Shown here: positions 1-64,000 of the stretch, piece after piece
Position numbering within the stretch: position 1 is the stretch's first letter
Layout of the letters: the number at the start of each line of letters is the position of its first letter
Translations under genes and position numbers: made by a program
The notes under the pieces: model-generated
Seen by the model: only the letters and a program-made list of their open reading frames with translations
Databases searched by the model: none
What the model was told of the DNA's origin: nothing
Assembly: GCA_003116975.1 (NCBI GenBank)
Contig: BGKB01000034.1
Location: 248,001 to 312,000 of the forward strand
DNA length: 64,000 bases
Source: Aurantiochytrium sp. KH105
Taxonomy: Eukaryota; Sar; Bigyra; Thraustochytrida; Thraustochytriidae
Reading direction: 5' to 3'

Positions 1-1584
1 CGCCTACTTTTGCCAGGCCAGCGAGACCCGCGAGGGCTTCTGCACCTCTGTCAGCTCCAGCTGCTGCTGCTGCTGCTGCTCCGCCACCTCGGGCAGCAAG
101 ACCGGGACCGGGACCGAGCCCGAGCCCGCGCCCGAGCGAGGGATGAGATATGAGACCAGACGAGACGAGACGAGCTGGAGACGGAGATGGGTAAGATTGG
201 CTTCCTCGCGCGCGAGCCGCGCCGACCCGCGCGCACGCGGCTCGAGACGGCCTGCGGCGCCGGTCGCGGCCTCCGCGATAAAGAGCGAGCGAGCGCGCAA
301 CCCGCGCGAGGAACGGCGAACGCCAGCGAGCCTCCTAGCTGGCCAGCCAGCTAGCTCCGCTGGTCGAGGCCAAGCTCGCTCGCTCGCCGGGTTGCGCGGG
401 TTTCCTTCCGTGCGTAAGCAGGCGGCAGGACGCGCGGCCGCGGCGTGCACGGTCTCGCGCGGCCACGGGCGGGCGCTTGGGCGCGGCTTGGCCTGGCTCG
501 GCGCGGCTCGGCTTGGCCCGGGCGCGGCGCAGAGGCGCGGCGGGCGCGAGGAAGCGGCGCAGAGGCGCGGCGTGGCGAGGTCGCGCGCGGCCTCGGGGTG
601 TGCGGCGCGCGCGAGCGAGATCCAGCGGCGCGCCTCCGCGGCCTCGCCTCGCCTCGCCTCGCCTCGCCTCGCCTCCGCTCCGCGGCGAGAGGGGCGCGGC
701 GCGCGCTGTGCGCGGGCGGCGCGGCCTCCTCGCGCGGGCTGGCCTCGCGCAGGCTGGCCTCGCCTCGCCTCGCCTCGCGCGCGCGCGCGATGAAAATTGA
801 ACGAACGAACGAACGAGCGAATTCCGCGCGAAAAATGCGAGCGCCGCGCTCCTCCGGCGGCCCAGCCTCGCGCGGGGAGACCGAGGGGGGGGAGAGGCCT
901 CGGCCGCGCGCGGACCAGGGTCTGTCTCCGCGCCGCCCGCGCGGCTCCTCCGCTCCGCTCCTCTCCTCGCGGCCGCTCGCGCTGCTCCGTCGCGGCTCGA
1001 GCCTCGTCTCGTCTCGTCTCGTAGGTGCTCTGCCGGAGCGGCTCTCGCGTGCCGCGGGGAAACCCCCGCCTTAACCTCTTCCCCCCCTTCTGCGCCTCTC
1101 CCCGCGCCCCGCGCGCACACTCTGATACAAGTTTTACCCGCCACACCGCCGCCGCCGCCTTAAACGGATTCCCCGAGCGGCGCGAAGGAATCGCCGGTTT
1201 CCCCGACGGGCAATGGGTGGAGTCCGCAAGTTGAACCCCGGGAGCGCCGCCGCGCCCTCCGCTCGCAAGCGGGCGGCGGCGCCCGCGCGCGGGACCCGGC
1301 GCGCGCGGAGAGAGGCGCGGCGGCCGGCGGTCGGCCGCCCGCGCCCGGCCGCGGGCCGCGGGCGCGAGCTGCGGCGCCGCGCGAGAGAGAGAGCGCGCGC
1401 GGCGACTTTTTCTGGATACACCTTGGAGGCCGCTAGTTAGTGCTAGTAGCAGCAGTGGATAGGCGGGGTTTTTGAAAACTAGGGGGAGGCGGAGCAGACC
1501 CGCATCGAGAAGGACGCGGAGAAGGGGCAGCGCGGCAGCAGGAGCAGCAGCGGCAGCGGCAGCGGCAGCGCAGCGGCAGGGAAG
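1..1584. other. GC-rich leader upstream of the Tim13-like gene, no firm gene
   Basis: Very GC-rich, low-complexity DNA. A plus-strand frame is open from base 2 to 793 and could be the end of a gene cut by the window edge: its start reads as a Cys-rich segment with a CTG run near 61-82. Arg/Ala-rich translation in all frames is what such GC content gives by chance, so no gene is called. Short pentamer repeats lie at about 158-174 (GACGA), 641-675 (GCCTC) and 1001-1021 (GTCTC). The last few hundred bases are presumably promoter and 5' UTR of the gene at 1585. Confidence 0.5.
641..675. repeat. GCCTC pentanucleotide microsatellite
   Basis: About six to seven tandem GCCTC units. The same pentamer recurs at 31816-31846 in the C/D intergenic region. 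Confidence 0.85.
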
Positions 1585-1983
1585 ATGTCGTCGTGGTTCG
1601 GAGGCGGCTCGAGCTCGAGCAGCTCGAGCGACTACAGCAGCAGCACGTCGAGCTTCGACAACACGGGGTCCGGCTTCGACTCCGGCTCGGGCTTTGACTC
1701 CTCCTCGAGCAACTACGCCGCCTCGCCCTCGTACGGAGGCGGCGGCGCGGCGGGCTCGCAGGCAGCGCTCCGCCAGGCGCTCGAGCAGGAGCAGCAGCGC
1801 GCCGTTGTGCAGGCGGCCATCGCCAAGCTCTCGGAGATGTGCTGGGATACCTGCGTCGGCCGCCCCGACGCCAAGCTCAGCAGCTCCGAGCAGACCTGCA
1901 TTAGCAACTGCGCCGAGCGCTACCTTGATGTCAGCATGTTCATCATGGGCCGCATGTCCAAGGGTCAGGGTCATCAGCACTAG
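1585..1983 (+). CDS. TIM13: Tim8/Tim13-type small TIM chaperone
   Basis: A 132-residue protein whose C-terminal half (about 85-120) carries the twin CX3C motif of small TIM proteins: CWDTC, then CISNC, separated by about 15 residues that include GRPDAKLSSSEQ. The tail AERYLDVSMFIM also matches the family. Small TIMs are intermembrane-space chaperones that carry hydrophobic precursors to the mitochondrial inner membrane; the two Cys pairs form disulfides. The first ~60 residues are an unusual Ser/Gly-rich low-complexity extension (runs of serine, SGF and SYGGGG), longer than in the roughly 90-100 aa family norm. The ATG at 1585 follows a purine-rich leader and no earlier ATG fits the frame. 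It is convergent with the coiled-coil gene, with a triplicated repeat between. The choice of Tim13 over Tim8 rests on the spacing and the GRPDAKL/SEQ segment and is less certain than the family. Confidence 0.85.
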   Translation: MSSWFGGGSSSSSSSDYSSSTSSFDNTGSGFDSGSGFDSSSSNYAASPSYGGGGAAGSQAALRQALEQEQQRAVVQAAIAKLSEMCWDTCVGRPDAKLSSSEQTCISNCAERYLDVSMFIMGRMSKGQGHQH

Positions 1984-2060
1984 AGAAACAAGCATAGCAA
2001 AAATCTTTTTAAAATATACCACGCCCCGCGCGCACGCGATATTGCATTCATTACACGAGC

Positions 2061-2798
2061 AGACATCCATCAAATCACTCTCTCGCTTCGTTTGGCTACT
2101 TTGTTCGGTTTACCAGCTCGTAGATTGGTTAGCTGGTTCCGTGGTTGGCTTTCGATTACTTGGCGGGCGTAGAACTTGGTTTTTTTTTGCGTCGACCTTC
2201 GGTTCCTAGGCCTTTACATGATTTGTCTATGGAATACTTTGGCCTTGCGCCAATCAATACGTCTTTGCTGACTGAGGATAGTATGGAGTATACCGCCTAG
2301 GGCACATCGCAGACATCTATCAAATCACTCTCTCGCTTCGTTTGGCTCGGTTTACCAGCTCGTAGATTGCTTAGCTGGTTCCGTGGTTGGCTTTCGATTA
2401 CTTGGCAGGCGTAGAACTTGGTTTTTTTTGCGTCGACCTTCGGTTCCTTGTCCTTTACATGATTTGTCTATGGTATACTTTGGCCTTGCGCCAATCAATA
2501 CGTCTTTGCTGACTGAGGATAGTATGGAGTATACCGCCTAGGACACATCGCAGACATCTATCAAATCACTCTCTCGCTTCGTTTGGCTACTTTGTTCGGT
2601 TTATCAGCTCGTAGATTGATTAGCTGGTTCCGTGGTTGGCTTTCGATCACTTGGCGGGCGTAGAACTTGGTTTCCTTTACGTCAACCTTCGGTTCCTTGT
2701 CCTTTACATGATTTGTCTATAGTATACTTTGGCCTTGCGCCAATCAATACGTCTTTGCTGACTGAGGATAGTATGGAGTACACCGCCTAGGACACATC
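2061..2798. repeat. Three tandem copies of a ~245-bp repeat
   Basis: Units start at about 2061, 2311 and 2552, each opening with agacatc(c/t)atcaaatcac and closing with accgcctagg(g/a)cacatc. The second unit lacks about 8 bases (the actttgtt stretch). The copies differ by only a few substitutions, so the duplication is recent. The array fills the space between the 3' ends of two convergent genes and stops about 10 bp short of the coiled-coil gene's stop codon. No open frame, terminal inverted repeat or poly-A tail was seen in the unit. Confidence 0.9.
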
Positions 2799-2807
2799 CT
2801 TACTCTG

Positions 2808-4670
2808 CTATGCCTTGTAAGGGGCGCCCGTTGCTCGCGCAGCTCCCATGACCACGCCTCTGCGCCGAGGTCGACCTCTTGCCCGAGATCGCTTCGAGGG
2901 CTCTTCTCGACGCCTCCATGCGTCCTCGTCCCTCGACCGACTCGCAACCGAGACAATCTCGCTCTCCGGGTGCGCATCCTCACTCTCCTTGGTAGACCTT
3001 ACGTACCCCTTTCCATCGTACTCGTCAGTCTCTTTGTTGTGATCCTCCTTTTCCTGCTGTTGTGGCCCGCGAGATTTGACGGGAAACAAGTGCTTCGTTG
3101 CGGCGTGAATTTCCTGACGGATGCGCGTGGCACGCGCTGCAATGGCATCCTGGCCGCCGCCATTCTCAGTCTCGCCTTCGTTGGCTCGCGACAAAAGACC
3201 CACCGCGTCCGTATTGAGGCTTGCAGACCTTGGCATCAGCGTGCGGGACTGCATATTCGTCAAGAGCTTGCTCAGTGTTTGCTCCAGGTCCGCAATGCGT
3301 GACTGTGCATCGTTGTCCGCCTGCGCCGCTTCCTCGCGAATTGCATTTGTCTGGGCTCGAGCATCAGCCAGCGACTCGCGAAGTGCTCCTTCACGCTCGC
3401 GAGCATCCTCGAGACTCTTGCGGAGCTCCTCCAGCGACTCCTCGTGCTCACTAAAGGCCTCGCTCCGAGCACGTTCCTGGCGCGCCGTGGCTTCGCGTGC
3501 CGCGTGGAGATCTTTTGTTAGCTTGGCGACCTGTCGCGAGAGCGAGTCCATCTCCAACGCATTCTGTTGCGTCCTGAGCTGCTCTTGCTCGAGCAAAGCC
3601 TGCCGACGTGCGCTCTCTGCTTGCGCTGCTTTCAGAGCGCGCTCGCTGCGCTCGAGGTCGTCTCGAAGCGTATCGCTTGTTCGTTCAAGCATCCTCGCCT
3701 CGGCGCGAGACTCATCAAGAGCTGCTTCGAACTTTTCTGCTTGCCCGCGCATTTTCGCCTCGCCACTTCGTAGACCCTCGGCGTCCTCACGGTATGATCG
3801 CATCTGCGATTCGAGGGCTGAAATGCGTTGATGCGCTGCGCGCTTGAGGTTTTCTAATTCCCTCTTTGCGATTTCGGCGTCGCGTTTGATTGAAGTGTTC
3901 TGCGCAACCGCATCGTGCGCCTCGCGTCTCGCCGCGTCGAGGTCAGCGCTCAGTTGTGTCCGCTGCACGCGCAACTGTTCGCATTCCTGCTCTTTCGCCT
4001 CAAGACGCGCCGCAGCCTCCAGAAGCGCACTCGCGGTCTCGTCATCTTCTCCCTGTGTTGCACCGGCTGTCATTCGGGCGCGAAGAGCGTCGGCCTCTGC
4101 ATGCCAGCGATCGGCGTCCGCGCGCAGATTTACGATGGTTTCACGTGCTGAGCGGGTTTCCTGGCGCGCCGCCTCGAGCTCTTTGGTTGCTGAGAGCGCT
4201 GTCTCTGCAAGCTGTTGCACTCTGGACCAAGGCTGCGCACCCATGCGCGCCGAGGCGGCTTCTCGTTGTCGCAGCAAGGCAGCCACGGCTGCTTCAAGGT
4301 CGCGCTCGCACTCGTCGCGTAACCTGCATGCGTGCGCCAAGTCAGCCAAGTCATCAATGCTCAAGTTTTCGTCAACCGTGTTCGTCATGATATCTCCCTC
4401 GGCGTCGTCGTCGTCGTCGTTGTCATCGTTGTCGTCTTTGGTTTCTGTGATTGCATCCGGACGTGCGCTCTCGGCTCGCTTTGCTCTCGCACTTGCCGGT
4501 GCTCGCCTTCGTTTCGTCGCGGTCGTCGTTGTCGTTTGCGTACGCGCCATGGCCGAGGTTCTGTTCGAGTTGGCTCGGCGAACTTGGACCTTTTCGCCTG
4601 GCGCCTCGCCCGAGAGCGTCTCCGACGCTGCAGAGAGCGCCGCCTTCGCCAGCAGCGTCCTCTGCATCAT
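2808..4670 (-). CDS. Long coiled-coil protein, function unknown
   Basis: About 620 residues from the ATG at 4670 (a second ATG follows at once). The first ~90 residues are basic and low in complexity, with a nuclear-localisation-like KRRRAPASARAKR and a run of Asp. Residues ~110-480 are a near-continuous coiled coil rich in Glu, Arg, Ala and Leu with heptad spacing. The C-terminal ~120 residues are charged and basic (RSRARGRPRRRG). No catalytic motif is seen; many cytoskeletal, centrosomal and nuclear scaffold proteins look like this, so no finer name is given. An ATG further upstream (about 4765) opens a different frame beginning MAAQYTPFERVRFLDG, which could be a short first exon spliced into this frame. 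The neighbour upstream is a possible small spliced gene, and the gene is convergent with the Tim13-like gene. Confidence 0.75.
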   Translation of the reverse strand: MMQRTLLAKAALSAASETLSGEAPGEKVQVRRANSNRTSAMARTQTTTTTATKRRRAPASARAKRAESARPDAITETKDDNDDNDDDDDAEGDIMTNTVDENLSIDDLADLAHACRLRDECERDLEAAVAALLRQREAASARMGAQPWSRVQQLAETALSATKELEAARQETRSARETIVNLRADADRWHAEADALRARMTAGATQGEDDETASALLEAAARLEAKEQECEQLRVQRTQLSADLDAARREAHDAVAQNTSIKRDAEIAKRELENLKRAAHQRISALESQMRSYREDAEGLRSGEAKMRGQAEKFEAALDESRAEARMLERTSDTLRDDLERSERALKAAQAESARRQALLEQEQLRTQQNALEMDSLSRQVAKLTKDLHAAREATARQERARSEAFSEHEESLEELRKSLEDAREREGALRESLADARAQTNAIREEAAQADNDAQSRIADLEQTLSKLLTNMQSRTLMPRSASLNTDAVGLLSRANEGETENGGGQDAIAARATRIRQEIHAATKHLFPVKSRGPQQQEKEDHNKETDEYDGKGYVRSTKESEDAHPESEIVSVASRSRDEDAWRRREEPSKRSRARGRPRRRGVVMGAARATGAPYKA

Positions 4671-4904
4671 CCGCTCCTCGCCCACACGCGCACGCAATCA
4701 ATCTGTGCTTCCGAGTCGGGCCGTCGAGAAATCGTACTCGCTCAAACGGTGTGTACTGTGCCGCCATAGGACGAGTCCGAGTCGCCACAGGGAATCAACC
4801 GTCACTTTTGCAATAGTAGACTCGTCGGAAAAGAAGTGGGGAGCGGGAACGAAGGAGGAAGAGGGAGAGGGAGGGGAGGAAACTTGGGGGATGGAGATTT
4901 AAAA

Positions 4905-5369
4905 TTAAATATCTTGGTCTTGGTGATGTATTCGAACTTCTCTCTCAAAAAGGTATACTCTGAATTGTTGAAGGATTGGATTTGGTTTGGACACTGGCAG
5001 TAGGATGCAACAACGCATGCCACAAAATGAAAAAACGCATGAACACCTCGGATGGCGCTGCTGGCAAAGCAGATGAGATGAAAAGAGTCTTTGCTCTATG
5101 TCAAATCCTTTCAGCTTGCGCTTCACATCGTTCTCATAAAATTCTTCATCATAGAGGGCCAAATATACCCTCGGCTTTCACATCTTTGTCACTTCTCTTT
5201 CAAAATTGTACTGAGATCGCAGCGTCGAGCAAGCAGAGCTGTGGTTTAATTACTCTTGGCGTCCAGACCACGTACCTTTCCTGCCACCAAGATACCTTTC
5301 GAGTCAAACGTTCCTGCGCTGCCATAATCTTACGTCGATCGATCAAGAGTTGCGTTGCTTTCCAATCCA
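4905..5369 (-). CDS. Possible small two-exon gene
   Basis: On the minus strand two coding-looking segments can be joined by a canonical GT-AG intron (5170-5275, donor GTACGT, acceptor CCGAG). Exon 1, from an ATG at 5369, ends RLTRKVSWWQE plus two bases. Exon 2 begins at 5169 and reads VYLALYDEEFYENDVKRK and on. The join keeps frame and gives a basic, helical, Trp/Tyr-rich peptide. After about residue 65 the translation becomes Cys-rich and less convincing up to the stop at 4905, so a further intron is likely and the 3' end is uncertain. I do not recognise the protein. It would be head to head with the Obg gene, 117 bp apart. It could also supply upstream exons of the coiled-coil gene. Confidence 0.35.
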
Positions 5370-5485
5370 TACGACTCTTTCGAAGAGCAAATGCTCTTCT
5401 CTTGCTTGCAAAGTAAGTACAGAGCTTGTCGTCACTTTGCCACGTTGTTCCCGTCTTCCGTCTCCACCGTCAACTACCTGCGTGG

Positions 5486-7216
5486 ATGCCTATGTGCGAA
5501 CGAGCTTTCATCATGTATGACCAAAGACGAGAGACGTCCATCCGTGGTGCAGGCCAGGCAGCGAGCAAAGACGGGACGATGAGGTATTCGCGCAGCGTGA
5601 AGCAGTTCACGGACACTGTGCGGCTGCGCGTCAGCGGCGGCAGGTAGGTGCGGCGCGGGAGTCGCGGCAGAGCAGGCTTACCCGAGCCTCGGCTCGAGCA
5701 GACGACTGACGGTGAACGGAGCGCCATGACCGACGGATGCTGTTGGACGAACTAACCCACCAACCTCGGCGGCTGCGACGACAACAACGCCGATGACGAT
5801 GACGATGGCGAGCGCAGAGGCGGAAATGGCGTCATGACGTTCCAGGCCAGCGGCATGAAGCGGCGACCCGACGGCGGCCACGGTGGGCGCGGCGGAGACG
5901 TGGTCATTCGCGCGTCGCAAAACATGCAGACGCTCAACTTTAACAAGTACTCCTTTCGAGGTGGCGATGGCGGAACTGGCGGCAAACAGGGCAAGCGGGG
6001 CGCCCTGGGACGCACTGTAGAAATTCAAGTTCCGCCCGGAACGCTTGTCACTGAACTGCGCATCCCGACGTACGAGTCAATCGGTGGCACGGGTCACGAC
6101 GATGACGACGATGATGCGGAGGTTGACGAGTTCACTCGCGAGATGGCGACAATGGACGATCAAGAACGATGGACAGAGAGCGACGAGGCTGCATTCCAGG
6201 AATTTAAGGGCGTTGGAGAATTTGATGTCGACGAAGAGGTCTGGGACGAATATCTCGAGCTCCGGGAACGGCGGCGGCAAGCTCAGCAAGAAAAGGTCAT
6301 TGTTGATCTAGACGAGTCAGGCAAAGACTTTTTGCTCGTTAGGGGCGGCGCAGGCGGTCGAGGTAACTCGGACCAAGTGGCGTTGAGCCACACGTTTTGG
6401 AGCAAGGACGCTTTTCGACCCAAACTCAAAGGGAAGAAGGGCGAGGTGCGCGAGGTGCGTCTGACGCTCAAGAGCATTGCTGACGTCGGGCTCGTAGGTT
6501 TCCCCAACGCTGGCAAGTCGACGCTGTTAGACGCGATCTCGCGCGCTGCGCCAGAGATTGGCAGCTATCCATTTACGACCTTGCACCCCACCATTGGAAC
6601 GGTGGAATTTTCCGACGGTGAGAAGGTCACTGTTGCCGACATTCCCGGACTCATCGATGGCGCGCACGCAAATCGTGGGCTTGGGCACCGCTTCCTCCGC
6701 CACGTAGAGCGCACCTCTGCCTTCGTGTATGTGATCGATTGCACGTTGATGGGCCTTTTCAGTGACCCGGCCAAGTCATTTGCGAAAATGACCAAGGAAG
6801 ATGAGGCCGAGGCGCGCGCGGCCATTGAAAAGGCCAGCTCGAACGAGCGCATCGTGGAGCAAGTGATTCACAATTTCAGTCATCTCGTCAACGAACTGGA
6901 ACTCTACATGGACGGTCTTTCTTCGCGCCCTTGCGTGCTCGTGCTCAACAAGATGGATGCCTTGTCTGCCGCAGATGAGGCATGCGACCCGGCTGCAATT
7001 CTCGCAGCGCTCGAGGCGCACAATGCAAGAGTTGCCGAGGCTGCGGCCGCAGCAGAGACCGAGCCTGGGCCTGAGGACGACGATGAGGCCTTTGACGACG
7101 TCGGCATCATGCTTCCGATTCCGACCAGTATTCACCGCGTGAGCGCAAGACGAGGCAAAGGTCTGCCGCATTTCGTCAAAGACATGCGACGTATGCTGAA
7201 AGCCGCAAAGGAGTAG
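5486..7216 (+). CDS. Obg/CgtA-family GTPase, two exons
   Basis: Exons 5486-5643 and 5818-7216, with a 174-bp GT-AG intron. The join restores the Obg N-terminus: FTDTVRLRVSGG, split Arg codon, then GGNGVMTFQASGM. The 518-residue product has the glycine-rich Obg fold (PDGGHGGRGGDV, FRGGDGGTGGKQG, RGGAGGRGN). The G domain follows: G1 GFPNAGKST near residue 280, YPFTTLHPTIG as G2, DIPGLIDGA near 327 as G3, NKMD near 430 as G4 and SARRGKG as G5. An acidic insert of about 70 residues splits the Obg fold (an Asp run, then FDVDEEVWDEYLELRERR). Obg proteins act in ribosome large-subunit assembly; with no sign of a plastid, a mitochondrial Mtg2-like role is likely. The exact start is open: ATGs at 5486, 5492, 5513 and 5579 are in frame. 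Confidence 0.88.
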
Positions 7217-7355
7217 AAAGTAAGATTTGATTTTAGCATTGCAAGATGGATGAAAACAAGGAAATGACAAAATGGAAAAGAAACAAAAAACTGCGGCATA
7301 CACGCGTGCGTATGCGCGTGCGTGCTGCTTTTCCTTTTTAGAAATTCATAGTAGC

Positions 7356-7574
7356 TCATGCGATCTGCAGGGTGAGACCACCCGCCACGATCAGGAACAG
7401 CGCGACAAACACGTACATGATGTTGAACTCAAAGGCGGGCTCTGGCTTGAACTTGTTGCTCGGGATGCCGTTCTTGGCGCGCAGCTGCGATGCCGACATC
7501 TCGTCATCCGGCATCGATTTGTACCTCTGACGCAACTGCGACGCCGAAAGGTTGTCGTCCGGCGTGTACGTCAT
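7356..7574 (-). CDS. 72-aa protein with one C-terminal membrane segment
   Basis: A small protein from the ATG at 7574; a longer open frame upstream begins only at a non-ATG codon and runs through pyrimidine-rich leader-like DNA. The N-terminal half holds two copies of a motif, DDNLSASQLRQRY and DDEMSASQLRAKN. The C-terminal ~22 residues (NIMYVFVALFLIVAGG and on) are a hydrophobic helix that ends the protein, as in tail-anchored or small single-pass ER/mitochondrial proteins. I do not recognise a family. It converges on the Obg gene (140 bp apart) and lies downstream of Rad52 on the same strand. Confidence 0.65.
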   Translation of the reverse strand: MTYTPDDNLSASQLRQRYKSMPDDEMSASQLRAKNGIPSNKFKPEPAFEFNIMYVFVALFLIVAGGLTLQIA

Positions 7575-7746
7575 CGTTCTGACTCTCTCGTTTTCTTCAC
7601 TCTCTCTTCCTCGCGCGCGCGTGTGTTGCTTCCGACGTGCCTTCAAGCTTGTCTTCTTGTCTCGCTCAAATTAGATTTGCAGACAGGTGCCGCGGATCGG
7701 CTGAGCCTGAATGGCGCCAAACCGGCCTGACCAACGGCTACATTGC

Positions 7747-7788
7747 CGAAGTCGGTCGAGAGTCTTCCGAAGTCGGTCGAGAGTCTTC
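7747..7788. repeat. 21-bp direct repeat, two copies
   Basis: The unit ccgaagtcggtcgagagtct occurs twice in tandem directly downstream of the Rad52 stop codon (minus strand). Confidence 0.8.
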
Positions 7789-7789
7789 C

Positions 7790-7974
7790 TCAGCCGCTGC
7801 CGGCCGAAGCTTGGGTGGGAGGTGGTGCGCGAGCCCCACCGGACCCGTTCGAGTGCAGCGAAGGGCCGCTGCAGCCACCGTTCGTGTACGAACCGGTGCT
7901 TGCGCGTGAGGGCTGCGCGGTTTGTTGGCCTCCGTTCCATCCGGCACGCATCTGAGCCTGCGCCTGTGGCTGTT

Positions 7975-8023
<49 letters not shown>

Positions 8024-8126
8024 GTGCTGCTGGTGCTGGTGCTGGAGCTGGGGGCGCGTCTGGTGGTGTTGGTGCTGGGGTAGCTGGTGTTGCGACCGCA
8101 TAGGTGGATTTTGTTGTTTTTGCTGC

Positions 8127-8167
<41 letters not shown>

Positions 8168-9616
8168 GTAGGACATTGAGGGTCGGGGCTGCTGTTGTGG
8201 TTGCTGCTGTTGTGGTTGCTGCGCTAGGTGGTGCGATGTGCCTTGTTGAATAGGTCGCGAGGGCCGGCCAGCAATGTTGTTGCCTGCTTGCTGCTGCTGC
8301 TGCTGCATTATCGTTCTTGGGCCTCCTTGATTTCCAGGTGGTCCAGGACGCACTGCATTTTGGTTTCCTTGTCTTACCATTCCTTGATTCCCTGGCACAC
8401 CCTGGTTCATCGAAGCGCCTTGATTCCGTGCTCCATTTTGCTGATTCATCGGAGCACCTTGGTTCCTTGCTCCATTTTGCGGATTCATCGGAGCACCTTG
8501 GTTCCTTGCTCCGTTTTGCGGATTCATCGGCGCAACTTGATTTCTGGCTCCGTTCTGCTGATGATTCATTGGAGCACCTTGGTTTCGTACTCCGTTTTGC
8601 TGATTCATTGGAGCACCTTGGTTCCTTGCTCCATTCTGCTGATGATTCATTGGCGGACCTTGGTTTCCTTGTGGCCGAAAATTCATTGACGGAGCACTTC
8701 GTTGCTGCATGCCATGTCCTGGTACGGACGTCTGCTGTTGCGGCTGCTTTTGGAGTCTCTGCTGAAGCTGTGGCGAGTGCGAGAGTTGCTTTTCGCCCGC
8801 TTGATGGCTATCGTTCGAACCAATGTTTGCCCGGTTCTCATTCTCGCTCATGCTACCAGAAGGCATCGAAGCTTTGACCAGGGGCGCAGCGGAGGAACTA
8901 GAGGAAGAAGACGAAGAAGAAGAGGCGACTGCAGGGATGTGCTGCACAGCTGCCTTCATGTGATTGAATTCTGGCACCGTACCTGGCACGCTGTGCTTGA
9001 CGGCGTTGTCTTCGACCACAGCCTTGCGCTTTTTTACACTCATATCCTTGGTAAATGCCTTGTCATAGAGACTGAGACCGCACGCGCGACCAAAGTTTCG
9101 AAGCGCTCGCTTGCGCGCGTCACTCACCGCCTGTTTGATGGCCTTTTCGATGGCGTCGCCCCGGTCTGGCATGTTCTTGGCATCGCCCCAGCCAACATCC
9201 TCGTGCGATGCCCCATTCTGCAGCGTCACTTTGAGCGTCACATACACGCCAACGCTCCACCTCCCATCGTTTTGTGATTGATACACAATTTGCGGCGGAT
9301 TCATCTTGTCCTGCCACCCGCAAGGACCGAAAATTTCGTTGGCAATTTCCACCACGGTATGGTGCTCCAGATAGTAGATGCGCTGTCGCCCCTGACCCTG
9401 ACGCTCAACAATGTTGCGCACGTCGACGTCCTGATTGAGCTTTTCGTGCAAGTCTCGCTCCTGATGCAAAGTGAGCTGCCGCTCGCCAAAGGGTGGCGCT
9501 TGCGCATACGACTGCAGCCTCTCGGGGCTGCTGGGCCCACTCATCTCGCCATATGTCCTCTTGGTCCCACTCATCGCCACCAAAGCGGTCTCACTCTCGC
9601 TTTTGGGCCCGTCCAT
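7790..9616 (-). CDS. RAD52: Rad52-family DNA annealing protein
   Basis: 608 residues. Residues ~45-200 match the Rad52/Rad22 single-strand annealing domain: YYLEHHTVVEIANEIFG, then CGWQD, VGVYVTLKVTLQNG, SHEDVGWG and KQAVSDARKRALRNFGRACG, ending LYDKAF. This domain forms a ring that binds ssDNA and anneals complementary strands during recombination repair. The rest (~250-608) is low complexity: a Ser run, 13-14-residue repeats of the type NGARNQGAPMNPQ, and several polyglutamine tracts encoded mostly by CAG. The usual family length is about 420-470 residues, so the tail is expanded. The start is a clear ATG; GTKRTYGEMSG follows. A Rad51-binding segment cannot be picked out by eye in the tail. 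Confidence 0.92.
7970..8175. repeat. CTG/CAG tracts encoding polyglutamine in Rad52
   Basis: Two main runs of CTG on the plus strand, around 7970-8060 and 8118-8166, give glutamine runs of more than ten residues interrupted by His, Pro and Lys. Confidence 0.85.
8395..8665. repeat. 39-42-bp coding minisatellite in Rad52
   Basis: About seven imperfect units encode variants of NGARNQGAPMN(P/H)Q(Q). Unit length alternates between 13 and 14 residues because of QN versus HQQN. Confidence 0.85.
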
Positions 9617-9748
9617 GGCTAATACGAGACAGCGTGCTCGACCTGACCGTTGTCGGCGTCGCCGAGAACGTCAAGACTTTCGATCTTTTATTCTCGCCCG
9701 CAAGCGAGACGGCAGCGAGTCCTCACTGCAACCGCGCCGCGCGAGAGC

Positions 9749-9814
9749 GTCTCCGTCTCCGTCTCCGTCTCCGTCTCCGTCTCCGTCTCCGTCTCCGTCT
9801 CCGTCTCCGTCTCT
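9749..9814. repeat. CCGTCT hexanucleotide array
   Basis: About 11 tandem units of tctccg just upstream of the Rad52 start. Confidence 0.9.
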
Positions 9815-10078
9815 GCGCGCGCGAGAGAGCGTCCAAGCAAGGCCTGCCGAAGCGCGCCACGTGCACAAACGGCAAACTGGGCTCGAAGTGGAGTGCACTA
9901 CAATACAATGCCAAGCAGAGCCGCAAGTAGAAGACGGGTGGGCGTCGGAGACGCGCGCCCTTGTGCCGCTTCTCCCGCGCTTCGAGCACAGCGCCCTCGC
10001 GCCGACCCCGCTCCCCGCCTCCTCCGCCGAAGCCGCGGGTCTTCCGCCGCGCGAGCTGATCGACTCGGCGGGATAGTT

Positions 10079-10146
10079 GGATGGATGCGGATGGATGTGG
10101 ACGGATGTGGATGGATGGATGGATGGATGGATGGATGGACGGATGC
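10079..10146. repeat. GGAT tetranucleotide array
   Basis: Imperfect, then perfect, runs of ggat with interspersed gtgg variants. Confidence 0.85.
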
Positions 10147-10897
10147 CCCCAGTCTGTTTTGAAACCGCAATGCCGCCGCCCACCGCGCTCCGCCGCCGCC
10201 GCCGCCGCCCGCGCACAGCGAGGCGCGTCCTGCTGCTGCGCGTCCCGCGCGCTGCGACCCGCGCTGCGCCGTCCCGGTGACCCTGAGCAATCAATCAATC
10301 GCCCCGTCGCTCGGCGCCGCGTTGCCGTTCTGCAGAGCCGCAAAAAAAACGGGAAAACGATGGCCGGAACTGTTGTGGAACCGTTACGGAACTCTGAGCG
10401 GAACGCAGGGGCGGCGGCGGGGGTAGGCGCGCGGCTAGCTAAAAGGGTAGAAACGCTTGAAAGCGGCGAAGGGGGGGAAAAGGCAAGAGCTGGGTTGCGG
10501 TCGTGCGTGCCGCGAGGAAACTGAGAGCAGTGCAGGCGAGAAGGGTTGCTGGAGAACGCGGAGGACGAGGAGGAAGAGAACCGCCGCGGCGGGGCGAGGG
10601 AGGAACGTTTGGAGGGTCAGGAACGTGAAGGGACAGCAGCGTAGTGAGCGAGCTGAGCGTGGCAAAGAGACGGAGAGTGTCCGGGTTTCGGAGAACAAGA
10701 CTGCATTGAGAGAATCGCAATGTTGTTTCCACAGTCAGTGCCGACAGGAATTGAAGACATCTTGATCTTGAAGTTAGCTAAGTGCAGGGAAGCGCTGAAA
10801 CCTGTGAATAAGTTCTTTGATCGTTTGTTTATTTGTTTTGTTTTTATATTCGGAAATGAGAAGCCTTACTGCCTTCCGCCGACGACAAAACCAAAGT

Positions 10898-13800
10898 CTA
10901 CAGCCTATCTACTGGCGCAATGTACGGCTGCAGACCGAGCTGCCGAGTCTTCTTGGCACGCTCGTACATGACTTCGAGGTACTTGTTCTCTTGTTCAAGA
11001 TCTTCGTAAAAATCCTTCGGAGCGTCTGTGTCGGCTTGATCGCTGCTGAGGCTCGACTCGAATGCAGATATATTTCTCTCTGCGCTCTCCATCTCGCTTT
11101 CAAGCATTTCGGTCAGATCATCAGGGAGCGAAGCGCGAATTCGATCCTCAGAGAAAAGCTCTTTGCATCGCGCGAATTTCGATCCTCTTGCTGCATTCCT
11201 GACCTTGAGCGCAATCAAGGCAAGCTGCTTGAGATCGTTCTCAACCAGCCCATCCGTCATGGGGTCATGTGCTACCCAGCTTTGCACTGAATTATCATCA
11301 TCTCTGCAGATCCACCATCTCTTGGCTTCATCTTCTGAATTCCACAGCTCCTCCGCACGAAAGACAGCGTCCAAGTCATCAGCGTTGTATATGCAGTCGT
11401 CGTCTTGAGTCGCGTCATAGCGAGGCAAAGTTGCAGTTTCATTTGATCCTCGAGGACACCATGGGTGCCAAGACGCGTCCATATTTCCTCGTTGCCAGTT
11501 TCCACGCGAGTTAGATGTGCTTTCTGGTGCGGATCGCTGAATACGATCGCCAGTCTGGAGATCAACGGTGCCAAAGTGATCAATCAGAGCGTGAATTGCG
11601 CCTTTAATTGCACTGGAGCACCGCTCTCTTTCGGGATCCTTTTGGCTTTTGCGCATGATGCCGCCCATAAATATGGACGTCGACCCGTGCTCCAAGGTTT
11701 GGTCAATGAAAGCTACATGCTTTTCGACATCTTGCCAGCGAAGACGACCGAATTCATCCCAGTATTCACGCTGTATCCTTCCAGGCAATCTGTTCATGAT
11801 CCCTAGACAGTTGTACAGCTTCGTGGCAAACTTGCAAAACCGAGTCTTGGTGAGAGGATGGGGAACAAAATTGCACCGTGTGCAAACTCGCACAATTTCT
11901 GCGTCCTTTGTTTGGTGTGATGCCGCGAGAAGATGCTTGCAGGCGTCAACGCGGCACATGCACTCATGGCAGTCGTTTCCCAGGAAAGTCCCATGTGCGC
12001 AAGTGAGACACTTCGGACAGGGAGGCTTCTCATTGTTTGTATCGTCATTTCTGCCGGGCCTCACCAGGCGAGCCTCTTGATGTTCTGCGCAATAGCAGTC
12101 GACGCACTCCTTGAGAGGTATGTCGTGATCACACCACTCCTTACAGACACTGCAGCGTCCCCGGATCGGTTCTTCACCCGAATCAAGCTTGCGATTGCAC
12201 TTGAAGCACCGACAACGATTGCAACGGCCTTCAGCGCATGTCCCAAGGCCGTTGCAGAGATCTCCATGTTTTGAACAATAGCACGATTTACATTCCCTCT
12301 TGGGAACTTCGTGCGCACAGTTGCAGGGATCAATGCAAGTCAGACACGCACATACGTCGCTAACCTTCCCATCGGGCCCTTCAAACCTTTTTGTCCGTTT
12401 GTGTTTGGAGCAATAGTGATCTGTACACTCGTCTTTCTTTTGCACAACGTCCAGACCGAGATCCTCGCACGTTTCACACGGATCCTCGCAAGCATCGCAC
12501 TCGTACTTGTCCCGGGAGACATCACGCCTTCGCCGATCGTGCATACGGCAATAGTGCTTCTTGCACTCACGTCTTGGCATTTTCTCCCCATCTTTGCAGT
12601 CTTCACACGGGCCTTCGCAAATTGGACAATGACCTTCCATCTCAACAAGGTCGACACCACCGTTATCAACGACGCCGCCATCAGAACGCCCGTGGATACT
12701 AGCAAAACACCAGTGAGGATTGACAGAGCCCGCGCACTCTCTGCGCGTCACCCATGGACTGTCGGCATCGTTCGCGTCGATGGCCTCGTGTGGGTGCTCG
12801 TAGGAGCAAGCGGGCTCGCCCTTACAAATGACACAACTCCCGCCTTCTGCACGCCGCTTGTGCGTCCTGCAAAAGTGCTGTTGACACTCCATCCTTGAAG
12901 GCCTTTCCCAATCCTCTATTTTGCTTCCGCAGATTACGCATGGATCTTCGCAAACAGCGCACAGGAAATCGCCCAAGGCATCGGGTTGCTTTTCTCTTCC
13001 GTGCTTGGAGCACCAGTGATCCTCGCACTCTTCCTCCCAAGAGATGTCTTCCTCAGATTTGCCTTCTTCGCGACATATTTCGCAGCCAAACTCACAAGAC
13101 ATGCACTTGCGTTCAGAAGACGACTGATCGCTCAACTTGTTTCCGCAGCCAGCCTGGCGACGGCCCCGGTGGGTTTCCCCGCAAATCGGGCATACGAGAA
13201 CCCTGGTCGATTCATGAATCTGGCACCAGCATTCTTTACAATCACGTTTCATCCTGCCATGACTGCAACAGCATTTCGAGCACTTCCCTGTATCCACGTC
13301 GAGCTTGATGTTCTCGTGCCCAGTCTCTTTACAAAAGCATTTGTGGCATCCTCTCTTGCCATCACGAGTCTCCAGAGGCTCTCCTGTGTGGCCCTCCCGT
13401 TGGCAGAAGCACTCTTTGCATTCGATGCGGTACAAGTCCTTGTGCGTTGGGCAGGGGTTAGCGCATACAGGACATTTCTTCTTCTTGCCCCAGCAAAACG
13501 GGTCCTCAACGCCAAAGACGTGTAACTCCTTCAAACGCTTATGCTCGCTGCAGTAGCAGACGCTGCATGCCGTGAGCAATCTTCGTTGCCGTATGGAACA
13601 GTCACAGATGCGGTCCTCGCTCAGGCTGCACGAGGGACACCCCACATTGGTGCGCTTAATAAACAGGTGATCCTTGCAAAAGTGTTCGTTACATTGCCAC
13701 CAAAATCGGAAGCGATGAGTTTCTTTCGCACACCGCTCGCAGTGTCCCGGTGAACGAGCAAGGGCGCATCGCCAATTCGCTCTGAGAAAGCGCGCGATGG

Positions 13801-16800
13801 GAACCAAAATCGCGAGAATGACCACCAGCGCTACGAGTGTCAACAACTCGACAGTGATGACGGAAGTCGATGACCCAACTAGAAGCGGTCCATAGATTGA
13901 AGCAAACACAGTAATCGGGGCTACTGACAGTACATATGTAGCGATGAGAATGATGAAGGCAAGGAGCCAAACGCCAGCTGCCACAACAAAACCAGGCGCA
14001 CTTGCTACATCACAAGTGAGAGAGCACTTACCTCTTCTGCATTTGAAGGGATTCTCCCCGCGAGAAGAGCTGATCGTCTCGTTACTCTGTGAATGTCCTG
14101 ATGAGCTTGACTTCGATACACGTTTCGACACCACGTCGGGCGATCGGGATCGGCCTAAAGCACGAGCGAAGCCTTCTTGCACCGTTCCGCGAATACAGTC
14201 CCAAAGAAAGGAGATGTAGAGAGTGCACTTGTCATAGAGCCAAGAGAGCACTTTGCAGAACCTTAATTCTGTCCATGACGCAAACAGATTTCCCGCGTCA
14301 AGTCCGATTCTCAGGAACGGCAAAAAGTACCAGCGAACGGGCTTGCGCGAATAAACAAAGAATGCAAACCACGCAAAGAGCGTGACTGCTACGCCCACTG
14401 CCTTGGGTATTGCCCAGAGCCTGCGATATGGGTGTGCGGCGCAGAGATGCATTTGCGCGTACGCTCGCACATAATAAGAGGAGGCATCATGGCCATCAAT
14501 CTGAACAACGGTCTTCGAAAGAGTGTGAAACGGGCCTTCGAGAAAGTCTGCGCCTTCAATGCTCTCCAGCAACACCTGAATCTGTTCTGCACTGACGCAC
14601 GTCCCCGCGAAAGCAACTACATCGGTTACGAGATGAGAGAGGCGTGGGCAATTCGCAAGGGATTTGTTCGTTGCCTTGGAATGTGCAACGATAGCAGTGA
14701 GCTCATCTCCGAAGTTTTTCAGGGCAGGCACAATGTACACTTCAAGCAAAGGTCCAGCCGCGATAAAGATGAAGAGACATAAGCCTGGAAGAAGCACCAG
14801 CCACAGGGTGAATGCAATCTTTGCCCAGCCTGAGAGAGTGGCCGCGACATATTCATGCAATGGTTTTACAACGCCAGGGTCTCTCAGCGCTTTATACTTA
14901 ACGCTTGACTTACTGTCAGGTTCGGTTTTCGCCGAAGATTGCTTACTCTGGTCGTACTTCGAAGGGTACCAAAACAAATCACTTCTTTGAACCATAAAGT
15001 AGGCGTACAAAAGCATGTCCACCGCGAGGTCTCGACGAAAAACGTTGGGATTATCAGTCGACTTCTCTGGATCTCCTTTGCCGTCACCAATGTTGTTCAC
15101 GGTGCTTTTGCTTTCCACGACGGATTTGATTTCTCGAACCTCTTTCAGCTTGGCCTCAAAAGCGCGTTGATGCTCCTCCACCTGCTCACGCTTGGCTTCC
15201 ATCTGGAGCGCGAGCTCGGATATAGATTCTGCATTTTGATGATCGTATGTCCCAGCCATTGATTCAACGTTATCAAGATACGACTTGCGCAGACTGGCAA
15301 GGTCGTTCTTGGCTTCTTTCAGCGTTTTCTCTGCATTCCGTCGTCGCGCCTCGGCATCGTGCAGCCGCCTCTTGTCTTGCTCAAGACGATTGTGGCGAAT
15401 GATTAAACTTCTCAGATCTTCCATATTGCCGAGACACTTCTCGCGGAGCTCTCGTAGATATTCTTGCGCGTTGCTGAAGCCCCACACCCTCGACTCCAGT
15501 TCATTTTTTTTCGAGATCACGGACTCCCAGAGACGAAGTATATCGTGCCAAGGGGAATCGTTCTTCTCTTCTTCTCGGAAGCATTCTTCAATAAGGTGTT
15601 CTTCGACTCCAATCGAATGCTTCGTGTTGTCCATCAACTTCCCGTGCGCTTGCTTAGATAATTTGATGATGCCTGAAAGCTCCAGATACAGAATAAAGTG
15701 TCTCGCGCCAAGTTTGAGCGTGTCAGTCGTGCTGAGACTCAGTGCGACCAAATCGAGTAAAGGGCGAAAGAGCTGGGCCTCCTTCTCCTCGTGTGCGTAC
15801 TTGCCGAGCCACGAGAGCGCATAGAGAACGAAAAGTCCACCTGCGATAAGACCTATGATACATTTTTGAATTTCGAGGTCGAAGCAACTCGTGAGTTCAT
15901 ATACGCTCCCTTTGTAGAATGTGAAGGCCGAGTTTGCCTCACGGGTCACGGGGTAAAATATGTGCGAGACAAAGGTCCGGGCAGTGACTTCATCTGCCCG
16001 CTCCAAGAGAGGTTGGAGCTCTGCAACGTCAATGCACTGTCCGAGCCAAGCAAACTGAGAAGAGGAAGCCCCCGTGGCAATGTCTGCGAGCGTCAAAGAG
16101 CACCCTGCCGAAGCCGCGAGGTCATCGTCGTTGTCGAAGAGGGGAACCATCCAAAAGGCAACCCAGATTAACGCGTAGGCAATGCACAGAAGTACGAGGA
16201 GAACCAGCAGTGACACGTACAACCATTTCTTGAATAGGCCTACAAGTGACCTTGCCCACTCCTGAAGACTGCGCCATAGCTTCTTGATCTTTTTATTTTC
16301 GTCTGACTTCGGGGCGCTGATTGATGAATTTGCGTCGCCTACTTCTGAAGTCTGGGGTTGAGACTCTCTCGCGTCCTCTCTGTCGCGAGAGATACTCCTG
16401 AGGCCGAGTCTGTTCAGAACCTGAACGCTTTGGTGGCCTCTGTCCCCTCCTTCAACCTCCTTCTCCTTCTCCTTCTCCTGCTCCACATTGTCGTGGCCGC
16501 GGACATCTTCTTTTCCGTCGTCAACGTCGTCGCCATCTACGCTTCTCTCGCTGGTCCAGTCATTCTTCGAGTCGAAGTCGTCAAAGGCTCTAACCGCGTT
16601 CGAACTATCGTGTGAAACGTCATGCCATGGTATGTCCTCCTTTTCCTCGTTGTCCTTGTCCTCGTCAATGAAATCGTCATAGACGTGGTTTTGGCCAATG
16701 TGCCCGACGGCAAGTGTGCCGCGATGGTCGCCGTCTCCGCTCGACACGTCGGGTGAGCGGCTGTGCGTGAACGTTTTCTCGACGCTCTCCTCGTCCTCGC

Positions 16801-17038
16801 CTGCGCCCTCCTCTTCGTCGGCGGCCGCGCTCTCGTCCGCGCTCTCGTCATCGCTCTTATCGTCGTCGTTCGCATGCTCGCTTTCGCTTTCACTTTCGCT
16901 TTCGCTTTCGCTTTCGCTTTCGAGGTCCGAGGCGTCGAGGTCACTCACGTTCGCGCTGGCGGCTTCGAGGCTGCCTTCATCCTCCTGACGAGTCGCGAGC
17001 TCCTTGCCGGGCCTGCGCCCGCCAAAGGCTCGCCGCAT
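10898..17038 (-). CDS. Giant Cys/His-array membrane protein A (minus subfamily)
   Basis: 2046 residues from the ATG at 17038 (MRRAFGG); the frame extends 10 codons upstream only to a GTG. Residues ~20-260 are acidic and disordered, with an SE dipeptide run coded by a ttcgct repeat near 16881-16921. Membrane helices follow: ~271-300, then an ectodomain (CSLTLADIA ... WLGQCID), a second helix, a coiled-coil segment, a third helix, a second ectodomain (CPRLSHLV ... FAGTCVS), a fourth, and two more helices before ~1090. From ~1090 to ~1735 lies a Cys/His array of C-x2-[CH]-[FWY]-C-x2-H modules with paired CxxC, for example CNEHFCKDH and CKECFCQREGH. It ends at PLTKTRFCKFATKLYNC. The last ~300 residues form the shared C-terminal domain (WVAHDPMTDGL). 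It is head to head with B. This is the most diverged minus-strand member. No known family is recognised; zinc binding is inferred. Confidence 0.85.
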   Translation of the reverse strand: MRRAFGGRRPGKELATRQEDEGSLEAASANVSDLDASDLESESESESESESESEHANDDDKSDDESADESAAADEEEGAGEDEESVEKTFTHSRSPDVSSGDGDHRGTLAVGHIGQNHVYDDFIDEDKDNEEKEDIPWHDVSHDSSNAVRAFDDFDSKNDWTSERSVDGDDVDDGKEDVRGHDNVEQEKEKEKEVEGGDRGHQSVQVLNRLGLRSISRDREDARESQPQTSEVGDANSSISAPKSDENKKIKKLWRSLQEWARSLVGLFKKWLYVSLLVLLVLLCIAYALIWVAFWMVPLFDNDDDLAASAGCSLTLADIATGASSSQFAWLGQCIDVAELQPLLERADEVTARTFVSHIFYPVTREANSAFTFYKGSVYELTSCFDLEIQKCIIGLIAGGLFVLYALSWLGKYAHEEKEAQLFRPLLDLVALSLSTTDTLKLGARHFILYLELSGIIKLSKQAHGKLMDNTKHSIGVEEHLIEECFREEEKNDSPWHDILRLWESVISKKNELESRVWGFSNAQEYLRELREKCLGNMEDLRSLIIRHNRLEQDKRRLHDAEARRRNAEKTLKEAKNDLASLRKSYLDNVESMAGTYDHQNAESISELALQMEAKREQVEEHQRAFEAKLKEVREIKSVVESKSTVNNIGDGKGDPEKSTDNPNVFRRDLAVDMLLYAYFMVQRSDLFWYPSKYDQSKQSSAKTEPDSKSSVKYKALRDPGVVKPLHEYVAATLSGWAKIAFTLWLVLLPGLCLFIFIAAGPLLEVYIVPALKNFGDELTAIVAHSKATNKSLANCPRLSHLVTDVVAFAGTCVSAEQIQVLLESIEGADFLEGPFHTLSKTVVQIDGHDASSYYVRAYAQMHLCAAHPYRRLWAIPKAVGVAVTLFAWFAFFVYSRKPVRWYFLPFLRIGLDAGNLFASWTELRFCKVLSWLYDKCTLYISFLWDCIRGTVQEGFARALGRSRSPDVVSKRVSKSSSSGHSQSNETISSSRGENPFKCRRGKCSLTCDVASAPGFVVAAGVWLLAFIILIATYVLSVAPITVFASIYGPLLVGSSTSVITVELLTLVALVVILAILVPIARFLRANWRCALARSPGHCERCAKETHRFRFWWQCNEHFCKDHLFIKRTNVGCPSCSLSEDRICDCSIRQRRLLTACSVCYCSEHKRLKELHVFGVEDPFCWGKKKKCPVCANPCPTHKDLYRIECKECFCQREGHTGEPLETRDGKRGCHKCFCKETGHENIKLDVDTGKCSKCCCSHGRMKRDCKECWCQIHESTRVLVCPICGETHRGRRQAGCGNKLSDQSSSERKCMSCEFGCEICREEGKSEEDISWEEECEDHWCSKHGREKQPDALGDFLCAVCEDPCVICGSKIEDWERPSRMECQQHFCRTHKRRAEGGSCVICKGEPACSYEHPHEAIDANDADSPWVTRRECAGSVNPHWCFASIHGRSDGGVVDNGGVDLVEMEGHCPICEGPCEDCKDGEKMPRRECKKHYCRMHDRRRRDVSRDKYECDACEDPCETCEDLGLDVVQKKDECTDHYCSKHKRTKRFEGPDGKVSDVCACLTCIDPCNCAHEVPKRECKSCYCSKHGDLCNGLGTCAEGRCNRCRCFKCNRKLDSGEEPIRGRCSVCKEWCDHDIPLKECVDCYCAEHQEARLVRPGRNDDTNNEKPPCPKCLTCAHGTFLGNDCHECMCRVDACKHLLAASHQTKDAEIVRVCTRCNFVPHPLTKTRFCKFATKLYNCLGIMNRLPGRIQREYWDEFGRLRWQDVEKHVAFIDQTLEHGSTSIFMGGIMRKSQKDPERERCSSAIKGAIHALIDHFGTVDLQTGDRIQRSAPESTSNSRGNWQRGNMDASWHPWCPRGSNETATLPRYDATQDDDCIYNADDLDAVFRAEELWNSEDEAKRWWICRDDDNSVQSWVAHDPMTDGLVENDLKQLALIALKVRNAARGSKFARCKELFSEDRIRASLPDDLTEMLESEMESAERNISAFESSLSSDQADTDAPKDFYEDLEQENKYLEVMYERAKKTRQLGLQPYIAPVDRL

Positions 17039-18884
17039 ACCCACTTGCTTGGCAGACCGCGCGGCCACTCACAGGGCGTTGCGCTTGTTTGGTTTTTGGT
17101 CTCCGCTCAAGAGTTGCGGAGGCGCTGCGCCGGCACGGCCACCGCCGCCCGAAGAGCTGCTGCCGCTACGCGTTTGCACACGCTCCATCCATCGCGCCGG
17201 CAGCGGCTGCGTCGTTGACGAGCCTTTCCCAAGCGTACGCATCGTCGCCACTGCCAGCGTTTTCGACTACGAGGCTCAAGCGTCTGCAAAGGACTGAAAA
17301 GGCCTACTTGGGAAGGAAGGCTAGCGAGGGCAGGCTAGAAGCTACAACTACCAGCCGGGTAGCTCGTCTTTTTTGCTTTGGTCGGTCCAGCATGTGGGTA
17401 TGAGTGTGTGTAGTAATCGCTTATTGCACACCCACATCAACCGCGAATGCCGACCTCCGAGCCTCCGAATCCATGTGTCCTGGAAGAAGCTCCCAGGTGG
17501 TTATGTGATACTCGGCCGGCGGCTGCGGCGGAGATTCCTTCGCAGCCGCATCCCGAGCTCCAGCCATGGCCACAGCCACTGCGCCGGGGATGCGAAGTCT
17601 GCTCCTGCGGCTGCTGCTGCAGCCAGCTGCTGCCAGTGGCATGGCTGCTGCTTCTGTGACCATACCGTAGCCACTGCCAGCGCAGCACAGCACGCAGACG
17701 GCCGCTGCCGGCAGCGGCTGCGGGCAGCACCCAATCGGCAGCGACCCACGCCCGCCACCGAGGGGGGCTGTGGGGTGGGTGTCCCTGCAGCGCTCCCAAG
17801 GTCTGTTTGTGCGAGCGCTCGGTCGGAGGTCACCGCGCCAAGCGCGTGCAGTACCGACCTCGGCGGCGAAGACGGCGAGCAGCCATGGCAGCTGCGGCTA
17901 CAGCTACCATGGCTACTGCTACAGAAAGCGCAGCAGCAGCAGCCATATGGCAGAAGGTCGCAGACGCACGCGCGGCTTCGCGCGCGCGCGCGTGCACCTG
18001 CGGCGAATTGTTCTCGGCGCCGCGACTGGAGAGGGCGAGCGAGCGCGCTCCCCGCGGGCGCAGAAGCCTCGAAAAGGAGGCCTCGGCAGCGGCAGCCACG
18101 CGAGTACGACGGCGACTGGCGGCGCGACGCGAGCGAGACGAAAGGAGACGAAAAGAAGGAAGGCGAAGGGAATCGAGGCGAGACACAACGCACGCGCGAG
18201 GCGAGCCGCTGCCGCTGCCGAGCACACCGAGCCTAGCTCCCGACGAGCCAGCCGAGCCGAAAGGCAGAGGAAGCCTCACCCAGACGCACTCGGAAGCGTT
18301 GCGTACGTGTGTGCGTGCCTGGGCGTGCAGACGACCTCCGAGGCTAAAGGCTCGGGCTCGTGTAGCCGGCAGCTTATGCTGGAGCTGCTGGTGCTGCTGG
18401 TGCAGCTGGAGCAAGCCGCAGCCGCTGCCGGTGGTATTGGCGCGGGAAGCCCCGGAGCTGGTGCGTACACACGCCGCGCCGCCGAGGCCCGAAGGCGAAG
18501 AAGCACGTGCAGCTGCAGCATCTGCCGGCATGGCTGCAGCAGCTGCTGCTGCTGCAGACTCTAATGGACGACAGCGAGTTAATTCAAGGCGCATACCGTG
18601 ACTGCGACTCGATCGCTTGCAGCGACGGATCATCGTGAGGAAACACGGGCGGTAGTACCAGCGGAGAAATCGACTGCGGCGGGCGACAACCGGAGCTGCA
18701 CCTGCAGGCTGCAGCTGACCAAACCGCAATACGCCTACGCGTGGTTCTCAGCGACAGCCGTAGGTCTGTGCCTGCAAAGAAGCGATAGCTGCTTTGGTTT
18801 CTCGGCGTCGGCCGGGGGCTCGTGCCCGTGGAGAAGCGGTAGCGGCTGCGATTGCGGCGCCCACTGCAAGTGGTGGCGGAGGCG
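17039..18884. promoter_or_regulatory. Shared upstream region of the divergent pair A/B
   Basis: 1.85 kb of GC-rich DNA, rich in CTG/CAG-type trinucleotides, between the start codons of A and B. No gene is convincing: frames are Ala/Arg/Ser/Cys-rich and overlap in all six readings. A bidirectional promoter is inferred from the head-to-head layout; no core element was identified. Confidence 0.5.
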
Positions 18885-21800
18885 ATGGAGGCCCCGGAGG
18901 AGGCTGTGAGCTTGAGGCTCTTATCCTGCGATGGGGACTCAAGCAATGGAGACAAGCCGAAGAAGAAGGGAAAACCGGAAAGATGCTTCTCTCTCGTCTG
19001 TGGAGGTCTTTGGTGTTTGCCGATCCTCGTGCTGGGTCTACTCGGCCCTGTATCTTGGCTCCTTACCATCTACTTCTCGATCGACATCGCGCTCGCGTCG
19101 AGCTTGGTCGAACAGCCTTTGGAGAGCGCAAGCTTGGGCTGCAATACGCTCGCGCAAGAGGCGCAGAGGCTTGGCGTGACGAATCTTTTGTGGCAAGGCT
19201 CATGCAACAACTTCGATGACATCCGTGACATCTTCGACAAGAGCGCATATGTCGATCTCATCACGCTTCTCACGATGCTGATTGCCCGCCAACAAAATGA
19301 CAAGAACTGGATTACTTTAACGTTTGGCCAAGACACAGGATGCTACGACCTCACCAGCAAGATCATGTATTACATCTTAAGCGTCGGTATCTTTCTTCTT
19401 GCCATCTTTGTGCCACGATCATTTGGCTCGAATTCGCACTCTGGCAAGGAGGCTAAAATGTATCGTCCAATCAAGGAAATTGCCACGCGTTTCGCGTTCG
19501 ACAGACACTTGAACAATACGAACAAAGACCCAGAAATGCGTATAGATCCAAACGGTTGGAAAGCCATCCTTACGCGTGCCAAATTCTGGGATTCTGCAAA
19601 CAGGCCCGAGAATTTTGCTGTTCTGGACTCCTGGGACGACAAATGGCGTTACATTCGTGACAAGATGAAGCCCGCCCGCTCGCTTGCACTCGGAGGCCAA
19701 AAATTCGCGAATTCAGACTTGCAAGCGCTCCTCGAACTCACGAAGAATGAAGACGCAGAGACCAAGCCAGCGGCAGGGGACTCGTCGCGCCATTCCGACT
19801 CCGACAGCCCAAAGAGAAACCTCGAACTTTCGCTGATCCCCGAAGCGGAAAAGCGCGTGCGTGAGGCTGAAGACCTTATGAGCGAGAAAATGGCAAATGT
19901 GGAAGGAGCCTTTAACGCACACAAAATGAGTCTCTCTCACTCGTTTGGGAGAGCCGTATCACAATCGCGTGCAGAAAGCGAGCTCGCCGCCGTCATTGAG
20001 GTAGCAAGGAATGCTGCGCGAGCCCTCGCTGAGGCAGAAGACCACCTGCATCAACTTCGCGCAAACCAGCGCGAGAATGCTAACTGCACAAAGAGGAACG
20101 GAGGAGGAGGTACTCATGACGACCCAAGCATGATTGTTATGGAAGCCATGATCGAGAAGGCCAGTGACAATGACCATCAATGGACATTCTATCGATGGAT
20201 CTCTGGAACAACAGATGGGGATGGTCGTGTCGACGGAAAAGAGGCCGACGAAGACCAGAAGAACCTCAGAAAAAGCGCTGAAAGGTATGTCAAGAATCGA
20301 ATTGATCGCTGGGCAAAATGGTCTCTCTTCTTTTGGATCATCTGTTGGCTCGCGATGAGTGCGCATCTGGTTTTCCTTATCTTCATTCCCGCCATTGACG
20401 ACTCCGGTATAATAGGGCGGCGGCTTTCTGATACAACAGATACTAATCTCCCGTGCGTTCGTCTTTCCACCATTCTCGAAAACAACACAATTGCATTTGG
20501 TGGTGCGTGCATGGATACAAGATCCTTGGGAGAGGTCTTAGGCGTCCTTGAAACGACCGTCAACATCCAGAACGAGTTGTCCAGGATCGACTCGATCCTT
20601 TACGCTTTCGTCTTTAACGGAGACGCGTGGTCCCGCTTCCGACAGCAAAGCAGAGTTTGCACACCTCAACTCCAAAGTGGCAAGGGTTTTGTCAAAAGTA
20701 TCCTCGGCTCCAATTTTTTACGAGCATTCTCGCTTCCCACAATTGTCTTTCCAAGTTTTTTCACATTTGCCTATGCTCCCGTTACGCAACGCTACATCAT
20801 TCCCAGGCGCGTTTACATTATTCTGGGAGAACTAAGGGACCACTTGGTTTTACGCGGAATCTCGCAGGGTAGTAAGGTGCTACCGATAATCAAGGCGCTC
20901 GGAACGTGGGGTAATGCAGTACTGTTCTTCTTGGTAGCTGTTGGAGTCACCGTCATCGCCCTCGCAGTTAAGTATCTCCCGACTTTGTTGGAAGATTTAG
21001 AAGCAATATCCCCTGGAACGCCGACAGTACCTCCAACGCTTTCGACACTTGCCCCCACAAACTCTCCTACGCAAGCGCCAACGTCTCTCCCTGTGCTCAG
21101 TCCAACTTTTGTGCCGACAATGCAGCCCACGGCCTCTCCATCTACGAGCCATGTAGCATTGGAAGATATGCACTTGACGAGGGGAGACATCGCGGATGCT
21201 ACTGTCGGAGTCTTCGTGTTTCTCTGTTTCGTCATTGCATCATGCAGAAAGTGGGGTGTAGGCGATGCTGGAACTCCTTATCTCCCCAAGTCCCGAAAGC
21301 GCGTCGCAAAAGGCCTTCTCGGGCTCGTATATTTTGTCGTGGGAACTCCTTTCCTCCTCGTTGTTGGCATTGGTGCGCTCCCTTTTGTTCTTTTAGCGCT
21401 TGGCGGCTACATAGTCTACAATGGAGCTAAAGGCCTTAAGTCTGGAGGCGAAAGCCTTTGGCGTCGCGCAAAATTTGTCGGGGCTTACTTTTGGACCAAA
21501 TTCATCCGTCCAAGGCTTCCCGATGCCTGCGAGCTCTGCGACTTAGAGTTCAATCGATACAGGCGATGGTACAAGTGTCAGGATCATTACTGCGAAAAAC
21601 ATCACTATCGGCATGGAACTCTCCAAACACCATCTTGTCCAAAATGTGATGATGAAACTGTGGAACTTTGTGACTGCACGAAGAAGTTGAACCGCCCACC
21701 CCTTCGTGAGTGCGAAGTGTGCTTCTGCATTACCCACGACGTAAGAAAGACTGAGTCCTCATCCAGAGCTCTCTGTGGAGAACCTGACAAAGTTTGTCGC

Positions 21801-24185
21801 ATTTGCGACTGTCCGAATCACGACAAGAGTCGGAAAGAGGAGTGCGGGAATTGCTTTTGTCTTCAACATAGAAAATCGCTGAACCAAACTCGTGATGGCG
21901 AGAGAGGCTGTGAAAAGTGCTTTTGCGAAAAGCATCCCAACATCAAGCTCGTCATTAAACATGGTGACGCCGAGAACAAGGAGCATTGCTCAAAATGCGA
22001 CTGTACCCACGGTCGCATTCGTGAAACGTGCAAAAAGTGCTGGTGCCCAAAGCACGGAGCGAAAGTCGACGTTTGGTGCGCGAGTTGCGAAAAGACGCAT
22101 CATATCGACAACTCGGCGTCCGAGCGTGATTGCGAAATGCCGCATGAGTGTCTTTCCTGCTTAGAAGGCTGCCGACATTGCCGCGACAGCGGTATGCCAG
22201 AGTCAGACGTACCCTGGCGAGAGTTGTGCTCGCGTCACTGGTGCGGCAAACACCGTCGTAGTGAGATTCCACGCGAGGATTTCGCTGAGAACGAGAAGTG
22301 CAGTGTCTGTCAAGATCCGTGTGAGGCCTGCAATGGCAAGGTTCCGAACAACTTGCTTCCAGCTCGACAAGAGTGCAGCAAACATTGGTGTACGGAGCAT
22401 GGACGTTCTATGTGTGGCATTTGTAGCGGAGAGGAGCTTGTTTGTCCCTATTGTTTGGATGAAACTGGAGTGTATAAAACGCGAAATGAGTGCAACGAAG
22501 AATGCAACAGTCACTGGTGCCACGACGAACAGCATCGCGACTCCTATCATGACGAACTAAAGGATAGTGACATCGAGTCGCGTGGAGATCACGTGACCGT
22601 GGATGCTGAGGGCTTTGTGGATCTTACCCAATTCTCTGGGCGATGTCCGGTTTGCACAGATCCGTGCAGAGAGTGCTCTTACGGGAAGAAGCGAGTGCGG
22701 ACCTCTTGTAGCGATCATTTTTGCGTTGACGTGCACAAGAACCCAAAAGTTCTATCAGGGGGTGAATGGAGGTGCAAACGCTGTGATGATCCGTGCCTGA
22801 GATGTCAAGAACTTGGGGAGGTTCCGCCCTTGCGAACCCAATGCGAACTTCACTTCTGCCAAGTGCATGAGCGGACTGTCGAGAAGGACTCTAGTGACCG
22901 AAAGTGTATTGTGTGCACTGACCCGTGCTGTCACGCGAAGGAGAACCAAATCCGCACCGAGTGTGAGCAGTGCTACTGCAAAAGGCACGAATGCTTTCTC
23001 TGCGAATTTCTCGATAGTTGCGCAGGCGGATTTTGCTCTGACTGCAATTGTGTGTATTGCAAGGCGCCTCTGAACAGAGGCAATCCGAAGATCCGTGACG
23101 CTGATCGTTTCGACACTGATCGCTGTAAGAATTGTGAACGCTTTTGTCACCATGTCAAAGATCCTCGAACCTGCAAGTTTTGCTGGTGTTTCTTCCACAA
23201 CAAGGCCCGCCTCATCGAGAAAGCGGACGAAGATCTCATCGATGGTCACTACAGACCGTGTCCCAACTGTAAACCATGCGAGCACGCGGTCTACTGCCGC
23301 GAGGTTTGCGACGAATGTTTCTGCCAGCGGCACGAGATCCACAAGATTGCGCGCTACCCAACCCAGCCATGCCTCACGAAACCTGATGCGTCTCAAAAAC
23401 GATTTTGCCCTTCTTGTGGCGAGGTCCCTGGACCGCTCACCAGGAAACGATTCTGCAAGTTCACTGCCAAACTCTTCAACTGCCGGCAAATGGACGAGGG
23501 TTCAACGAAACGCTATACATGGATCGACATCTTGGACCATGTGACAGCGGATCGTCAAAGTCCCTCCACCTCAATCTGGACTCAGGGAGGCGTTCGGAAC
23601 GATCAGAATTTCGAGGAGATTTTCGAAGCTATCAAAGCCGCGCAACTGGAGATCGGAAGCTTTGTCGATAATCCACCAGGTGTCCAAACATCCCGCATGT
23701 GGCTTGTCTATAATCCTGGGAGCCCAGATATGCGTTTAGATAAGGGCGAAGCGAGGCGTAGTCAGCAACAAGAAGAAGGAGCAGGTGATGAAGCAACGCG
23801 CAAGCTTGAGATTCAAGAGCTCTTTCACATTTGTGGGAGCCAATGGGTCAAGAACGGGGAGGATCTCATTCGGCATGATCCGGCAGCGGACATTCTCTTT
23901 GCTAGTGACTATCGTGAGATAGCGTCTTACGGTTCCGCTGAATCCAAGGAACCACGATTCGATTACAGAACGGTGTTTTCTTCTGAAGTGCTAAGGAAAA
24001 GGCTCTCCGAAATGGAGTTTGAGAGACTGCAGGAGACCATTGACTCTGGTCCACACGCATTCTTTGAGAAATCAAACGTCAAAATTCAAGAGGAAGAGGA
24101 CGGGCACGATGCCGAGGGCAGAGAGGATCTTTATTCGCGGCTCATTGAGCGCAGGAACGAGGAAATCCGAGAACGACACGACTGA
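18885..24185 (+). CDS. Giant Cys/His-array membrane protein B (plus subfamily)
   Basis: 1766 residues from the ATG at 18885 (MEAPEEAVSL); the frame opens 11 codons earlier at a TTG only. Helix 1 spans ~40-66. Ectodomain 1 is ~67-152 with Cys at 86, 107 and 153 (LLWQGSC). Helix 2 is ~158-178. A cytoplasmic-type charged segment with coiled coil follows, then helix 3, ectodomain 2 (CVRLSTILE ... FGGACMD) and helix 4. A further helix precedes a PT-rich stalk (PTLSTLAPTNSPTQAPT, coded near 21020-21150), followed by more hydrophobic segments. Residues ~880-1530 hold 13 modules such as CQDHYCEKH, CEVCFCITH and CELHFCQVH. GPLTRKRFCKFTAKLFNC ends the array, and the C-terminal domain includes IRHDPAADILF. 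It is convergent with C (195 bp apart). Its last codons are copied at 40581, showing where the later duplication broke. Function unknown. Confidence 0.85.
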   Translation: MEAPEEAVSLRLLSCDGDSSNGDKPKKKGKPERCFSLVCGGLWCLPILVLGLLGPVSWLLTIYFSIDIALASSLVEQPLESASLGCNTLAQEAQRLGVTNLLWQGSCNNFDDIRDIFDKSAYVDLITLLTMLIARQQNDKNWITLTFGQDTGCYDLTSKIMYYILSVGIFLLAIFVPRSFGSNSHSGKEAKMYRPIKEIATRFAFDRHLNNTNKDPEMRIDPNGWKAILTRAKFWDSANRPENFAVLDSWDDKWRYIRDKMKPARSLALGGQKFANSDLQALLELTKNEDAETKPAAGDSSRHSDSDSPKRNLELSLIPEAEKRVREAEDLMSEKMANVEGAFNAHKMSLSHSFGRAVSQSRAESELAAVIEVARNAARALAEAEDHLHQLRANQRENANCTKRNGGGGTHDDPSMIVMEAMIEKASDNDHQWTFYRWISGTTDGDGRVDGKEADEDQKNLRKSAERYVKNRIDRWAKWSLFFWIICWLAMSAHLVFLIFIPAIDDSGIIGRRLSDTTDTNLPCVRLSTILENNTIAFGGACMDTRSLGEVLGVLETTVNIQNELSRIDSILYAFVFNGDAWSRFRQQSRVCTPQLQSGKGFVKSILGSNFLRAFSLPTIVFPSFFTFAYAPVTQRYIIPRRVYIILGELRDHLVLRGISQGSKVLPIIKALGTWGNAVLFFLVAVGVTVIALAVKYLPTLLEDLEAISPGTPTVPPTLSTLAPTNSPTQAPTSLPVLSPTFVPTMQPTASPSTSHVALEDMHLTRGDIADATVGVFVFLCFVIASCRKWGVGDAGTPYLPKSRKRVAKGLLGLVYFVVGTPFLLVVGIGALPFVLLALGGYIVYNGAKGLKSGGESLWRRAKFVGAYFWTKFIRPRLPDACELCDLEFNRYRRWYKCQDHYCEKHHYRHGTLQTPSCPKCDDETVELCDCTKKLNRPPLRECEVCFCITHDVRKTESSSRALCGEPDKVCRICDCPNHDKSRKEECGNCFCLQHRKSLNQTRDGERGCEKCFCEKHPNIKLVIKHGDAENKEHCSKCDCTHGRIRETCKKCWCPKHGAKVDVWCASCEKTHHIDNSASERDCEMPHECLSCLEGCRHCRDSGMPESDVPWRELCSRHWCGKHRRSEIPREDFAENEKCSVCQDPCEACNGKVPNNLLPARQECSKHWCTEHGRSMCGICSGEELVCPYCLDETGVYKTRNECNEECNSHWCHDEQHRDSYHDELKDSDIESRGDHVTVDAEGFVDLTQFSGRCPVCTDPCRECSYGKKRVRTSCSDHFCVDVHKNPKVLSGGEWRCKRCDDPCLRCQELGEVPPLRTQCELHFCQVHERTVEKDSSDRKCIVCTDPCCHAKENQIRTECEQCYCKRHECFLCEFLDSCAGGFCSDCNCVYCKAPLNRGNPKIRDADRFDTDRCKNCERFCHHVKDPRTCKFCWCFFHNKARLIEKADEDLIDGHYRPCPNCKPCEHAVYCREVCDECFCQRHEIHKIARYPTQPCLTKPDASQKRFCPSCGEVPGPLTRKRFCKFTAKLFNCRQMDEGSTKRYTWIDILDHVTADRQSPSTSIWTQGGVRNDQNFEEIFEAIKAAQLEIGSFVDNPPGVQTSRMWLVYNPGSPDMRLDKGEARRSQQQEEGAGDEATRKLEIQELFHICGSQWVKNGEDLIRHDPAADILFASDYREIASYGSAESKEPRFDYRTVFSSEVLRKRLSEMEFERLQETIDSGPHAFFEKSNVKIQEEEDGHDAEGREDLYSRLIERRNEEIRERHD

Positions 24186-24379
24186 GGACAATGCAACGCG
24201 GCCTGCGAAGAAGACGAGGCAACTTGCGCCACCTTTACGTTAATTGCAGAAATCGGCCACCGATTGCGCGTTGAGGCCCAGTACAAGTTGGCCGGGCGGG
24301 CGGGGAGGTCATACCGAGGAATTTAAATCCAAACAAACACATTTTTCATCATCTTATTCGAACCAGGTCCGCAAATACG

Positions 24380-27300
24380 TCAACTCTCGCCGCTCCAATA
24401 CTCGCGGTCATCGTCGTCCTCCTCATACGAATCCTCACCATCACCTCCAAGCGTTCTGCCAGAAATACTTCGTAATACTGCCGCCCATGTTTGCCGTCGA
24501 CGCCCCTCAGAAGGCTTACCAATGCTGCCAGAAGTTGAGCGCGTTGTACGTGGCCGCTCGCTCTTCCATAGACTGGGTCCGCTTCCTAGAAATGCCCTCG
24601 CGTTAAGCTGACTTTGTCCTGAAGCAAAAGTTCCTCTTGAAGACAGCTGTGTATCGCGACGCAGAGGCCTCAACGCAGGAAGAACGTAGGGCATCACGTT
24701 CACTTTCAATACGTGCTTTGCATCGGCATGTACTTTTGCGTCTCGTTCGTTTTGTTCCTGAATGAGCTTATACGATTTTGCGTCTGCATCTTGACCCTTC
24801 TCACTTCCGCTAATTTCCACTAGGTAGTTTTCCAGGTCTTGTTCTGCCTTTCGTACTTCGTCCGTAAACAGCTTTGCTGTAGTACTTTGCGGTGCGCCCA
24901 TTGTCTGCTGCGCTGGATCTTGCACAAGAAAGCCTAACTGATTCTCTTCAGAGAAATATGTCACGCATCGAGGATAGCGCGTGGCCTCCACTGAGTCTTT
25001 GAGGTCCACCGCCACGGCTGCAAGTCGTTTGATATCGGCCTTCGTCAGGACGTCCGTCATTGGATCGTGGGCGTACCACGAATCGCTTGATTTCCATCTG
25101 GCGTCGCCATTTGAGCCATCTGGCCACCATCTTCGGTCACTGGACGCATCCCACAACGAGTCTGCACGGAAAATGTCGTCAAGCTTTCTTCCCTCAAGGA
25201 AGTGACTGCCTGCCTCGCCAGAATCCTTCTTGTTGGAACGAGGATTTACGAACCATGGGTGCCAATACTTTTGGGGGCGAACTGACCCTTTCCCGCCCCC
25301 TTTGGATTGAATTCTTGACGCATTCTCGCGGCTCGTATCCTCCTCCTCGAAATGTATCAGCTTTGCTCGCTCTCCGGTCCCAAGGTTAACGACTTCGAAC
25401 TGCTCCTCAAGGGCGTGAATTGCCACCCTCACCGCAAAAGCGCACTGTTTTTCCCGGCTCGAACATTCGGGTTTCAGGGCTCCACATAAAAGAATGGAGA
25501 CGTAGATATTTCTGCTCGTCGCGTATCGGAAAGACACGTGCTCCTCGAGTTCAAGCCAAGATAGCCGCTGGGAATCTTTCTCTCGTGAGAGAGGTTCCCA
25601 CCCATATTCACGCATGAGATTTTCTGGGAGCTTGTTCGTGAGAGCGAGGCAATTGTGGAGCTTGGCTGCGAACTTGCAAAATCGAGTCTTGGTCAACGGT
25701 AGTGGAACCACGCTGCACCGCGTGCACACACGCACCCACGCAGAGTCCGTGCTTTGGCATGTTCGGGTGAGAAGATGATCGCAATATGCTGGTGAGTGAT
25801 CATCGCGCTGGTGCCGACAGTAGCATTGCAAACATTTACCGATATATCCTTCATTAGAATGCTCTCCGCGCATTCCTTCTTCTTCGCCCGCACTCCAAAA
25901 ATCTTCTCCCTCATGCTCGCACGAAATGCACCTAAGACACGGAAGAACTTCGGGCTTGGCACCGTCAAGGACAGGCTGCTTCCTCATCAAGCGAGGCTGG
26001 CCATGTTTCGAGCAAAAGCATTGATCACAGGTCTCGAGGTCCACATCGTGATCGCACCAGCCTTTGCAGCGAATGCACCGTCCATGAATGGGTTTCTCAT
26101 CCTTGTCGCGTCTACGTTTGCAGTAAGAACAGATGCAGAGGTCGCAATATCCATCCGCACATCGGTCGCTCGCACAGAGAAATCGTTTGTGTTCGATGCA
26201 GTAGCATTTCTCGCACTCCTGGGCTGGAACGGGATGGCCGCACGTGCACGGGTCAGTGCACAAGAGGCACTGAACATCATTCCGTTCCGATGTCTCGGCT
26301 CGTCCAAGGTTCACTCGCCGCTTGTGCTTCGAGCAATAGTGGTCCTTGCACTCGTCTGCCTTTGGAGCTTTCGTATCGCTGGAACCACGATCCTCGATGT
26401 CTTGCTGTGAAAGCTTCTGCTTGCACTCCGGACAGGGATCCTCGCATGCAGCGCAACGCCAAAAGCCGAAATTGCCCTTCACCCTGTATCGCGCGTGCGC
26501 AGCGCAGTAATGCGATGCACACATCGTCTTGGCTCGCTTTCTGTCCGACGGGCACTCCTCACAGGGGTCGGCGCAAACTGGGCATTGCCCATTCGCCTCC
26601 ACAAGATCGACACCGCCGTCAGTTTCAACGAGACCTTCATTCGTCTTCTTGTGCATTTCTCCAAAGCACCAGTGAGCGTCGTCATGCCGCGCGCACTCTT
26701 GGCGAGTTAAGATGCGGTCTTCGCCCTCATGAACGTGGTGGCACGTCGGCTCGCCATTGCAAACGATGCAGCGGCCGTCGTTCTCCGGGGCCTCGCGCTG
26801 GTGCTCCACGCAATAATGGCCTCGACGAGGCCCTTCGGGCGGACCGTGGCACTCTGTGCGCGCGTGCCTCATCTTCTCTTCAGATACGTCGCAATACGGA
26901 CATGGGTCGACGCAGACTTCGCATTCGCACTTGCCATTGCTATCGGGGCGGCCAAAGCGCGCATGTTTCGAGCACCAATGCAACGTGCACTCCTCTTCCC
27001 AGCACACATCTTCTTTACGGACTCCGTCCGCGCGACAAGCATTGCAGCCATACGAACAATTCATGCAGATTCGGTCAGCCTTGGGATCAGCCGTATCGAG
27101 CTCCTCCGTCTTGCACTCTGGCTTGTGACTTCCAAGGTGCGTCGAGTTGCATTTCTGACACACAACGGAAGTGGCGCGGTCATGTATCTCACACCAGCAC
27201 ACTTCGCACTCAGAGCGATCCACATGGTGAGCGCAAGTGCACTCCGGACAAAGGCCCGTCAAGACATCGAGTTTGACGTCACGGTGATCAGGATTGCTCT

Positions 27301-30300
27301 GGCAAAAGCACTTGGCACAGCCACGTTTGTCGCTACGCAGAGGCTCCCCTTTATGATTCTCTCGCTGACAATAACAGTCCTCGCAATCTAGTCGGGAGAC
27401 GAGCTCGTGCTGCGGGCATGGATCAGTGCAGATGAGGCAGAGCTTCTCCCGAGCAGGATCTCTTTCTTGGCCGGGTACATCTCTTGTCTTGATAAATTGG
27501 TGCTTGACGCAGAAACAGACGTCACAGTCTTGGCGAAGCTTCTTGTTGCGGCCTTTGCAATCGCACAGCGGCTCGTTGCTCTCACAGGCTGGACACGCGT
27601 TTCCATCACTTTTGAAGAACTCGTGCGTCTTGCAATAGTGAGTTTGACACGACTTCCAGAACCTATAGCGGTGATATTTTTCAGCGCAAGCCCGGCACCG
27701 GCCCGGAGATATAGAGAGCGCACATCTCCAACAGGCTCGGAGTAAGAGCACGAGCGGGACCACAACGGCCAGCATGACTAGAATCACGAGCAGCAGTCCG
27801 AATTCACCCGACATGATCGAGGTTGCCAAACCAACCATGGTCGGTGTAGAAACGCTTGATAAAAGCAAGATCGGTGTTACAGAGACCGCGAAGACGGTGC
27901 AGAACACCACGCAAAAGCACATGAGCATCACACTGAGGATGACCAACGCAATACCCTGGCGTGATCGCTTCGCAAGTGCTCGCATGGCGTTAATGGATGC
28001 CTGGTGATTTGCCCCATTCTTTCTCTGATTCGCTGTTCTGGAATGATCCTCGGAATACGCCTTCTTATTGACGGGAGAAGAGGGCCATCTCGGCAAGCGC
28101 TTTCGGAAGTTACCAATGCTGCTGTTGTTGCCGCTGCTGCCAGCAGAGCTGAAGCTCGCATTTTCTCCTTGCTGCGACCCATCATCGTCATCCTCATCGG
28201 CATAGTCAGCGCCGTTGTCATCGGTATCGTCGTCGTCGTCATCGTCATCGTCGTCATCGTCGTCATCGTCATCATCGGTATCGTCGTCATTGGCAACATC
28301 ATCATCGATATCGTCACCATCATCACCATCATCATCGATATCGACTTTGCCATCACTTTCATCATCAGGAAAGGTCCTCTTGAAGGAGCAAAGGGAACGC
28401 TGATCTCGACAGACAGCGCTGCCATGACGAAGAACAATGCAGATCCCGCTCCACAGTCCAGAAATACATGTCCAAAACGTTCTCCCCAACCAACTCAACC
28501 CTTTCCACAGACGACACGTAATATACCATGCGCAATCAACGCCCACATCGTAGCCCTCTCTAATAAAGGGAAGAAAGAACCATCTCACGGCTCTGCGCGA
28601 GAAGATAAAGTAGCCAAACCAAGAAACCATAGCGACAGCGATAGCTATTGTTTTGGCAACAGCCCAGGACTTCCGGTACGGATGCGCTGCGCAAAGGTGC
28701 ATCTGGGCGTACGCTCTTGTCAAGAAATCAACTGGTTTGTCGTCAATCAGCAGAACGGATTCGGGCATTAAGTAGAAAGGCCCATGCGCAAAATCTGCCT
28801 CCTCGACCTCGACGAGCAAATTGTAAAGGGTGTCGTAGTCGATGCAACGGCCCGCGAATGAAACTTGGCTGGGAAGTAAATCCGACAGACGAGTACAGTT
28901 TTCATTTCGTGTCGTCCCTGGCCATTCGGACATTATCACCTGCCCCCACATATACAGGCACACAAGCCCGATGCAGATCGCGAGAGTTGGAAGCGCAGAA
29001 AACCAAAATATGTACGCAGAGACGGCCCACTTTGTGAGAACCTCCTGCACATAATTCGACAGCATCTCCTTCGTGTTATATTTTTCGAGCAGCGGATACG
29101 CCTCCCCTTTCGGATCTTCCGTCTTTTTTTCAGCGCCATCGTTCTGCTCGCCCTTCTGCTCTTCATCTGCGTCCAGTCTGCTCAGAATGCCGTTCACGCA
29201 ACCCTTGAAGCTACACCACTTGGGTCGCGAACAAGCGCATAAGGCGTGACAAGAAGGACTGCTAGATCCTGATCTGCACTTAGAACATGCCCATTCACAT
29301 CGTACGAGACGCCAAAACCAGTCCGTAACGCCCCAGCAGCTGAATCGCGGAAACCAAATCCGTCGTCTGAGCCGTGAGAGGGGGGGCGAGCCTGCATCTG
29401 ACGCGTCTGACTGACCAGGTGGTCGTCGCCAATACAATTCCCGCTTGTGCACCATGGTAAAGGCAAAGAACATCATTTCGACCGCATAATATGCGGCTTT
29501 CTTGCCTTCGTCTTGCCCTGTGACTTCTTGCAACTTTTGTTCAATCCCTCTCCGACGTTCCATGAGAGTCTTTCGCTCCTCTTTGAGGGCCTTTCGCTCC
29601 TCTTTGAGTTCATTCGTTTCTTCAAAAAGATTGTCCATCGGCACTTGCGCAACGAGCTTAGAGAGCAGCTTCTTGCTCTGATCTGCAAACTGCTTTTTCC
29701 TCTCCCGAAGGTCCATATCAAGTCTCTGAAGTCTTTTATCGATATTCTCCAGCTCCCGTTTCAGGGCAACGAATGTTGCCGGAGCGAAGCGGAACACTTT
29801 TGCCGTGCCTGCATTTCTAGAGTCGCGACTTGCGTCATCATCACCAAAGTGCGCGTCGCGTAGATCTCTGAAAGCATTGGTTGTATATGTGAGGCCAAAT
29901 GCCGAGTCTCTAAGAAAGACGTACGGCTTTGTTGCGAACTTCATGATCCAGTGACTTTCTCCGCGATATCGCTCGACAGCGTCGATCTCGCGAAAGCTCG
30001 AGACGTACTTTTCGAAGCCATCGGCACTGAGATCAGCAAAGTCGTGCATGGTGAGATAAACCATGGCAATATTCAGGATGGGGCGGTAAAGCTGTGCTTC
30101 CTTCTCTTCGTGCAAAGTTTCGCCGAGCCATGACAGCGCAATAAAGACGACAAGACCAAGACCAATGCCAATGAACATCAAGATGCGCGTTTCCCAGTCA
30201 TAGCAGCTTGCCACCTCGTAGAGACTCCCGTCGCGCCAGCTGTCCCAGGACAAGAGGGTATCGGGTGTTCTCGGGTCGAAGATTTGCGAGGCAAAGGTCC

Positions 30301-31246
30301 GAGCAGTAATCTTGTCTGCGTTTTGAAGCAGATGTTCCAGTCGTGAGAGATCGGTGCACTCCCCGAGCCAAAGAAACCTGTTTTGGCCACTGGCCGCGGC
30401 GATCTGTCCAAGACCTTGCGTGCACTCAGTCGGTGGCGCGACCGCTCCATCGCAGTCAAAAGCTGGCCAGACCCAGACAAATGCCCACCAGAATAAATAG
30501 GCGAGGCAGGTGATGAGCACAAGCCCAAAGAGCGCCCAACAGCACCATGACTCAAAGCGTGAGCCTGCAAACTTGGGCAGGTCCTTGAAGCCTCTCGACT
30601 TATTTACTTTTTCGTCTTCTTCAAATTTCATACGACCCTCTTCGTCGCTGACAATCTCGTCGTCATCGCCGTCTTCGTCTCCACTCGAGAGATCGTTGCC
30701 AGGACCGTCTCCATCCGCGGCGACTTCTCCCTCGTGATCGTCATAGCCTTTTCCCGCGTCATTTGTCTTGTTCTTGCCGCGATTCCAATGGAAACGATTT
30801 CTCAACGATGAAACTCTGCTGGACATACTGCCAGCACTCTGGCTCTTTGCGTGCACACTGATACCATCGGGCGCAATAGCGTCTCCAGCTTCTCCTCTTC
30901 CTTGTTCTCCAAACTGGTCGCCGTCTGGATCCTCGTCGCGATGCTGACGATCATCCCCAACATCGTCGTCATCGCCGAGGTCACCTCGCTCGATTGTTTC
31001 TTCAGATGGAATCACTGCGCCAATCTGCTGCTCCATGTGTTCCTCGCAGTCGTGGACCGAAAGATCATCCTCGCCCCCCTCGACCTCGGCGCCCTTGCGC
31101 TTGTCATCTCCAATCTCTTGCACGGCAAAGTTGCCGTTCGTCTCGCTGTTTTCGCGATCGTCATCTTGCCCCTCGAAGCCGGCAGTGAGCGCCTCGTTTT
31201 CGGTGCCCTTGGCAAGCGCCTTACCCTTGCGGGTTGGCCACCGCAT
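24380..31246 (-). CDS. Giant Cys/His-array membrane protein C (minus subfamily)
   Basis: 2288 residues from the ATG at 31246 (MRWPTRKGKALAKG); a TTG 49 codons upstream is the only earlier start in frame. An acidic disordered head (~20-230) precedes helix 1 (~234-262), ectodomain 1 (CTQGLGQIA ... FLWLGECTD, third Cys in VASCYDWE) and helix 2 (~352-373). A coiled-coil segment follows (ERKTLMERRRGIEQKL), then helix 3 (~739-770), ectodomain 2 (CTRLSDLLPSQVSFAGRC) and helix 4 (~864-885). A poly-Asp tract and two more helices (~1095-1167) come next. The Cys/His array (~1180-1865) has about 13 modules, for example CQTHYCKTH, CDVCFCVKH, CTLHWCSKH and CEKCYCIEH. PLTKTRFCKFAAKLHNC closes it, and the C-terminal domain contains WYAHDPMTDVL. 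It is nearly identical to E over long stretches but differs sharply in short islands. Head to head with D. Confidence 0.87.
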   Translation of the reverse strand: MRWPTRKGKALAKGTENEALTAGFEGQDDDRENSETNGNFAVQEIGDDKRKGAEVEGGEDDLSVHDCEEHMEQQIGAVIPSEETIERGDLGDDDDVGDDRQHRDEDPDGDQFGEQGRGEAGDAIAPDGISVHAKSQSAGSMSSRVSSLRNRFHWNRGKNKTNDAGKGYDDHEGEVAADGDGPGNDLSSGDEDGDDDEIVSDEEGRMKFEEDEKVNKSRGFKDLPKFAGSRFESWCCWALFGLVLITCLAYLFWWAFVWVWPAFDCDGAVAPPTECTQGLGQIAAASGQNRFLWLGECTDLSRLEHLLQNADKITARTFASQIFDPRTPDTLLSWDSWRDGSLYEVASCYDWETRILMFIGIGLGLVVFIALSWLGETLHEEKEAQLYRPILNIAMVYLTMHDFADLSADGFEKYVSSFREIDAVERYRGESHWIMKFATKPYVFLRDSAFGLTYTTNAFRDLRDAHFGDDDASRDSRNAGTAKVFRFAPATFVALKRELENIDKRLQRLDMDLRERKKQFADQSKKLLSKLVAQVPMDNLFEETNELKEERKALKEERKTLMERRRGIEQKLQEVTGQDEGKKAAYYAVEMMFFAFTMVHKRELYWRRPPGQSDASDAGSPPLSRLRRRIWFPRFSCWGVTDWFWRLVRCEWACSKCRSGSSSPSCHALCACSRPKWCSFKGCVNGILSRLDADEEQKGEQNDGAEKKTEDPKGEAYPLLEKYNTKEMLSNYVQEVLTKWAVSAYIFWFSALPTLAICIGLVCLYMWGQVIMSEWPGTTRNENCTRLSDLLPSQVSFAGRCIDYDTLYNLLVEVEEADFAHGPFYLMPESVLLIDDKPVDFLTRAYAQMHLCAAHPYRKSWAVAKTIAIAVAMVSWFGYFIFSRRAVRWFFLPFIREGYDVGVDCAWYITCRLWKGLSWLGRTFWTCISGLWSGICIVLRHGSAVCRDQRSLCSFKRTFPDDESDGKVDIDDDGDDGDDIDDDVANDDDTDDDDDDDDDDDDDDDDDTDDNGADYADEDDDDGSQQGENASFSSAGSSGNNSSIGNFRKRLPRWPSSPVNKKAYSEDHSRTANQRKNGANHQASINAMRALAKRSRQGIALVILSVMLMCFCVVFCTVFAVSVTPILLLSSVSTPTMVGLATSIMSGEFGLLLVILVMLAVVVPLVLLLRACWRCALSISPGRCRACAEKYHRYRFWKSCQTHYCKTHEFFKSDGNACPACESNEPLCDCKGRNKKLRQDCDVCFCVKHQFIKTRDVPGQERDPAREKLCLICTDPCPQHELVSRLDCEDCYCQRENHKGEPLRSDKRGCAKCFCQSNPDHRDVKLDVLTGLCPECTCAHHVDRSECEVCWCEIHDRATSVVCQKCNSTHLGSHKPECKTEELDTADPKADRICMNCSYGCNACRADGVRKEDVCWEEECTLHWCSKHARFGRPDSNGKCECEVCVDPCPYCDVSEEKMRHARTECHGPPEGPRRGHYCVEHQREAPENDGRCIVCNGEPTCHHVHEGEDRILTRQECARHDDAHWCFGEMHKKTNEGLVETDGGVDLVEANGQCPVCADPCEECPSDRKRAKTMCASHYCAAHARYRVKGNFGFWRCAACEDPCPECKQKLSQQDIEDRGSSDTKAPKADECKDHYCSKHKRRVNLGRAETSERNDVQCLLCTDPCTCGHPVPAQECEKCYCIEHKRFLCASDRCADGYCDLCICSYCKRRRDKDEKPIHGRCIRCKGWCDHDVDLETCDQCFCSKHGQPRLMRKQPVLDGAKPEVLPCLRCISCEHEGEDFWSAGEEEGMRGEHSNEGYIGKCLQCYCRHQRDDHSPAYCDHLLTRTCQSTDSAWVRVCTRCSVVPLPLTKTRFCKFAAKLHNCLALTNKLPENLMREYGWEPLSREKDSQRLSWLELEEHVSFRYATSRNIYVSILLCGALKPECSSREKQCAFAVRVAIHALEEQFEVVNLGTGERAKLIHFEEEDTSRENASRIQSKGGGKGSVRPQKYWHPWFVNPRSNKKDSGEAGSHFLEGRKLDDIFRADSLWDASSDRRWWPDGSNGDARWKSSDSWYAHDPMTDVLTKADIKRLAAVAVDLKDSVEATRYPRCVTYFSEENQLGFLVQDPAQQTMGAPQSTTAKLFTDEVRKAEQDLENYLVEISGSEKGQDADAKSYKLIQEQNERDAKVHADAKHVLKVNVMPYVLPALRPLRRDTQLSSRGTFASGQSQLNARAFLGSGPSLWKSERPRTTRSTSGSIGKPSEGRRRQTWAAVLRSISGRTLGGDGEDSYEEDDDDREYWSGES
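28215..28300. repeat. Trinucleotide tract encoding poly-Asp in gene C
   Basis: Runs of tcg/tca on the plus strand give a long aspartate run on the coding (minus) strand. The matching region of E (about 44765-44860) is shorter and more interrupted, so the tract is length-variable between the copies. Confidence 0.8.
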
Positions 31247-31815
31247 CTTCACGTTTTTGCTGCCGCTCCGCGACCCTGTTTCCGTCGCGTCAGGGTCACG
31301 CAGAGTCGGAGTCCGCTGCCGAGTCCGAGTCCTGCGCAGGAATCGAAAGTCGATTGCTGCTGCTGGTGCTGGTGCTGCTGGTGCTGGCAGCAATCAAGCA
31401 AGTGTCAACGCTAGTGAAAAGCTCGTGCTCGTGCACGTGCAGCACGCGCTGTCTGTCGCGGCACGTGCAGCCTGGGAGCTGGCGGGCTTGCGCCGCAGCA
31501 GTATCCTCAACTTGCACGCTTCGCCTTACTCTGCTCTGCTCTGCTCTGCTTTGCGTTGCCCTGCTCTGCTCGGCTTCCCTCGCGTGGCCTCGCCTCCCGC
31601 GCCGTGTCCCCGCCCGAGGCAGAAGCCCCGCCGCGCGGAAACCTCAGCAGCAGCAGCCCGGGCGGTCTCGGAAGCCCGCAACATCGTCACCATCATCATC
31701 TTCTTCATCACATCTCTCCTCCGGGCACGCTTGACCACGCCCAGCCCGAAACCCGCCAGCGCGGTCTTCCGAGACGCGGGCTCTCGCTGCGACGCGCCGC
31801 GCCATCACACGGCCG

Positions 31816-31846
31816 GCCTCGCCTCGCCTCGCCTCGCCTCGCCTCG
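31816..31846. repeat. GCCTC pentanucleotide microsatellite
   Basis: Six tandem units; same unit as at 641-675. Confidence 0.85.
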
Positions 31847-32332
31847 AGTCGGGCTTGCGCAGGCGCGCTCGCTCGCTCGCCGGGGCTCATGGCGCCCTCG
31901 CGTCTCTGGCATGGGCCCGCGCCCGAGGCGAGGCGTGGCCGCCGGCGCGGCTGGCGGCACTCGCGCGTCGCGCTGTGGCTGGCGCGCGGGAGGCGGGGCC
32001 GGGCGGCGCGGCGGGCAGGAGCCGCGGCTGGCCTGGCCGCACGGACAGCGAGCGTGCACGGGCGGGCTCCCCAAGCTTGATTCTGGCTTGTTGTGAAAAC
32101 CTGGTACGTACCACAGCTGTGGGGCGGCACGTGCGGTGCCACGGCCGGCCACTGCGAAGAAGTGCCTTGGCCCGAGATCTGCCTTGGCGAAGAACTTCAG
32201 AGCAAAGCAAAGCAAAGCCGTGCCATCAAAGCAAAGCAAAAGCAAAGCGAAGCGAAAAGCAAAGCGAAGCGAGAAGCAAAGCAAAGCGAAAGCAAAGCAA
32301 ACCAAGGCGTCACGTAGGCTGCACGAAGATCG

Positions 32333-32362
32333 CGGACGGACGGACGGACGGACGGACGGACG
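32333..32362. repeat. GGAC tetranucleotide microsatellite
   Basis: About seven perfect units. Confidence 0.85.
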
Positions 32363-33795
32363 GGCTGTCTGCAGCGGCAGCAGCCCCTGGCAGGAGTGCA
32401 GGCTGCGGCGGTCGGAAGCGACTTCCTGGTTGTCCTGGAGAACGTTCACTTGGAAAGAGCAAACATGATCTTGCGCTCAAACAACCGATCAACCAACCAG
32501 CCAACCAACCAACCAGCTGATCGACCAACAATGCAACCAGCCGACCGACCGACCAACCAACCAATCCACCAAGCTTTCACAAGTAGCAGCTGCAGCCAGC
32601 ACCAGCAGCGACTCGACTGCCACTGCCAGCTGCCGCCAAACAAACTTCTTGTGCAACGTCGGCCGCATCGTTACACGGCTGCGGGCTGCTCTGACTCGCA
32701 AGAATCACGAGGACAGCCGCAGCCGTGATGTACTTACCCACTCTTCCAGTTGTCGGGTGGCTGGCCGTCGTGGCAGTGGGGGCTGGCTGCATGCCACAGC
32801 CATGCCATGCCATGCCATGTGCTGCTGCTGATGCTTTTATCAGCACGTCGGTCAGCCAGACGCCTGCGCTCTACAATTTCTCAGAAAAGTCATGGAAACC
32901 TGTGCCGATCGATGCTGGTGCTGGTGCTGCCAGCGCCCGAGGCGAGGCGCGTCGTCCATGGAGCGAAGTCTACGCTGTTGCAAGTCGCAAAAACCGCCTC
33001 CGAGTCGTTGCGGCTGAGGATCCCAACAATGTGAAAATATCCTGCGGCGGCCAACGTGCTCTTTCAAGATGGCTTTTGGCCTCCGCACCGCGCCGTCGCC
33101 CGAAAGCGGAGCGATGAACGCCGCGGCGAGGCGCGGCGCTCTCGCCCGTGCGCGCAGCCCCCTCCGCTGCCGCGCGCGCGGGCTCGGTGCTCGGGGGCGA
33201 CGCTCATGGCGAGCGCGGCGCGCCAGGACGCCAGGACGCCATGACTGGCGCCAGCGACCCCGCGCGCGGCGCAGCGACGGCCGGGGAGACGCGGCCGGCG
33301 GCCGGCAGCCGCGCGGCGCCACGCGAGCAGCCTGCCGCGGTCAGCTCGCGCGCGAACGGTCGCTTCGTCGTCTGCTCTTGGTGCGAAGCGCGCCGTCGTT
33401 CGTGGCCTCCGCGCACAAAATCCTACTATCCTACTACTACCTGGCCGCACACACCCTCAGAAAGTGAGTAAGAGCTGGTTTAGGGGCGGCTTTTCGCCAA
33501 GCCCTGCTCGGAGGGAGGCTCTTGGAGGCTGGTGCTGCACGTCTTTGCGTAGGATGCGATGCGACGCGGCGGGAGACGGAGGTTCGGGCTGCTGCTGCTC
33601 CCGCATCGATCTTGGGGCCTTGGAAGAAGGGGGGAAAAGTGGGCTGGGTCGAGGGAATTTACACTTTCGGGGCCGAGCACGATTGCGTGGAAATCGAGGG
33701 CCGCCGATGGCGTGGGCTCGGTGGGGTGGGCGGCACGGAGATAGATAGATCGATCAACGGCGAGGTTCCTGCAGCATCACGATGTGCAAACCGCA

Positions 33796-36700
33796 ATGCC
33801 AGCCATGAGGAGAGCGGGATTCGGGAGGGTCGCTGCGGCGCAGGCAGCGCCGGCGGCGACGACGAGATTGCCCGCAAATCATGCTTCGGAGTCGTCAGAG
33901 TCCGATGCCCAGCGGAAGGGGCAGTCAAGGGTCATTCACATTCTGCGGCTTGTCTTTGGGGTTCCACGCGCACTCGTTGTGGTGTTCCTCCGAGGCTTCC
34001 TCGTGCCTCTCTTCTGGATCGTGTCCATTTACTTTTCTGTGAAACTTGGTATAGATGGGGTATGCGCTCAAGATACCTTGCTGGGCGCTAACCTCACGTG
34101 TGCTTCGATCGGTGAAGAAGCGCAGAACCAAGGGGTGACCGATGTGCTTTGGATGGGCTCATGCACAGCCCTCGTAGACATCCGTGATCTCCTCGAGGAG
34201 AGCGGCTACCTGGAGCGCACCAGCTTTCTGGACTTGATTGTACGCAACAATATTCGGGATATGAGTACCCCCGAGGCCCTCGCGCGAACCACCAAGTGCT
34301 ACGATTGGGGTTCGAAGACCATCTTCTATTGTTGGAACGCTATCATTCTATTCACAGCCCTCTTATTCCCTCGTTTGCTCGGCGAGTATCTCCACGCAAC
34401 CAAGGAAGCTAAATTCCGTCGCCCCATCCAGGAACTCGCCACGCGTTTGGTCTGGGACAAGTATTTTGGCAATGGCGGAAGGAGAAAGGGCCAGATGGCG
34501 CAGCCAGAGTCCAAAACTTTCAAGAACATCCAACAGAATCTTCAGCTTTTTCAGAAACAAAAAGGCCAAGAAGTACCGCTTTCGCACAGGGGAAAATGGT
34601 ACATTCTCCGTGACATCCTGCAGCCTTCGAGGCCATATGCTGTCGGGATCCAAAAGCTAGCTTCTCGTAGCCTCGCGAAGCTTGTCGACCTCGTTGAATC
34701 TAGCGAAGATAATGTTGAAGACGAGGACGACGTTGACGCCGAAGTCGACGATGCTGCCGGAGAAACAGATTTCGAGTTGAAAATTTCTGAGGCACGCGAT
34801 CAGGTCGACAAAGCCGAGCAAGACACCGAAGACGTATATGAAGAGCTACATTCTGCTTTCGACGAGTATCAACACGCCCGAAAAGGTCCTCAACCCGCTC
34901 ATGCAAGCACCATTGCTCAGGCGAAGAAAGCAATGGACTCTGCGCGCCGTCAATTTGACGATGCCACAACGGAACTTCAAAAGGCCGAAGATTCTCTTGA
35001 AAAATGGTACGAGAAACGCCGGCAGTACGGCGTCAAGCTAAAAAGTGAGAGAGATAAGGGGAAGCGACCGAGCGTAATCATGCAGGCCATTATACAGGTT
35101 GTTGAGAACGAAGAGCGGGCCTGGACGTTTAATCAGTGGCTGCGAGGCGTCTGGAGCGTCCTCTGGAACGAGCATGGCTTCTCGAGCAAGAGTCATACTC
35201 CGTCGGCGGTCGCTTCTCTCTCGGAAAAGGAGTATGGCAACACTTTATCTGCCCAGGACGGAGAGGATGGTCCTTCCAAGCAAATGACTTCATGGGAAGA
35301 GCAGGCCACAGAATATGCAACCCAGGTGGTTGCGCGGTGGGAAAAACTAGCCTTTATTGGCTGGATCCTTTCGTGGATTGCACTCGTGGTCTACATTGCC
35401 ATGCTCATCGTATGGCCCGGCGCCAACGACATCATGGCGACACTTGAAGAAAGTGTTTTCGATACGATCGTGGCGAGCCCTGGCTGCCCTCGCCTCTCCG
35501 ACATCGTCGCAAATCGTATCGTCGCATTTGGAGGCGAATGCGTCGAGACGGAGACCATCAGAAGTTTTCTTGAGGTGTTGGAGACTGCAGCGAGCATTGA
35601 AGAGCAGATCGCAGACCTGGACTCAGCGCTCCACTCTTTTGTAGAGGACGGGGGTAAGCAGAACTTCGTGCTGCGCTTTATGGTCCAGACAAAGTACTGT
35701 GCACCGCCCTCTCGATCTGACCAGCTCTTTGCCAACATTAACGTCATGCGCGCGATCCTGCTGCCTTCCATTGTACTTCCTACGTTGATCTTCTTTATCT
35801 ACGTGCCGACGAAACATCGTAACTTTTTTCCCAAGGCGTTCAAAGTTGCCATTTACAAAACGTACCGTACGATCAAGCGAGCAATGATTATCACGATTGA
35901 GGGAACGTTACATATTGTCAAGAGCCATTTTGGCGCTGCGATATATTGTTTCATCGAGACGGTGACAAGAATAGGGCTTGGAGTTCTTTACCTTTGGAAC
36001 CGCCTTCTCGCGCTTTGTGCAAGGTGCAAGGCAACACAGTCCCCGGACGTAATCCGACTCCCTCTCGAGCCAGAGCCGATGCCGCCACGAGGATCTGAAG
36101 ACGATCTTGATCATATTGGAGGAACTTACTCTTCATTTGCGCCTGAAGCGTCTCCTGGAGTCTCAGAGCGGGTTGATCAATCAGAGTCTTCGGGTGCCCG
36201 TGCCAGTTCAGGCCAACATGGGCCTGATGGGCTTGCGGGTTCACGGCCAGCCGCCGAGCAAGCGGGGTCACGCTCAGTTGCCAAGCAAGCGGAGTCGCGC
36301 CCTAAAGATTTTCAAAGCTCCCTGGTACCTTCAAAGTCGCGCCCAGCCGCCGAGCCTGCGGGGTCACGCCTTGCCGCCGCCGAGCAAGCGGAGTCGCGTC
36401 CAACCGTTCAGCGCCAAGATAAGCACCACCAGGAATGCCGCGAAAGACGTCAAGCCGGGCATAGCAGTAGCGGAAGTCTTCAAGCCCTACCTGCAGCGAA
36501 CACTCAAGAATGGTGCAGATCCAGCCCAAAGGAAAGGCGGATTCCTAAAAGTTACAAATGGCCTGCCTTCGTCGCACTCGTAGTGGCTTGCGTGGGCTCT
36601 GCGATTGGCGTCTTGGTGTGGAAGTTTGCGTTCTCTGAGACAGCACCTTCCGTGCCGACGACACCTGCTCCGACGGAAGCAGGCCTAGATGACTACCAGA

Positions 36701-38919
36701 TCGCCACCATTACGGCTGCCGTTGTCGTTTTCCTCTTTCTCCTTGGCGCGCGTCGGCATATCTTACGATTTCTTATCAGATTCGCCAAAAGTACCCGCTC
36801 GGCTGCTGCCGCTGGAGCGTATCATATCGTTTCGTTCCTGAGCCGATTTGGAAATTGTACTTGCGCTCTGGGAGTTGCTCGGACATGGACACGAATCAAG
36901 AAGCTCGCAAGCTGGACCCGGAAACACCTCGTGGAGGGCGCCTTTTGGATGCGGAAAATTGCCAAGACTGTGGGTATGCTTTTGTCCAAAGCTCTCATTT
37001 ATATTGTCATCGGCATCCCGCTCGCCATACTCGTTTGCGCTCTCGCAGTCGGTTTGGTTGCCTTGGGCGTGGCGGTTCTTCTGGTCGCGGGCGCAAGCGC
37101 TATTACGATTGGAATTCCTCTCGGTGTCATCTTCTTCATTGCAAAGGGCGTTCAGCGGCTCGTGCAAAAGTTGGCGCAAGGGCTTCGCGCATTGCACAAT
37201 ATTGTTGTATCTCACCTTCCATCTCGGTGCGAGCTCTGTGCTTTGGAGTTTCACCGTTACCGACGCTGGTATAGATGCCCAGATCACTATTGCAGAACAC
37301 ATCGTTTCCGTGCTGATACCAAGATTTCCCAATGCCCGGAATGCACCGGCCTGCGTCTTTGCAATTGTAAGTCCCTAACCCGGCCGTTGCTCGAGGAGTG
37401 CGATCTATGCTACTGTACGAAGCACAAGCTGGAAAGGGACGTGCCTGTTTGCAGTGAATTTGGTGGAGAGAGTCGCATGGAGTGCCGAATTTGCGATGAC
37501 CCGTGCCCAAACCACGACGATCTCCATCGAACGGAGTGCACTGAGTGCTTTTGTGTCAGACACAATCTGCCGAGGACCGAGATCCGGGATGGCGAAGAGG
37601 GGTGTACTCAGTGCTTTTGTGAAAACCACCCAGACATCAAGCTGAACAACAAGGACCAGTGCCCAGTATGCCATTGCCGCCACGAGCTGTCACGCGCTGA
37701 TTGCAGCATTTGCTGGTGCCCAATTCACCATGCCAGGAAGCAAGGCTGGTGTTCGACGTGCGGGGATCTACACGCAGATGACGAGGCAAGCTGGGATTCC
37801 CGCTGCGTAAGAACCGAAAGCACAGAGTGCCGCTGCTGCTCTGACGGGTGCGAGATATGTCGAGAGGACACAGAGGTTGCTGAGGAAGACGTTCCGTGGC
37901 GCGAGGAGTGCTCGCGCCATTGGTGCGCACTCCATCGGCGAAGTGAACACGAAAGCAGGGAACCGAACGCCAGTGGAAAATGCAGTGTTTGCAGGGATCC
38001 TTGCCAGATCTGCCAGGCCAACAAGGTTTCAAGTCATGAGCTTCAAGCTCGCGAAGAGTGCGATGAGCATTGGTGCAAAATGCATAGACGTCAAGAGTGT
38101 GTCATTTGTAGTGGCATCGAGCAAGCCTGTCCTTATCCCCATGAACCAAACATGGGCAAGGTTCTGACGCGGAGCGAGTGTGCCGAAGAGGGTATACATT
38201 GGTGCCGGAACGTTTCGCATCGTGACACCTTCGAACCGGGTCGAGATACCGACGATCTGGAGGGACAGGATCTGAACTTTGTGGACCGCGAAGGCTTTGT
38301 GGATCTTACAGAGAAACGCACTTGGTGTCCGGTGTGTAAGGATCCCTGCGGCGAATGCGCAGATGGCTGCAAGCGGGCTCGCACCACTTGCGAGAAACAT
38401 TTTTGCGTCGGCAAGCACTGCATTCCAAAGACGCGTCGTGGGGACGTTGACGCCTGGGTGTGTGAGCCCTGCGAGGATCCGTGCTTGACGTGCGAGGACG
38501 AGGGATTGACTCCCCCATTGCGCACGGCTTGCAAACGCCACTACTGCAAAACGCATAAGCGCGACGTCAATGACGGACGACTCGAGTCTGAGTGGAGAGA
38601 CGATGGGGAGTGCCTTGTTTGCACGAATCTGTGCAGCTGTCACGAAGGCAAAGCTCTCCCGGAGTGTAGAAGGTGTTTCTGCATAAAGCACGAGAGAAGC
38701 CTTTGCACGAACCGTGGCACTTGTGCAGAGGGGTTTTGCTCCGAGTGCACTTGCATCTTTTGCAAGAACGACATCAGTCTTCAAAATCCCAAAAGCTCAG
38801 CAGAACGATGCCAGACATGCGAGTACTATTGCAAGCACCTCCAAGATCGCACTTCATGCGACCGTTGCTGGTGCTCTGAGCATCGACTGCCACGAATTGA
38901 GTGCGAGTGCGAACGTTGA
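33796..38919 (+). CDS. Giant Cys/His-array membrane protein D, C-terminally truncated
   Basis: 1707 residues from the ATG at 33796 (MPAMRRAGFG). The first ATG of its sister F is lost here; both share the MPAM start. The layout follows F: helix 1 near 55-80, ectodomain 1 (CASIGEEAQ ... LWMGSC), helix 2, coiled coil, helix 3, ectodomain 2 (CPRLSDIVANRIVAFGGEC) and helix 4. A low-complexity segment unique to D (SRPAAEQAGSRSVAKQAESR, coded near 36230-36420) replaces F's longer PT stalk. The 11-residue Trp array of F is absent: the text passes from RFGN to CALGVARTWTRIKK. The Cys/His array starts near 1140 and stops in mid-array after CDRCWCSEH. The PLTRKRFCKF motif and C-terminal domain are lost. 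It may be a dying gene or a shortened functional variant. Confidence 0.75.
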   Translation: MPAMRRAGFGRVAAAQAAPAATTRLPANHASESSESDAQRKGQSRVIHILRLVFGVPRALVVVFLRGFLVPLFWIVSIYFSVKLGIDGVCAQDTLLGANLTCASIGEEAQNQGVTDVLWMGSCTALVDIRDLLEESGYLERTSFLDLIVRNNIRDMSTPEALARTTKCYDWGSKTIFYCWNAIILFTALLFPRLLGEYLHATKEAKFRRPIQELATRLVWDKYFGNGGRRKGQMAQPESKTFKNIQQNLQLFQKQKGQEVPLSHRGKWYILRDILQPSRPYAVGIQKLASRSLAKLVDLVESSEDNVEDEDDVDAEVDDAAGETDFELKISEARDQVDKAEQDTEDVYEELHSAFDEYQHARKGPQPAHASTIAQAKKAMDSARRQFDDATTELQKAEDSLEKWYEKRRQYGVKLKSERDKGKRPSVIMQAIIQVVENEERAWTFNQWLRGVWSVLWNEHGFSSKSHTPSAVASLSEKEYGNTLSAQDGEDGPSKQMTSWEEQATEYATQVVARWEKLAFIGWILSWIALVVYIAMLIVWPGANDIMATLEESVFDTIVASPGCPRLSDIVANRIVAFGGECVETETIRSFLEVLETAASIEEQIADLDSALHSFVEDGGKQNFVLRFMVQTKYCAPPSRSDQLFANINVMRAILLPSIVLPTLIFFIYVPTKHRNFFPKAFKVAIYKTYRTIKRAMIITIEGTLHIVKSHFGAAIYCFIETVTRIGLGVLYLWNRLLALCARCKATQSPDVIRLPLEPEPMPPRGSEDDLDHIGGTYSSFAPEASPGVSERVDQSESSGARASSGQHGPDGLAGSRPAAEQAGSRSVAKQAESRPKDFQSSLVPSKSRPAAEPAGSRLAAAEQAESRPTVQRQDKHHQECRERRQAGHSSSGSLQALPAANTQEWCRSSPKERRIPKSYKWPAFVALVVACVGSAIGVLVWKFAFSETAPSVPTTPAPTEAGLDDYQIATITAAVVVFLFLLGARRHILRFLIRFAKSTRSAAAAGAYHIVSFLSRFGNCTCALGVARTWTRIKKLASWTRKHLVEGAFWMRKIAKTVGMLLSKALIYIVIGIPLAILVCALAVGLVALGVAVLLVAGASAITIGIPLGVIFFIAKGVQRLVQKLAQGLRALHNIVVSHLPSRCELCALEFHRYRRWYRCPDHYCRTHRFRADTKISQCPECTGLRLCNCKSLTRPLLEECDLCYCTKHKLERDVPVCSEFGGESRMECRICDDPCPNHDDLHRTECTECFCVRHNLPRTEIRDGEEGCTQCFCENHPDIKLNNKDQCPVCHCRHELSRADCSICWCPIHHARKQGWCSTCGDLHADDEASWDSRCVRTESTECRCCSDGCEICREDTEVAEEDVPWREECSRHWCALHRRSEHESREPNASGKCSVCRDPCQICQANKVSSHELQAREECDEHWCKMHRRQECVICSGIEQACPYPHEPNMGKVLTRSECAEEGIHWCRNVSHRDTFEPGRDTDDLEGQDLNFVDREGFVDLTEKRTWCPVCKDPCGECADGCKRARTTCEKHFCVGKHCIPKTRRGDVDAWVCEPCEDPCLTCEDEGLTPPLRTACKRHYCKTHKRDVNDGRLESEWRDDGECLVCTNLCSCHEGKALPECRRCFCIKHERSLCTNRGTCAEGFCSECTCIFCKNDISLQNPKSSAERCQTCEYYCKHLQDRTSCDRCWCSEHRLPRIECECER

Positions 38920-39903
38920 CGACAATCCTTGGCCCTGTGCTGAATGTTGACGGCACGTGAAGAAGCCCACCGACTGCCTTGTCTGTTGGTGCTCTCTGCA
39001 TGGCAGACCTAGCGACATTGAGGTTCACATTGATGGCCACCTTTGGCCTTGCGCTGAATGCTGCAAGCATGCGAAGGAGCCCACAAAATGTCACACTTGC
39101 TGGTGCTCTGTGCGCAATCAATCACGAAATGTGGAAAACGAGGATCTTGAGACCATTGACGGTCATCCGTGGTCATGCCCAAAATGCAAACCATGTGAGC
39201 ATGGGGTGTAAATTCGCCAAGAGTATGCAACTTTCGATTGCAGAACTCACGAAGAGTACAAGATTGGAATGTATCCAACAGCAGCTTTACCAGATCCAGG
39301 AGAAGGTGGTGACGGCGATGACGGTGCCTCTTTGCGGCGTTGAGCGCATCACAGGAACGATGTTGTTCCAAGTGTGGAACTATACCCGGTCCGCTGACGA
39401 AGAAGCGCTTCTGCAAGTTTGCTGCCAAGCTGCACAACTGGATCCATCTTGCCGACCAAAACGAGTTCAGTTCGTGGAAGGAAGTCGGGAACCATTTGAC
39501 GGCTGATCTGTGAAACGAGGCAACGAGTCATTCTACAGAGGGCGGCAAAACGGAGAGGAGGCCAAGGTTTTTTGCCGCGATCAGAACTGGGTAAAATGCA
39601 ATTGAGCACTTTGTCGAGAACGCAGCTTCGAACCTGCAAATTCATCGAATGCGGCTTCTTTCTTTTACCGACGTTGGCGCAATAGTGCAGGGCGTGACGT
39701 GCCGAGTCTGAACACAGGGAGTCAATACAGCAGAGCTTACGTAATCGGATTATACGAGAGAGCAAGGGACAGTTGGTCTTAATCCGACAGGATATTCGAG
39801 GAGAACTGAGGACAAGATTGAAGACGAGAAAGAAAATGAGCAGCTTTACCAGAGGCTGATGGAACGACAGGATGCCGAACGAGACTTCCTTGCCTCTTCC
39901 TGA
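38920..39903 (+). pseudogene. Decayed 3' end of gene D
   Basis: Past the D stop, the DNA still matches the last ~400 codons of F, but in shifting frames. Pieces include HIDGHLWPCAECCKHAKEPT (array), ETIDGHPWSCPKCKPCEHGV, then a stretch matching F's EEYKI(G/A)(M/I)YPTAALPDPG. The remnant ends with ENEQLYQRLMERQDAERD and a stop near 39903. Frame changes begin near 38900, an in-frame TGA falls soon after (about 38947), and more stops follow from 39209. One 126-bp array unit is missing relative to F. The start was placed at the end of the intact D frame. Confidence 0.8.
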
Positions 39904-40580
39904 TTGCACTTACATTTTGATGGCGTTTTCTCTATTTGATATCCGACCTTTGGTGAGGATGCTGCAGCTTGCTGCTACTTTCTGCGCGCGAGAGCACGCG
40001 CAAGCCAGCGACCTCAGGTAAGCAGCTAGCCAGTATCCGATGGCTGCAATGCGTTTTCTGATTCTAAAGTGCGTTTTACAAATCTGCTTCATGAATCAAG
40101 GTCAAATTTACACACTCGCCACTCACTGCAAACTTTGGCGAACTGCGGCATCGTGCGCCCGCCTGAATTTATACGAACCTGCTATTCACTCGTCCTTTAT
40201 TTAGAAAAGGGTTTGTTTCTGTCCTCTAGTTGAAGTCCCAGTTTCCACCTTCCTATCGGCCAGTCAGCAAGTTGTGCACCGTGCATGTGCAGAGATCGTT
40301 TTGCCAGCAAAAAATATATCAAAGCAGCGACACCAGCCAGCCGCCACTGCGGCAAGCAGCCATTTAGCAGAGAATTTGGCCATGGTGCCATGGTCTACAG
40401 TCTCATCAGCCAGCCTTAGCTTAGCTAGCAAGTGGGGCTTAACACATCCAGGTGCAGAATTAACTATCGCAAGCGCAGAATCAACGCTTTCGAAAACTTA
40501 AGATTGATTCTCAATTTGAGCTGGCCGAGATTGAGGTAATGCCATACGTAATCGGCAAGTAGACCTGCGATGCTTCATTT
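39904..40580. other. Spacer after D up to the duplication breakpoint
   Basis: The first ~190 bp match the DNA after F. From about 40100 to 40580 the sequence is unique in the window and less GC-rich than the divergent spacers; no gene seen. Confidence 0.6.
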
Positions 40581-40838
40581 GCGGCTCATTGAGCGCAGGA
40601 ACGAGGAAACCCGAGATTGACACGACTGAGGACAATGCAGCGCGGCCTGCGAAGAAGACGAGGCAACTTGCGCCACCTTTGCGATCATTGCAGAAACCGG
40701 CAACCGATTGCGCGTTGAGGCCCAGTACGACGAGGTGGACGGGCGGGGAAGTTATACCGAGAGATTTAAAATCCAAACAAACACATTTTTCATCATCTTA
40801 TTCGAGCCAGGTCCGCAAATACGTCATTTCTCGCCGCT
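40581..40838. repeat. Stranded copy of the B 3' end and C 3' flank
   Basis: Starts at gcggctcattgagcgcagga, matching the last codons of B at 24137, and runs in step with 24137-24379 through the B stop region to the C/E 3' end. B itself is not here, so this is the left end of the duplicated unit. Confidence 0.88.
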
Positions 40839-43800
40839 TCAGTACTCGCGATCATCGTCTTCCACCTCGTCGTCCGAATTCTCACCATCATCTCGAAGCG
40901 TTCTGCCAGAAATACTTCGTAATACTGCCGCCCATGTTCGCCGTCGACGCCCCTCAGAAGGGCTGCCAATGCTGCCAGAAGTTGAGCGCGTTGTACGCAG
41001 CCGCTCGCTCTTCCATAGACTGTGTCTGCTTCCTAGAAGTGCCCTCGCGTTAAGCTGACTTTGTCCTGAAGCAAAAGTTCCTCTTGGAGACAGCTGTGTA
41101 TCGCGACGCAGAGGCCTCAACGCAGGAGGAACGTAGGGTGTCAGGCCCATTCCCCAGAAACGCTCCGCATCGGCATGTACTTTTGCGTCCTGCTCATTTT
41201 CTTCCTGAATTTCCTGATACGATTTTGAGTTTGCATCTTTGCTCTTCTGGTTTTTGCTCATTCTTTCTCGGTACTTGCGCGGACCTTCTTCTGCCTCTCG
41301 TACTTTTTCCGTCAACAGCTCCACTGAAGTGCTTTGCAATGCGCCCATTGCCTGCTGCGCTGGATCTTGTACAAGAAAGCCTAACTGGTTCTCTTCAGAG
41401 AAATATGTTACGCATCGAGGATAGCGCATGGCCTCCACTGAGTCTTTGAGGTCCACCGCAACGGCTGCTAGTCGTTCGATGTCGCCCTCCGTAAGGACGT
41501 CCGTCATTGGATCGTGGGCGTACCACGAATCGCTTGATTTCCATCTGGCGTCGCCATTTGAGCCATCTGGCCACCATCTTCGGTCACTGGACGCATCCCA
41601 CAACGAGCCTGCACGGAATATGTCGTCAAGCTTTCTTCCCTCAAGGAAATGGCTGCCTGCCTCGACAGCACCATACCTGTAGGTCGAAAGTGAGGGAGAC
41701 TCGTCGCTCCCTGCCCAGAACCATGGATGCCAACGATTCGTGTCACGACCTGGCCCATTCGCGTCCCCTTGGTCTTCACTTCTTCGCGAATTCTCGCGGC
41801 TCGTATCCCCCTCCTTCTCCTCAAATTGTATCAGCTTTGCTCGCTCTCCGGTCGCAAGGTTAACGACTTCGAACTGCTCCTCAAGGGCGTGAATTGCCAC
41901 CCTCACCGCGAACGCGCACTGGTCTCCCCGCTTCGAAGAATTGACTTCGCGTCCACCACTCCAAATGGAGACGGCAGCCCTTTCGCGTGTCGCGTATCGG
42001 AAAGACACATGCTCCTCGAGATCACGCCAAGATAGTCGTCCTAAATCTTTCCCTGGTGAAAAAGGTCCCCACTTTCTCCGAGCAGGCCAATATTCACGCA
42101 TGAGATTTTCTGGGAGCTTGTTCGTGAGAGCGAGGCAATTGTGGAGCTTGGCTGCGAACTTGCAAAATCGAGTCTTGGTCAACGGTAGCGGAACCACGCT
42201 GCACCGCGTGCACACACGCACCCACGCAGAGTCCGTGCTTTGGCATGCTCGGGTGAGAAGATGATCGCAATATGCTGGTGGGTGATCATCGCGCTGGTGC
42301 CGACAGTAGCATCGCGAACATTTACCGATATATCCCTCATTAGAATGCTCTCCGCGCATTTCCTCTTCTTCGCCCGCACTCCAAAAATCTTCCCCCTCAT
42401 GCTCGCACGAAATGCACCTGAGACACGGAAGAACTTCGGGCTTGGCACCGTCAAGGACAGGCTGCTTCCTCATCAAGCGAGGCTGGCCATGTTTCGAGCA
42501 AAAGCATTGATCACAGGTCTCGAGGTCCACATCGTGATCGCACCAGCCTTTGCAGCGAATGCACCGTCCATGAATGGGTTTCTCATCCTTGTCGCGTCTA
42601 CGTTTGCAGTAAGAACAGATGCAGAGGTCGCAATATCCATCCGCGCATCGGTCGCTCGCACAGAGAAATCGTTTGTGTTCGATGCAGTAGCATTTCTCGC
42701 ACTCCTGGGCTGGAACGGAATGGCCGCACGTGCACGGGTCAGTGCACAAGAGGCACTGACCATCATCCCGTACCGAGGTCTCAGCTCGTCCAAGGTTCAC
42801 TCGCCGCTTGTGCTTCGAGCAATAGTGGTCCTCGCACTCGTCCGCCTTTGGGGCTTTCGTATCGCCAGAACCACGATCCTCGATGTCTTGCTGCGAAAGC
42901 TTCTGCTTGCACTCCGGACAGGGATCCTCGCATGCAGCGCAACGCCAAAAGCCGAAATTGCCCTTCACCCTGTATCGCGCGTGTGCAGCGCAGTAGTGCG
43001 ATGCACACATCGTCTTGGCTCGCTTTCTGTCCGACGGGCACTCCTCACAGGGATCGGCGCAAACTGGGCATTGCCCATTCGCCTCCACAAGATCGACACC
43101 GCCGTCAGTTTCAACGAGACCTTCATTCGTCTTCTTGTGCATTTCTCCAAAGCACCAGTGAGCGTCGTCATGCCGCGCGCACTCTTGGCGAGTTAAGATG
43201 CGGTCTTCGCCCTCATGAACGTGGTGACACGTCGGCTCGCCATTGCAAACGATGCAGCGGCCGTCGTTTTCCGGGGCCTCGCGCTGGTGCTCCACGCAAT
43301 AATGGCCTCGACGAGGCCCTTCGGGCGGACCGTGGCACTCTGTGCGCGCGTGCATCATCTCGTCGTCAGGTACGCCGAGGTTGATGCAAAATGGACATGG
43401 GTCGACGCAGACTTCGCATTCGCACTTGCCATTGCTATCGGGGCGGCCAAAGCGCGCATGTTTCGAGCACCAATGCAACGTGCACTCCTCTTCCCAGCAC
43501 ACATCTTCTTTACGGACTCCGTCCGCGCGACAAGCATTGCAGCCATACGAACAATTCATGCAGATTCGGTCAGCCTTGGGATCAGCCGTATCGAGCTCTT
43601 TCGTCTCGCACTCTGGTTTGTGACTTCCAAGATGCGTCGAGTTGCAGTCCCAACACACGACGGAAGTGGCGCGGTCATGTATCTCACACCAGCACACTTC
43701 GCACTCAGAGCGATCCACATGGTGAGCGCAAGTGCACTCCGGACAAAGGCCCGTCAAGACATCGAGTTTGACGTCGCGGTGATCAGGATTGCTCTGGCAA

Positions 43801-46800
43801 AAGCACTTGGCACAGCCGCGTTTGTCGCTACGCAGAGGCTCCCCTTTATGATTCTCTCGCTGACAATAACAGTCCTCGCAATCTAGTCGGTAGACGAGCT
43901 CGTGCTGCGGGCACGGATCAGTGCAGATGAGGCAGAGCTTCTCCCGAGCAGGATCTCTTTCTTGGCCGGGTACATCTCTTGTCTTGATAAGTTGGTGCTT
44001 GACGCAGAAACAGACGTCACAGTCTTGGCGAAGCTTCTTGTTGCGGCCACTGCAATCGCACAGCGGCTCGTTGCTCTCACAGGCTGGACACGCGTTTCCA
44101 TCACTTTTGAAGAACTCGTGCGTCTTGCAATAGTGAGTTTGACACGACTTCCAGAACCTGTAGCGGTGATGCTTTTCAGCGCAAGCCCGGCACCGGCCCG
44201 GAGATATGGAGAGTGCACATCTCCAATTCGCTCGAAGGAAGAGCACGAGCGGGACCACAACGGCCAGCACGACTAGAATCACGAGCAGCAGTCCGAATTC
44301 ACCCGACATGATCGAGGTTGCCAAACCAACCATGGTCGGTGTAGAAACGCTTGATAAAAACAAGATCGGTGTTACGGAGACCGCGAAGACGGTGCAGAAC
44401 ACCACGGAAAAGCACATGAGCATCACACTGAGGACGACCAATTCGAATCCTTGTCTCGAAAACCGCTTCGCGAGGACTATTCCTCGCATGTAGTCAATTG
44501 CTGCTTTGCTTTTTTCTTTCCTCTCTGTATTTTTCTCTCCGCTTTTCGCTGTTCTGGAATGATCCTCGGAATACGCCTTCTTATTGACGGGAGAAGAGGG
44601 CCATCTCGGCAAGCGCTTTCTGAAGTTACCAATGCTGCTGTTGTTGCCGCTGCTGCCAGCAGGAGGTAATGGTGGATGAAGCATGGAAGCAGAGCTGGAG
44701 CTCGCGTTTTCTCCTTGCTGCGACCCATCATCGTCATCCTCATCGTCATAGTCAGCGCCGTTGTCATCGGTATCGTCGTCGTTGTCATCAGTATCGTCGT
44801 CGTTGTCATCGTCATCATCGGTATCGTCACCATCATCACCATCATCATCGGTATCGACATCGCCCTCACCTTCATCATCAGGAAAGGTCCTCTTGAAGGA
44901 GCAAAGGGAACGCTGATCTCGACAGACAGCATTGCCATGACGAATAACAATGCAGATCCCGCTCCACAATCCAGAAATGCACGTCAAAAACGTTCTCCCC
45001 AGCCAGCACAACCCTTTCCACAGACGACGCGTAGTATAGCATGCGTATTTAACGCCCACATCGTAGCCCTCTCTAATGAAGGGAAGAAAGAACCATCTCA
45101 CGGCTCTGCGCGAGAAGATAAAGTAGCCAAACCAAGAAACCATAGCGACAGCGATAGCTATTGCTTTGGCAACAGCCCAGAACTTCCGGTGCGGATGCGC
45201 TGCGCAAAGGTGCATCTGGGCGTACGCTCTTGTCAAGAAATCGACTGGTTTGTCGTCAATCAGCAGAACGGATTCGGGCATTGAGTAGAAAGGCCCATGC
45301 GTAAAATCTGCCTCCTCGACCTCGACGAGCAAATTGTAAAGGGTGTCGTAGTCGATGCAACGGCCCGCGAATGAAACTTGGCTGGGAAGTAAATCCGACA
45401 GACGAGTACAATTTCCATACCGTGTCGTCCCTGGCCATTCAGACATTATCACCTGCCCCCACACATACAGGCACACAAGCCCGATGCAGATCGCGAGAGC
45501 AGAAAGCGCAGAAAACCAAAATATGTACGCAGAGACGGCCCACTTTGTGAGAACCTCCTGCACATAATTCGACAGCATCTCCTTCGTGTTATATTTTTCG
45601 AGCAGCGGATACGCCTCCCCTTTCGGATCTTCCGTCTTTTTTTCAGCGCCATCTGCGCCCAGTATGCTCAGAATGCCGTTCACGCAACCCTTGAAGCTAC
45701 ACCACTTGGGTCGCGAACAAGCGCATAAGGCGTGACAACAAGGACTGCTAGATCCTGGTCTGCACTTAGAGCGGGCCCATTCACATCGTACGAGACGCCA
45801 AAACCAGTCCGTAACGCTCCAGCAGCTGAATCGCGGAAACCAAATGCGTCGTCTGAGCCGTGAGAGGGGACCTGAGCCTGCGTCTGACGCGTCTGGCTGA
45901 CCAGGTGGTCGTCGCCAATACAATTCCCGCCTGTTCACCATGGTAAAAGCAAAGAACATCATTTCGACCGCATAATATGCGGCTTTCTTGCCTTCGTCTT
46001 GCCCTGTGACTTCTTGCAACTTTTGTTCAATCCCTCTCCGACGTTCCATGAGAGTCTTTCGCTCCTCTTTGAGTTCATTCATTTTTTCAAAGAGATCATC
46101 CATCGGCACTTGCGCATCATGCAGAGTATCCTCGTCCACATCACCATTTCGGTCCAGTCCCTCCGTCACCTTATCGAGCGCAGAGAGCAGGCCCTCGCTC
46201 TGATCTGCAAATTGCTTCGTTGCCTCCTGAAGGTTCCGATCAAGACTCTGAAGTCTTTTATCGATATTCTCCAGCTCCCGCTTCTGGACAACGAATGCTG
46301 CCGGAGCGAAGCGGAACACTTTTGCCGTGCCTGCATTTCTAGAGTCGCGACTTGCGTCATCATCACCAAAGTGCGCGTCGCGTAGATCTCTAAAAGCATT
46401 TGTCGTATATGTAAGGCCAAATGCCGTGTCTTTGAGAAAGGCGTACGGCTTTGCTGCGAACTTCATGATCCAGTGACTTTCCCCGTGATATCGCTCGACA
46501 GCGTCGATCTCGCGAAAGCTCAAGACGTACTTTTCGAAGCTATCGGCACTGAGATCAGCAAAGTCGTGCATGGTGAGATAAACCATGGCAACATTCAGGA
46601 TGGGGCGGTAAAGCTGTGCTTCTTTCTCGTCGTGCAAAGTTTCGCCAAGCCAGGATAGCGCAATAAAGACGACAAGACCAAGACCAATGCCAATGAACAT
46701 CAAGATGCGCGTTTCGCAGTCATAGCAGCTTGCCACCTCGTAGAGACTCCCGTCGCGCCAGCTGTCCCAGGACAAGAGGGTATCGGGTGTTCTCGGGTCG

Positions 46801-47738
46801 AAGATTTGCGAGGCAAAGGTCCGAGCAGTAATCTTGTCTGCGTTTTGAAGCAGATGTTCCAGTCGTGAGAGATCGGTGCACTCCCCGAGCCAAAGAAACC
46901 TGTTTTGGCCACTGGCCGCGGCGATCTGTCCAAGACCTTGCGTGCACTCAGTCGGTGGCGCGACCGCTCCATCGCAGTCAAAAGCTGGCCAGACCCAGAC
47001 AAATGCCCACCAGAACAAATAGGCGAGGCAGGTGATGAGCACAAGCCAAAAGAGCGCCCAATAGCACCATGACTCAAAGCGTGAGCCTGCAAACTTGGGC
47101 AGCTTCTTGAAACCAGTCGGCTTCATTTCTTTTTCGTATTTTATACGATCCTGATCCTCATTGACAATCTTGTCGTCATCGTCGTCTTCGTCTCCACTCG
47201 AGAGATCGTTGCCAGGACCGTCTCCATCCGCGGCGACTTCTCCCTCGTGATCGTCATAACCTTTTCCCGCGTCATTTGTCTTGTTCTTGCCGCGATTCCA
47301 ATGGAAACGATTTCTCAACGATGAAACTCTGCTGGACATACTGTCAGCAGCACTCTTGCTCTTTGCGTGCACACTGATTCCCCCGGGCGCAATAGCGTCT
47401 CCAGCTTTTCCTCCTCGTTGTTCTCCAGACTGGCCGCCGTCTGGGTCGTGATGCTGACGATCATCCCCTTCATCACCGCCCTCGTTCGCTTCTTTGGACG
47501 GAACCACTGCGCCGACCTGCTGTGCCACATGTCCATCGCGGTCGTGGACCGAAAGCCCATCCTTAGCCCCCTCGACCTCGGCGCCATTGCGCCTGTCATC
47601 GCCATTCTCTGGTACGGCAAAGTTGCCATTCGTCTTGCTGTTTTCGCAATCGTCATCTTGCCCCTTGAAGCCGGCAGTGAGCGTCTCGTTTTCGGTGCCC
47701 TTGGCAAGCGCCTTACCCTTGCGGGTTGGCCACCGCAT
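40839..47738 (-). CDS. Giant Cys/His-array membrane protein E (minus subfamily)
   Basis: 2299 residues from the ATG at 47738 (MRWPTRKGKALAKG); as in C, the only earlier in-frame start is a TTG. It is the duplicate of C: same acidic head, six membrane helices, two ectodomains (FLWLGECTD and VSFAGRCID), Cys/His array (~1180-1865) and C-terminal domain (WYAHDPMTDVLTEGD). Differences from C cluster in islands: the coiled coil between helices 2 and 3 (an extra DRNGDVDEDTLHD), the segment before helix 5 (an extra SMLHPPLPPA), one array linker (CINLGVPDDEMM against CDVSEEKM), and two C-terminal stretches after KLHNC. Elsewhere long runs are identical. Head to head with F, convergent with the D remnant. 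Confidence 0.87.
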   Translation of the reverse strand: MRWPTRKGKALAKGTENETLTAGFKGQDDDCENSKTNGNFAVPENGDDRRNGAEVEGAKDGLSVHDRDGHVAQQVGAVVPSKEANEGGDEGDDRQHHDPDGGQSGEQRGGKAGDAIAPGGISVHAKSKSAADSMSSRVSSLRNRFHWNRGKNKTNDAGKGYDDHEGEVAADGDGPGNDLSSGDEDDDDDKIVNEDQDRIKYEKEMKPTGFKKLPKFAGSRFESWCYWALFWLVLITCLAYLFWWAFVWVWPAFDCDGAVAPPTECTQGLGQIAAASGQNRFLWLGECTDLSRLEHLLQNADKITARTFASQIFDPRTPDTLLSWDSWRDGSLYEVASCYDCETRILMFIGIGLGLVVFIALSWLGETLHDEKEAQLYRPILNVAMVYLTMHDFADLSADSFEKYVLSFREIDAVERYHGESHWIMKFAAKPYAFLKDTAFGLTYTTNAFRDLRDAHFGDDDASRDSRNAGTAKVFRFAPAAFVVQKRELENIDKRLQSLDRNLQEATKQFADQSEGLLSALDKVTEGLDRNGDVDEDTLHDAQVPMDDLFEKMNELKEERKTLMERRRGIEQKLQEVTGQDEGKKAAYYAVEMMFFAFTMVNRRELYWRRPPGQPDASDAGSGPLSRLRRRIWFPRFSCWSVTDWFWRLVRCEWARSKCRPGSSSPCCHALCACSRPKWCSFKGCVNGILSILGADGAEKKTEDPKGEAYPLLEKYNTKEMLSNYVQEVLTKWAVSAYIFWFSALSALAICIGLVCLYVWGQVIMSEWPGTTRYGNCTRLSDLLPSQVSFAGRCIDYDTLYNLLVEVEEADFTHGPFYSMPESVLLIDDKPVDFLTRAYAQMHLCAAHPHRKFWAVAKAIAIAVAMVSWFGYFIFSRRAVRWFFLPFIREGYDVGVKYACYTTRRLWKGLCWLGRTFLTCISGLWSGICIVIRHGNAVCRDQRSLCSFKRTFPDDEGEGDVDTDDDGDDGDDTDDDDDNDDDTDDNDDDTDDNGADYDDEDDDDGSQQGENASSSSASMLHPPLPPAGSSGNNSSIGNFRKRLPRWPSSPVNKKAYSEDHSRTAKSGEKNTERKEKSKAAIDYMRGIVLAKRFSRQGFELVVLSVMLMCFSVVFCTVFAVSVTPILFLSSVSTPTMVGLATSIMSGEFGLLLVILVVLAVVVPLVLFLRANWRCALSISPGRCRACAEKHHRYRFWKSCQTHYCKTHEFFKSDGNACPACESNEPLCDCSGRNKKLRQDCDVCFCVKHQLIKTRDVPGQERDPAREKLCLICTDPCPQHELVYRLDCEDCYCQRENHKGEPLRSDKRGCAKCFCQSNPDHRDVKLDVLTGLCPECTCAHHVDRSECEVCWCEIHDRATSVVCWDCNSTHLGSHKPECETKELDTADPKADRICMNCSYGCNACRADGVRKEDVCWEEECTLHWCSKHARFGRPDSNGKCECEVCVDPCPFCINLGVPDDEMMHARTECHGPPEGPRRGHYCVEHQREAPENDGRCIVCNGEPTCHHVHEGEDRILTRQECARHDDAHWCFGEMHKKTNEGLVETDGGVDLVEANGQCPVCADPCEECPSDRKRAKTMCASHYCAAHARYRVKGNFGFWRCAACEDPCPECKQKLSQQDIEDRGSGDTKAPKADECEDHYCSKHKRRVNLGRAETSVRDDGQCLLCTDPCTCGHSVPAQECEKCYCIEHKRFLCASDRCADGYCDLCICSYCKRRRDKDEKPIHGRCIRCKGWCDHDVDLETCDQCFCSKHGQPRLMRKQPVLDGAKPEVLPCLRCISCEHEGEDFWSAGEEEEMRGEHSNEGYIGKCSRCYCRHQRDDHPPAYCDHLLTRACQSTDSAWVRVCTRCSVVPLPLTKTRFCKFAAKLHNCLALTNKLPENLMREYWPARRKWGPFSPGKDLGRLSWRDLEEHVSFRYATRERAAVSIWSGGREVNSSKRGDQCAFAVRVAIHALEEQFEVVNLATGERAKLIQFEEKEGDTSRENSRRSEDQGDANGPGRDTNRWHPWFWAGSDESPSLSTYRYGAVEAGSHFLEGRKLDDIFRAGSLWDASSDRRWWPDGSNGDARWKSSDSWYAHDPMTDVLTEGDIERLAAVAVDLKDSVEAMRYPRCVTYFSEENQLGFLVQDPAQQAMGALQSTSVELLTEKVREAEEGPRKYRERMSKNQKSKDANSKSYQEIQEENEQDAKVHADAERFWGMGLTPYVPPALRPLRRDTQLSPRGTFASGQSQLNARALLGSRHSLWKSERLRTTRSTSGSIGSPSEGRRRRTWAAVLRSISGRTLRDDGENSDDEVEDDDREY

Positions 47739-50145
47739 CTTCACGTTTTTGCTGCCGCTCCGCGACCCTATCTCCGTCGCGTCAGGGTCACGCAGAGTCG
47801 GAGTCCGCTGCCGAGTCCGAGTCCTGCGCAGGAATCGAAAGTCGATTGCTGCTGCTGCCAGCAGCAGCAATCAACCAAGTGTCAAGGCCAGCGAAAGTTT
47901 GGCCTCGTGCGTGCACAAGCAGCACGCGCTGCAGCTGCGCGTGCAGCCTGGAAGCAAGACCGCAACCCTCAGCCACCAGCCACGTCCTCGATTTGCATAT
48001 TTTCCTTTGCTTTCCTCCTTTGCTTTGCTCTGGTTTGTCTGCGCGTTGCCTCGCCTGCCGCCCACCATGGCCAGTGGAGAAGCTCCTGGCCAAACAGAAC
48101 ACCAGCAGCCCGCCTCGGAGCGGCAGACTCTACGTCAGCGTCTCGCAGAAGCTAGCGTGCTTGCACTTGCACGCCCTTGACCAAACCTAGCCCGAAACTC
48201 GTCGTCGAGGTCTCGCGAGACGAATCCACTTGTTGACGCGACGCGACGCGACGCGACGCGTGCACCCGGTCTCGCAGGCGCCCTAGCCTGGCCTCGCGCC
48301 GAGCCAAGCCTGGTCGAGTCGAGTCGAGTCGAGTCGAGTCGAGTCGAGTCGAGTCGAGTCGAGTCGAGCGTGCCGAGTTGCTGAGCGTGCCGAGTTGTCG
48401 AGCTCGGTGCACGGCACCTGGCTGCACGTCCGGCTGGTGCACAGAAAGGAAGAGGAAAAGGGAGGAAGGAAGACTTCCCGTAAAAGTGTGACTCTTCCTT
48501 TTTATTTTCCGTCCGGACCCGGTGCGGCCCCGCGCCAGTGGTGTGGGGCCGAGCCGCACTGGGTGCAGCGCGCGAGGACTGGTCAGAAGACCAGCTCCAG
48601 CGCAGCGCCAGCGTTGGTGGCTGGCGTGTGCATGCGAGACAGGCCCGAGCGGCGTGGTGTGGACAAGCGCTGCGGCTGGCAAGGACAGCGCGCACGATCG
48701 AGCTTGGGGGGGCGTCGTGCAATCCCATGGCCGCATGCCACATGCTGATGCTGCAAAAGAACTGCGAAGGAAACAAACAAACCACTCCAAAGCAAACCAA
48801 AGCAAACCAAGGCGAACGACCATGCGAATGCAAATCAACGTGTACCGCCGGCGCCTGCCATGTGCACCGCGCAAGCGGACGAACGGAGGGGCTGTCGGAG
48901 GCGGCAAGCTGCAGCTGCAGGCTGCAGGCTGCGGCCACGGCGGTTGGCCCGGCCAGCGATCTCCGTGGCTTTCTCGAGGACTTTGGACGAGCAAGACATG
49001 CCGACCGACCGACCAACCAATCGATCAAGCCCTCGCTGTCCGTCAGAGCAACAGCCACACCACAAGCGGCCGCGGTGCGGGCAAAGGTTGGCACTGCACG
49101 CGGCAGCAGGCTGCAGTGCAGCTGCTGGCTCGATGGAAGCCACACTAGCTCGCGAACAAGCGATCCTGGCTGCGAGGCGCCCTGGAGATGAAATGCTGGC
49201 TCGATCATCCGCAGCCGCCAGCTTTTTGATTGGTGGTCATCGGGTCATCGGGGCTATCTGGCTGGCCGACTTCAGCCGCGAATGGTTGGTCGGTCGGTCA
49301 TCTGCGCTTCCCAAAATCTCCGGGAAGGCACAGAGCTCTGTGCCGATTGGTTAGCCAGTGACGCGCGGTGTCCACGGAGCGGAATCAAGGCGGCTTGCGG
49401 AAGCTCCGGAGGCCGCCAAAAGTGCTTTTTCTAGTCGCCCTCGCAGCCATCCAAGCGGTGCCTAAACCTGAGGGAGCAACAGACGCCGCGGCGAGGCGCG
49501 ACGCTGCGCTCGCTGCCTGCAGCGCGCCTTGCACACGCACACGCACGCGCCGCTACGCGACCCTAATCCCCCCCCCTCCCCTTCTGCGGCCGCTGCCGCG
49601 CGCGGGCTCAGGGCTCGGGACGGCGCTCATGGCGAGCGCGCTGCGCCAGGGCGCCAGGGCGCCATGACGCCAGCGACCCCGCGCGCGCGGCGCAGCGACG
49701 GCCGGAGCGACGTGGCCGGCGGCACGCGAGCAGCCTGCTGCGGCGAGCTTGTGCGCGAATGGTCGCTTCGTCGTCTGCTGCTGCTCGCGTGGGTGCGCAG
49801 GGCCGCCGTCGTTGGCGGTCTCCGTGCACATAATTTGTTTTGATTACACCCCGCACACACCCCTCAGGAAGTGAGCAAGAGCTTTAGGGACGGCTTTTGG
49901 CACAAGCTCGCGTCCGCCTGCGCGTGCACTTCGGATCGGCGCGAGACGGAGTTCGGGGGCGAGCACGCCGTGATGAGCTCCTCCCGCCGCATCGATTTTG
50001 TGGCTTTGGAAGAAGGGGGGGGAAGTAAGCTGGCCCGGGGTCGAGAGAAGTTACGAGAGCAACACTCTGTTGGCTGAGCACGATTGCGTGGAAATCGAGG
50101 GCCATCGATGGCGTGGGCTCGGGGCGTTGACAAAGAGATAGATCG
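47739..50145. promoter_or_regulatory. Shared upstream region of the divergent pair E/F
   Basis: 2.4 kb between the starts of E and F, GC-rich, with microsatellites of its own: GACGC (48235-48260), GAGTC (48314-48368) and an AAACC/AAAGC stretch (about 48775-48815). Segments near F match the C/D spacer, for example gccagcgaccccgcgcgcg and, near 49870, gtgag(c/t)aagagct. No gene is convincing. Bidirectional promoter activity is inferred. Confidence 0.5.
48314..48368. repeat. GAGTC pentanucleotide microsatellite
   Basis: About 11 tandem units, the longest pentamer run in the window. It is absent from the C/D spacer. Confidence 0.9.
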
Positions 50146-53100
50146 ATGACGAAGCTCCTGCCGCATCACGATGTGCAAACCGCAATGCCAGCCATGAGGA
50201 GAGCGGGCTTCGGGAGGGTCGCTGCGGCGGAGGCAGCGCCGGCGGCGACGACGAGATCGCCCGCGAATCATGCTTCGGAGTCGTCAGAGTCCGATGCCCA
50301 GCGGAAGGGGCAGTCAAAGGTCATCCACATTCTGCGGTTTGTCGTTGAGTTTCCACGCGCACTCGTTGTGGTGTTCCTCCGAGGCTTCTTCGTGCCTCTT
50401 TTCTGGCTCGTGTCCATTTACTTTTCGGTGAAATTTGGTATAGATGGCGTATGCGCCCAAGATACCTTGCTGGGCGCTAACCTCACGTGCGCTTCGATCG
50501 GGGAAGAAGCGCAGAACCAAGGGGTGACCGATGTGCTTTGGATGGGCTCATGCACAGCCCTCGTAGACATCCGTGATCTCCTCGAGGAGAGCGGCTACCT
50601 GGAGCGCACCAGCTTTCTGGACTTGATTGTACGCAACAACATTCGGGATATGAGTATCCCTGAGGCCCTCGCGCGAACCACCAAGTGCTACGATTGGGGT
50701 TCGAAGATCATCTTCTATTGTTGGAACGCTATCATTCTTCTCACAGCCTTCTTGTTCCCTCGCTTGCTCGGTGTGTATCTCCACGCAACCAAGGACGCTA
50801 AATTCCGTCGCCCCATCCAGGATCTCGCCACGCGTTTGGTCTGGGACAAGTATTTTGGCAGTGGCGGAAGGAAAAGAGGCCAGATAGCGAAGCCAGAGCC
50901 TAAAACTTGGAAGTCTCTTCGAAAAAGTCTTCACATCTTTCAAAATGAGACGGGCCAAGAAGCACCGCTTTCGCACAGGGGAAAATGGTACATTCTCCGT
51001 GACATCCTGCAGCCTTCGAGGCCATATGCTGTCGGGACCCAAAAGCTAGCTCCCCACAGCCTCGCGAAGCTTGTCAACCTCGTTGAACCCGAGGAACCTG
51101 AGCATGAAAATGAGAATGAAGACGAAGATGGCGCCAAGGACGAGGTCGCCGACGCTGCCAGAGAAAGCGACTTTGAGTCAGAAATTCTCTTGGCGCGCAA
51201 TCGGGTCGACGAAGTCGAGCAAGACACCAAGGCTCTATATGAAGAGCTAAATTCTGCTTTCGACGAGTATCGACACGCCCGAGAAGGTCCTCAACCCGCT
51301 CATGCAAGCACCATTGCTCAGGCGAAGGAAGCATTGGACTTTGCGCGCAGTCAATTTCACGATGCCACGACGGAACTTCGAGAGGCCCAAAAATCTCTTG
51401 AAGATCTGTACGAGAAACGCCGGCAGTACGGCGTCAAGCTGAAAAGTGAGAGAGATAAGGGGAAGCGACCGAGCGTAATCATGCAAGCCGTCATACAGGC
51501 TGTCGAGAGCGAAGAGCGGACCTGGACGTTCAAACAGTGGCTGCAAGGCGTCTGGAGTATCCTGTGGAACGGGCATGGCTTCTCGAGCAAGAATCACACC
51601 CCGTCCGCGGTCGCTCCTCAACCGGAAGAGGAATCCGGCAATATTCTGTCTGCCGAGGTCCGGCACAAGGACGAAGAGGATAGTCCTTCCAAGCAAAATA
51701 CATGGGAAGAGCAGGCTACAGAATATGCAAAACAGGTGGTTGCGCGATGGGAGAAACTAGCATTCATCGGCTTGGTCTTCTCGTGGATCGCGCTCTTCGT
51801 CTATATTGTTACACTCATTGCGTGGCCCGGCGCCAACGACATTATGGCGACGCTTGGAAAAAGTGTTTCCGATTCGATCGCGGCGAGTCCTGACTGCGCT
51901 CGCCTCTCCGACATCGTCGCAAATCGTATCGTCGCATTTGGAGGCGAATGCGTCGAGACGGAGACAATCAGAAGTTTCCTTGAGGTATTAGAAACCACAG
52001 CGAGCATCGAAAAACAGATCGCAGACTTGGACTCGGTACTCTACTCTTTTGTAAAAGACGGGGAAAAGCAGAACTTCTTGTTGCGCTTTATGGAGCAGAC
52101 AAAGTATTGCGCGCCACCCTCTCGATCTGGCCAGTTCTTTGCTAACACCAACATCATGCGTGCGGTACTGCTTCCCTCCATTGTGCTTCCTACATTTACC
52201 TTTTTCGTCTATGTGCCGACGAAACACCGCCATTTCATACCCAAGTGGTTCAAAGACTTCGTCTACAAAACGTATCGTACCATCAGGCAAGCCATAATCG
52301 TCACGACTAAGTGGACATTAGCTATGATCAAGAGCCTTCTTGGCGCTACGATACATTGTCTCTTTGCGACGATGGCTAAAATAGGACGTGCAATCATATG
52401 CCTTTGGGAACGCCTTCGCGCGCTTTGTACAAAGCGCAATTCTCTGGACAGAATCCGACCCGTTCCCGAGCAAGAGCTGATGCTGCAACGAGGTCCTGAA
52501 GATTACAAACGGCCTGCCTTTGTGGCACTCCTGGTGGCTTGCATGGGCTCTGCGATTGGCATCCTGGCGTGGAAAATTGCATCTTCTGAGGTAGGATCTT
52601 CCGTGCCATCGGCACCCCCGACAATGGCGACGCTGACGCCCGCACCGACGCAATTCCCTACGCGTGCGCCTACGCCAAATCCGACCTTTTCCCCAACGAA
52701 TGCGCCAACTGCGCCGACGACACCTGCTCCGACGGAAGCAGGCCTTGATGACTATCAGATTGCCACCATTGCAGCGGGCGTCGTCGTCTTTCTCATCCTC
52801 CTAGGCGCGCGAAGGCACATCTCACGATTTCTTGTCAGCTTCGCCAATGGCGCCACCTCGGCTGCTGCTACTGGAGCGCGTCATATGGCTTCGTTCTTGA
52901 GTGGCCTCGGAAATGGAATCATGTTGGTGCTGAGCATCCTCTTTGATATCACTTCCCACGCCTTGGAGAGCTTATGGCAAAGAGTCATCTGGGCAGGGGG
53001 GAAATTTGTCGGAGTGGTTTCCAAAATGTGGCAGCGCATTGTCAGCACAGTCGCTATGACGTGGAATGCCTTTGTTGGTGTTGTGAAAGGGCTATGGTTC

Positions 53101-56100
53101 GGCATTGTGCGCCTGACTACGTGGGCATGGAATGCTCTCACGAGCTTCGTGTCACGGACCTGGAAGTTTATCATTTGCCTCGTTGAGCGGCTTTGGACGA
53201 CATTCACTTACGTTGTTGCACGCGTGTGGTTGTCCTTTGTGAGTGGTGTTGCATTCGTCTGGAAGGGCTTCGTGCGCGTGGTCATCAGAGTTTGGGAAAC
53301 TGTTGTCGGGGCAGTTGCTTGCGTTTGGCTCACAATTGTTCGGGTAGTTTCGGGTACCTGGAAGGCTTTCATTGGGGGGGTCGAAATGTTATGGAACGCT
53401 CTATGTTTTGTCGTCGAAGCAACCTGGAATGGCATCGTAGCGGTGATTGCTGGGATTTGGAAAGTCTTTACCGGAAGCATCGTCTTGCTCTGCACTGCGC
53501 TCGGCAAAGGTGTCGTCTTGGTCTGGACCCCCATTGACCATTTCCTTGGTATCACCGCCTGGATCCCAGCTTCTATCCTCTCCTCCTTAACTGGTGCCGC
53601 TCGGGGTATTCAGAGAGCTTGGAAAGCTCTCGTCAGGACTATCACCTCCGTTTGGAAAACCTTTACCCAGAGCGTCGCCACGGTCAGGGATACCGTTGTG
53701 CGTATCGTTTCAAAGTCTTGGAAGGGCATCGTCTCTTTTGTTTCTTCAGCCTGGAACACGCTGGTGGATGGAGTAAAAATGATCTGGAGAAACATCTACA
53801 ACTTTGTCTCATTCAGCTGGTTGGGGCTGGTCTTCATAATTAGCTCCGCGTGGGGACATCTCGTTTCTGGGGTCGTTTTCGTCTGGAACGGCCTCGTCAA
53901 ACTCGTCAAGGCGACCTGGAATACCCTAGTCTGGGCAATCAAGTCTACATGGTTTTTCTTGGTCAACATTGTGACCACGGCCTGGAGCTTGCTCGTCTCT
54001 ATTGTCACGAAAACCTGGTTTTCTATTGTTTTCGTCGTCACTAAAACTTGGCAAGCTCTCGTCAAGACGGTCACTTTTGTGTGGAAGACGTTCGTGCAAG
54101 TTGTGACAGGCACGGCACAAGCAATCAAGTGGATCTGGACTACCTGCGTCGCGGCGATCGTCGGAGCGTGGAAGACCCTTGTTCGGGTGGTAACGCTGAC
54201 TCGGACTGTCATCACGTCAGCGGCTACTCTGATCGCAAAGAACACACTTTGGGCCGGAACCACTTGCGCTCTGGGAGTTGCTCGGACGTGGACACGAATC
54301 AAGAAGCTCGCAAGCTGGACTCGGAAACGGCTTGTGGAGGGCGCCTTGCGGCTGTGGAAACTTGCAAAGACTGTTGGTACGCTTTTGGCCAAAGCTCTCA
54401 TTTACATTGTCATCGGCATCCCGCTCGCCATACTCGTATCCGCTATCGCAGTCGGTTTGGTTGCCTTGGGCGTGGCGGTTATTCTGGTCGCAGGCGCAAG
54501 CGCTATTGCGATTGGTATTCCTCTCGGTGTCATCTTCGTCATTGCAAAGGGCGTTCAGCGGCTCGTGCAAAAGTTGGCGCAAGGGCTTCGCGCATTGCAC
54601 AATACTGTTGTACCTCACCTCCCATCTCGGTGCGAGCTCTGCGCTTTGGAGTTTCACCGTTACCGACGCTGGTATAGGTGCCCTGATCACTACTGCAGAA
54701 CACATCGTTTCCGTGTTGATACCAAGATTTCCCAATGCCCAGAATGCAACGGCCAGCGTCTTTGCAATTGTAAGTCCCCGAGCCGGCCGTTGCGCGAGGA
54801 GTGCGATATATGCTTCTGTACGAAGCACAGAGAGGAAAAGAAGTTGCCCGTTCGCGGTGGCTTTTGTGGAAAGAGTCGCATGGAGTGCCGAATTTGCGAT
54901 GACCCGTGCCCAAACCACGACGATCTCCATCGAACGGAGTGCACTGAGTGCTTTTGTGTCAGACACAATCTGCCGAGGACCGAGATCCGGGATGGCGGAA
55001 AGGGGTGTACTCAGTGCTTTTGTGAAAACCACCCAGACATCAAGCTGAACAACAAGGACCAATGCCCAGTATGCCATTGCCGCCACGAGCGGTCACGCGC
55101 TGATTGCAGTACTTGCTGGTGCTCAATTCACCATGCCAGGAAGCACATTAGGTGTTCGACGTGCGGGGATCTACACGCCGATGACGAGGCAAGCTGGAAT
55201 TCCCGCTGCGTAAGAACCGAAAGCACAGAGTGCCTCTGCTGCTCTGACGGGTGCGAGATATGTCGAGAGGACACAGAGGTTGCTGAGGAAGACGTGCCGT
55301 GGCGCGAGGAGTGCTCGCACCATTGGTGCGCACTCCATCGGCGAAGTGAATCCGAAAGCAAGGGACGGAACGCGAGCGAAAAGTGCAGGGTTTGCAGGGA
55401 TCCTTGCCAGATCTGCCAGGCCAACAAGGTTTCAAGTCATGAGCTTCCAGCTCGTGAAGAGTGCGATGAGCATTGGTGCGAAATGCATAAACGTCAAGAG
55501 TGTGTCATTTGTAGTGGTATCGAGCAAGCTTGCCCTTATCCCCATGACGAAAACGTGGACAAGGTTCTGACGCGGAGCGAGTGTGCCGAAGAGGGTCGAC
55601 ATTGGTGCCGGAACGTTTCGCATCGTGACACCTTCGAACTGGGTCGAGATACCGACGATCTGGAGGGACAGGATCTGAACTTTGTGGACCGCGAAGGCTT
55701 TGTGGATCTTACGGAGAACTCCACGTGGTGCCCGGTGTGTAACGATCCCTGCGGCGAATGCGCAGATGGCTGCAAGCGAGCTCGCACCACTTGCGAGAAA
55801 CACTTTTGCGTCGGCAAGCACTGCATTTCAAAGACGCATCGTGGGGACGTTGACGACTGGGTGTGTGAGCCCTGCGAGGATCCATGCTCGACGTGCGAGG
55901 ACGAGGGATTGACTCCACCATTGCGCACGGCTTGCAAACGCCACTACTGCAAAACGCATAAGCGCGACGTCAATGAAGGACGACTCGAGTCTGAGTGGAG
56001 AGACGATGGGGAGTGCCTTGTTTGCACGGATCCGTGCAGCTGTCACGAAGGCAAAGCTCTCCCGGAGTGCAGAAAGTGTTTCTGTACAAAGCACGAGAGA

Positions 56101-57669
56101 AGCCTTTGCACGAACCGTGGCGCTTGTGCAGAGGGGTTTTGCTCCGAGTGCACTTGCATCTTTTGCAAGAACGACATCAGTATTCGAAATCCCAAAATCT
56201 CAGCAGAACGATGCCAGACATGCGAGTACTATTGCAAGCATGTCAAAGATCGCACTTCATGCGACATTTGCTGGTGCTCTGTGCATCATCAGCTACGAGT
56301 TATCGAAAACGAGGGCGAAAATACCATTGACGGCCATCCTTGGCCCTGTGCTGAATGTTGTCGGCATGCGAAGGAGCCCACAGAATGCTCCATCTGCTGG
56401 TGCTCTTTGCATAAAACACTTCGTAACTTCAAAGGCTCGCGGGAGGACTACATTGATGGCCATCCTTGGCCATGTGATAAATGCTGTAAGCATGCGAAGG
56501 AGCCCACTTCATGCGAGATTTGCTGGTGCTCTAAGCACGGCAGGCGTCGAGACATTGGAGACCCACTGGAGGACCACATTAATGGCCACCTTTGGCCTTG
56601 CGCTGCATGCTGCAAACATGCAAAAGAACCCCGAGAATGTCCCATTTGCTGGTGCTCTGTGCATAATGAACCACGAAATGTGGAAAACGAGGATCTTGAG
56701 ACCATTGATGGTCATCCGTGGCCATGTCCGAAGTGCAAACCATGTGAGCATAGGAAGTGGACTCGCGAAGAGTGTGAAATCTGCTATTGCAGAACTCACA
56801 AAGAGTACAAGATTGCAATCTACCCAACAGCAGCTTTACCAGATCCAGGAGAAGATGATAACGGCGATGACGGTGGCCTCTTTGCGGCGTTGAGCACATC
56901 ACAGGAACGATATTGTTCCAAGTGTGGAAAAATACCCGGTCCGCTGACGAGGAAGCGCTTCTGCAAGTTTGCTGCCAAGTTGCATAACTGCATCAACTTC
57001 GACGACCAAGACGAGTTTATTTCGTGGAAGGAACTCTGGAAGCACTCAACGGCTGATATGAGAATCGACTATCCAAGTATTCATACAATGGGAGGTAGAG
57101 TAGACAAGAAGCCAGAGGAGAAGAAGAGGCTCGAGAAGTTCTTTGCCGCAATTAGGACTGGGCAAAATGCAATTCAGCACTTTGCCGAGAACGCAGCTGC
57201 GGACCTGCAAGTTCATCGAATGTGGGTCGTTTACAATCCAGACCGACCCAATAGTGTAGGGCATGACGAGAGCACGAGGACAGGGAATCGTTATAGCGAA
57301 AAGAAAGTTCTCGAGTTCTTTAGAAGAGCAGAGAGAGCAGAGCACAGGTGGACGAAGGATAACGAGGATGTAATTTTTCACGAGCCAGCTGCTGACATTC
57401 TTTGTTCGTCGGATCTACAGGAGATGTCATACCTTGGTTCTAGAGAGCCTGATGGATCCAAGTACGATTACAGGAATGTGTTTTCTGGAGAAAAGTTTGA
57501 GAAGCAGCTTAAGAGGGAAGGCGTTTTGGAAGAATTTAGTCGACCTCATCCGCCTGGTGCTTCGCCGGGCCTTGCGCAGAAGATTGAAGATGAAAAAGAA
57601 AACGAGCAGCTTTACCAGATGCTGATGGAACGACGAGATGCCGAAGCAGATGTATTTGCTTCTTCCTGA
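50146..57669 (+). CDS. Giant Cys/His-array membrane protein F with Trp-repeat array
   Basis: 2507 residues from the ATG at 50146; the ATG at 50185 (MPAMRRAGFG), shared with D, is an alternative. Helix 1 ~71-95; ectodomain 1 ~96-185 (LWMGSC, third Cys in TTKCYDWG); helix 2 ~187-208; coiled coil; helix 3 ~537-560; ectodomain 2 (CARLSDIVANRIVAFGGEC); helix 4 ~669-690; helix 5 ~788-808; PT-rich stalk ~815-862 (PTQFPTRAPTPNPTFSPT); helix 6 ~871-890. Residues ~962-1352 hold 32 hendecad units led by Trp. A very hydrophobic stretch (~1415-1468) precedes the Cys/His array (~1495-2282). The array has about 16 modules, including three exact 42-residue repeats. GPLTRKRFCKFAAKLHNC and the C-terminal domain (IFHEPAADIL) follow. 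It is the longest and most elaborate member, intact where D is broken. Role unknown. Confidence 0.87.
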   Translation: MTKLLPHHDVQTAMPAMRRAGFGRVAAAEAAPAATTRSPANHASESSESDAQRKGQSKVIHILRFVVEFPRALVVVFLRGFFVPLFWLVSIYFSVKFGIDGVCAQDTLLGANLTCASIGEEAQNQGVTDVLWMGSCTALVDIRDLLEESGYLERTSFLDLIVRNNIRDMSIPEALARTTKCYDWGSKIIFYCWNAIILLTAFLFPRLLGVYLHATKDAKFRRPIQDLATRLVWDKYFGSGGRKRGQIAKPEPKTWKSLRKSLHIFQNETGQEAPLSHRGKWYILRDILQPSRPYAVGTQKLAPHSLAKLVNLVEPEEPEHENENEDEDGAKDEVADAARESDFESEILLARNRVDEVEQDTKALYEELNSAFDEYRHAREGPQPAHASTIAQAKEALDFARSQFHDATTELREAQKSLEDLYEKRRQYGVKLKSERDKGKRPSVIMQAVIQAVESEERTWTFKQWLQGVWSILWNGHGFSSKNHTPSAVAPQPEEESGNILSAEVRHKDEEDSPSKQNTWEEQATEYAKQVVARWEKLAFIGLVFSWIALFVYIVTLIAWPGANDIMATLGKSVSDSIAASPDCARLSDIVANRIVAFGGECVETETIRSFLEVLETTASIEKQIADLDSVLYSFVKDGEKQNFLLRFMEQTKYCAPPSRSGQFFANTNIMRAVLLPSIVLPTFTFFVYVPTKHRHFIPKWFKDFVYKTYRTIRQAIIVTTKWTLAMIKSLLGATIHCLFATMAKIGRAIICLWERLRALCTKRNSLDRIRPVPEQELMLQRGPEDYKRPAFVALLVACMGSAIGILAWKIASSEVGSSVPSAPPTMATLTPAPTQFPTRAPTPNPTFSPTNAPTAPTTPAPTEAGLDDYQIATIAAGVVVFLILLGARRHISRFLVSFANGATSAAATGARHMASFLSGLGNGIMLVLSILFDITSHALESLWQRVIWAGGKFVGVVSKMWQRIVSTVAMTWNAFVGVVKGLWFGIVRLTTWAWNALTSFVSRTWKFIICLVERLWTTFTYVVARVWLSFVSGVAFVWKGFVRVVIRVWETVVGAVACVWLTIVRVVSGTWKAFIGGVEMLWNALCFVVEATWNGIVAVIAGIWKVFTGSIVLLCTALGKGVVLVWTPIDHFLGITAWIPASILSSLTGAARGIQRAWKALVRTITSVWKTFTQSVATVRDTVVRIVSKSWKGIVSFVSSAWNTLVDGVKMIWRNIYNFVSFSWLGLVFIISSAWGHLVSGVVFVWNGLVKLVKATWNTLVWAIKSTWFFLVNIVTTAWSLLVSIVTKTWFSIVFVVTKTWQALVKTVTFVWKTFVQVVTGTAQAIKWIWTTCVAAIVGAWKTLVRVVTLTRTVITSAATLIAKNTLWAGTTCALGVARTWTRIKKLASWTRKRLVEGALRLWKLAKTVGTLLAKALIYIVIGIPLAILVSAIAVGLVALGVAVILVAGASAIAIGIPLGVIFVIAKGVQRLVQKLAQGLRALHNTVVPHLPSRCELCALEFHRYRRWYRCPDHYCRTHRFRVDTKISQCPECNGQRLCNCKSPSRPLREECDICFCTKHREEKKLPVRGGFCGKSRMECRICDDPCPNHDDLHRTECTECFCVRHNLPRTEIRDGGKGCTQCFCENHPDIKLNNKDQCPVCHCRHERSRADCSTCWCSIHHARKHIRCSTCGDLHADDEASWNSRCVRTESTECLCCSDGCEICREDTEVAEEDVPWREECSHHWCALHRRSESESKGRNASEKCRVCRDPCQICQANKVSSHELPAREECDEHWCEMHKRQECVICSGIEQACPYPHDENVDKVLTRSECAEEGRHWCRNVSHRDTFELGRDTDDLEGQDLNFVDREGFVDLTENSTWCPVCNDPCGECADGCKRARTTCEKHFCVGKHCISKTHRGDVDDWVCEPCEDPCSTCEDEGLTPPLRTACKRHYCKTHKRDVNEGRLESEWRDDGECLVCTDPCSCHEGKALPECRKCFCTKHERSLCTNRGACAEGFCSECTCIFCKNDISIRNPKISAERCQTCEYYCKHVKDRTSCDICWCSVHHQLRVIENEGENTIDGHPWPCAECCRHAKEPTECSICWCSLHKTLRNFKGSREDYIDGHPWPCDKCCKHAKEPTSCEICWCSKHGRRRDIGDPLEDHINGHLWPCAACCKHAKEPRECPICWCSVHNEPRNVENEDLETIDGHPWPCPKCKPCEHRKWTREECEICYCRTHKEYKIAIYPTAALPDPGEDDNGDDGGLFAALSTSQERYCSKCGKIPGPLTRKRFCKFAAKLHNCINFDDQDEFISWKELWKHSTADMRIDYPSIHTMGGRVDKKPEEKKRLEKFFAAIRTGQNAIQHFAENAAADLQVHRMWVVYNPDRPNSVGHDESTRTGNRYSEKKVLEFFRRAERAEHRWTKDNEDVIFHEPAADILCSSDLQEMSYLGSREPDGSKYDYRNVFSGEKFEKQLKREGVLEEFSRPHPPGASPGLAQKIEDEKENEQLYQMLMERRDAEADVFASS
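53029..54201 (+). repeat. 33-bp coding repeat: 32 Trp-led 11-residue units in F
   Basis: Block 1: 15 units, starting at 53029 and repeating every 33 bp to 53523. A 96-bp linker follows (53524-53619). Block 2: 15 units from 53620 to 54114, again every 33 bp, then a 21-bp step and two more units at 54136 and 54169. Consensus W-[KN]-x-[LIF]-V-x-x-V-x-x-[TAV], for example WKGFVRVVIRV, WNGLVKLVKAT and WKTLVRVVTLT. The Trp is replaced in only two units (CTALGKGVVLV, RDTVVRIVSKS). The DNA units are well diverged while the protein spacing is kept, so the array is old or under constraint. Confidence 0.95.
56326..56829 (+). repeat. 126-bp coding repeat in the F Cys/His array
   Basis: Units begin at 56326, 56452, 56578 and 56704, exactly 126 bp (42 residues) apart, the fourth diverging in its second half. 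Each starts I(D/N)GH(P/L)WPC and includes CC(K/R)HAKEP and C-x-ICWCS-x-H. D has one unit fewer (unit starts near 39029 and 39155). Confidence 0.92.
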
Positions 57670-58156
57670 TTGCATTAACACTAGTAAGTATAGGCCTATG
57701 TGTCACTTTGATGGCGTTTTCTCTTTTTCATATCCGACTTTAGGTGAGGGATGATGCTGCAGCCTGCTGCTACTCTCTGCGCGCGAGAGCACGCGAGAGC
57801 CAGCTTTCCCAGCCACTTGAGGTAGGCAACCAGTAAACTTTCGATGTCTTCAAAATTGCGCGAGCAAATGAACTTCATAAACAAGAGGGAAAAAAGACGA
57901 ACCAAGGTGTGTACCTTGAGGATATTTCCGAGGATGTCCCCGGGGACCCCTCCGCGGCGAAGTCCAGCCGGGCTGCGGCTCGGATGGACTCCAATGACAC
58001 CATCAGCCAGTCACGCGTGCAGACGCGCAGAGCTGGGCGCAAAGGAGCAGCGGGGCTCGGCCCCTCTTCGCCGTCCTGCGCCGGCGCGCTGAGACTTCCG
58101 AAGCAGAAGGAGAGGAGACGCTTTGCCATTCAAAAGGCGATCGATCGGCTGCGACC
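57670..58156. other. Spacer between F and the next gene
   Basis: The first ~220 bp are the F 3' flank, matched after D. The rest is the leader of the gene at 58157. Short open frames here are not convincing. Confidence 0.6.
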
Positions 58157-59134
58157 ATGGAGGCTGAACAGGAGCGCCTCCTTCGCGAGGAGAGACAAAG
58201 GTTCGCGCGCATCAAGCGCGAGTCGAACCGAATGCGCAAGTCTCGCGCCAAACCTCGGGTTGCTCATGTTGACGTCGAGGCGCATCCGTTTTGTGAGGCA
58301 CGTCAGCGCAACGACCTGAAGGAGATGCGGCGCGAAGGACGTAGACGAGCTATTGAGAAGGCTGGACCTGCGGCACGGGACTACCGTCCAAAGACCCCCG
58401 ACCACCCCGCACAACGCCTTCGTAAAGCTCTTCACGAGACTTTGCAGCTTGCTGCAGACGAAAGTGGAATTGAAGACTCCTCAAAATCTCGACAAAAAGT
58501 TAGAGCCCCACCATCAGACGTCGATGCTTTACACGTCCGTCTCAAGTCGCCGAGCTTTGGTCATCGCCCCGCTTCTGCTTCACGAATGGCTGATCCTTTG
58601 GGCGTGGTAGCACGCGGAGATAGCGAGAAGGAGAAAAATTGGAATGGACTTACTCTCGGAAAGGCTTCAGGCTCGGTTGGCCTCGTGAGCGCGGACGATC
58701 TGCATCGCCTTGTTCATGCGGCACCCAGAAAAGAGAAACAGACGGAATACAACTACGCAGGCGCCTGTATGCCTAGGAAACGTCCAATTCGGAAAGAATC
58801 GGTCGCGCTTCCACCTCGAGAGGGGAATGGCGCCTCTGGCGCACCGGTCCCTTGGTTTGATCGTGTCATTTTGCCCGAGATGGAACGCTTACAGACGGGC
58901 AAACGCCCGCACAAGCCAGAGGTGAACGCTGTTTTGGGCGCTGATACAATGAAGTTTCATCGCGATGATCGCTTCAGGCTTCACAGACAGGCAACGAGTC
59001 GCCGTGCAGCTGGTCATAGTGAGCACCCATTTTGTCTTCTCCGCCAGCGTCAGGACCATATCCAATGCTCTGTGGATAACTCCACACACAATTTTCGTAC
59101 AGGCGCTGCGCTGGAGAGGCCAGCGCCCATTTAG
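58157..59134 (+). CDS. Basic protein with terminal HPFC motifs, unknown
   Basis: 325 residues from an ATG in a good context (gcgaccatgg). The N-terminal ~40 residues are highly charged and helical (RLLREERQRFARIKRESNR). A motif AHPFCEARQRNDLKEM (~42-57) is echoed near the C-terminus as EHPFCLLRQRQDH (~295-307). The middle is basic and Ser/Pro-rich, likely disordered, with YNYAGACMPRKRP and PWFDRVILPEMERL as more ordered islands. No membrane segment or catalytic motif is seen. I do not recognise the family. It lies tandem to F and to the ubiquitin ligase gene. Confidence 0.65.
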   Translation: MEAEQERLLREERQRFARIKRESNRMRKSRAKPRVAHVDVEAHPFCEARQRNDLKEMRREGRRRAIEKAGPAARDYRPKTPDHPAQRLRKALHETLQLAADESGIEDSSKSRQKVRAPPSDVDALHVRLKSPSFGHRPASASRMADPLGVVARGDSEKEKNWNGLTLGKASGSVGLVSADDLHRLVHAAPRKEKQTEYNYAGACMPRKRPIRKESVALPPREGNGASGAPVPWFDRVILPEMERLQTGKRPHKPEVNAVLGADTMKFHRDDRFRLHRQATSRRAAGHSEHPFCLLRQRQDHIQCSVDNSTHNFRTGAALERPAPI

Positions 59135-60432
59135 CTGTGAATCACAATTTTCTTCTTGTTTTTATCTCTTGCGCTTGTTGTCTTGCTGGCCCCCGATGAG
59201 GGAAAATGAGCGTACGGGCTTTCGCTTTTTAGAGCATTACAAAGACGCGCATTTGATCCTTCATTCTTCTCTCTCCTTCGACACCCTCAATTTAGATGCA
59301 ATGCACAGCGACATCTTTGACAGTTAGCCCCGTTCCCCTCGCCGGCCACGTAGGACGGCGCTTATGTCATTGAGGTCATTCAATTTTCGGACATCCATTT
59401 CATTCCCAAGTACCATTCTCTATACCCCTCCACGCAAGCATTCCGGATGTGGACAGAATCGAGGGAGGGCCCAGGCCGTGCCCCCGAGGCCGTTCTTGTT
59501 TCTATCGTGACCCGTCCAACACGATCATCCCGCGGCTGGCCCGGATGGTGTCCTCGTTCCTCGGCATCAAGCTAGTCAAAGAGATGCAGAGCAAGCACGA
59601 CATCTTGCCACGCCATCCATGACGTGCAGTGCCACGTACGTAGAAGCGGAGGCCGTTCCCGCTCGCACCCGCCATGTTTGTCGTTGGCGGCATCGATCTG
59701 TATCCCTCTCCTCGGTTCATGCCGAGGCCGCCTTCATTCCTTCGTCCGTCGCGAAGACGCTCTCGCTTTCCGGCGAGACGGGCGAAGAAAGCAAGCAGCA
59801 GCAGAGCGCGAACTCGCGACCGCGGCTGCCGGCGGCGAGAGACGCAGGGCGCGCGGCGCGCGCGGCGAGGAGGCGGCGGAGGCCGGCCGCGGCGGGCCGC
59901 GGCGGGCCGCGCGGAGCCGCCGGCCGCTGGACGGAGCGGGCCCCGGCCGCGCGGAGGCGAGCGCCGGCGTCGATCGGCCGGCATCGCGAGATTTGAACGC
60001 GGCGAGCAGGAGCCCGTGCGCGACGAGCCCGCCCTCGCGAGCGCGCGGAGCGCTCCGAGGAAGAGCAGCTGCGGCGGCGGCGGCGAGAGGAGGCGAGGCC
60101 GGGCGAGGCACCGCGGACCTGCGCGACGCCTAGCGGGCTGCGACGTCTCCGCTGGCGCTGCAAGGCCGCGAGTGGGAACGACGTCGGCTGGGCTCGAGAC
60201 GCGTTCCTTGAGCGCGCTCCGGCCACGTTCGAGAGCGGATCCGGTCTCCGGACGGGCTCTGACGTGGTCGTTGGGTGATCTTCGAGGAGCACTTTCGGAC
60301 GACGCGCTGTTCCCCTGTTTCACGAGAGCGACGTAGCTGAGCGTGCGAAAGAGCACCGGCTGAAGGAACCGTCTCGATTGGTTTTATTCGCGCTCTATTT
60401 TTTTCATATTCCAGGTTGGGCTTGGGGGAGAG
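59135..60432. other. Spacer upstream of the ubiquitin ligase gene
   Basis: Bases 59135-59600 are moderate in GC, and 59600-60340 very GC-rich. No firm gene. A plus-strand frame ending at 59623 (RLARMVSSFLGIKLVKEM) looks mildly coding but lacks a start. A pyrimidine run and CAG at 60414 just before the ligase ATG could be an intron acceptor, so an upstream exon may lie here. Confidence 0.45.
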
Positions 60433-63400
60433 ATGGATCTCATCGGCAGTCTCGAGGACCTTGAGGATGAAGGCACCCTCGTCGAGGTCCTCAGGGAGGT
60501 GAGCAGCGTTCTAACCATGGGTCAAACGGACATGCGGACGCAGCCGCTGGTACCTTGCCTGTTGCGCATCGTTCAACAGTGTCAACGTACGCCCGAGGCA
60601 GTCTTGCTCGCTGCACGATCGCTGAATATGATCCTTGACATGGAGCCACGCATGACGCGCATCGTCGTGAATGAGCAAGGCCTCCCTATTCTCTGCGACA
60701 AATTGCTGTCCTTTCAAGATTTCGAGGTCGCCGAACAATGCTTGAACTGTCTGCACTTTATCGCACAAAACGATCATCGGGACACGTCTGCGCAGCTACT
60801 TTCCCTCCTTCGCGCCGGAGGCATGCACGCCTGTACAGCTTTTTTCGACTTCTTTCCCAAACACATGCAGATCAAGGCGCTCACGATAGTGTGTAAAATC
60901 TGCAAGCACGTCTGCGATGATACGAAAGATCGTGCCCACGTATCCGACGCCTCTTACGTACTGCAGGTTCTGCCAGCTTTGCACAAATGTCTCTCGAGCG
61001 CCGACGATGACCAAATTTTGCGCCTCGTATGCACGGCCCTCTGGACGCTCGTAGAGAGATATGAGAAAGACTATTCACGCGAGGACCTGCGCAAGTCGCG
61101 CGCTGGCCACGATGACAAACCCCGCAGCAACGGCAAGGCTCCGAAGAGAGGCAATCGGAAACGCCGCGGGAAACGCAAAGATAAGCTGCACGGCTGGCAG
61201 CGAGTGATGATTCGCGAGATTGTTCCAGACGCAGTCTCCAGCAAGCTTGTTGGCTTTGCCCATGGAGAAGCCGACGGCGGCGGCGGCAGCGGCGGTGGTG
61301 GTGGCTCCGAGGGCGGCGATGCCAAACTGGACTCGGATCTACTTTCGCTCGTCATGCGCACGCTGGCATGCACGGCGCGCGCAGACGCAACCCGCGTGCT
61401 CACTCTCGTGCAGAAAGGCATCCTCGAGTTTATCTCGGGGCGTCTCGAGCTCGTGAGTAGCCGGGATATGCCCCCGACACCTGAAGGTGCTGCCTCCAAC
61501 ACTGCCGGGCCGGATGCAAACAGGACGTTAGGAAAGCTACGCAGAATGGAGCACGACCTCGCGGATACGCTCGAGCTCGCATCAGCTCTTTTCCTTGAAA
61601 TGCCCGGCCGCGAGGTCCTCTGCGACGAGGATGCCATGACCGCTCTCTTCACAGCAACAAACGAGGTCTCGAGCTCCACACAGCAGGGCGACAGGGCGCA
61701 CTTTCGCTCCACAAATGGAATCGATGGACTTTGGGGCTCCGTCTCCGTGAGTCTACCGTCTCTCCCCGAGCAAAGTCGAGCGATTCGCGCGGCGCAGCTT
61801 GGTGACGCTCGCGAGAGCCGCGAAAACTCTCTCGATGGTGGCGAGGCCCAGGATTCCTTCTCTTCTCGGCATGGCGCCTCCGAGACGAACGACGGAGCCG
61901 AGGCTGGCGCTGCTGCGGCCGCCGCTGCCGCTGCAGAGGCAGGCATTTGGGCCTGCCCAACTTGTACATACCACAATCCAGTGAGCCAAACATCATGCGA
62001 AATGTGTGGTCAAGTTTGTCCGGAGATCTCGCAACGCGCTGCAACTGCCAAACCAGACTCGCGTCCTACAGTGGAGTCCCTCATGGGTCAAGATGATGCT
62101 TCCAACGCTGCATCATCTTCTCTATGGGATGTGTACATGGACCAACCCGCGTTAGCAGAGCACTGCTACTCGACGCTCGCGGGCCGGCTTCTCAAGGTCG
62201 CAACAGAGTCGAGCATGCCCGGGTCCCGCGCACACGCTCTTGAAGTGTATGGTGGACTTGTGCTGGGATTGCCCTCGGATTCGGTCCAAGACCTTCGACG
62301 GACGACGCTAAATCGCAGCACGGGAGCTTTCGCGTCCGCATTGACATCCAACGACGTGGACCTTGTGCGTACCTCTCTACGATGTCTGGCCATCGATCTT
62401 TGGCGAGTTCCGATTCAGGCCTTTCGTCGAATCGTTGGTCGCGAGGGTCTCGTTCCGCGACTCCGTCTGCTCACCAAAGCGCATGGCTCCGAAGCGATTC
62501 CAGCGCTCGCTACCACAGTCTTGCGCAGATTGCACACGTTACAAGGTGAACCTTACGACCACCCCAAGACGGCTCCGTGCGAGGTCTGCTCGCCCACCGC
62601 AGAGAGCGAAGTTCTCCTTGCGCTTGGCGAGCTTGTGAGCCAGCTTTCCGAACTTGCCGAGTGCTCTACCAAATTTGTGGAAAACACCGCAACAGAAGAA
62701 GAGAGCATTCCTCGTGACACGATGCAAGAGTCGTGCTTTTCTTCGGAAGAGGAAGACGACGACAACGACAATGAGGATGAGTCTGGCGCCTTTCTCGGAG
62801 GAGAGGCCGCGGCAACCTCTGCCACCTCCTCGTCCTCCTCGTCCTCGTCCTCCTCTGCATTTTCACGCCGCGCAGAGGCTAACGCGGCAGGCGCGGACGC
62901 GAGTGGACAAGGCGAAGGGCTCTTCAAGAGCCGAGGCAAAATCCGAGGCAAGGGGCGACGGAAGCGTCGAAGCATGAGCCAGCCCGCAACAGCAAAGGGA
63001 AGGAGCTCGAAACGCACCAAGAGCCGTACGCATCCTGCAGTCGGGGAAGCAGCCAGTCCTTCAACAAACCCGGAAGACGTGGGGACCCTGCAAGAGCAAG
63101 ACATGCACCAGCACGAGCTGACGCGAGGCTCAGACCAGCGGGAAAACCGGCAAATGCAGGCGCAACAGCAGCCGGCGACAAAGCGCCGTCGTTTGTTCTC
63201 GCCCGTGAACCACATGGATGCCTGTGGAATCATCTTCAACGGTGCACAGGACGAACGAATGCAGGACAAGATTGCAAGCGCCATGGTGAAAGCGCTCGAG
63301 TCTCTCAAGAGGATCTTTGCCTCCGAGGATGGTGTGACCTCGTTTGAAATGCGAAGTGCTGGCGTGGCGACTGTTCTTGCTCGCGTGTTGTCAACGACTC

Positions 63401-64000
63401 CTGGTCGCAAGGCTTTTTCCCGCGTCTTTGCTGCAACTGATACAGCGGGACCGATGCAATATCTCACTGAGAAACTCTTTGACGTTCTGAATGACGAGGA
63501 CGACTTCGACGTCCGTCTTCTCGGCAGCTCAGTTGAGAGACTCTGTAGACCCGAGTACGTCGTGGTGCGACCCAGCGACGCCATTCGCAAGAGCGCAGAG
63601 CTGGCTTGCGAAGATGCCGCTCGTGCGATTCTGTCTCGCTTCCATGTTCCTCCCGAGGAGACCAAGGGCGTGCTGACTGAGGCCAAATCCGAGGTGGACG
63701 AGTTGGACAGCCATTTTCTCCTCGAGCCTCTTGTCTGCGTTCACGACGTGCTCTCTGCATGCTCCAAGGGATTCTCTACCAAGTACCGGCACATTGTGCA
63801 TCGGGCGCAGCTTGCAGCACTTCATTTCGTGGCTACATTTTACACTACTACCTTGTGTGTCGGCGATTTAGTTGCAAGATCTGGCGAGAATCCTCTGCTC
63901 GGCTGCGAAAAGAATGCTTCACACGACAACACCTGCGTGGGTATTGTCATTGCGATACTGCCTGGAGGAGCCTCGAAAGCTTGCGAAGCATCATCTCCGC
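60433..64000 (+). CDS. TRIP12/UPL3/UFD4-type HECT ubiquitin ligase, N-terminal part
   Basis: Open from the ATG at 60433 to the window end (about 1189 codons, no stop); the HECT domain would lie beyond. Residues ~1-215 match the armadillo region of TRIP12/UPL3: VLREVSSVLTMGQTDM, VLLAARSLNMILDMEP, VAEQCLNCLHFIA and LRAGGMHACTAFFDFFP. A basic segment and a Gly run follow. A RanBP2-type zinc finger sits at ~504-530 (WACPTCTYHNP, then CEMCG). More helical repeats follow (~565-690; RIVGREGLVPRLRLL parallels the family's REG motif). A long acidic/Ser and then basic stretch (~760-920) comes next, then further repeats to the edge. These E3 ligases extend or build ubiquitin chains in the ubiquitin-fusion degradation pathway. 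An upstream exon is possible. Confidence 0.85.
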   Translation, partial: MDLIGSLEDLEDEGTLVEVLREVSSVLTMGQTDMRTQPLVPCLLRIVQQCQRTPEAVLLAARSLNMILDMEPRMTRIVVNEQGLPILCDKLLSFQDFEVAEQCLNCLHFIAQNDHRDTSAQLLSLLRAGGMHACTAFFDFFPKHMQIKALTIVCKICKHVCDDTKDRAHVSDASYVLQVLPALHKCLSSADDDQILRLVCTALWTLVERYEKDYSREDLRKSRAGHDDKPRSNGKAPKRGNRKRRGKRKDKLHGWQRVMIREIVPDAVSSKLVGFAHGEADGGGGSGGGGGSEGGDAKLDSDLLSLVMRTLACTARADATRVLTLVQKGILEFISGRLELVSSRDMPPTPEGAASNTAGPDANRTLGKLRRMEHDLADTLELASALFLEMPGREVLCDEDAMTALFTATNEVSSSTQQGDRAHFRSTNGIDGLWGSVSVSLPSLPEQSRAIRAAQLGDARESRENSLDGGEAQDSFSSRHGASETNDGAEAGAAAAAAAAAEAGIWACPTCTYHNPVSQTSCEMCGQVCPEISQRAATAKPDSRPTVESLMGQDDASNAASSSLWDVYMDQPALAEHCYSTLAGRLLKVATESSMPGSRAHALEVYGGLVLGLPSDSVQDLRRTTLNRSTGAFASALTSNDVDLVRTSLRCLAIDLWRVPIQAFRRIVGREGLVPRLRLLTKAHGSEAIPALATTVLRRLHTLQGEPYDHPKTAPCEVCSPTAESEVLLALGELVSQLSELAECSTKFVENTATEEESIPRDTMQESCFSSEEEDDDNDNEDESGAFLGGEAAATSATSSSSSSSSSSAFSRRAEANAAGADASGQGEGLFKSRGKIRGKGRRKRRSMSQPATAKGRSSKRTKSRTHPAVGEAASPSTNPEDVGTLQEQDMHQHELTRGSDQRENRQMQAQQQPATKRRRLFSPVNHMDACGIIFNGAQDERMQDKIASAMVKALESLKRIFASEDGVTSFEMRSAGVATVLARVLSTTPGRKAFSRVFAATDTAGPMQYLTEKLFDVLNDEDDFDVRLLGSSVERLCRPEYVVVRPSDAIRKSAELACEDAARAILSRFHVPPEETKGVLTEAKSEVDELDSHFLLEPLVCVHDVLSACSKGFSTKYRHIVHRAQLAALHFVATFYTTTLCVGDLVARSGENPLLGCEKNASHDNTCVGIVIAILPGGASKACEASSP

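Follow-up and report, generated by a model that had tools for sequence, protein, structure and literature searches.

Co-duplicated head-to-head pairs of giant multi-pass membrane proteins in Aurantiochytrium sp. KH105: possible two-subunit receptors or scaffolds with a Cys/His array

Described systems and the layout of the locus

Proteins with many CxxC motifs and a membrane anchor are known from Giardia in the form of the VSPs and the high-cysteine membrane proteins. Among the domains recognised by the spacing of their cysteine and histidine residues are the RING domain (C-x2-C-x9-39-C-x1-3-H-x2-3-C-x2-C-x4-48-C-x2-C) and the LIM domain (C-x2-C-x16-23-H-x2-C-x2-C-x2-C-x16-23-C-x2-[CHD]). With regard to gene layout, the closest described system is collagen IV. 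In those portions of the source drawn on here, the six paralogues COL4A1-A6 are arranged as three head-to-head pairs that were copied as pairs and whose chains co-assemble, heterotrimers being described; the reference list includes titles that name a bidirectional promoter, and in shark collagen IV alpha3 and alpha5 relate to alpha1 and alpha4 and alpha6 to alpha2 (PMC12141075).

The locus considered here lies in a window of 64,000 nucleotides (the whole stretch of DNA that was analysed) and consists of six single-ORF genes of 5.1-7.5 kb each (standard code, first ATG), here called A to F. The genes alternate strictly in strand, which results in three divergent pairs: A (10898-17038, minus strand, 2046 residues) with B (18885-24185, plus, 1766 residues), C (24380-31246, minus, 2288 residues) with D (33796-38919, plus, 1707 residues, truncated near the end of its array) and E (40839-47738, minus, 2299 residues) with F (50146-57669, plus, 2507 residues). 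By blastp every gene product matches every other, the weakest best HSP being that of B and C at ~1e-95. An earlier note had described six giant paralogous membrane proteins in three head-to-head pairs, with the minus-strand members A, C and E closer to each other than to B, D and F and with one of each subfamily in every pair. The ORFs and the all-against-all blastp agree with the first of these statements, and the split of A, C and E (the alpha type) from B, D and F (the beta type) was recovered in 200 of 200 neighbour-joining bootstraps in each of six regions, these being partly overlapping in that three are parts of the membrane region, with D absent from the C-terminal region. Taken with the ORF layout, this split places one alpha and one beta member in each divergent pair. 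HSP identity is 84% between C and E, and 76-82% between D and F with an additional piece of 44% at the join. Within the Cys/His array identity is 45.0% for A-C, 47.6% for B-D, 96.3% for C-E, 88.5% for D-F and 37.5-41.6% across types; in the membrane part the corresponding values are 33.5%, 27.9%, 89.2%, 78.2% and 16.3-20.2%.

Like collagen IV, therefore, A-F are six paralogues in three head-to-head pairs with the pair copied as a unit (PMC12141075), and each divergent pair holds one member of each subfamily. They differ in that the protein is another one and in that COL4, in the portions cited, occupies three chromosomes whereas A-F form one array; heterotrimers are described for collagen IV (PMC12141075), and for A-F a heteromer is a proposal.

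The earlier note had recognised no known family, and for the whole proteins this holds within Pfam, NCBIfam, PADLOC and PDB sequences. None of the six proteins gave a family at the curated cut-offs of Pfam or NCBIfam, or at E<=0.01 in PADLOC. Against PDB sequences the unit profile gave no match, alignment A2 gave one weak match (Miranda, E 0.47) and alignment A1, searched to E 10, gave 42 weak matches, of which the best had E 0.11 and many were coiled-coil chains; matches of one stretch of this profile to TRIM25 chains were set aside, the other matches at that place being coiled coils. Also set aside were the weak Pfam matches below cut-off on B (TraP, PT repeat and a deaminase), C (DUF2207_C at E 0.00043, FapA, GED and DUF1664), D (DUF3584 and PUMA_CC) and E (DUF1664). 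A match of C to NCBIfam SepX/GlpR (E 5.6e-7) scores 29.7 bits where the cut-off is 160; it covers residues 963-1120, which include an acidic low-complexity loop, and was rejected along with further NCBIfam matches below cut-off, three weaker ones on C and three on D and E together. A phage match was looked for and not found for the array and C-terminal region of A, and no title among the literature matches listed concerns the family. The family is thus unmatched in the libraries searched, that is, Pfam, NCBIfam, PADLOC, PDB sequences and scans of viral and prokaryotic contigs that were limited in sensitivity to two peptide patterns each, taken from alignment A1 or A3.

Membrane architecture and the Cys/His array

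The proteins are built in one order: two modules, each consisting of an ectodomain between transmembrane (TM) segments, are separated by a long loop and followed by a further TM pair, the Cys/His array and a C-terminal domain, the last of which is lost in D. The two ectodomains, defined by hydropathy as flanked by TM pairs, have ~100 residues each, and three cysteines per ectodomain are invariant in all six proteins. Homology between the two modules was shown by hhalign, which aligned 80 columns with a score of 40.5 (E 8e-6, probability 84%); in the controls the highest score was 16.8 among 30 column shuffles and 18.8 for the reversed profile. The loop between the modules has 306-375 residues. 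In an AF2 model of the membrane part that is poor overall (mean pLDDT 39.5), the best portion is a part of this loop in A, which forms a helical hairpin with pLDDT of 57-73 by blocks of ten, and with low confidence the model suggests that the loop may be partly coiled coil. The third TM pair encloses a loop rich in proline and threonine (PT-rich) in B (20970-21188, plus strand) and F (52573-52752, plus strand), predicted in both to be on the outer side, and a shorter one in D. After this pair a hydrophobic stretch able to form a hairpin is present in D and F and, less clearly, in B.

The orientation of these proteins was approached through the charge of their loops. Under a model with the N-terminus inside, K+R content is 0-9.7% in all 18 outside loops and 11.9-20.6% in all 24 inside loops, on a TM list fixed by hand to which one B segment below cut-off (605-625) was added and in which other hydrophobic peaks were merged or left in loops (A 1036-1054; B 56-74 and 823-841; C 1126-1144; three in D 1060-1115; F 725-743, 915-933, six within 1029-1351 and three within 1411-1466). 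This charge bias places the array in the cytosol, and most of each protein would then not be exposed at a surface. The suggestion of the earlier note that A-F are a surface system accordingly stands in part: the two ectodomains of ~100 residues and the PT-rich loop of B, D and F would fit it, whereas the bulk of each protein is predicted to be cytosolic. The membrane in question may be that of the cell surface.

The array itself holds 41-53 CxxC/CxxH pairs per protein. It was located at 11879-13756 in A (minus strand, 42 pairs), 21513-23384 in B (plus, 46 pairs), 25697-27709 in C (minus, 43 pairs), 37216-38916 in D (plus, 41 pairs, truncated), 42183-44204 in E (minus, 43 pairs) and 54619-56865 in F (plus, 53 pairs), where an expanded tandem repeat of 42 residues (126 bp) at 56325-56658 adds Cys/His units. 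The usual unit is C-x2-C-x3-C-x1-2-[CH]-...-C-x2-[CH]-x-C-x2-H, and a regular expression retrieved 49 units, some of which overlap. A profile of the unit (E up to 10) matched 13-18 places per protein, 8-13 of them above 10 bits, with a few weak matches outside the array in C and E; among 300 shuffled proteins the same profile gave a single match at E<1. The Cys/His repeats are conserved in register across A-F, and the histidines conserved at fixed ligand positions suggest that the array binds zinc, in which case each protein would carry ~20-26 zinc ions if two pairs bind one. To our knowledge few rows of predicted zinc sites would be denser. An AF2 model of the array (no zinc placed) has a mean pLDDT of 50.2, with 116 of 890 residues at 70-90, and with this model Foldseek returned no match at E<=0.001 and seven at E<=10, the best at 4.9. 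The fold of the Cys/His array is directly testable.

History of the pairs and what the pairing may mean

The segment 24129-40009, containing C and D, matches 40573-57804, containing E and F, in several blastn pieces. One block of ~16-17 kb, with a whole alpha-beta pair, is present in two tandem copies, C-D and E-F. The pair A-B is older, synonymous change being saturated in A-C, A-E, B-D and B-F, whereas C/E has a dS of 0.114 and D/F one of 0.223. The splits of A from C and of B from D are similar in depth (array identity 45.0 and 47.6%, dN 0.65 and 0.63, dS saturated in both), as expected if this older duplication also involved the pair as a whole. Both the blastn block and this likeness in depth bear out the view that the pair was copied as a unit. 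The history of the block is nevertheless not simple, as divergence is uneven between D and F (dS 0.22 as against 0.11 for C/E). At fourfold sites C and E differ at 60 of 887 positions, homogeneously (p 0.16), and D and F at 78 of 585, heterogeneously (p 7e-5), with divergence of 0.33 and 0.22 in the middle of the gene (D codons 586-1048, ~35554-36942) and of 0.05-0.17 per window in the rest. This more diverged middle suggests that a segment was exchanged and that the genome may contain further copies. Over all synonymous sites in windows of 100 codons C/E is patchier (pS 0.017-0.238); gene conversion as the sole cause of the likeness of C and E was set aside on the homogeneity of their fourfold divergence (p 0.16). 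The most economical explanation is that one block was duplicated and that part of D or F was later exchanged with another copy.

Beyond the stop codon of D at 38919, coding sequence like that of F continues on the plus strand to ~39900 (38920-39900), only as broken pieces in two frames with stops, so that D is without the last repeats and the C-terminal domain. Between C and E identity is 96.3% in the array, 89.2% in the membrane part and 78.1% in the C-terminal domain, which makes the array the most constrained of the three. It was also observed that in the C-terminal domain (C codons 1900-2200, ~24650-25550) pN between C and E nearly equals pS in two of the three windows of 100 codons (0.213 vs 0.209 and 0.202 vs 0.238), whereas the array is nearly fixed.

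A shared promoter in each pair, which had also been proposed, is conceivable but drew no support from the head sequences. The head regions between start codons measure 1846 bp in A/B (17039-18884), 2549 bp in C/D (31247-33795) and 2407 bp in E/F (47739-50145), and alignment across the three revealed no conserved core. Between the C/D and E/F heads blastn alignments are limited to the ends and one weak piece, the central parts remaining unaligned, and the A/B head shares with the other two only pieces of 21-37 bp. The three heads have 18 10-mers in common against a Markov expectation of 1.9 (maximum 6), the corresponding numbers for four control triples taken from other stretches being 0, 0, 6 and 0. 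This excess may reflect a weak shared signal; most of the common 10-mers are, however, rich in GC or CTG, and seven further stretches of the window, taken for comparison, contain nine of the 19 listed and are without the other 10.

Our preferred reading, held tentatively and at somewhat less than even chances, is that the co-duplicated alpha and beta giants form a heteromeric, multi-pass membrane receptor or scaffold whose zinc array lies in the cytosol, and belong to a family unmatched in the libraries searched. Co-duplication and co-retention suggest that the two types are subunits of one complex, and the reading is preferred mainly because of the collagen IV analogy, which is an analogy only. 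Under this proposal alpha and beta would assemble as a heteromer, aided by the putative coiled-coil loop; the small ectodomains with their conserved cysteines would face outward, together with the PT-rich loop in the beta type, and the zinc array would provide a rigid cytosolic platform for partners. If the pairs do encode obligate subunits, a protist would possess COL4-like co-duplicated head-to-head partners, in a membrane system that has no described family in the libraries searched. Block duplication alone would, however, give the same gene layout, and retention as pairs may be plain history. It is thus quite possible, if also short of probable, that the pairing reflects only an ancestral inverted duplication followed by tandem block copies, each protein acting alone or as a homomer. 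The recent tandem copy seen by blastn fits such a history, and two points that favour it also count against a heteromer, namely that the head sequences are poorly conserved and that D has decayed at its 3' end and lost the C-terminal domain while its partner C is intact. Less easily explained by history alone is that A and B are both intact and still head-to-head, although their synonymous divergence from C/E and D/F has reached saturation.

Two further readings turn on the nature of the array. The arrays could be strings of domains of RING or treble-clef type, and the proteins membrane-bound ubiquitin ligases or adaptors. The ligand order C-x2-C...C-x2-[CH]-x-C-x2-H...C-x2-C does resemble a cross-brace, and sub-threshold matches were obtained for one unit in 20 to zf-RING_2 (E 0.00087, 20.0 bits against a cut-off of 27.3) and zf-RING_10 (E 0.001), and one in 20 matched zf-RING_12 (E 0.039). 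The spacer between C-x2-[CH] and C-x2-H is usually one residue, however, strict RING, LIM, B-box and PHD spacings have no match in the six proteins, and the whole proteins have no RING match in Pfam; we consider a ligase or adaptor of this kind unlikely. The very high cysteine content, the many CxxC motifs and the membrane anchoring also recall the Giardia VSPs and high-cysteine membrane proteins, with the array then extracellular as part of a cysteine-rich surface antigen. This is very improbable, given that A-F are multi-pass proteins with histidine at fixed positions in the ligand sets, that the charge bias puts the array inside and that C and E are strongly conserved in the array, in contrast to a variable antigen.

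A tryptophan repeat confined to F, and the flanking genes

F alone has a segment in which tryptophan recurs at every eleventh residue (52951-54240, plus strand; residues 936-1365, ~430 residues) with a consensus like that of tape measure proteins. Residues 906-1400 contain 40 tryptophans, 26 pairs of which are exactly 11 apart; A-E have one or two pairs at this spacing, and D, a close copy of F, is without the segment. For residues 936-1365 the hydrophobic moment is greatest at 98.5 degrees, nearly the angle of a helix that makes three turns in 11 residues; its value there is 0.372, whereas 200 shuffles reached no more than 0.135. In these residues K+R outnumber D+E by 40 to 8. Searches of PHROGs with F gave seven families (best E 2.9e-19), six of which are tail tape measure proteins, with the best matched stretches within residues 872-1489, and none for A, B, C, D or E at E<=0.01. 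By tblastn residues 962-1358 matched 112 phage records, with identity of 22.7-26.1% in the 25 listed of these 112. In single PHROGs controls, two in-register blocks joined gave 13 families (10 tape measure, best E 1.4e-15) and a column-shuffled repeat gave 13 (nine tape measure, best E 7.9e-23, at least as strong as the native), whereas one reversed and one shuffled F repeat gave none each. The likeness therefore lies in a directional 11-mer consensus.

In the portions of the source cited, phage tape measures are described as having 11-residue repeats with tryptophan as a marker (PMC3271669). The F repeat is likewise a tandem 11-residue repeat with a Trp/Phe marker, and it resembles the tape measures in its period and in the dependence of its profile match on direction. 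It differs in that F is a eukaryotic membrane protein whose best matched stretches lie within residues 872-1489. The resemblance may be due to convergence or to transfer. A fuller version of the two-subunit reading, in which giant receptors or scaffolds with a new zinc-array fold would include an F that gained, through transfer or convergence, a phage-type tryptophan repeat and uses it as an amphipathic, cationic helix ~60 nm long that lies along the inner face of the membrane, appears distinctly unlikely. The segment raises the question of whether a phage ruler repeat and a segment of a eukaryotic membrane protein can reach one directional consensus independently.

No phage tail gene module surrounds F. 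The flanking genes identified by Pfam encode an Obg-type GTPase (5834-7216), Rad52 (7790-9616, minus strand) and a TRIP12-like ubiquitin ligase (from 60433, extending past the window end), on the basis of which the locus is taken to be nuclear and eukaryotic. In PHROGs the Obg-type GTPase matched families of unknown function and Rad52 matched recombinase/DNA repair families, with no tail family in these or in the TRIP12-like ligase. A viral or prokaryotic origin of the family was set aside, as scans of limited sensitivity, with two peptide patterns each, found no relative in viral contigs or GTDB genome contigs and the flanks include ordinary eukaryotic genes. The G+C content of the window is mostly 0.50-0.65 which, together with the PT-rich repeats and the long genes free of interruptions, would fit a stramenopile and perhaps a thraustochytrid. 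A stretch at its beginning (1-2000) is GC-rich (G+C 0.73), and adjoining this at 2059-2798 a unit of 249 bp is repeated three times in tandem with 93% matches.
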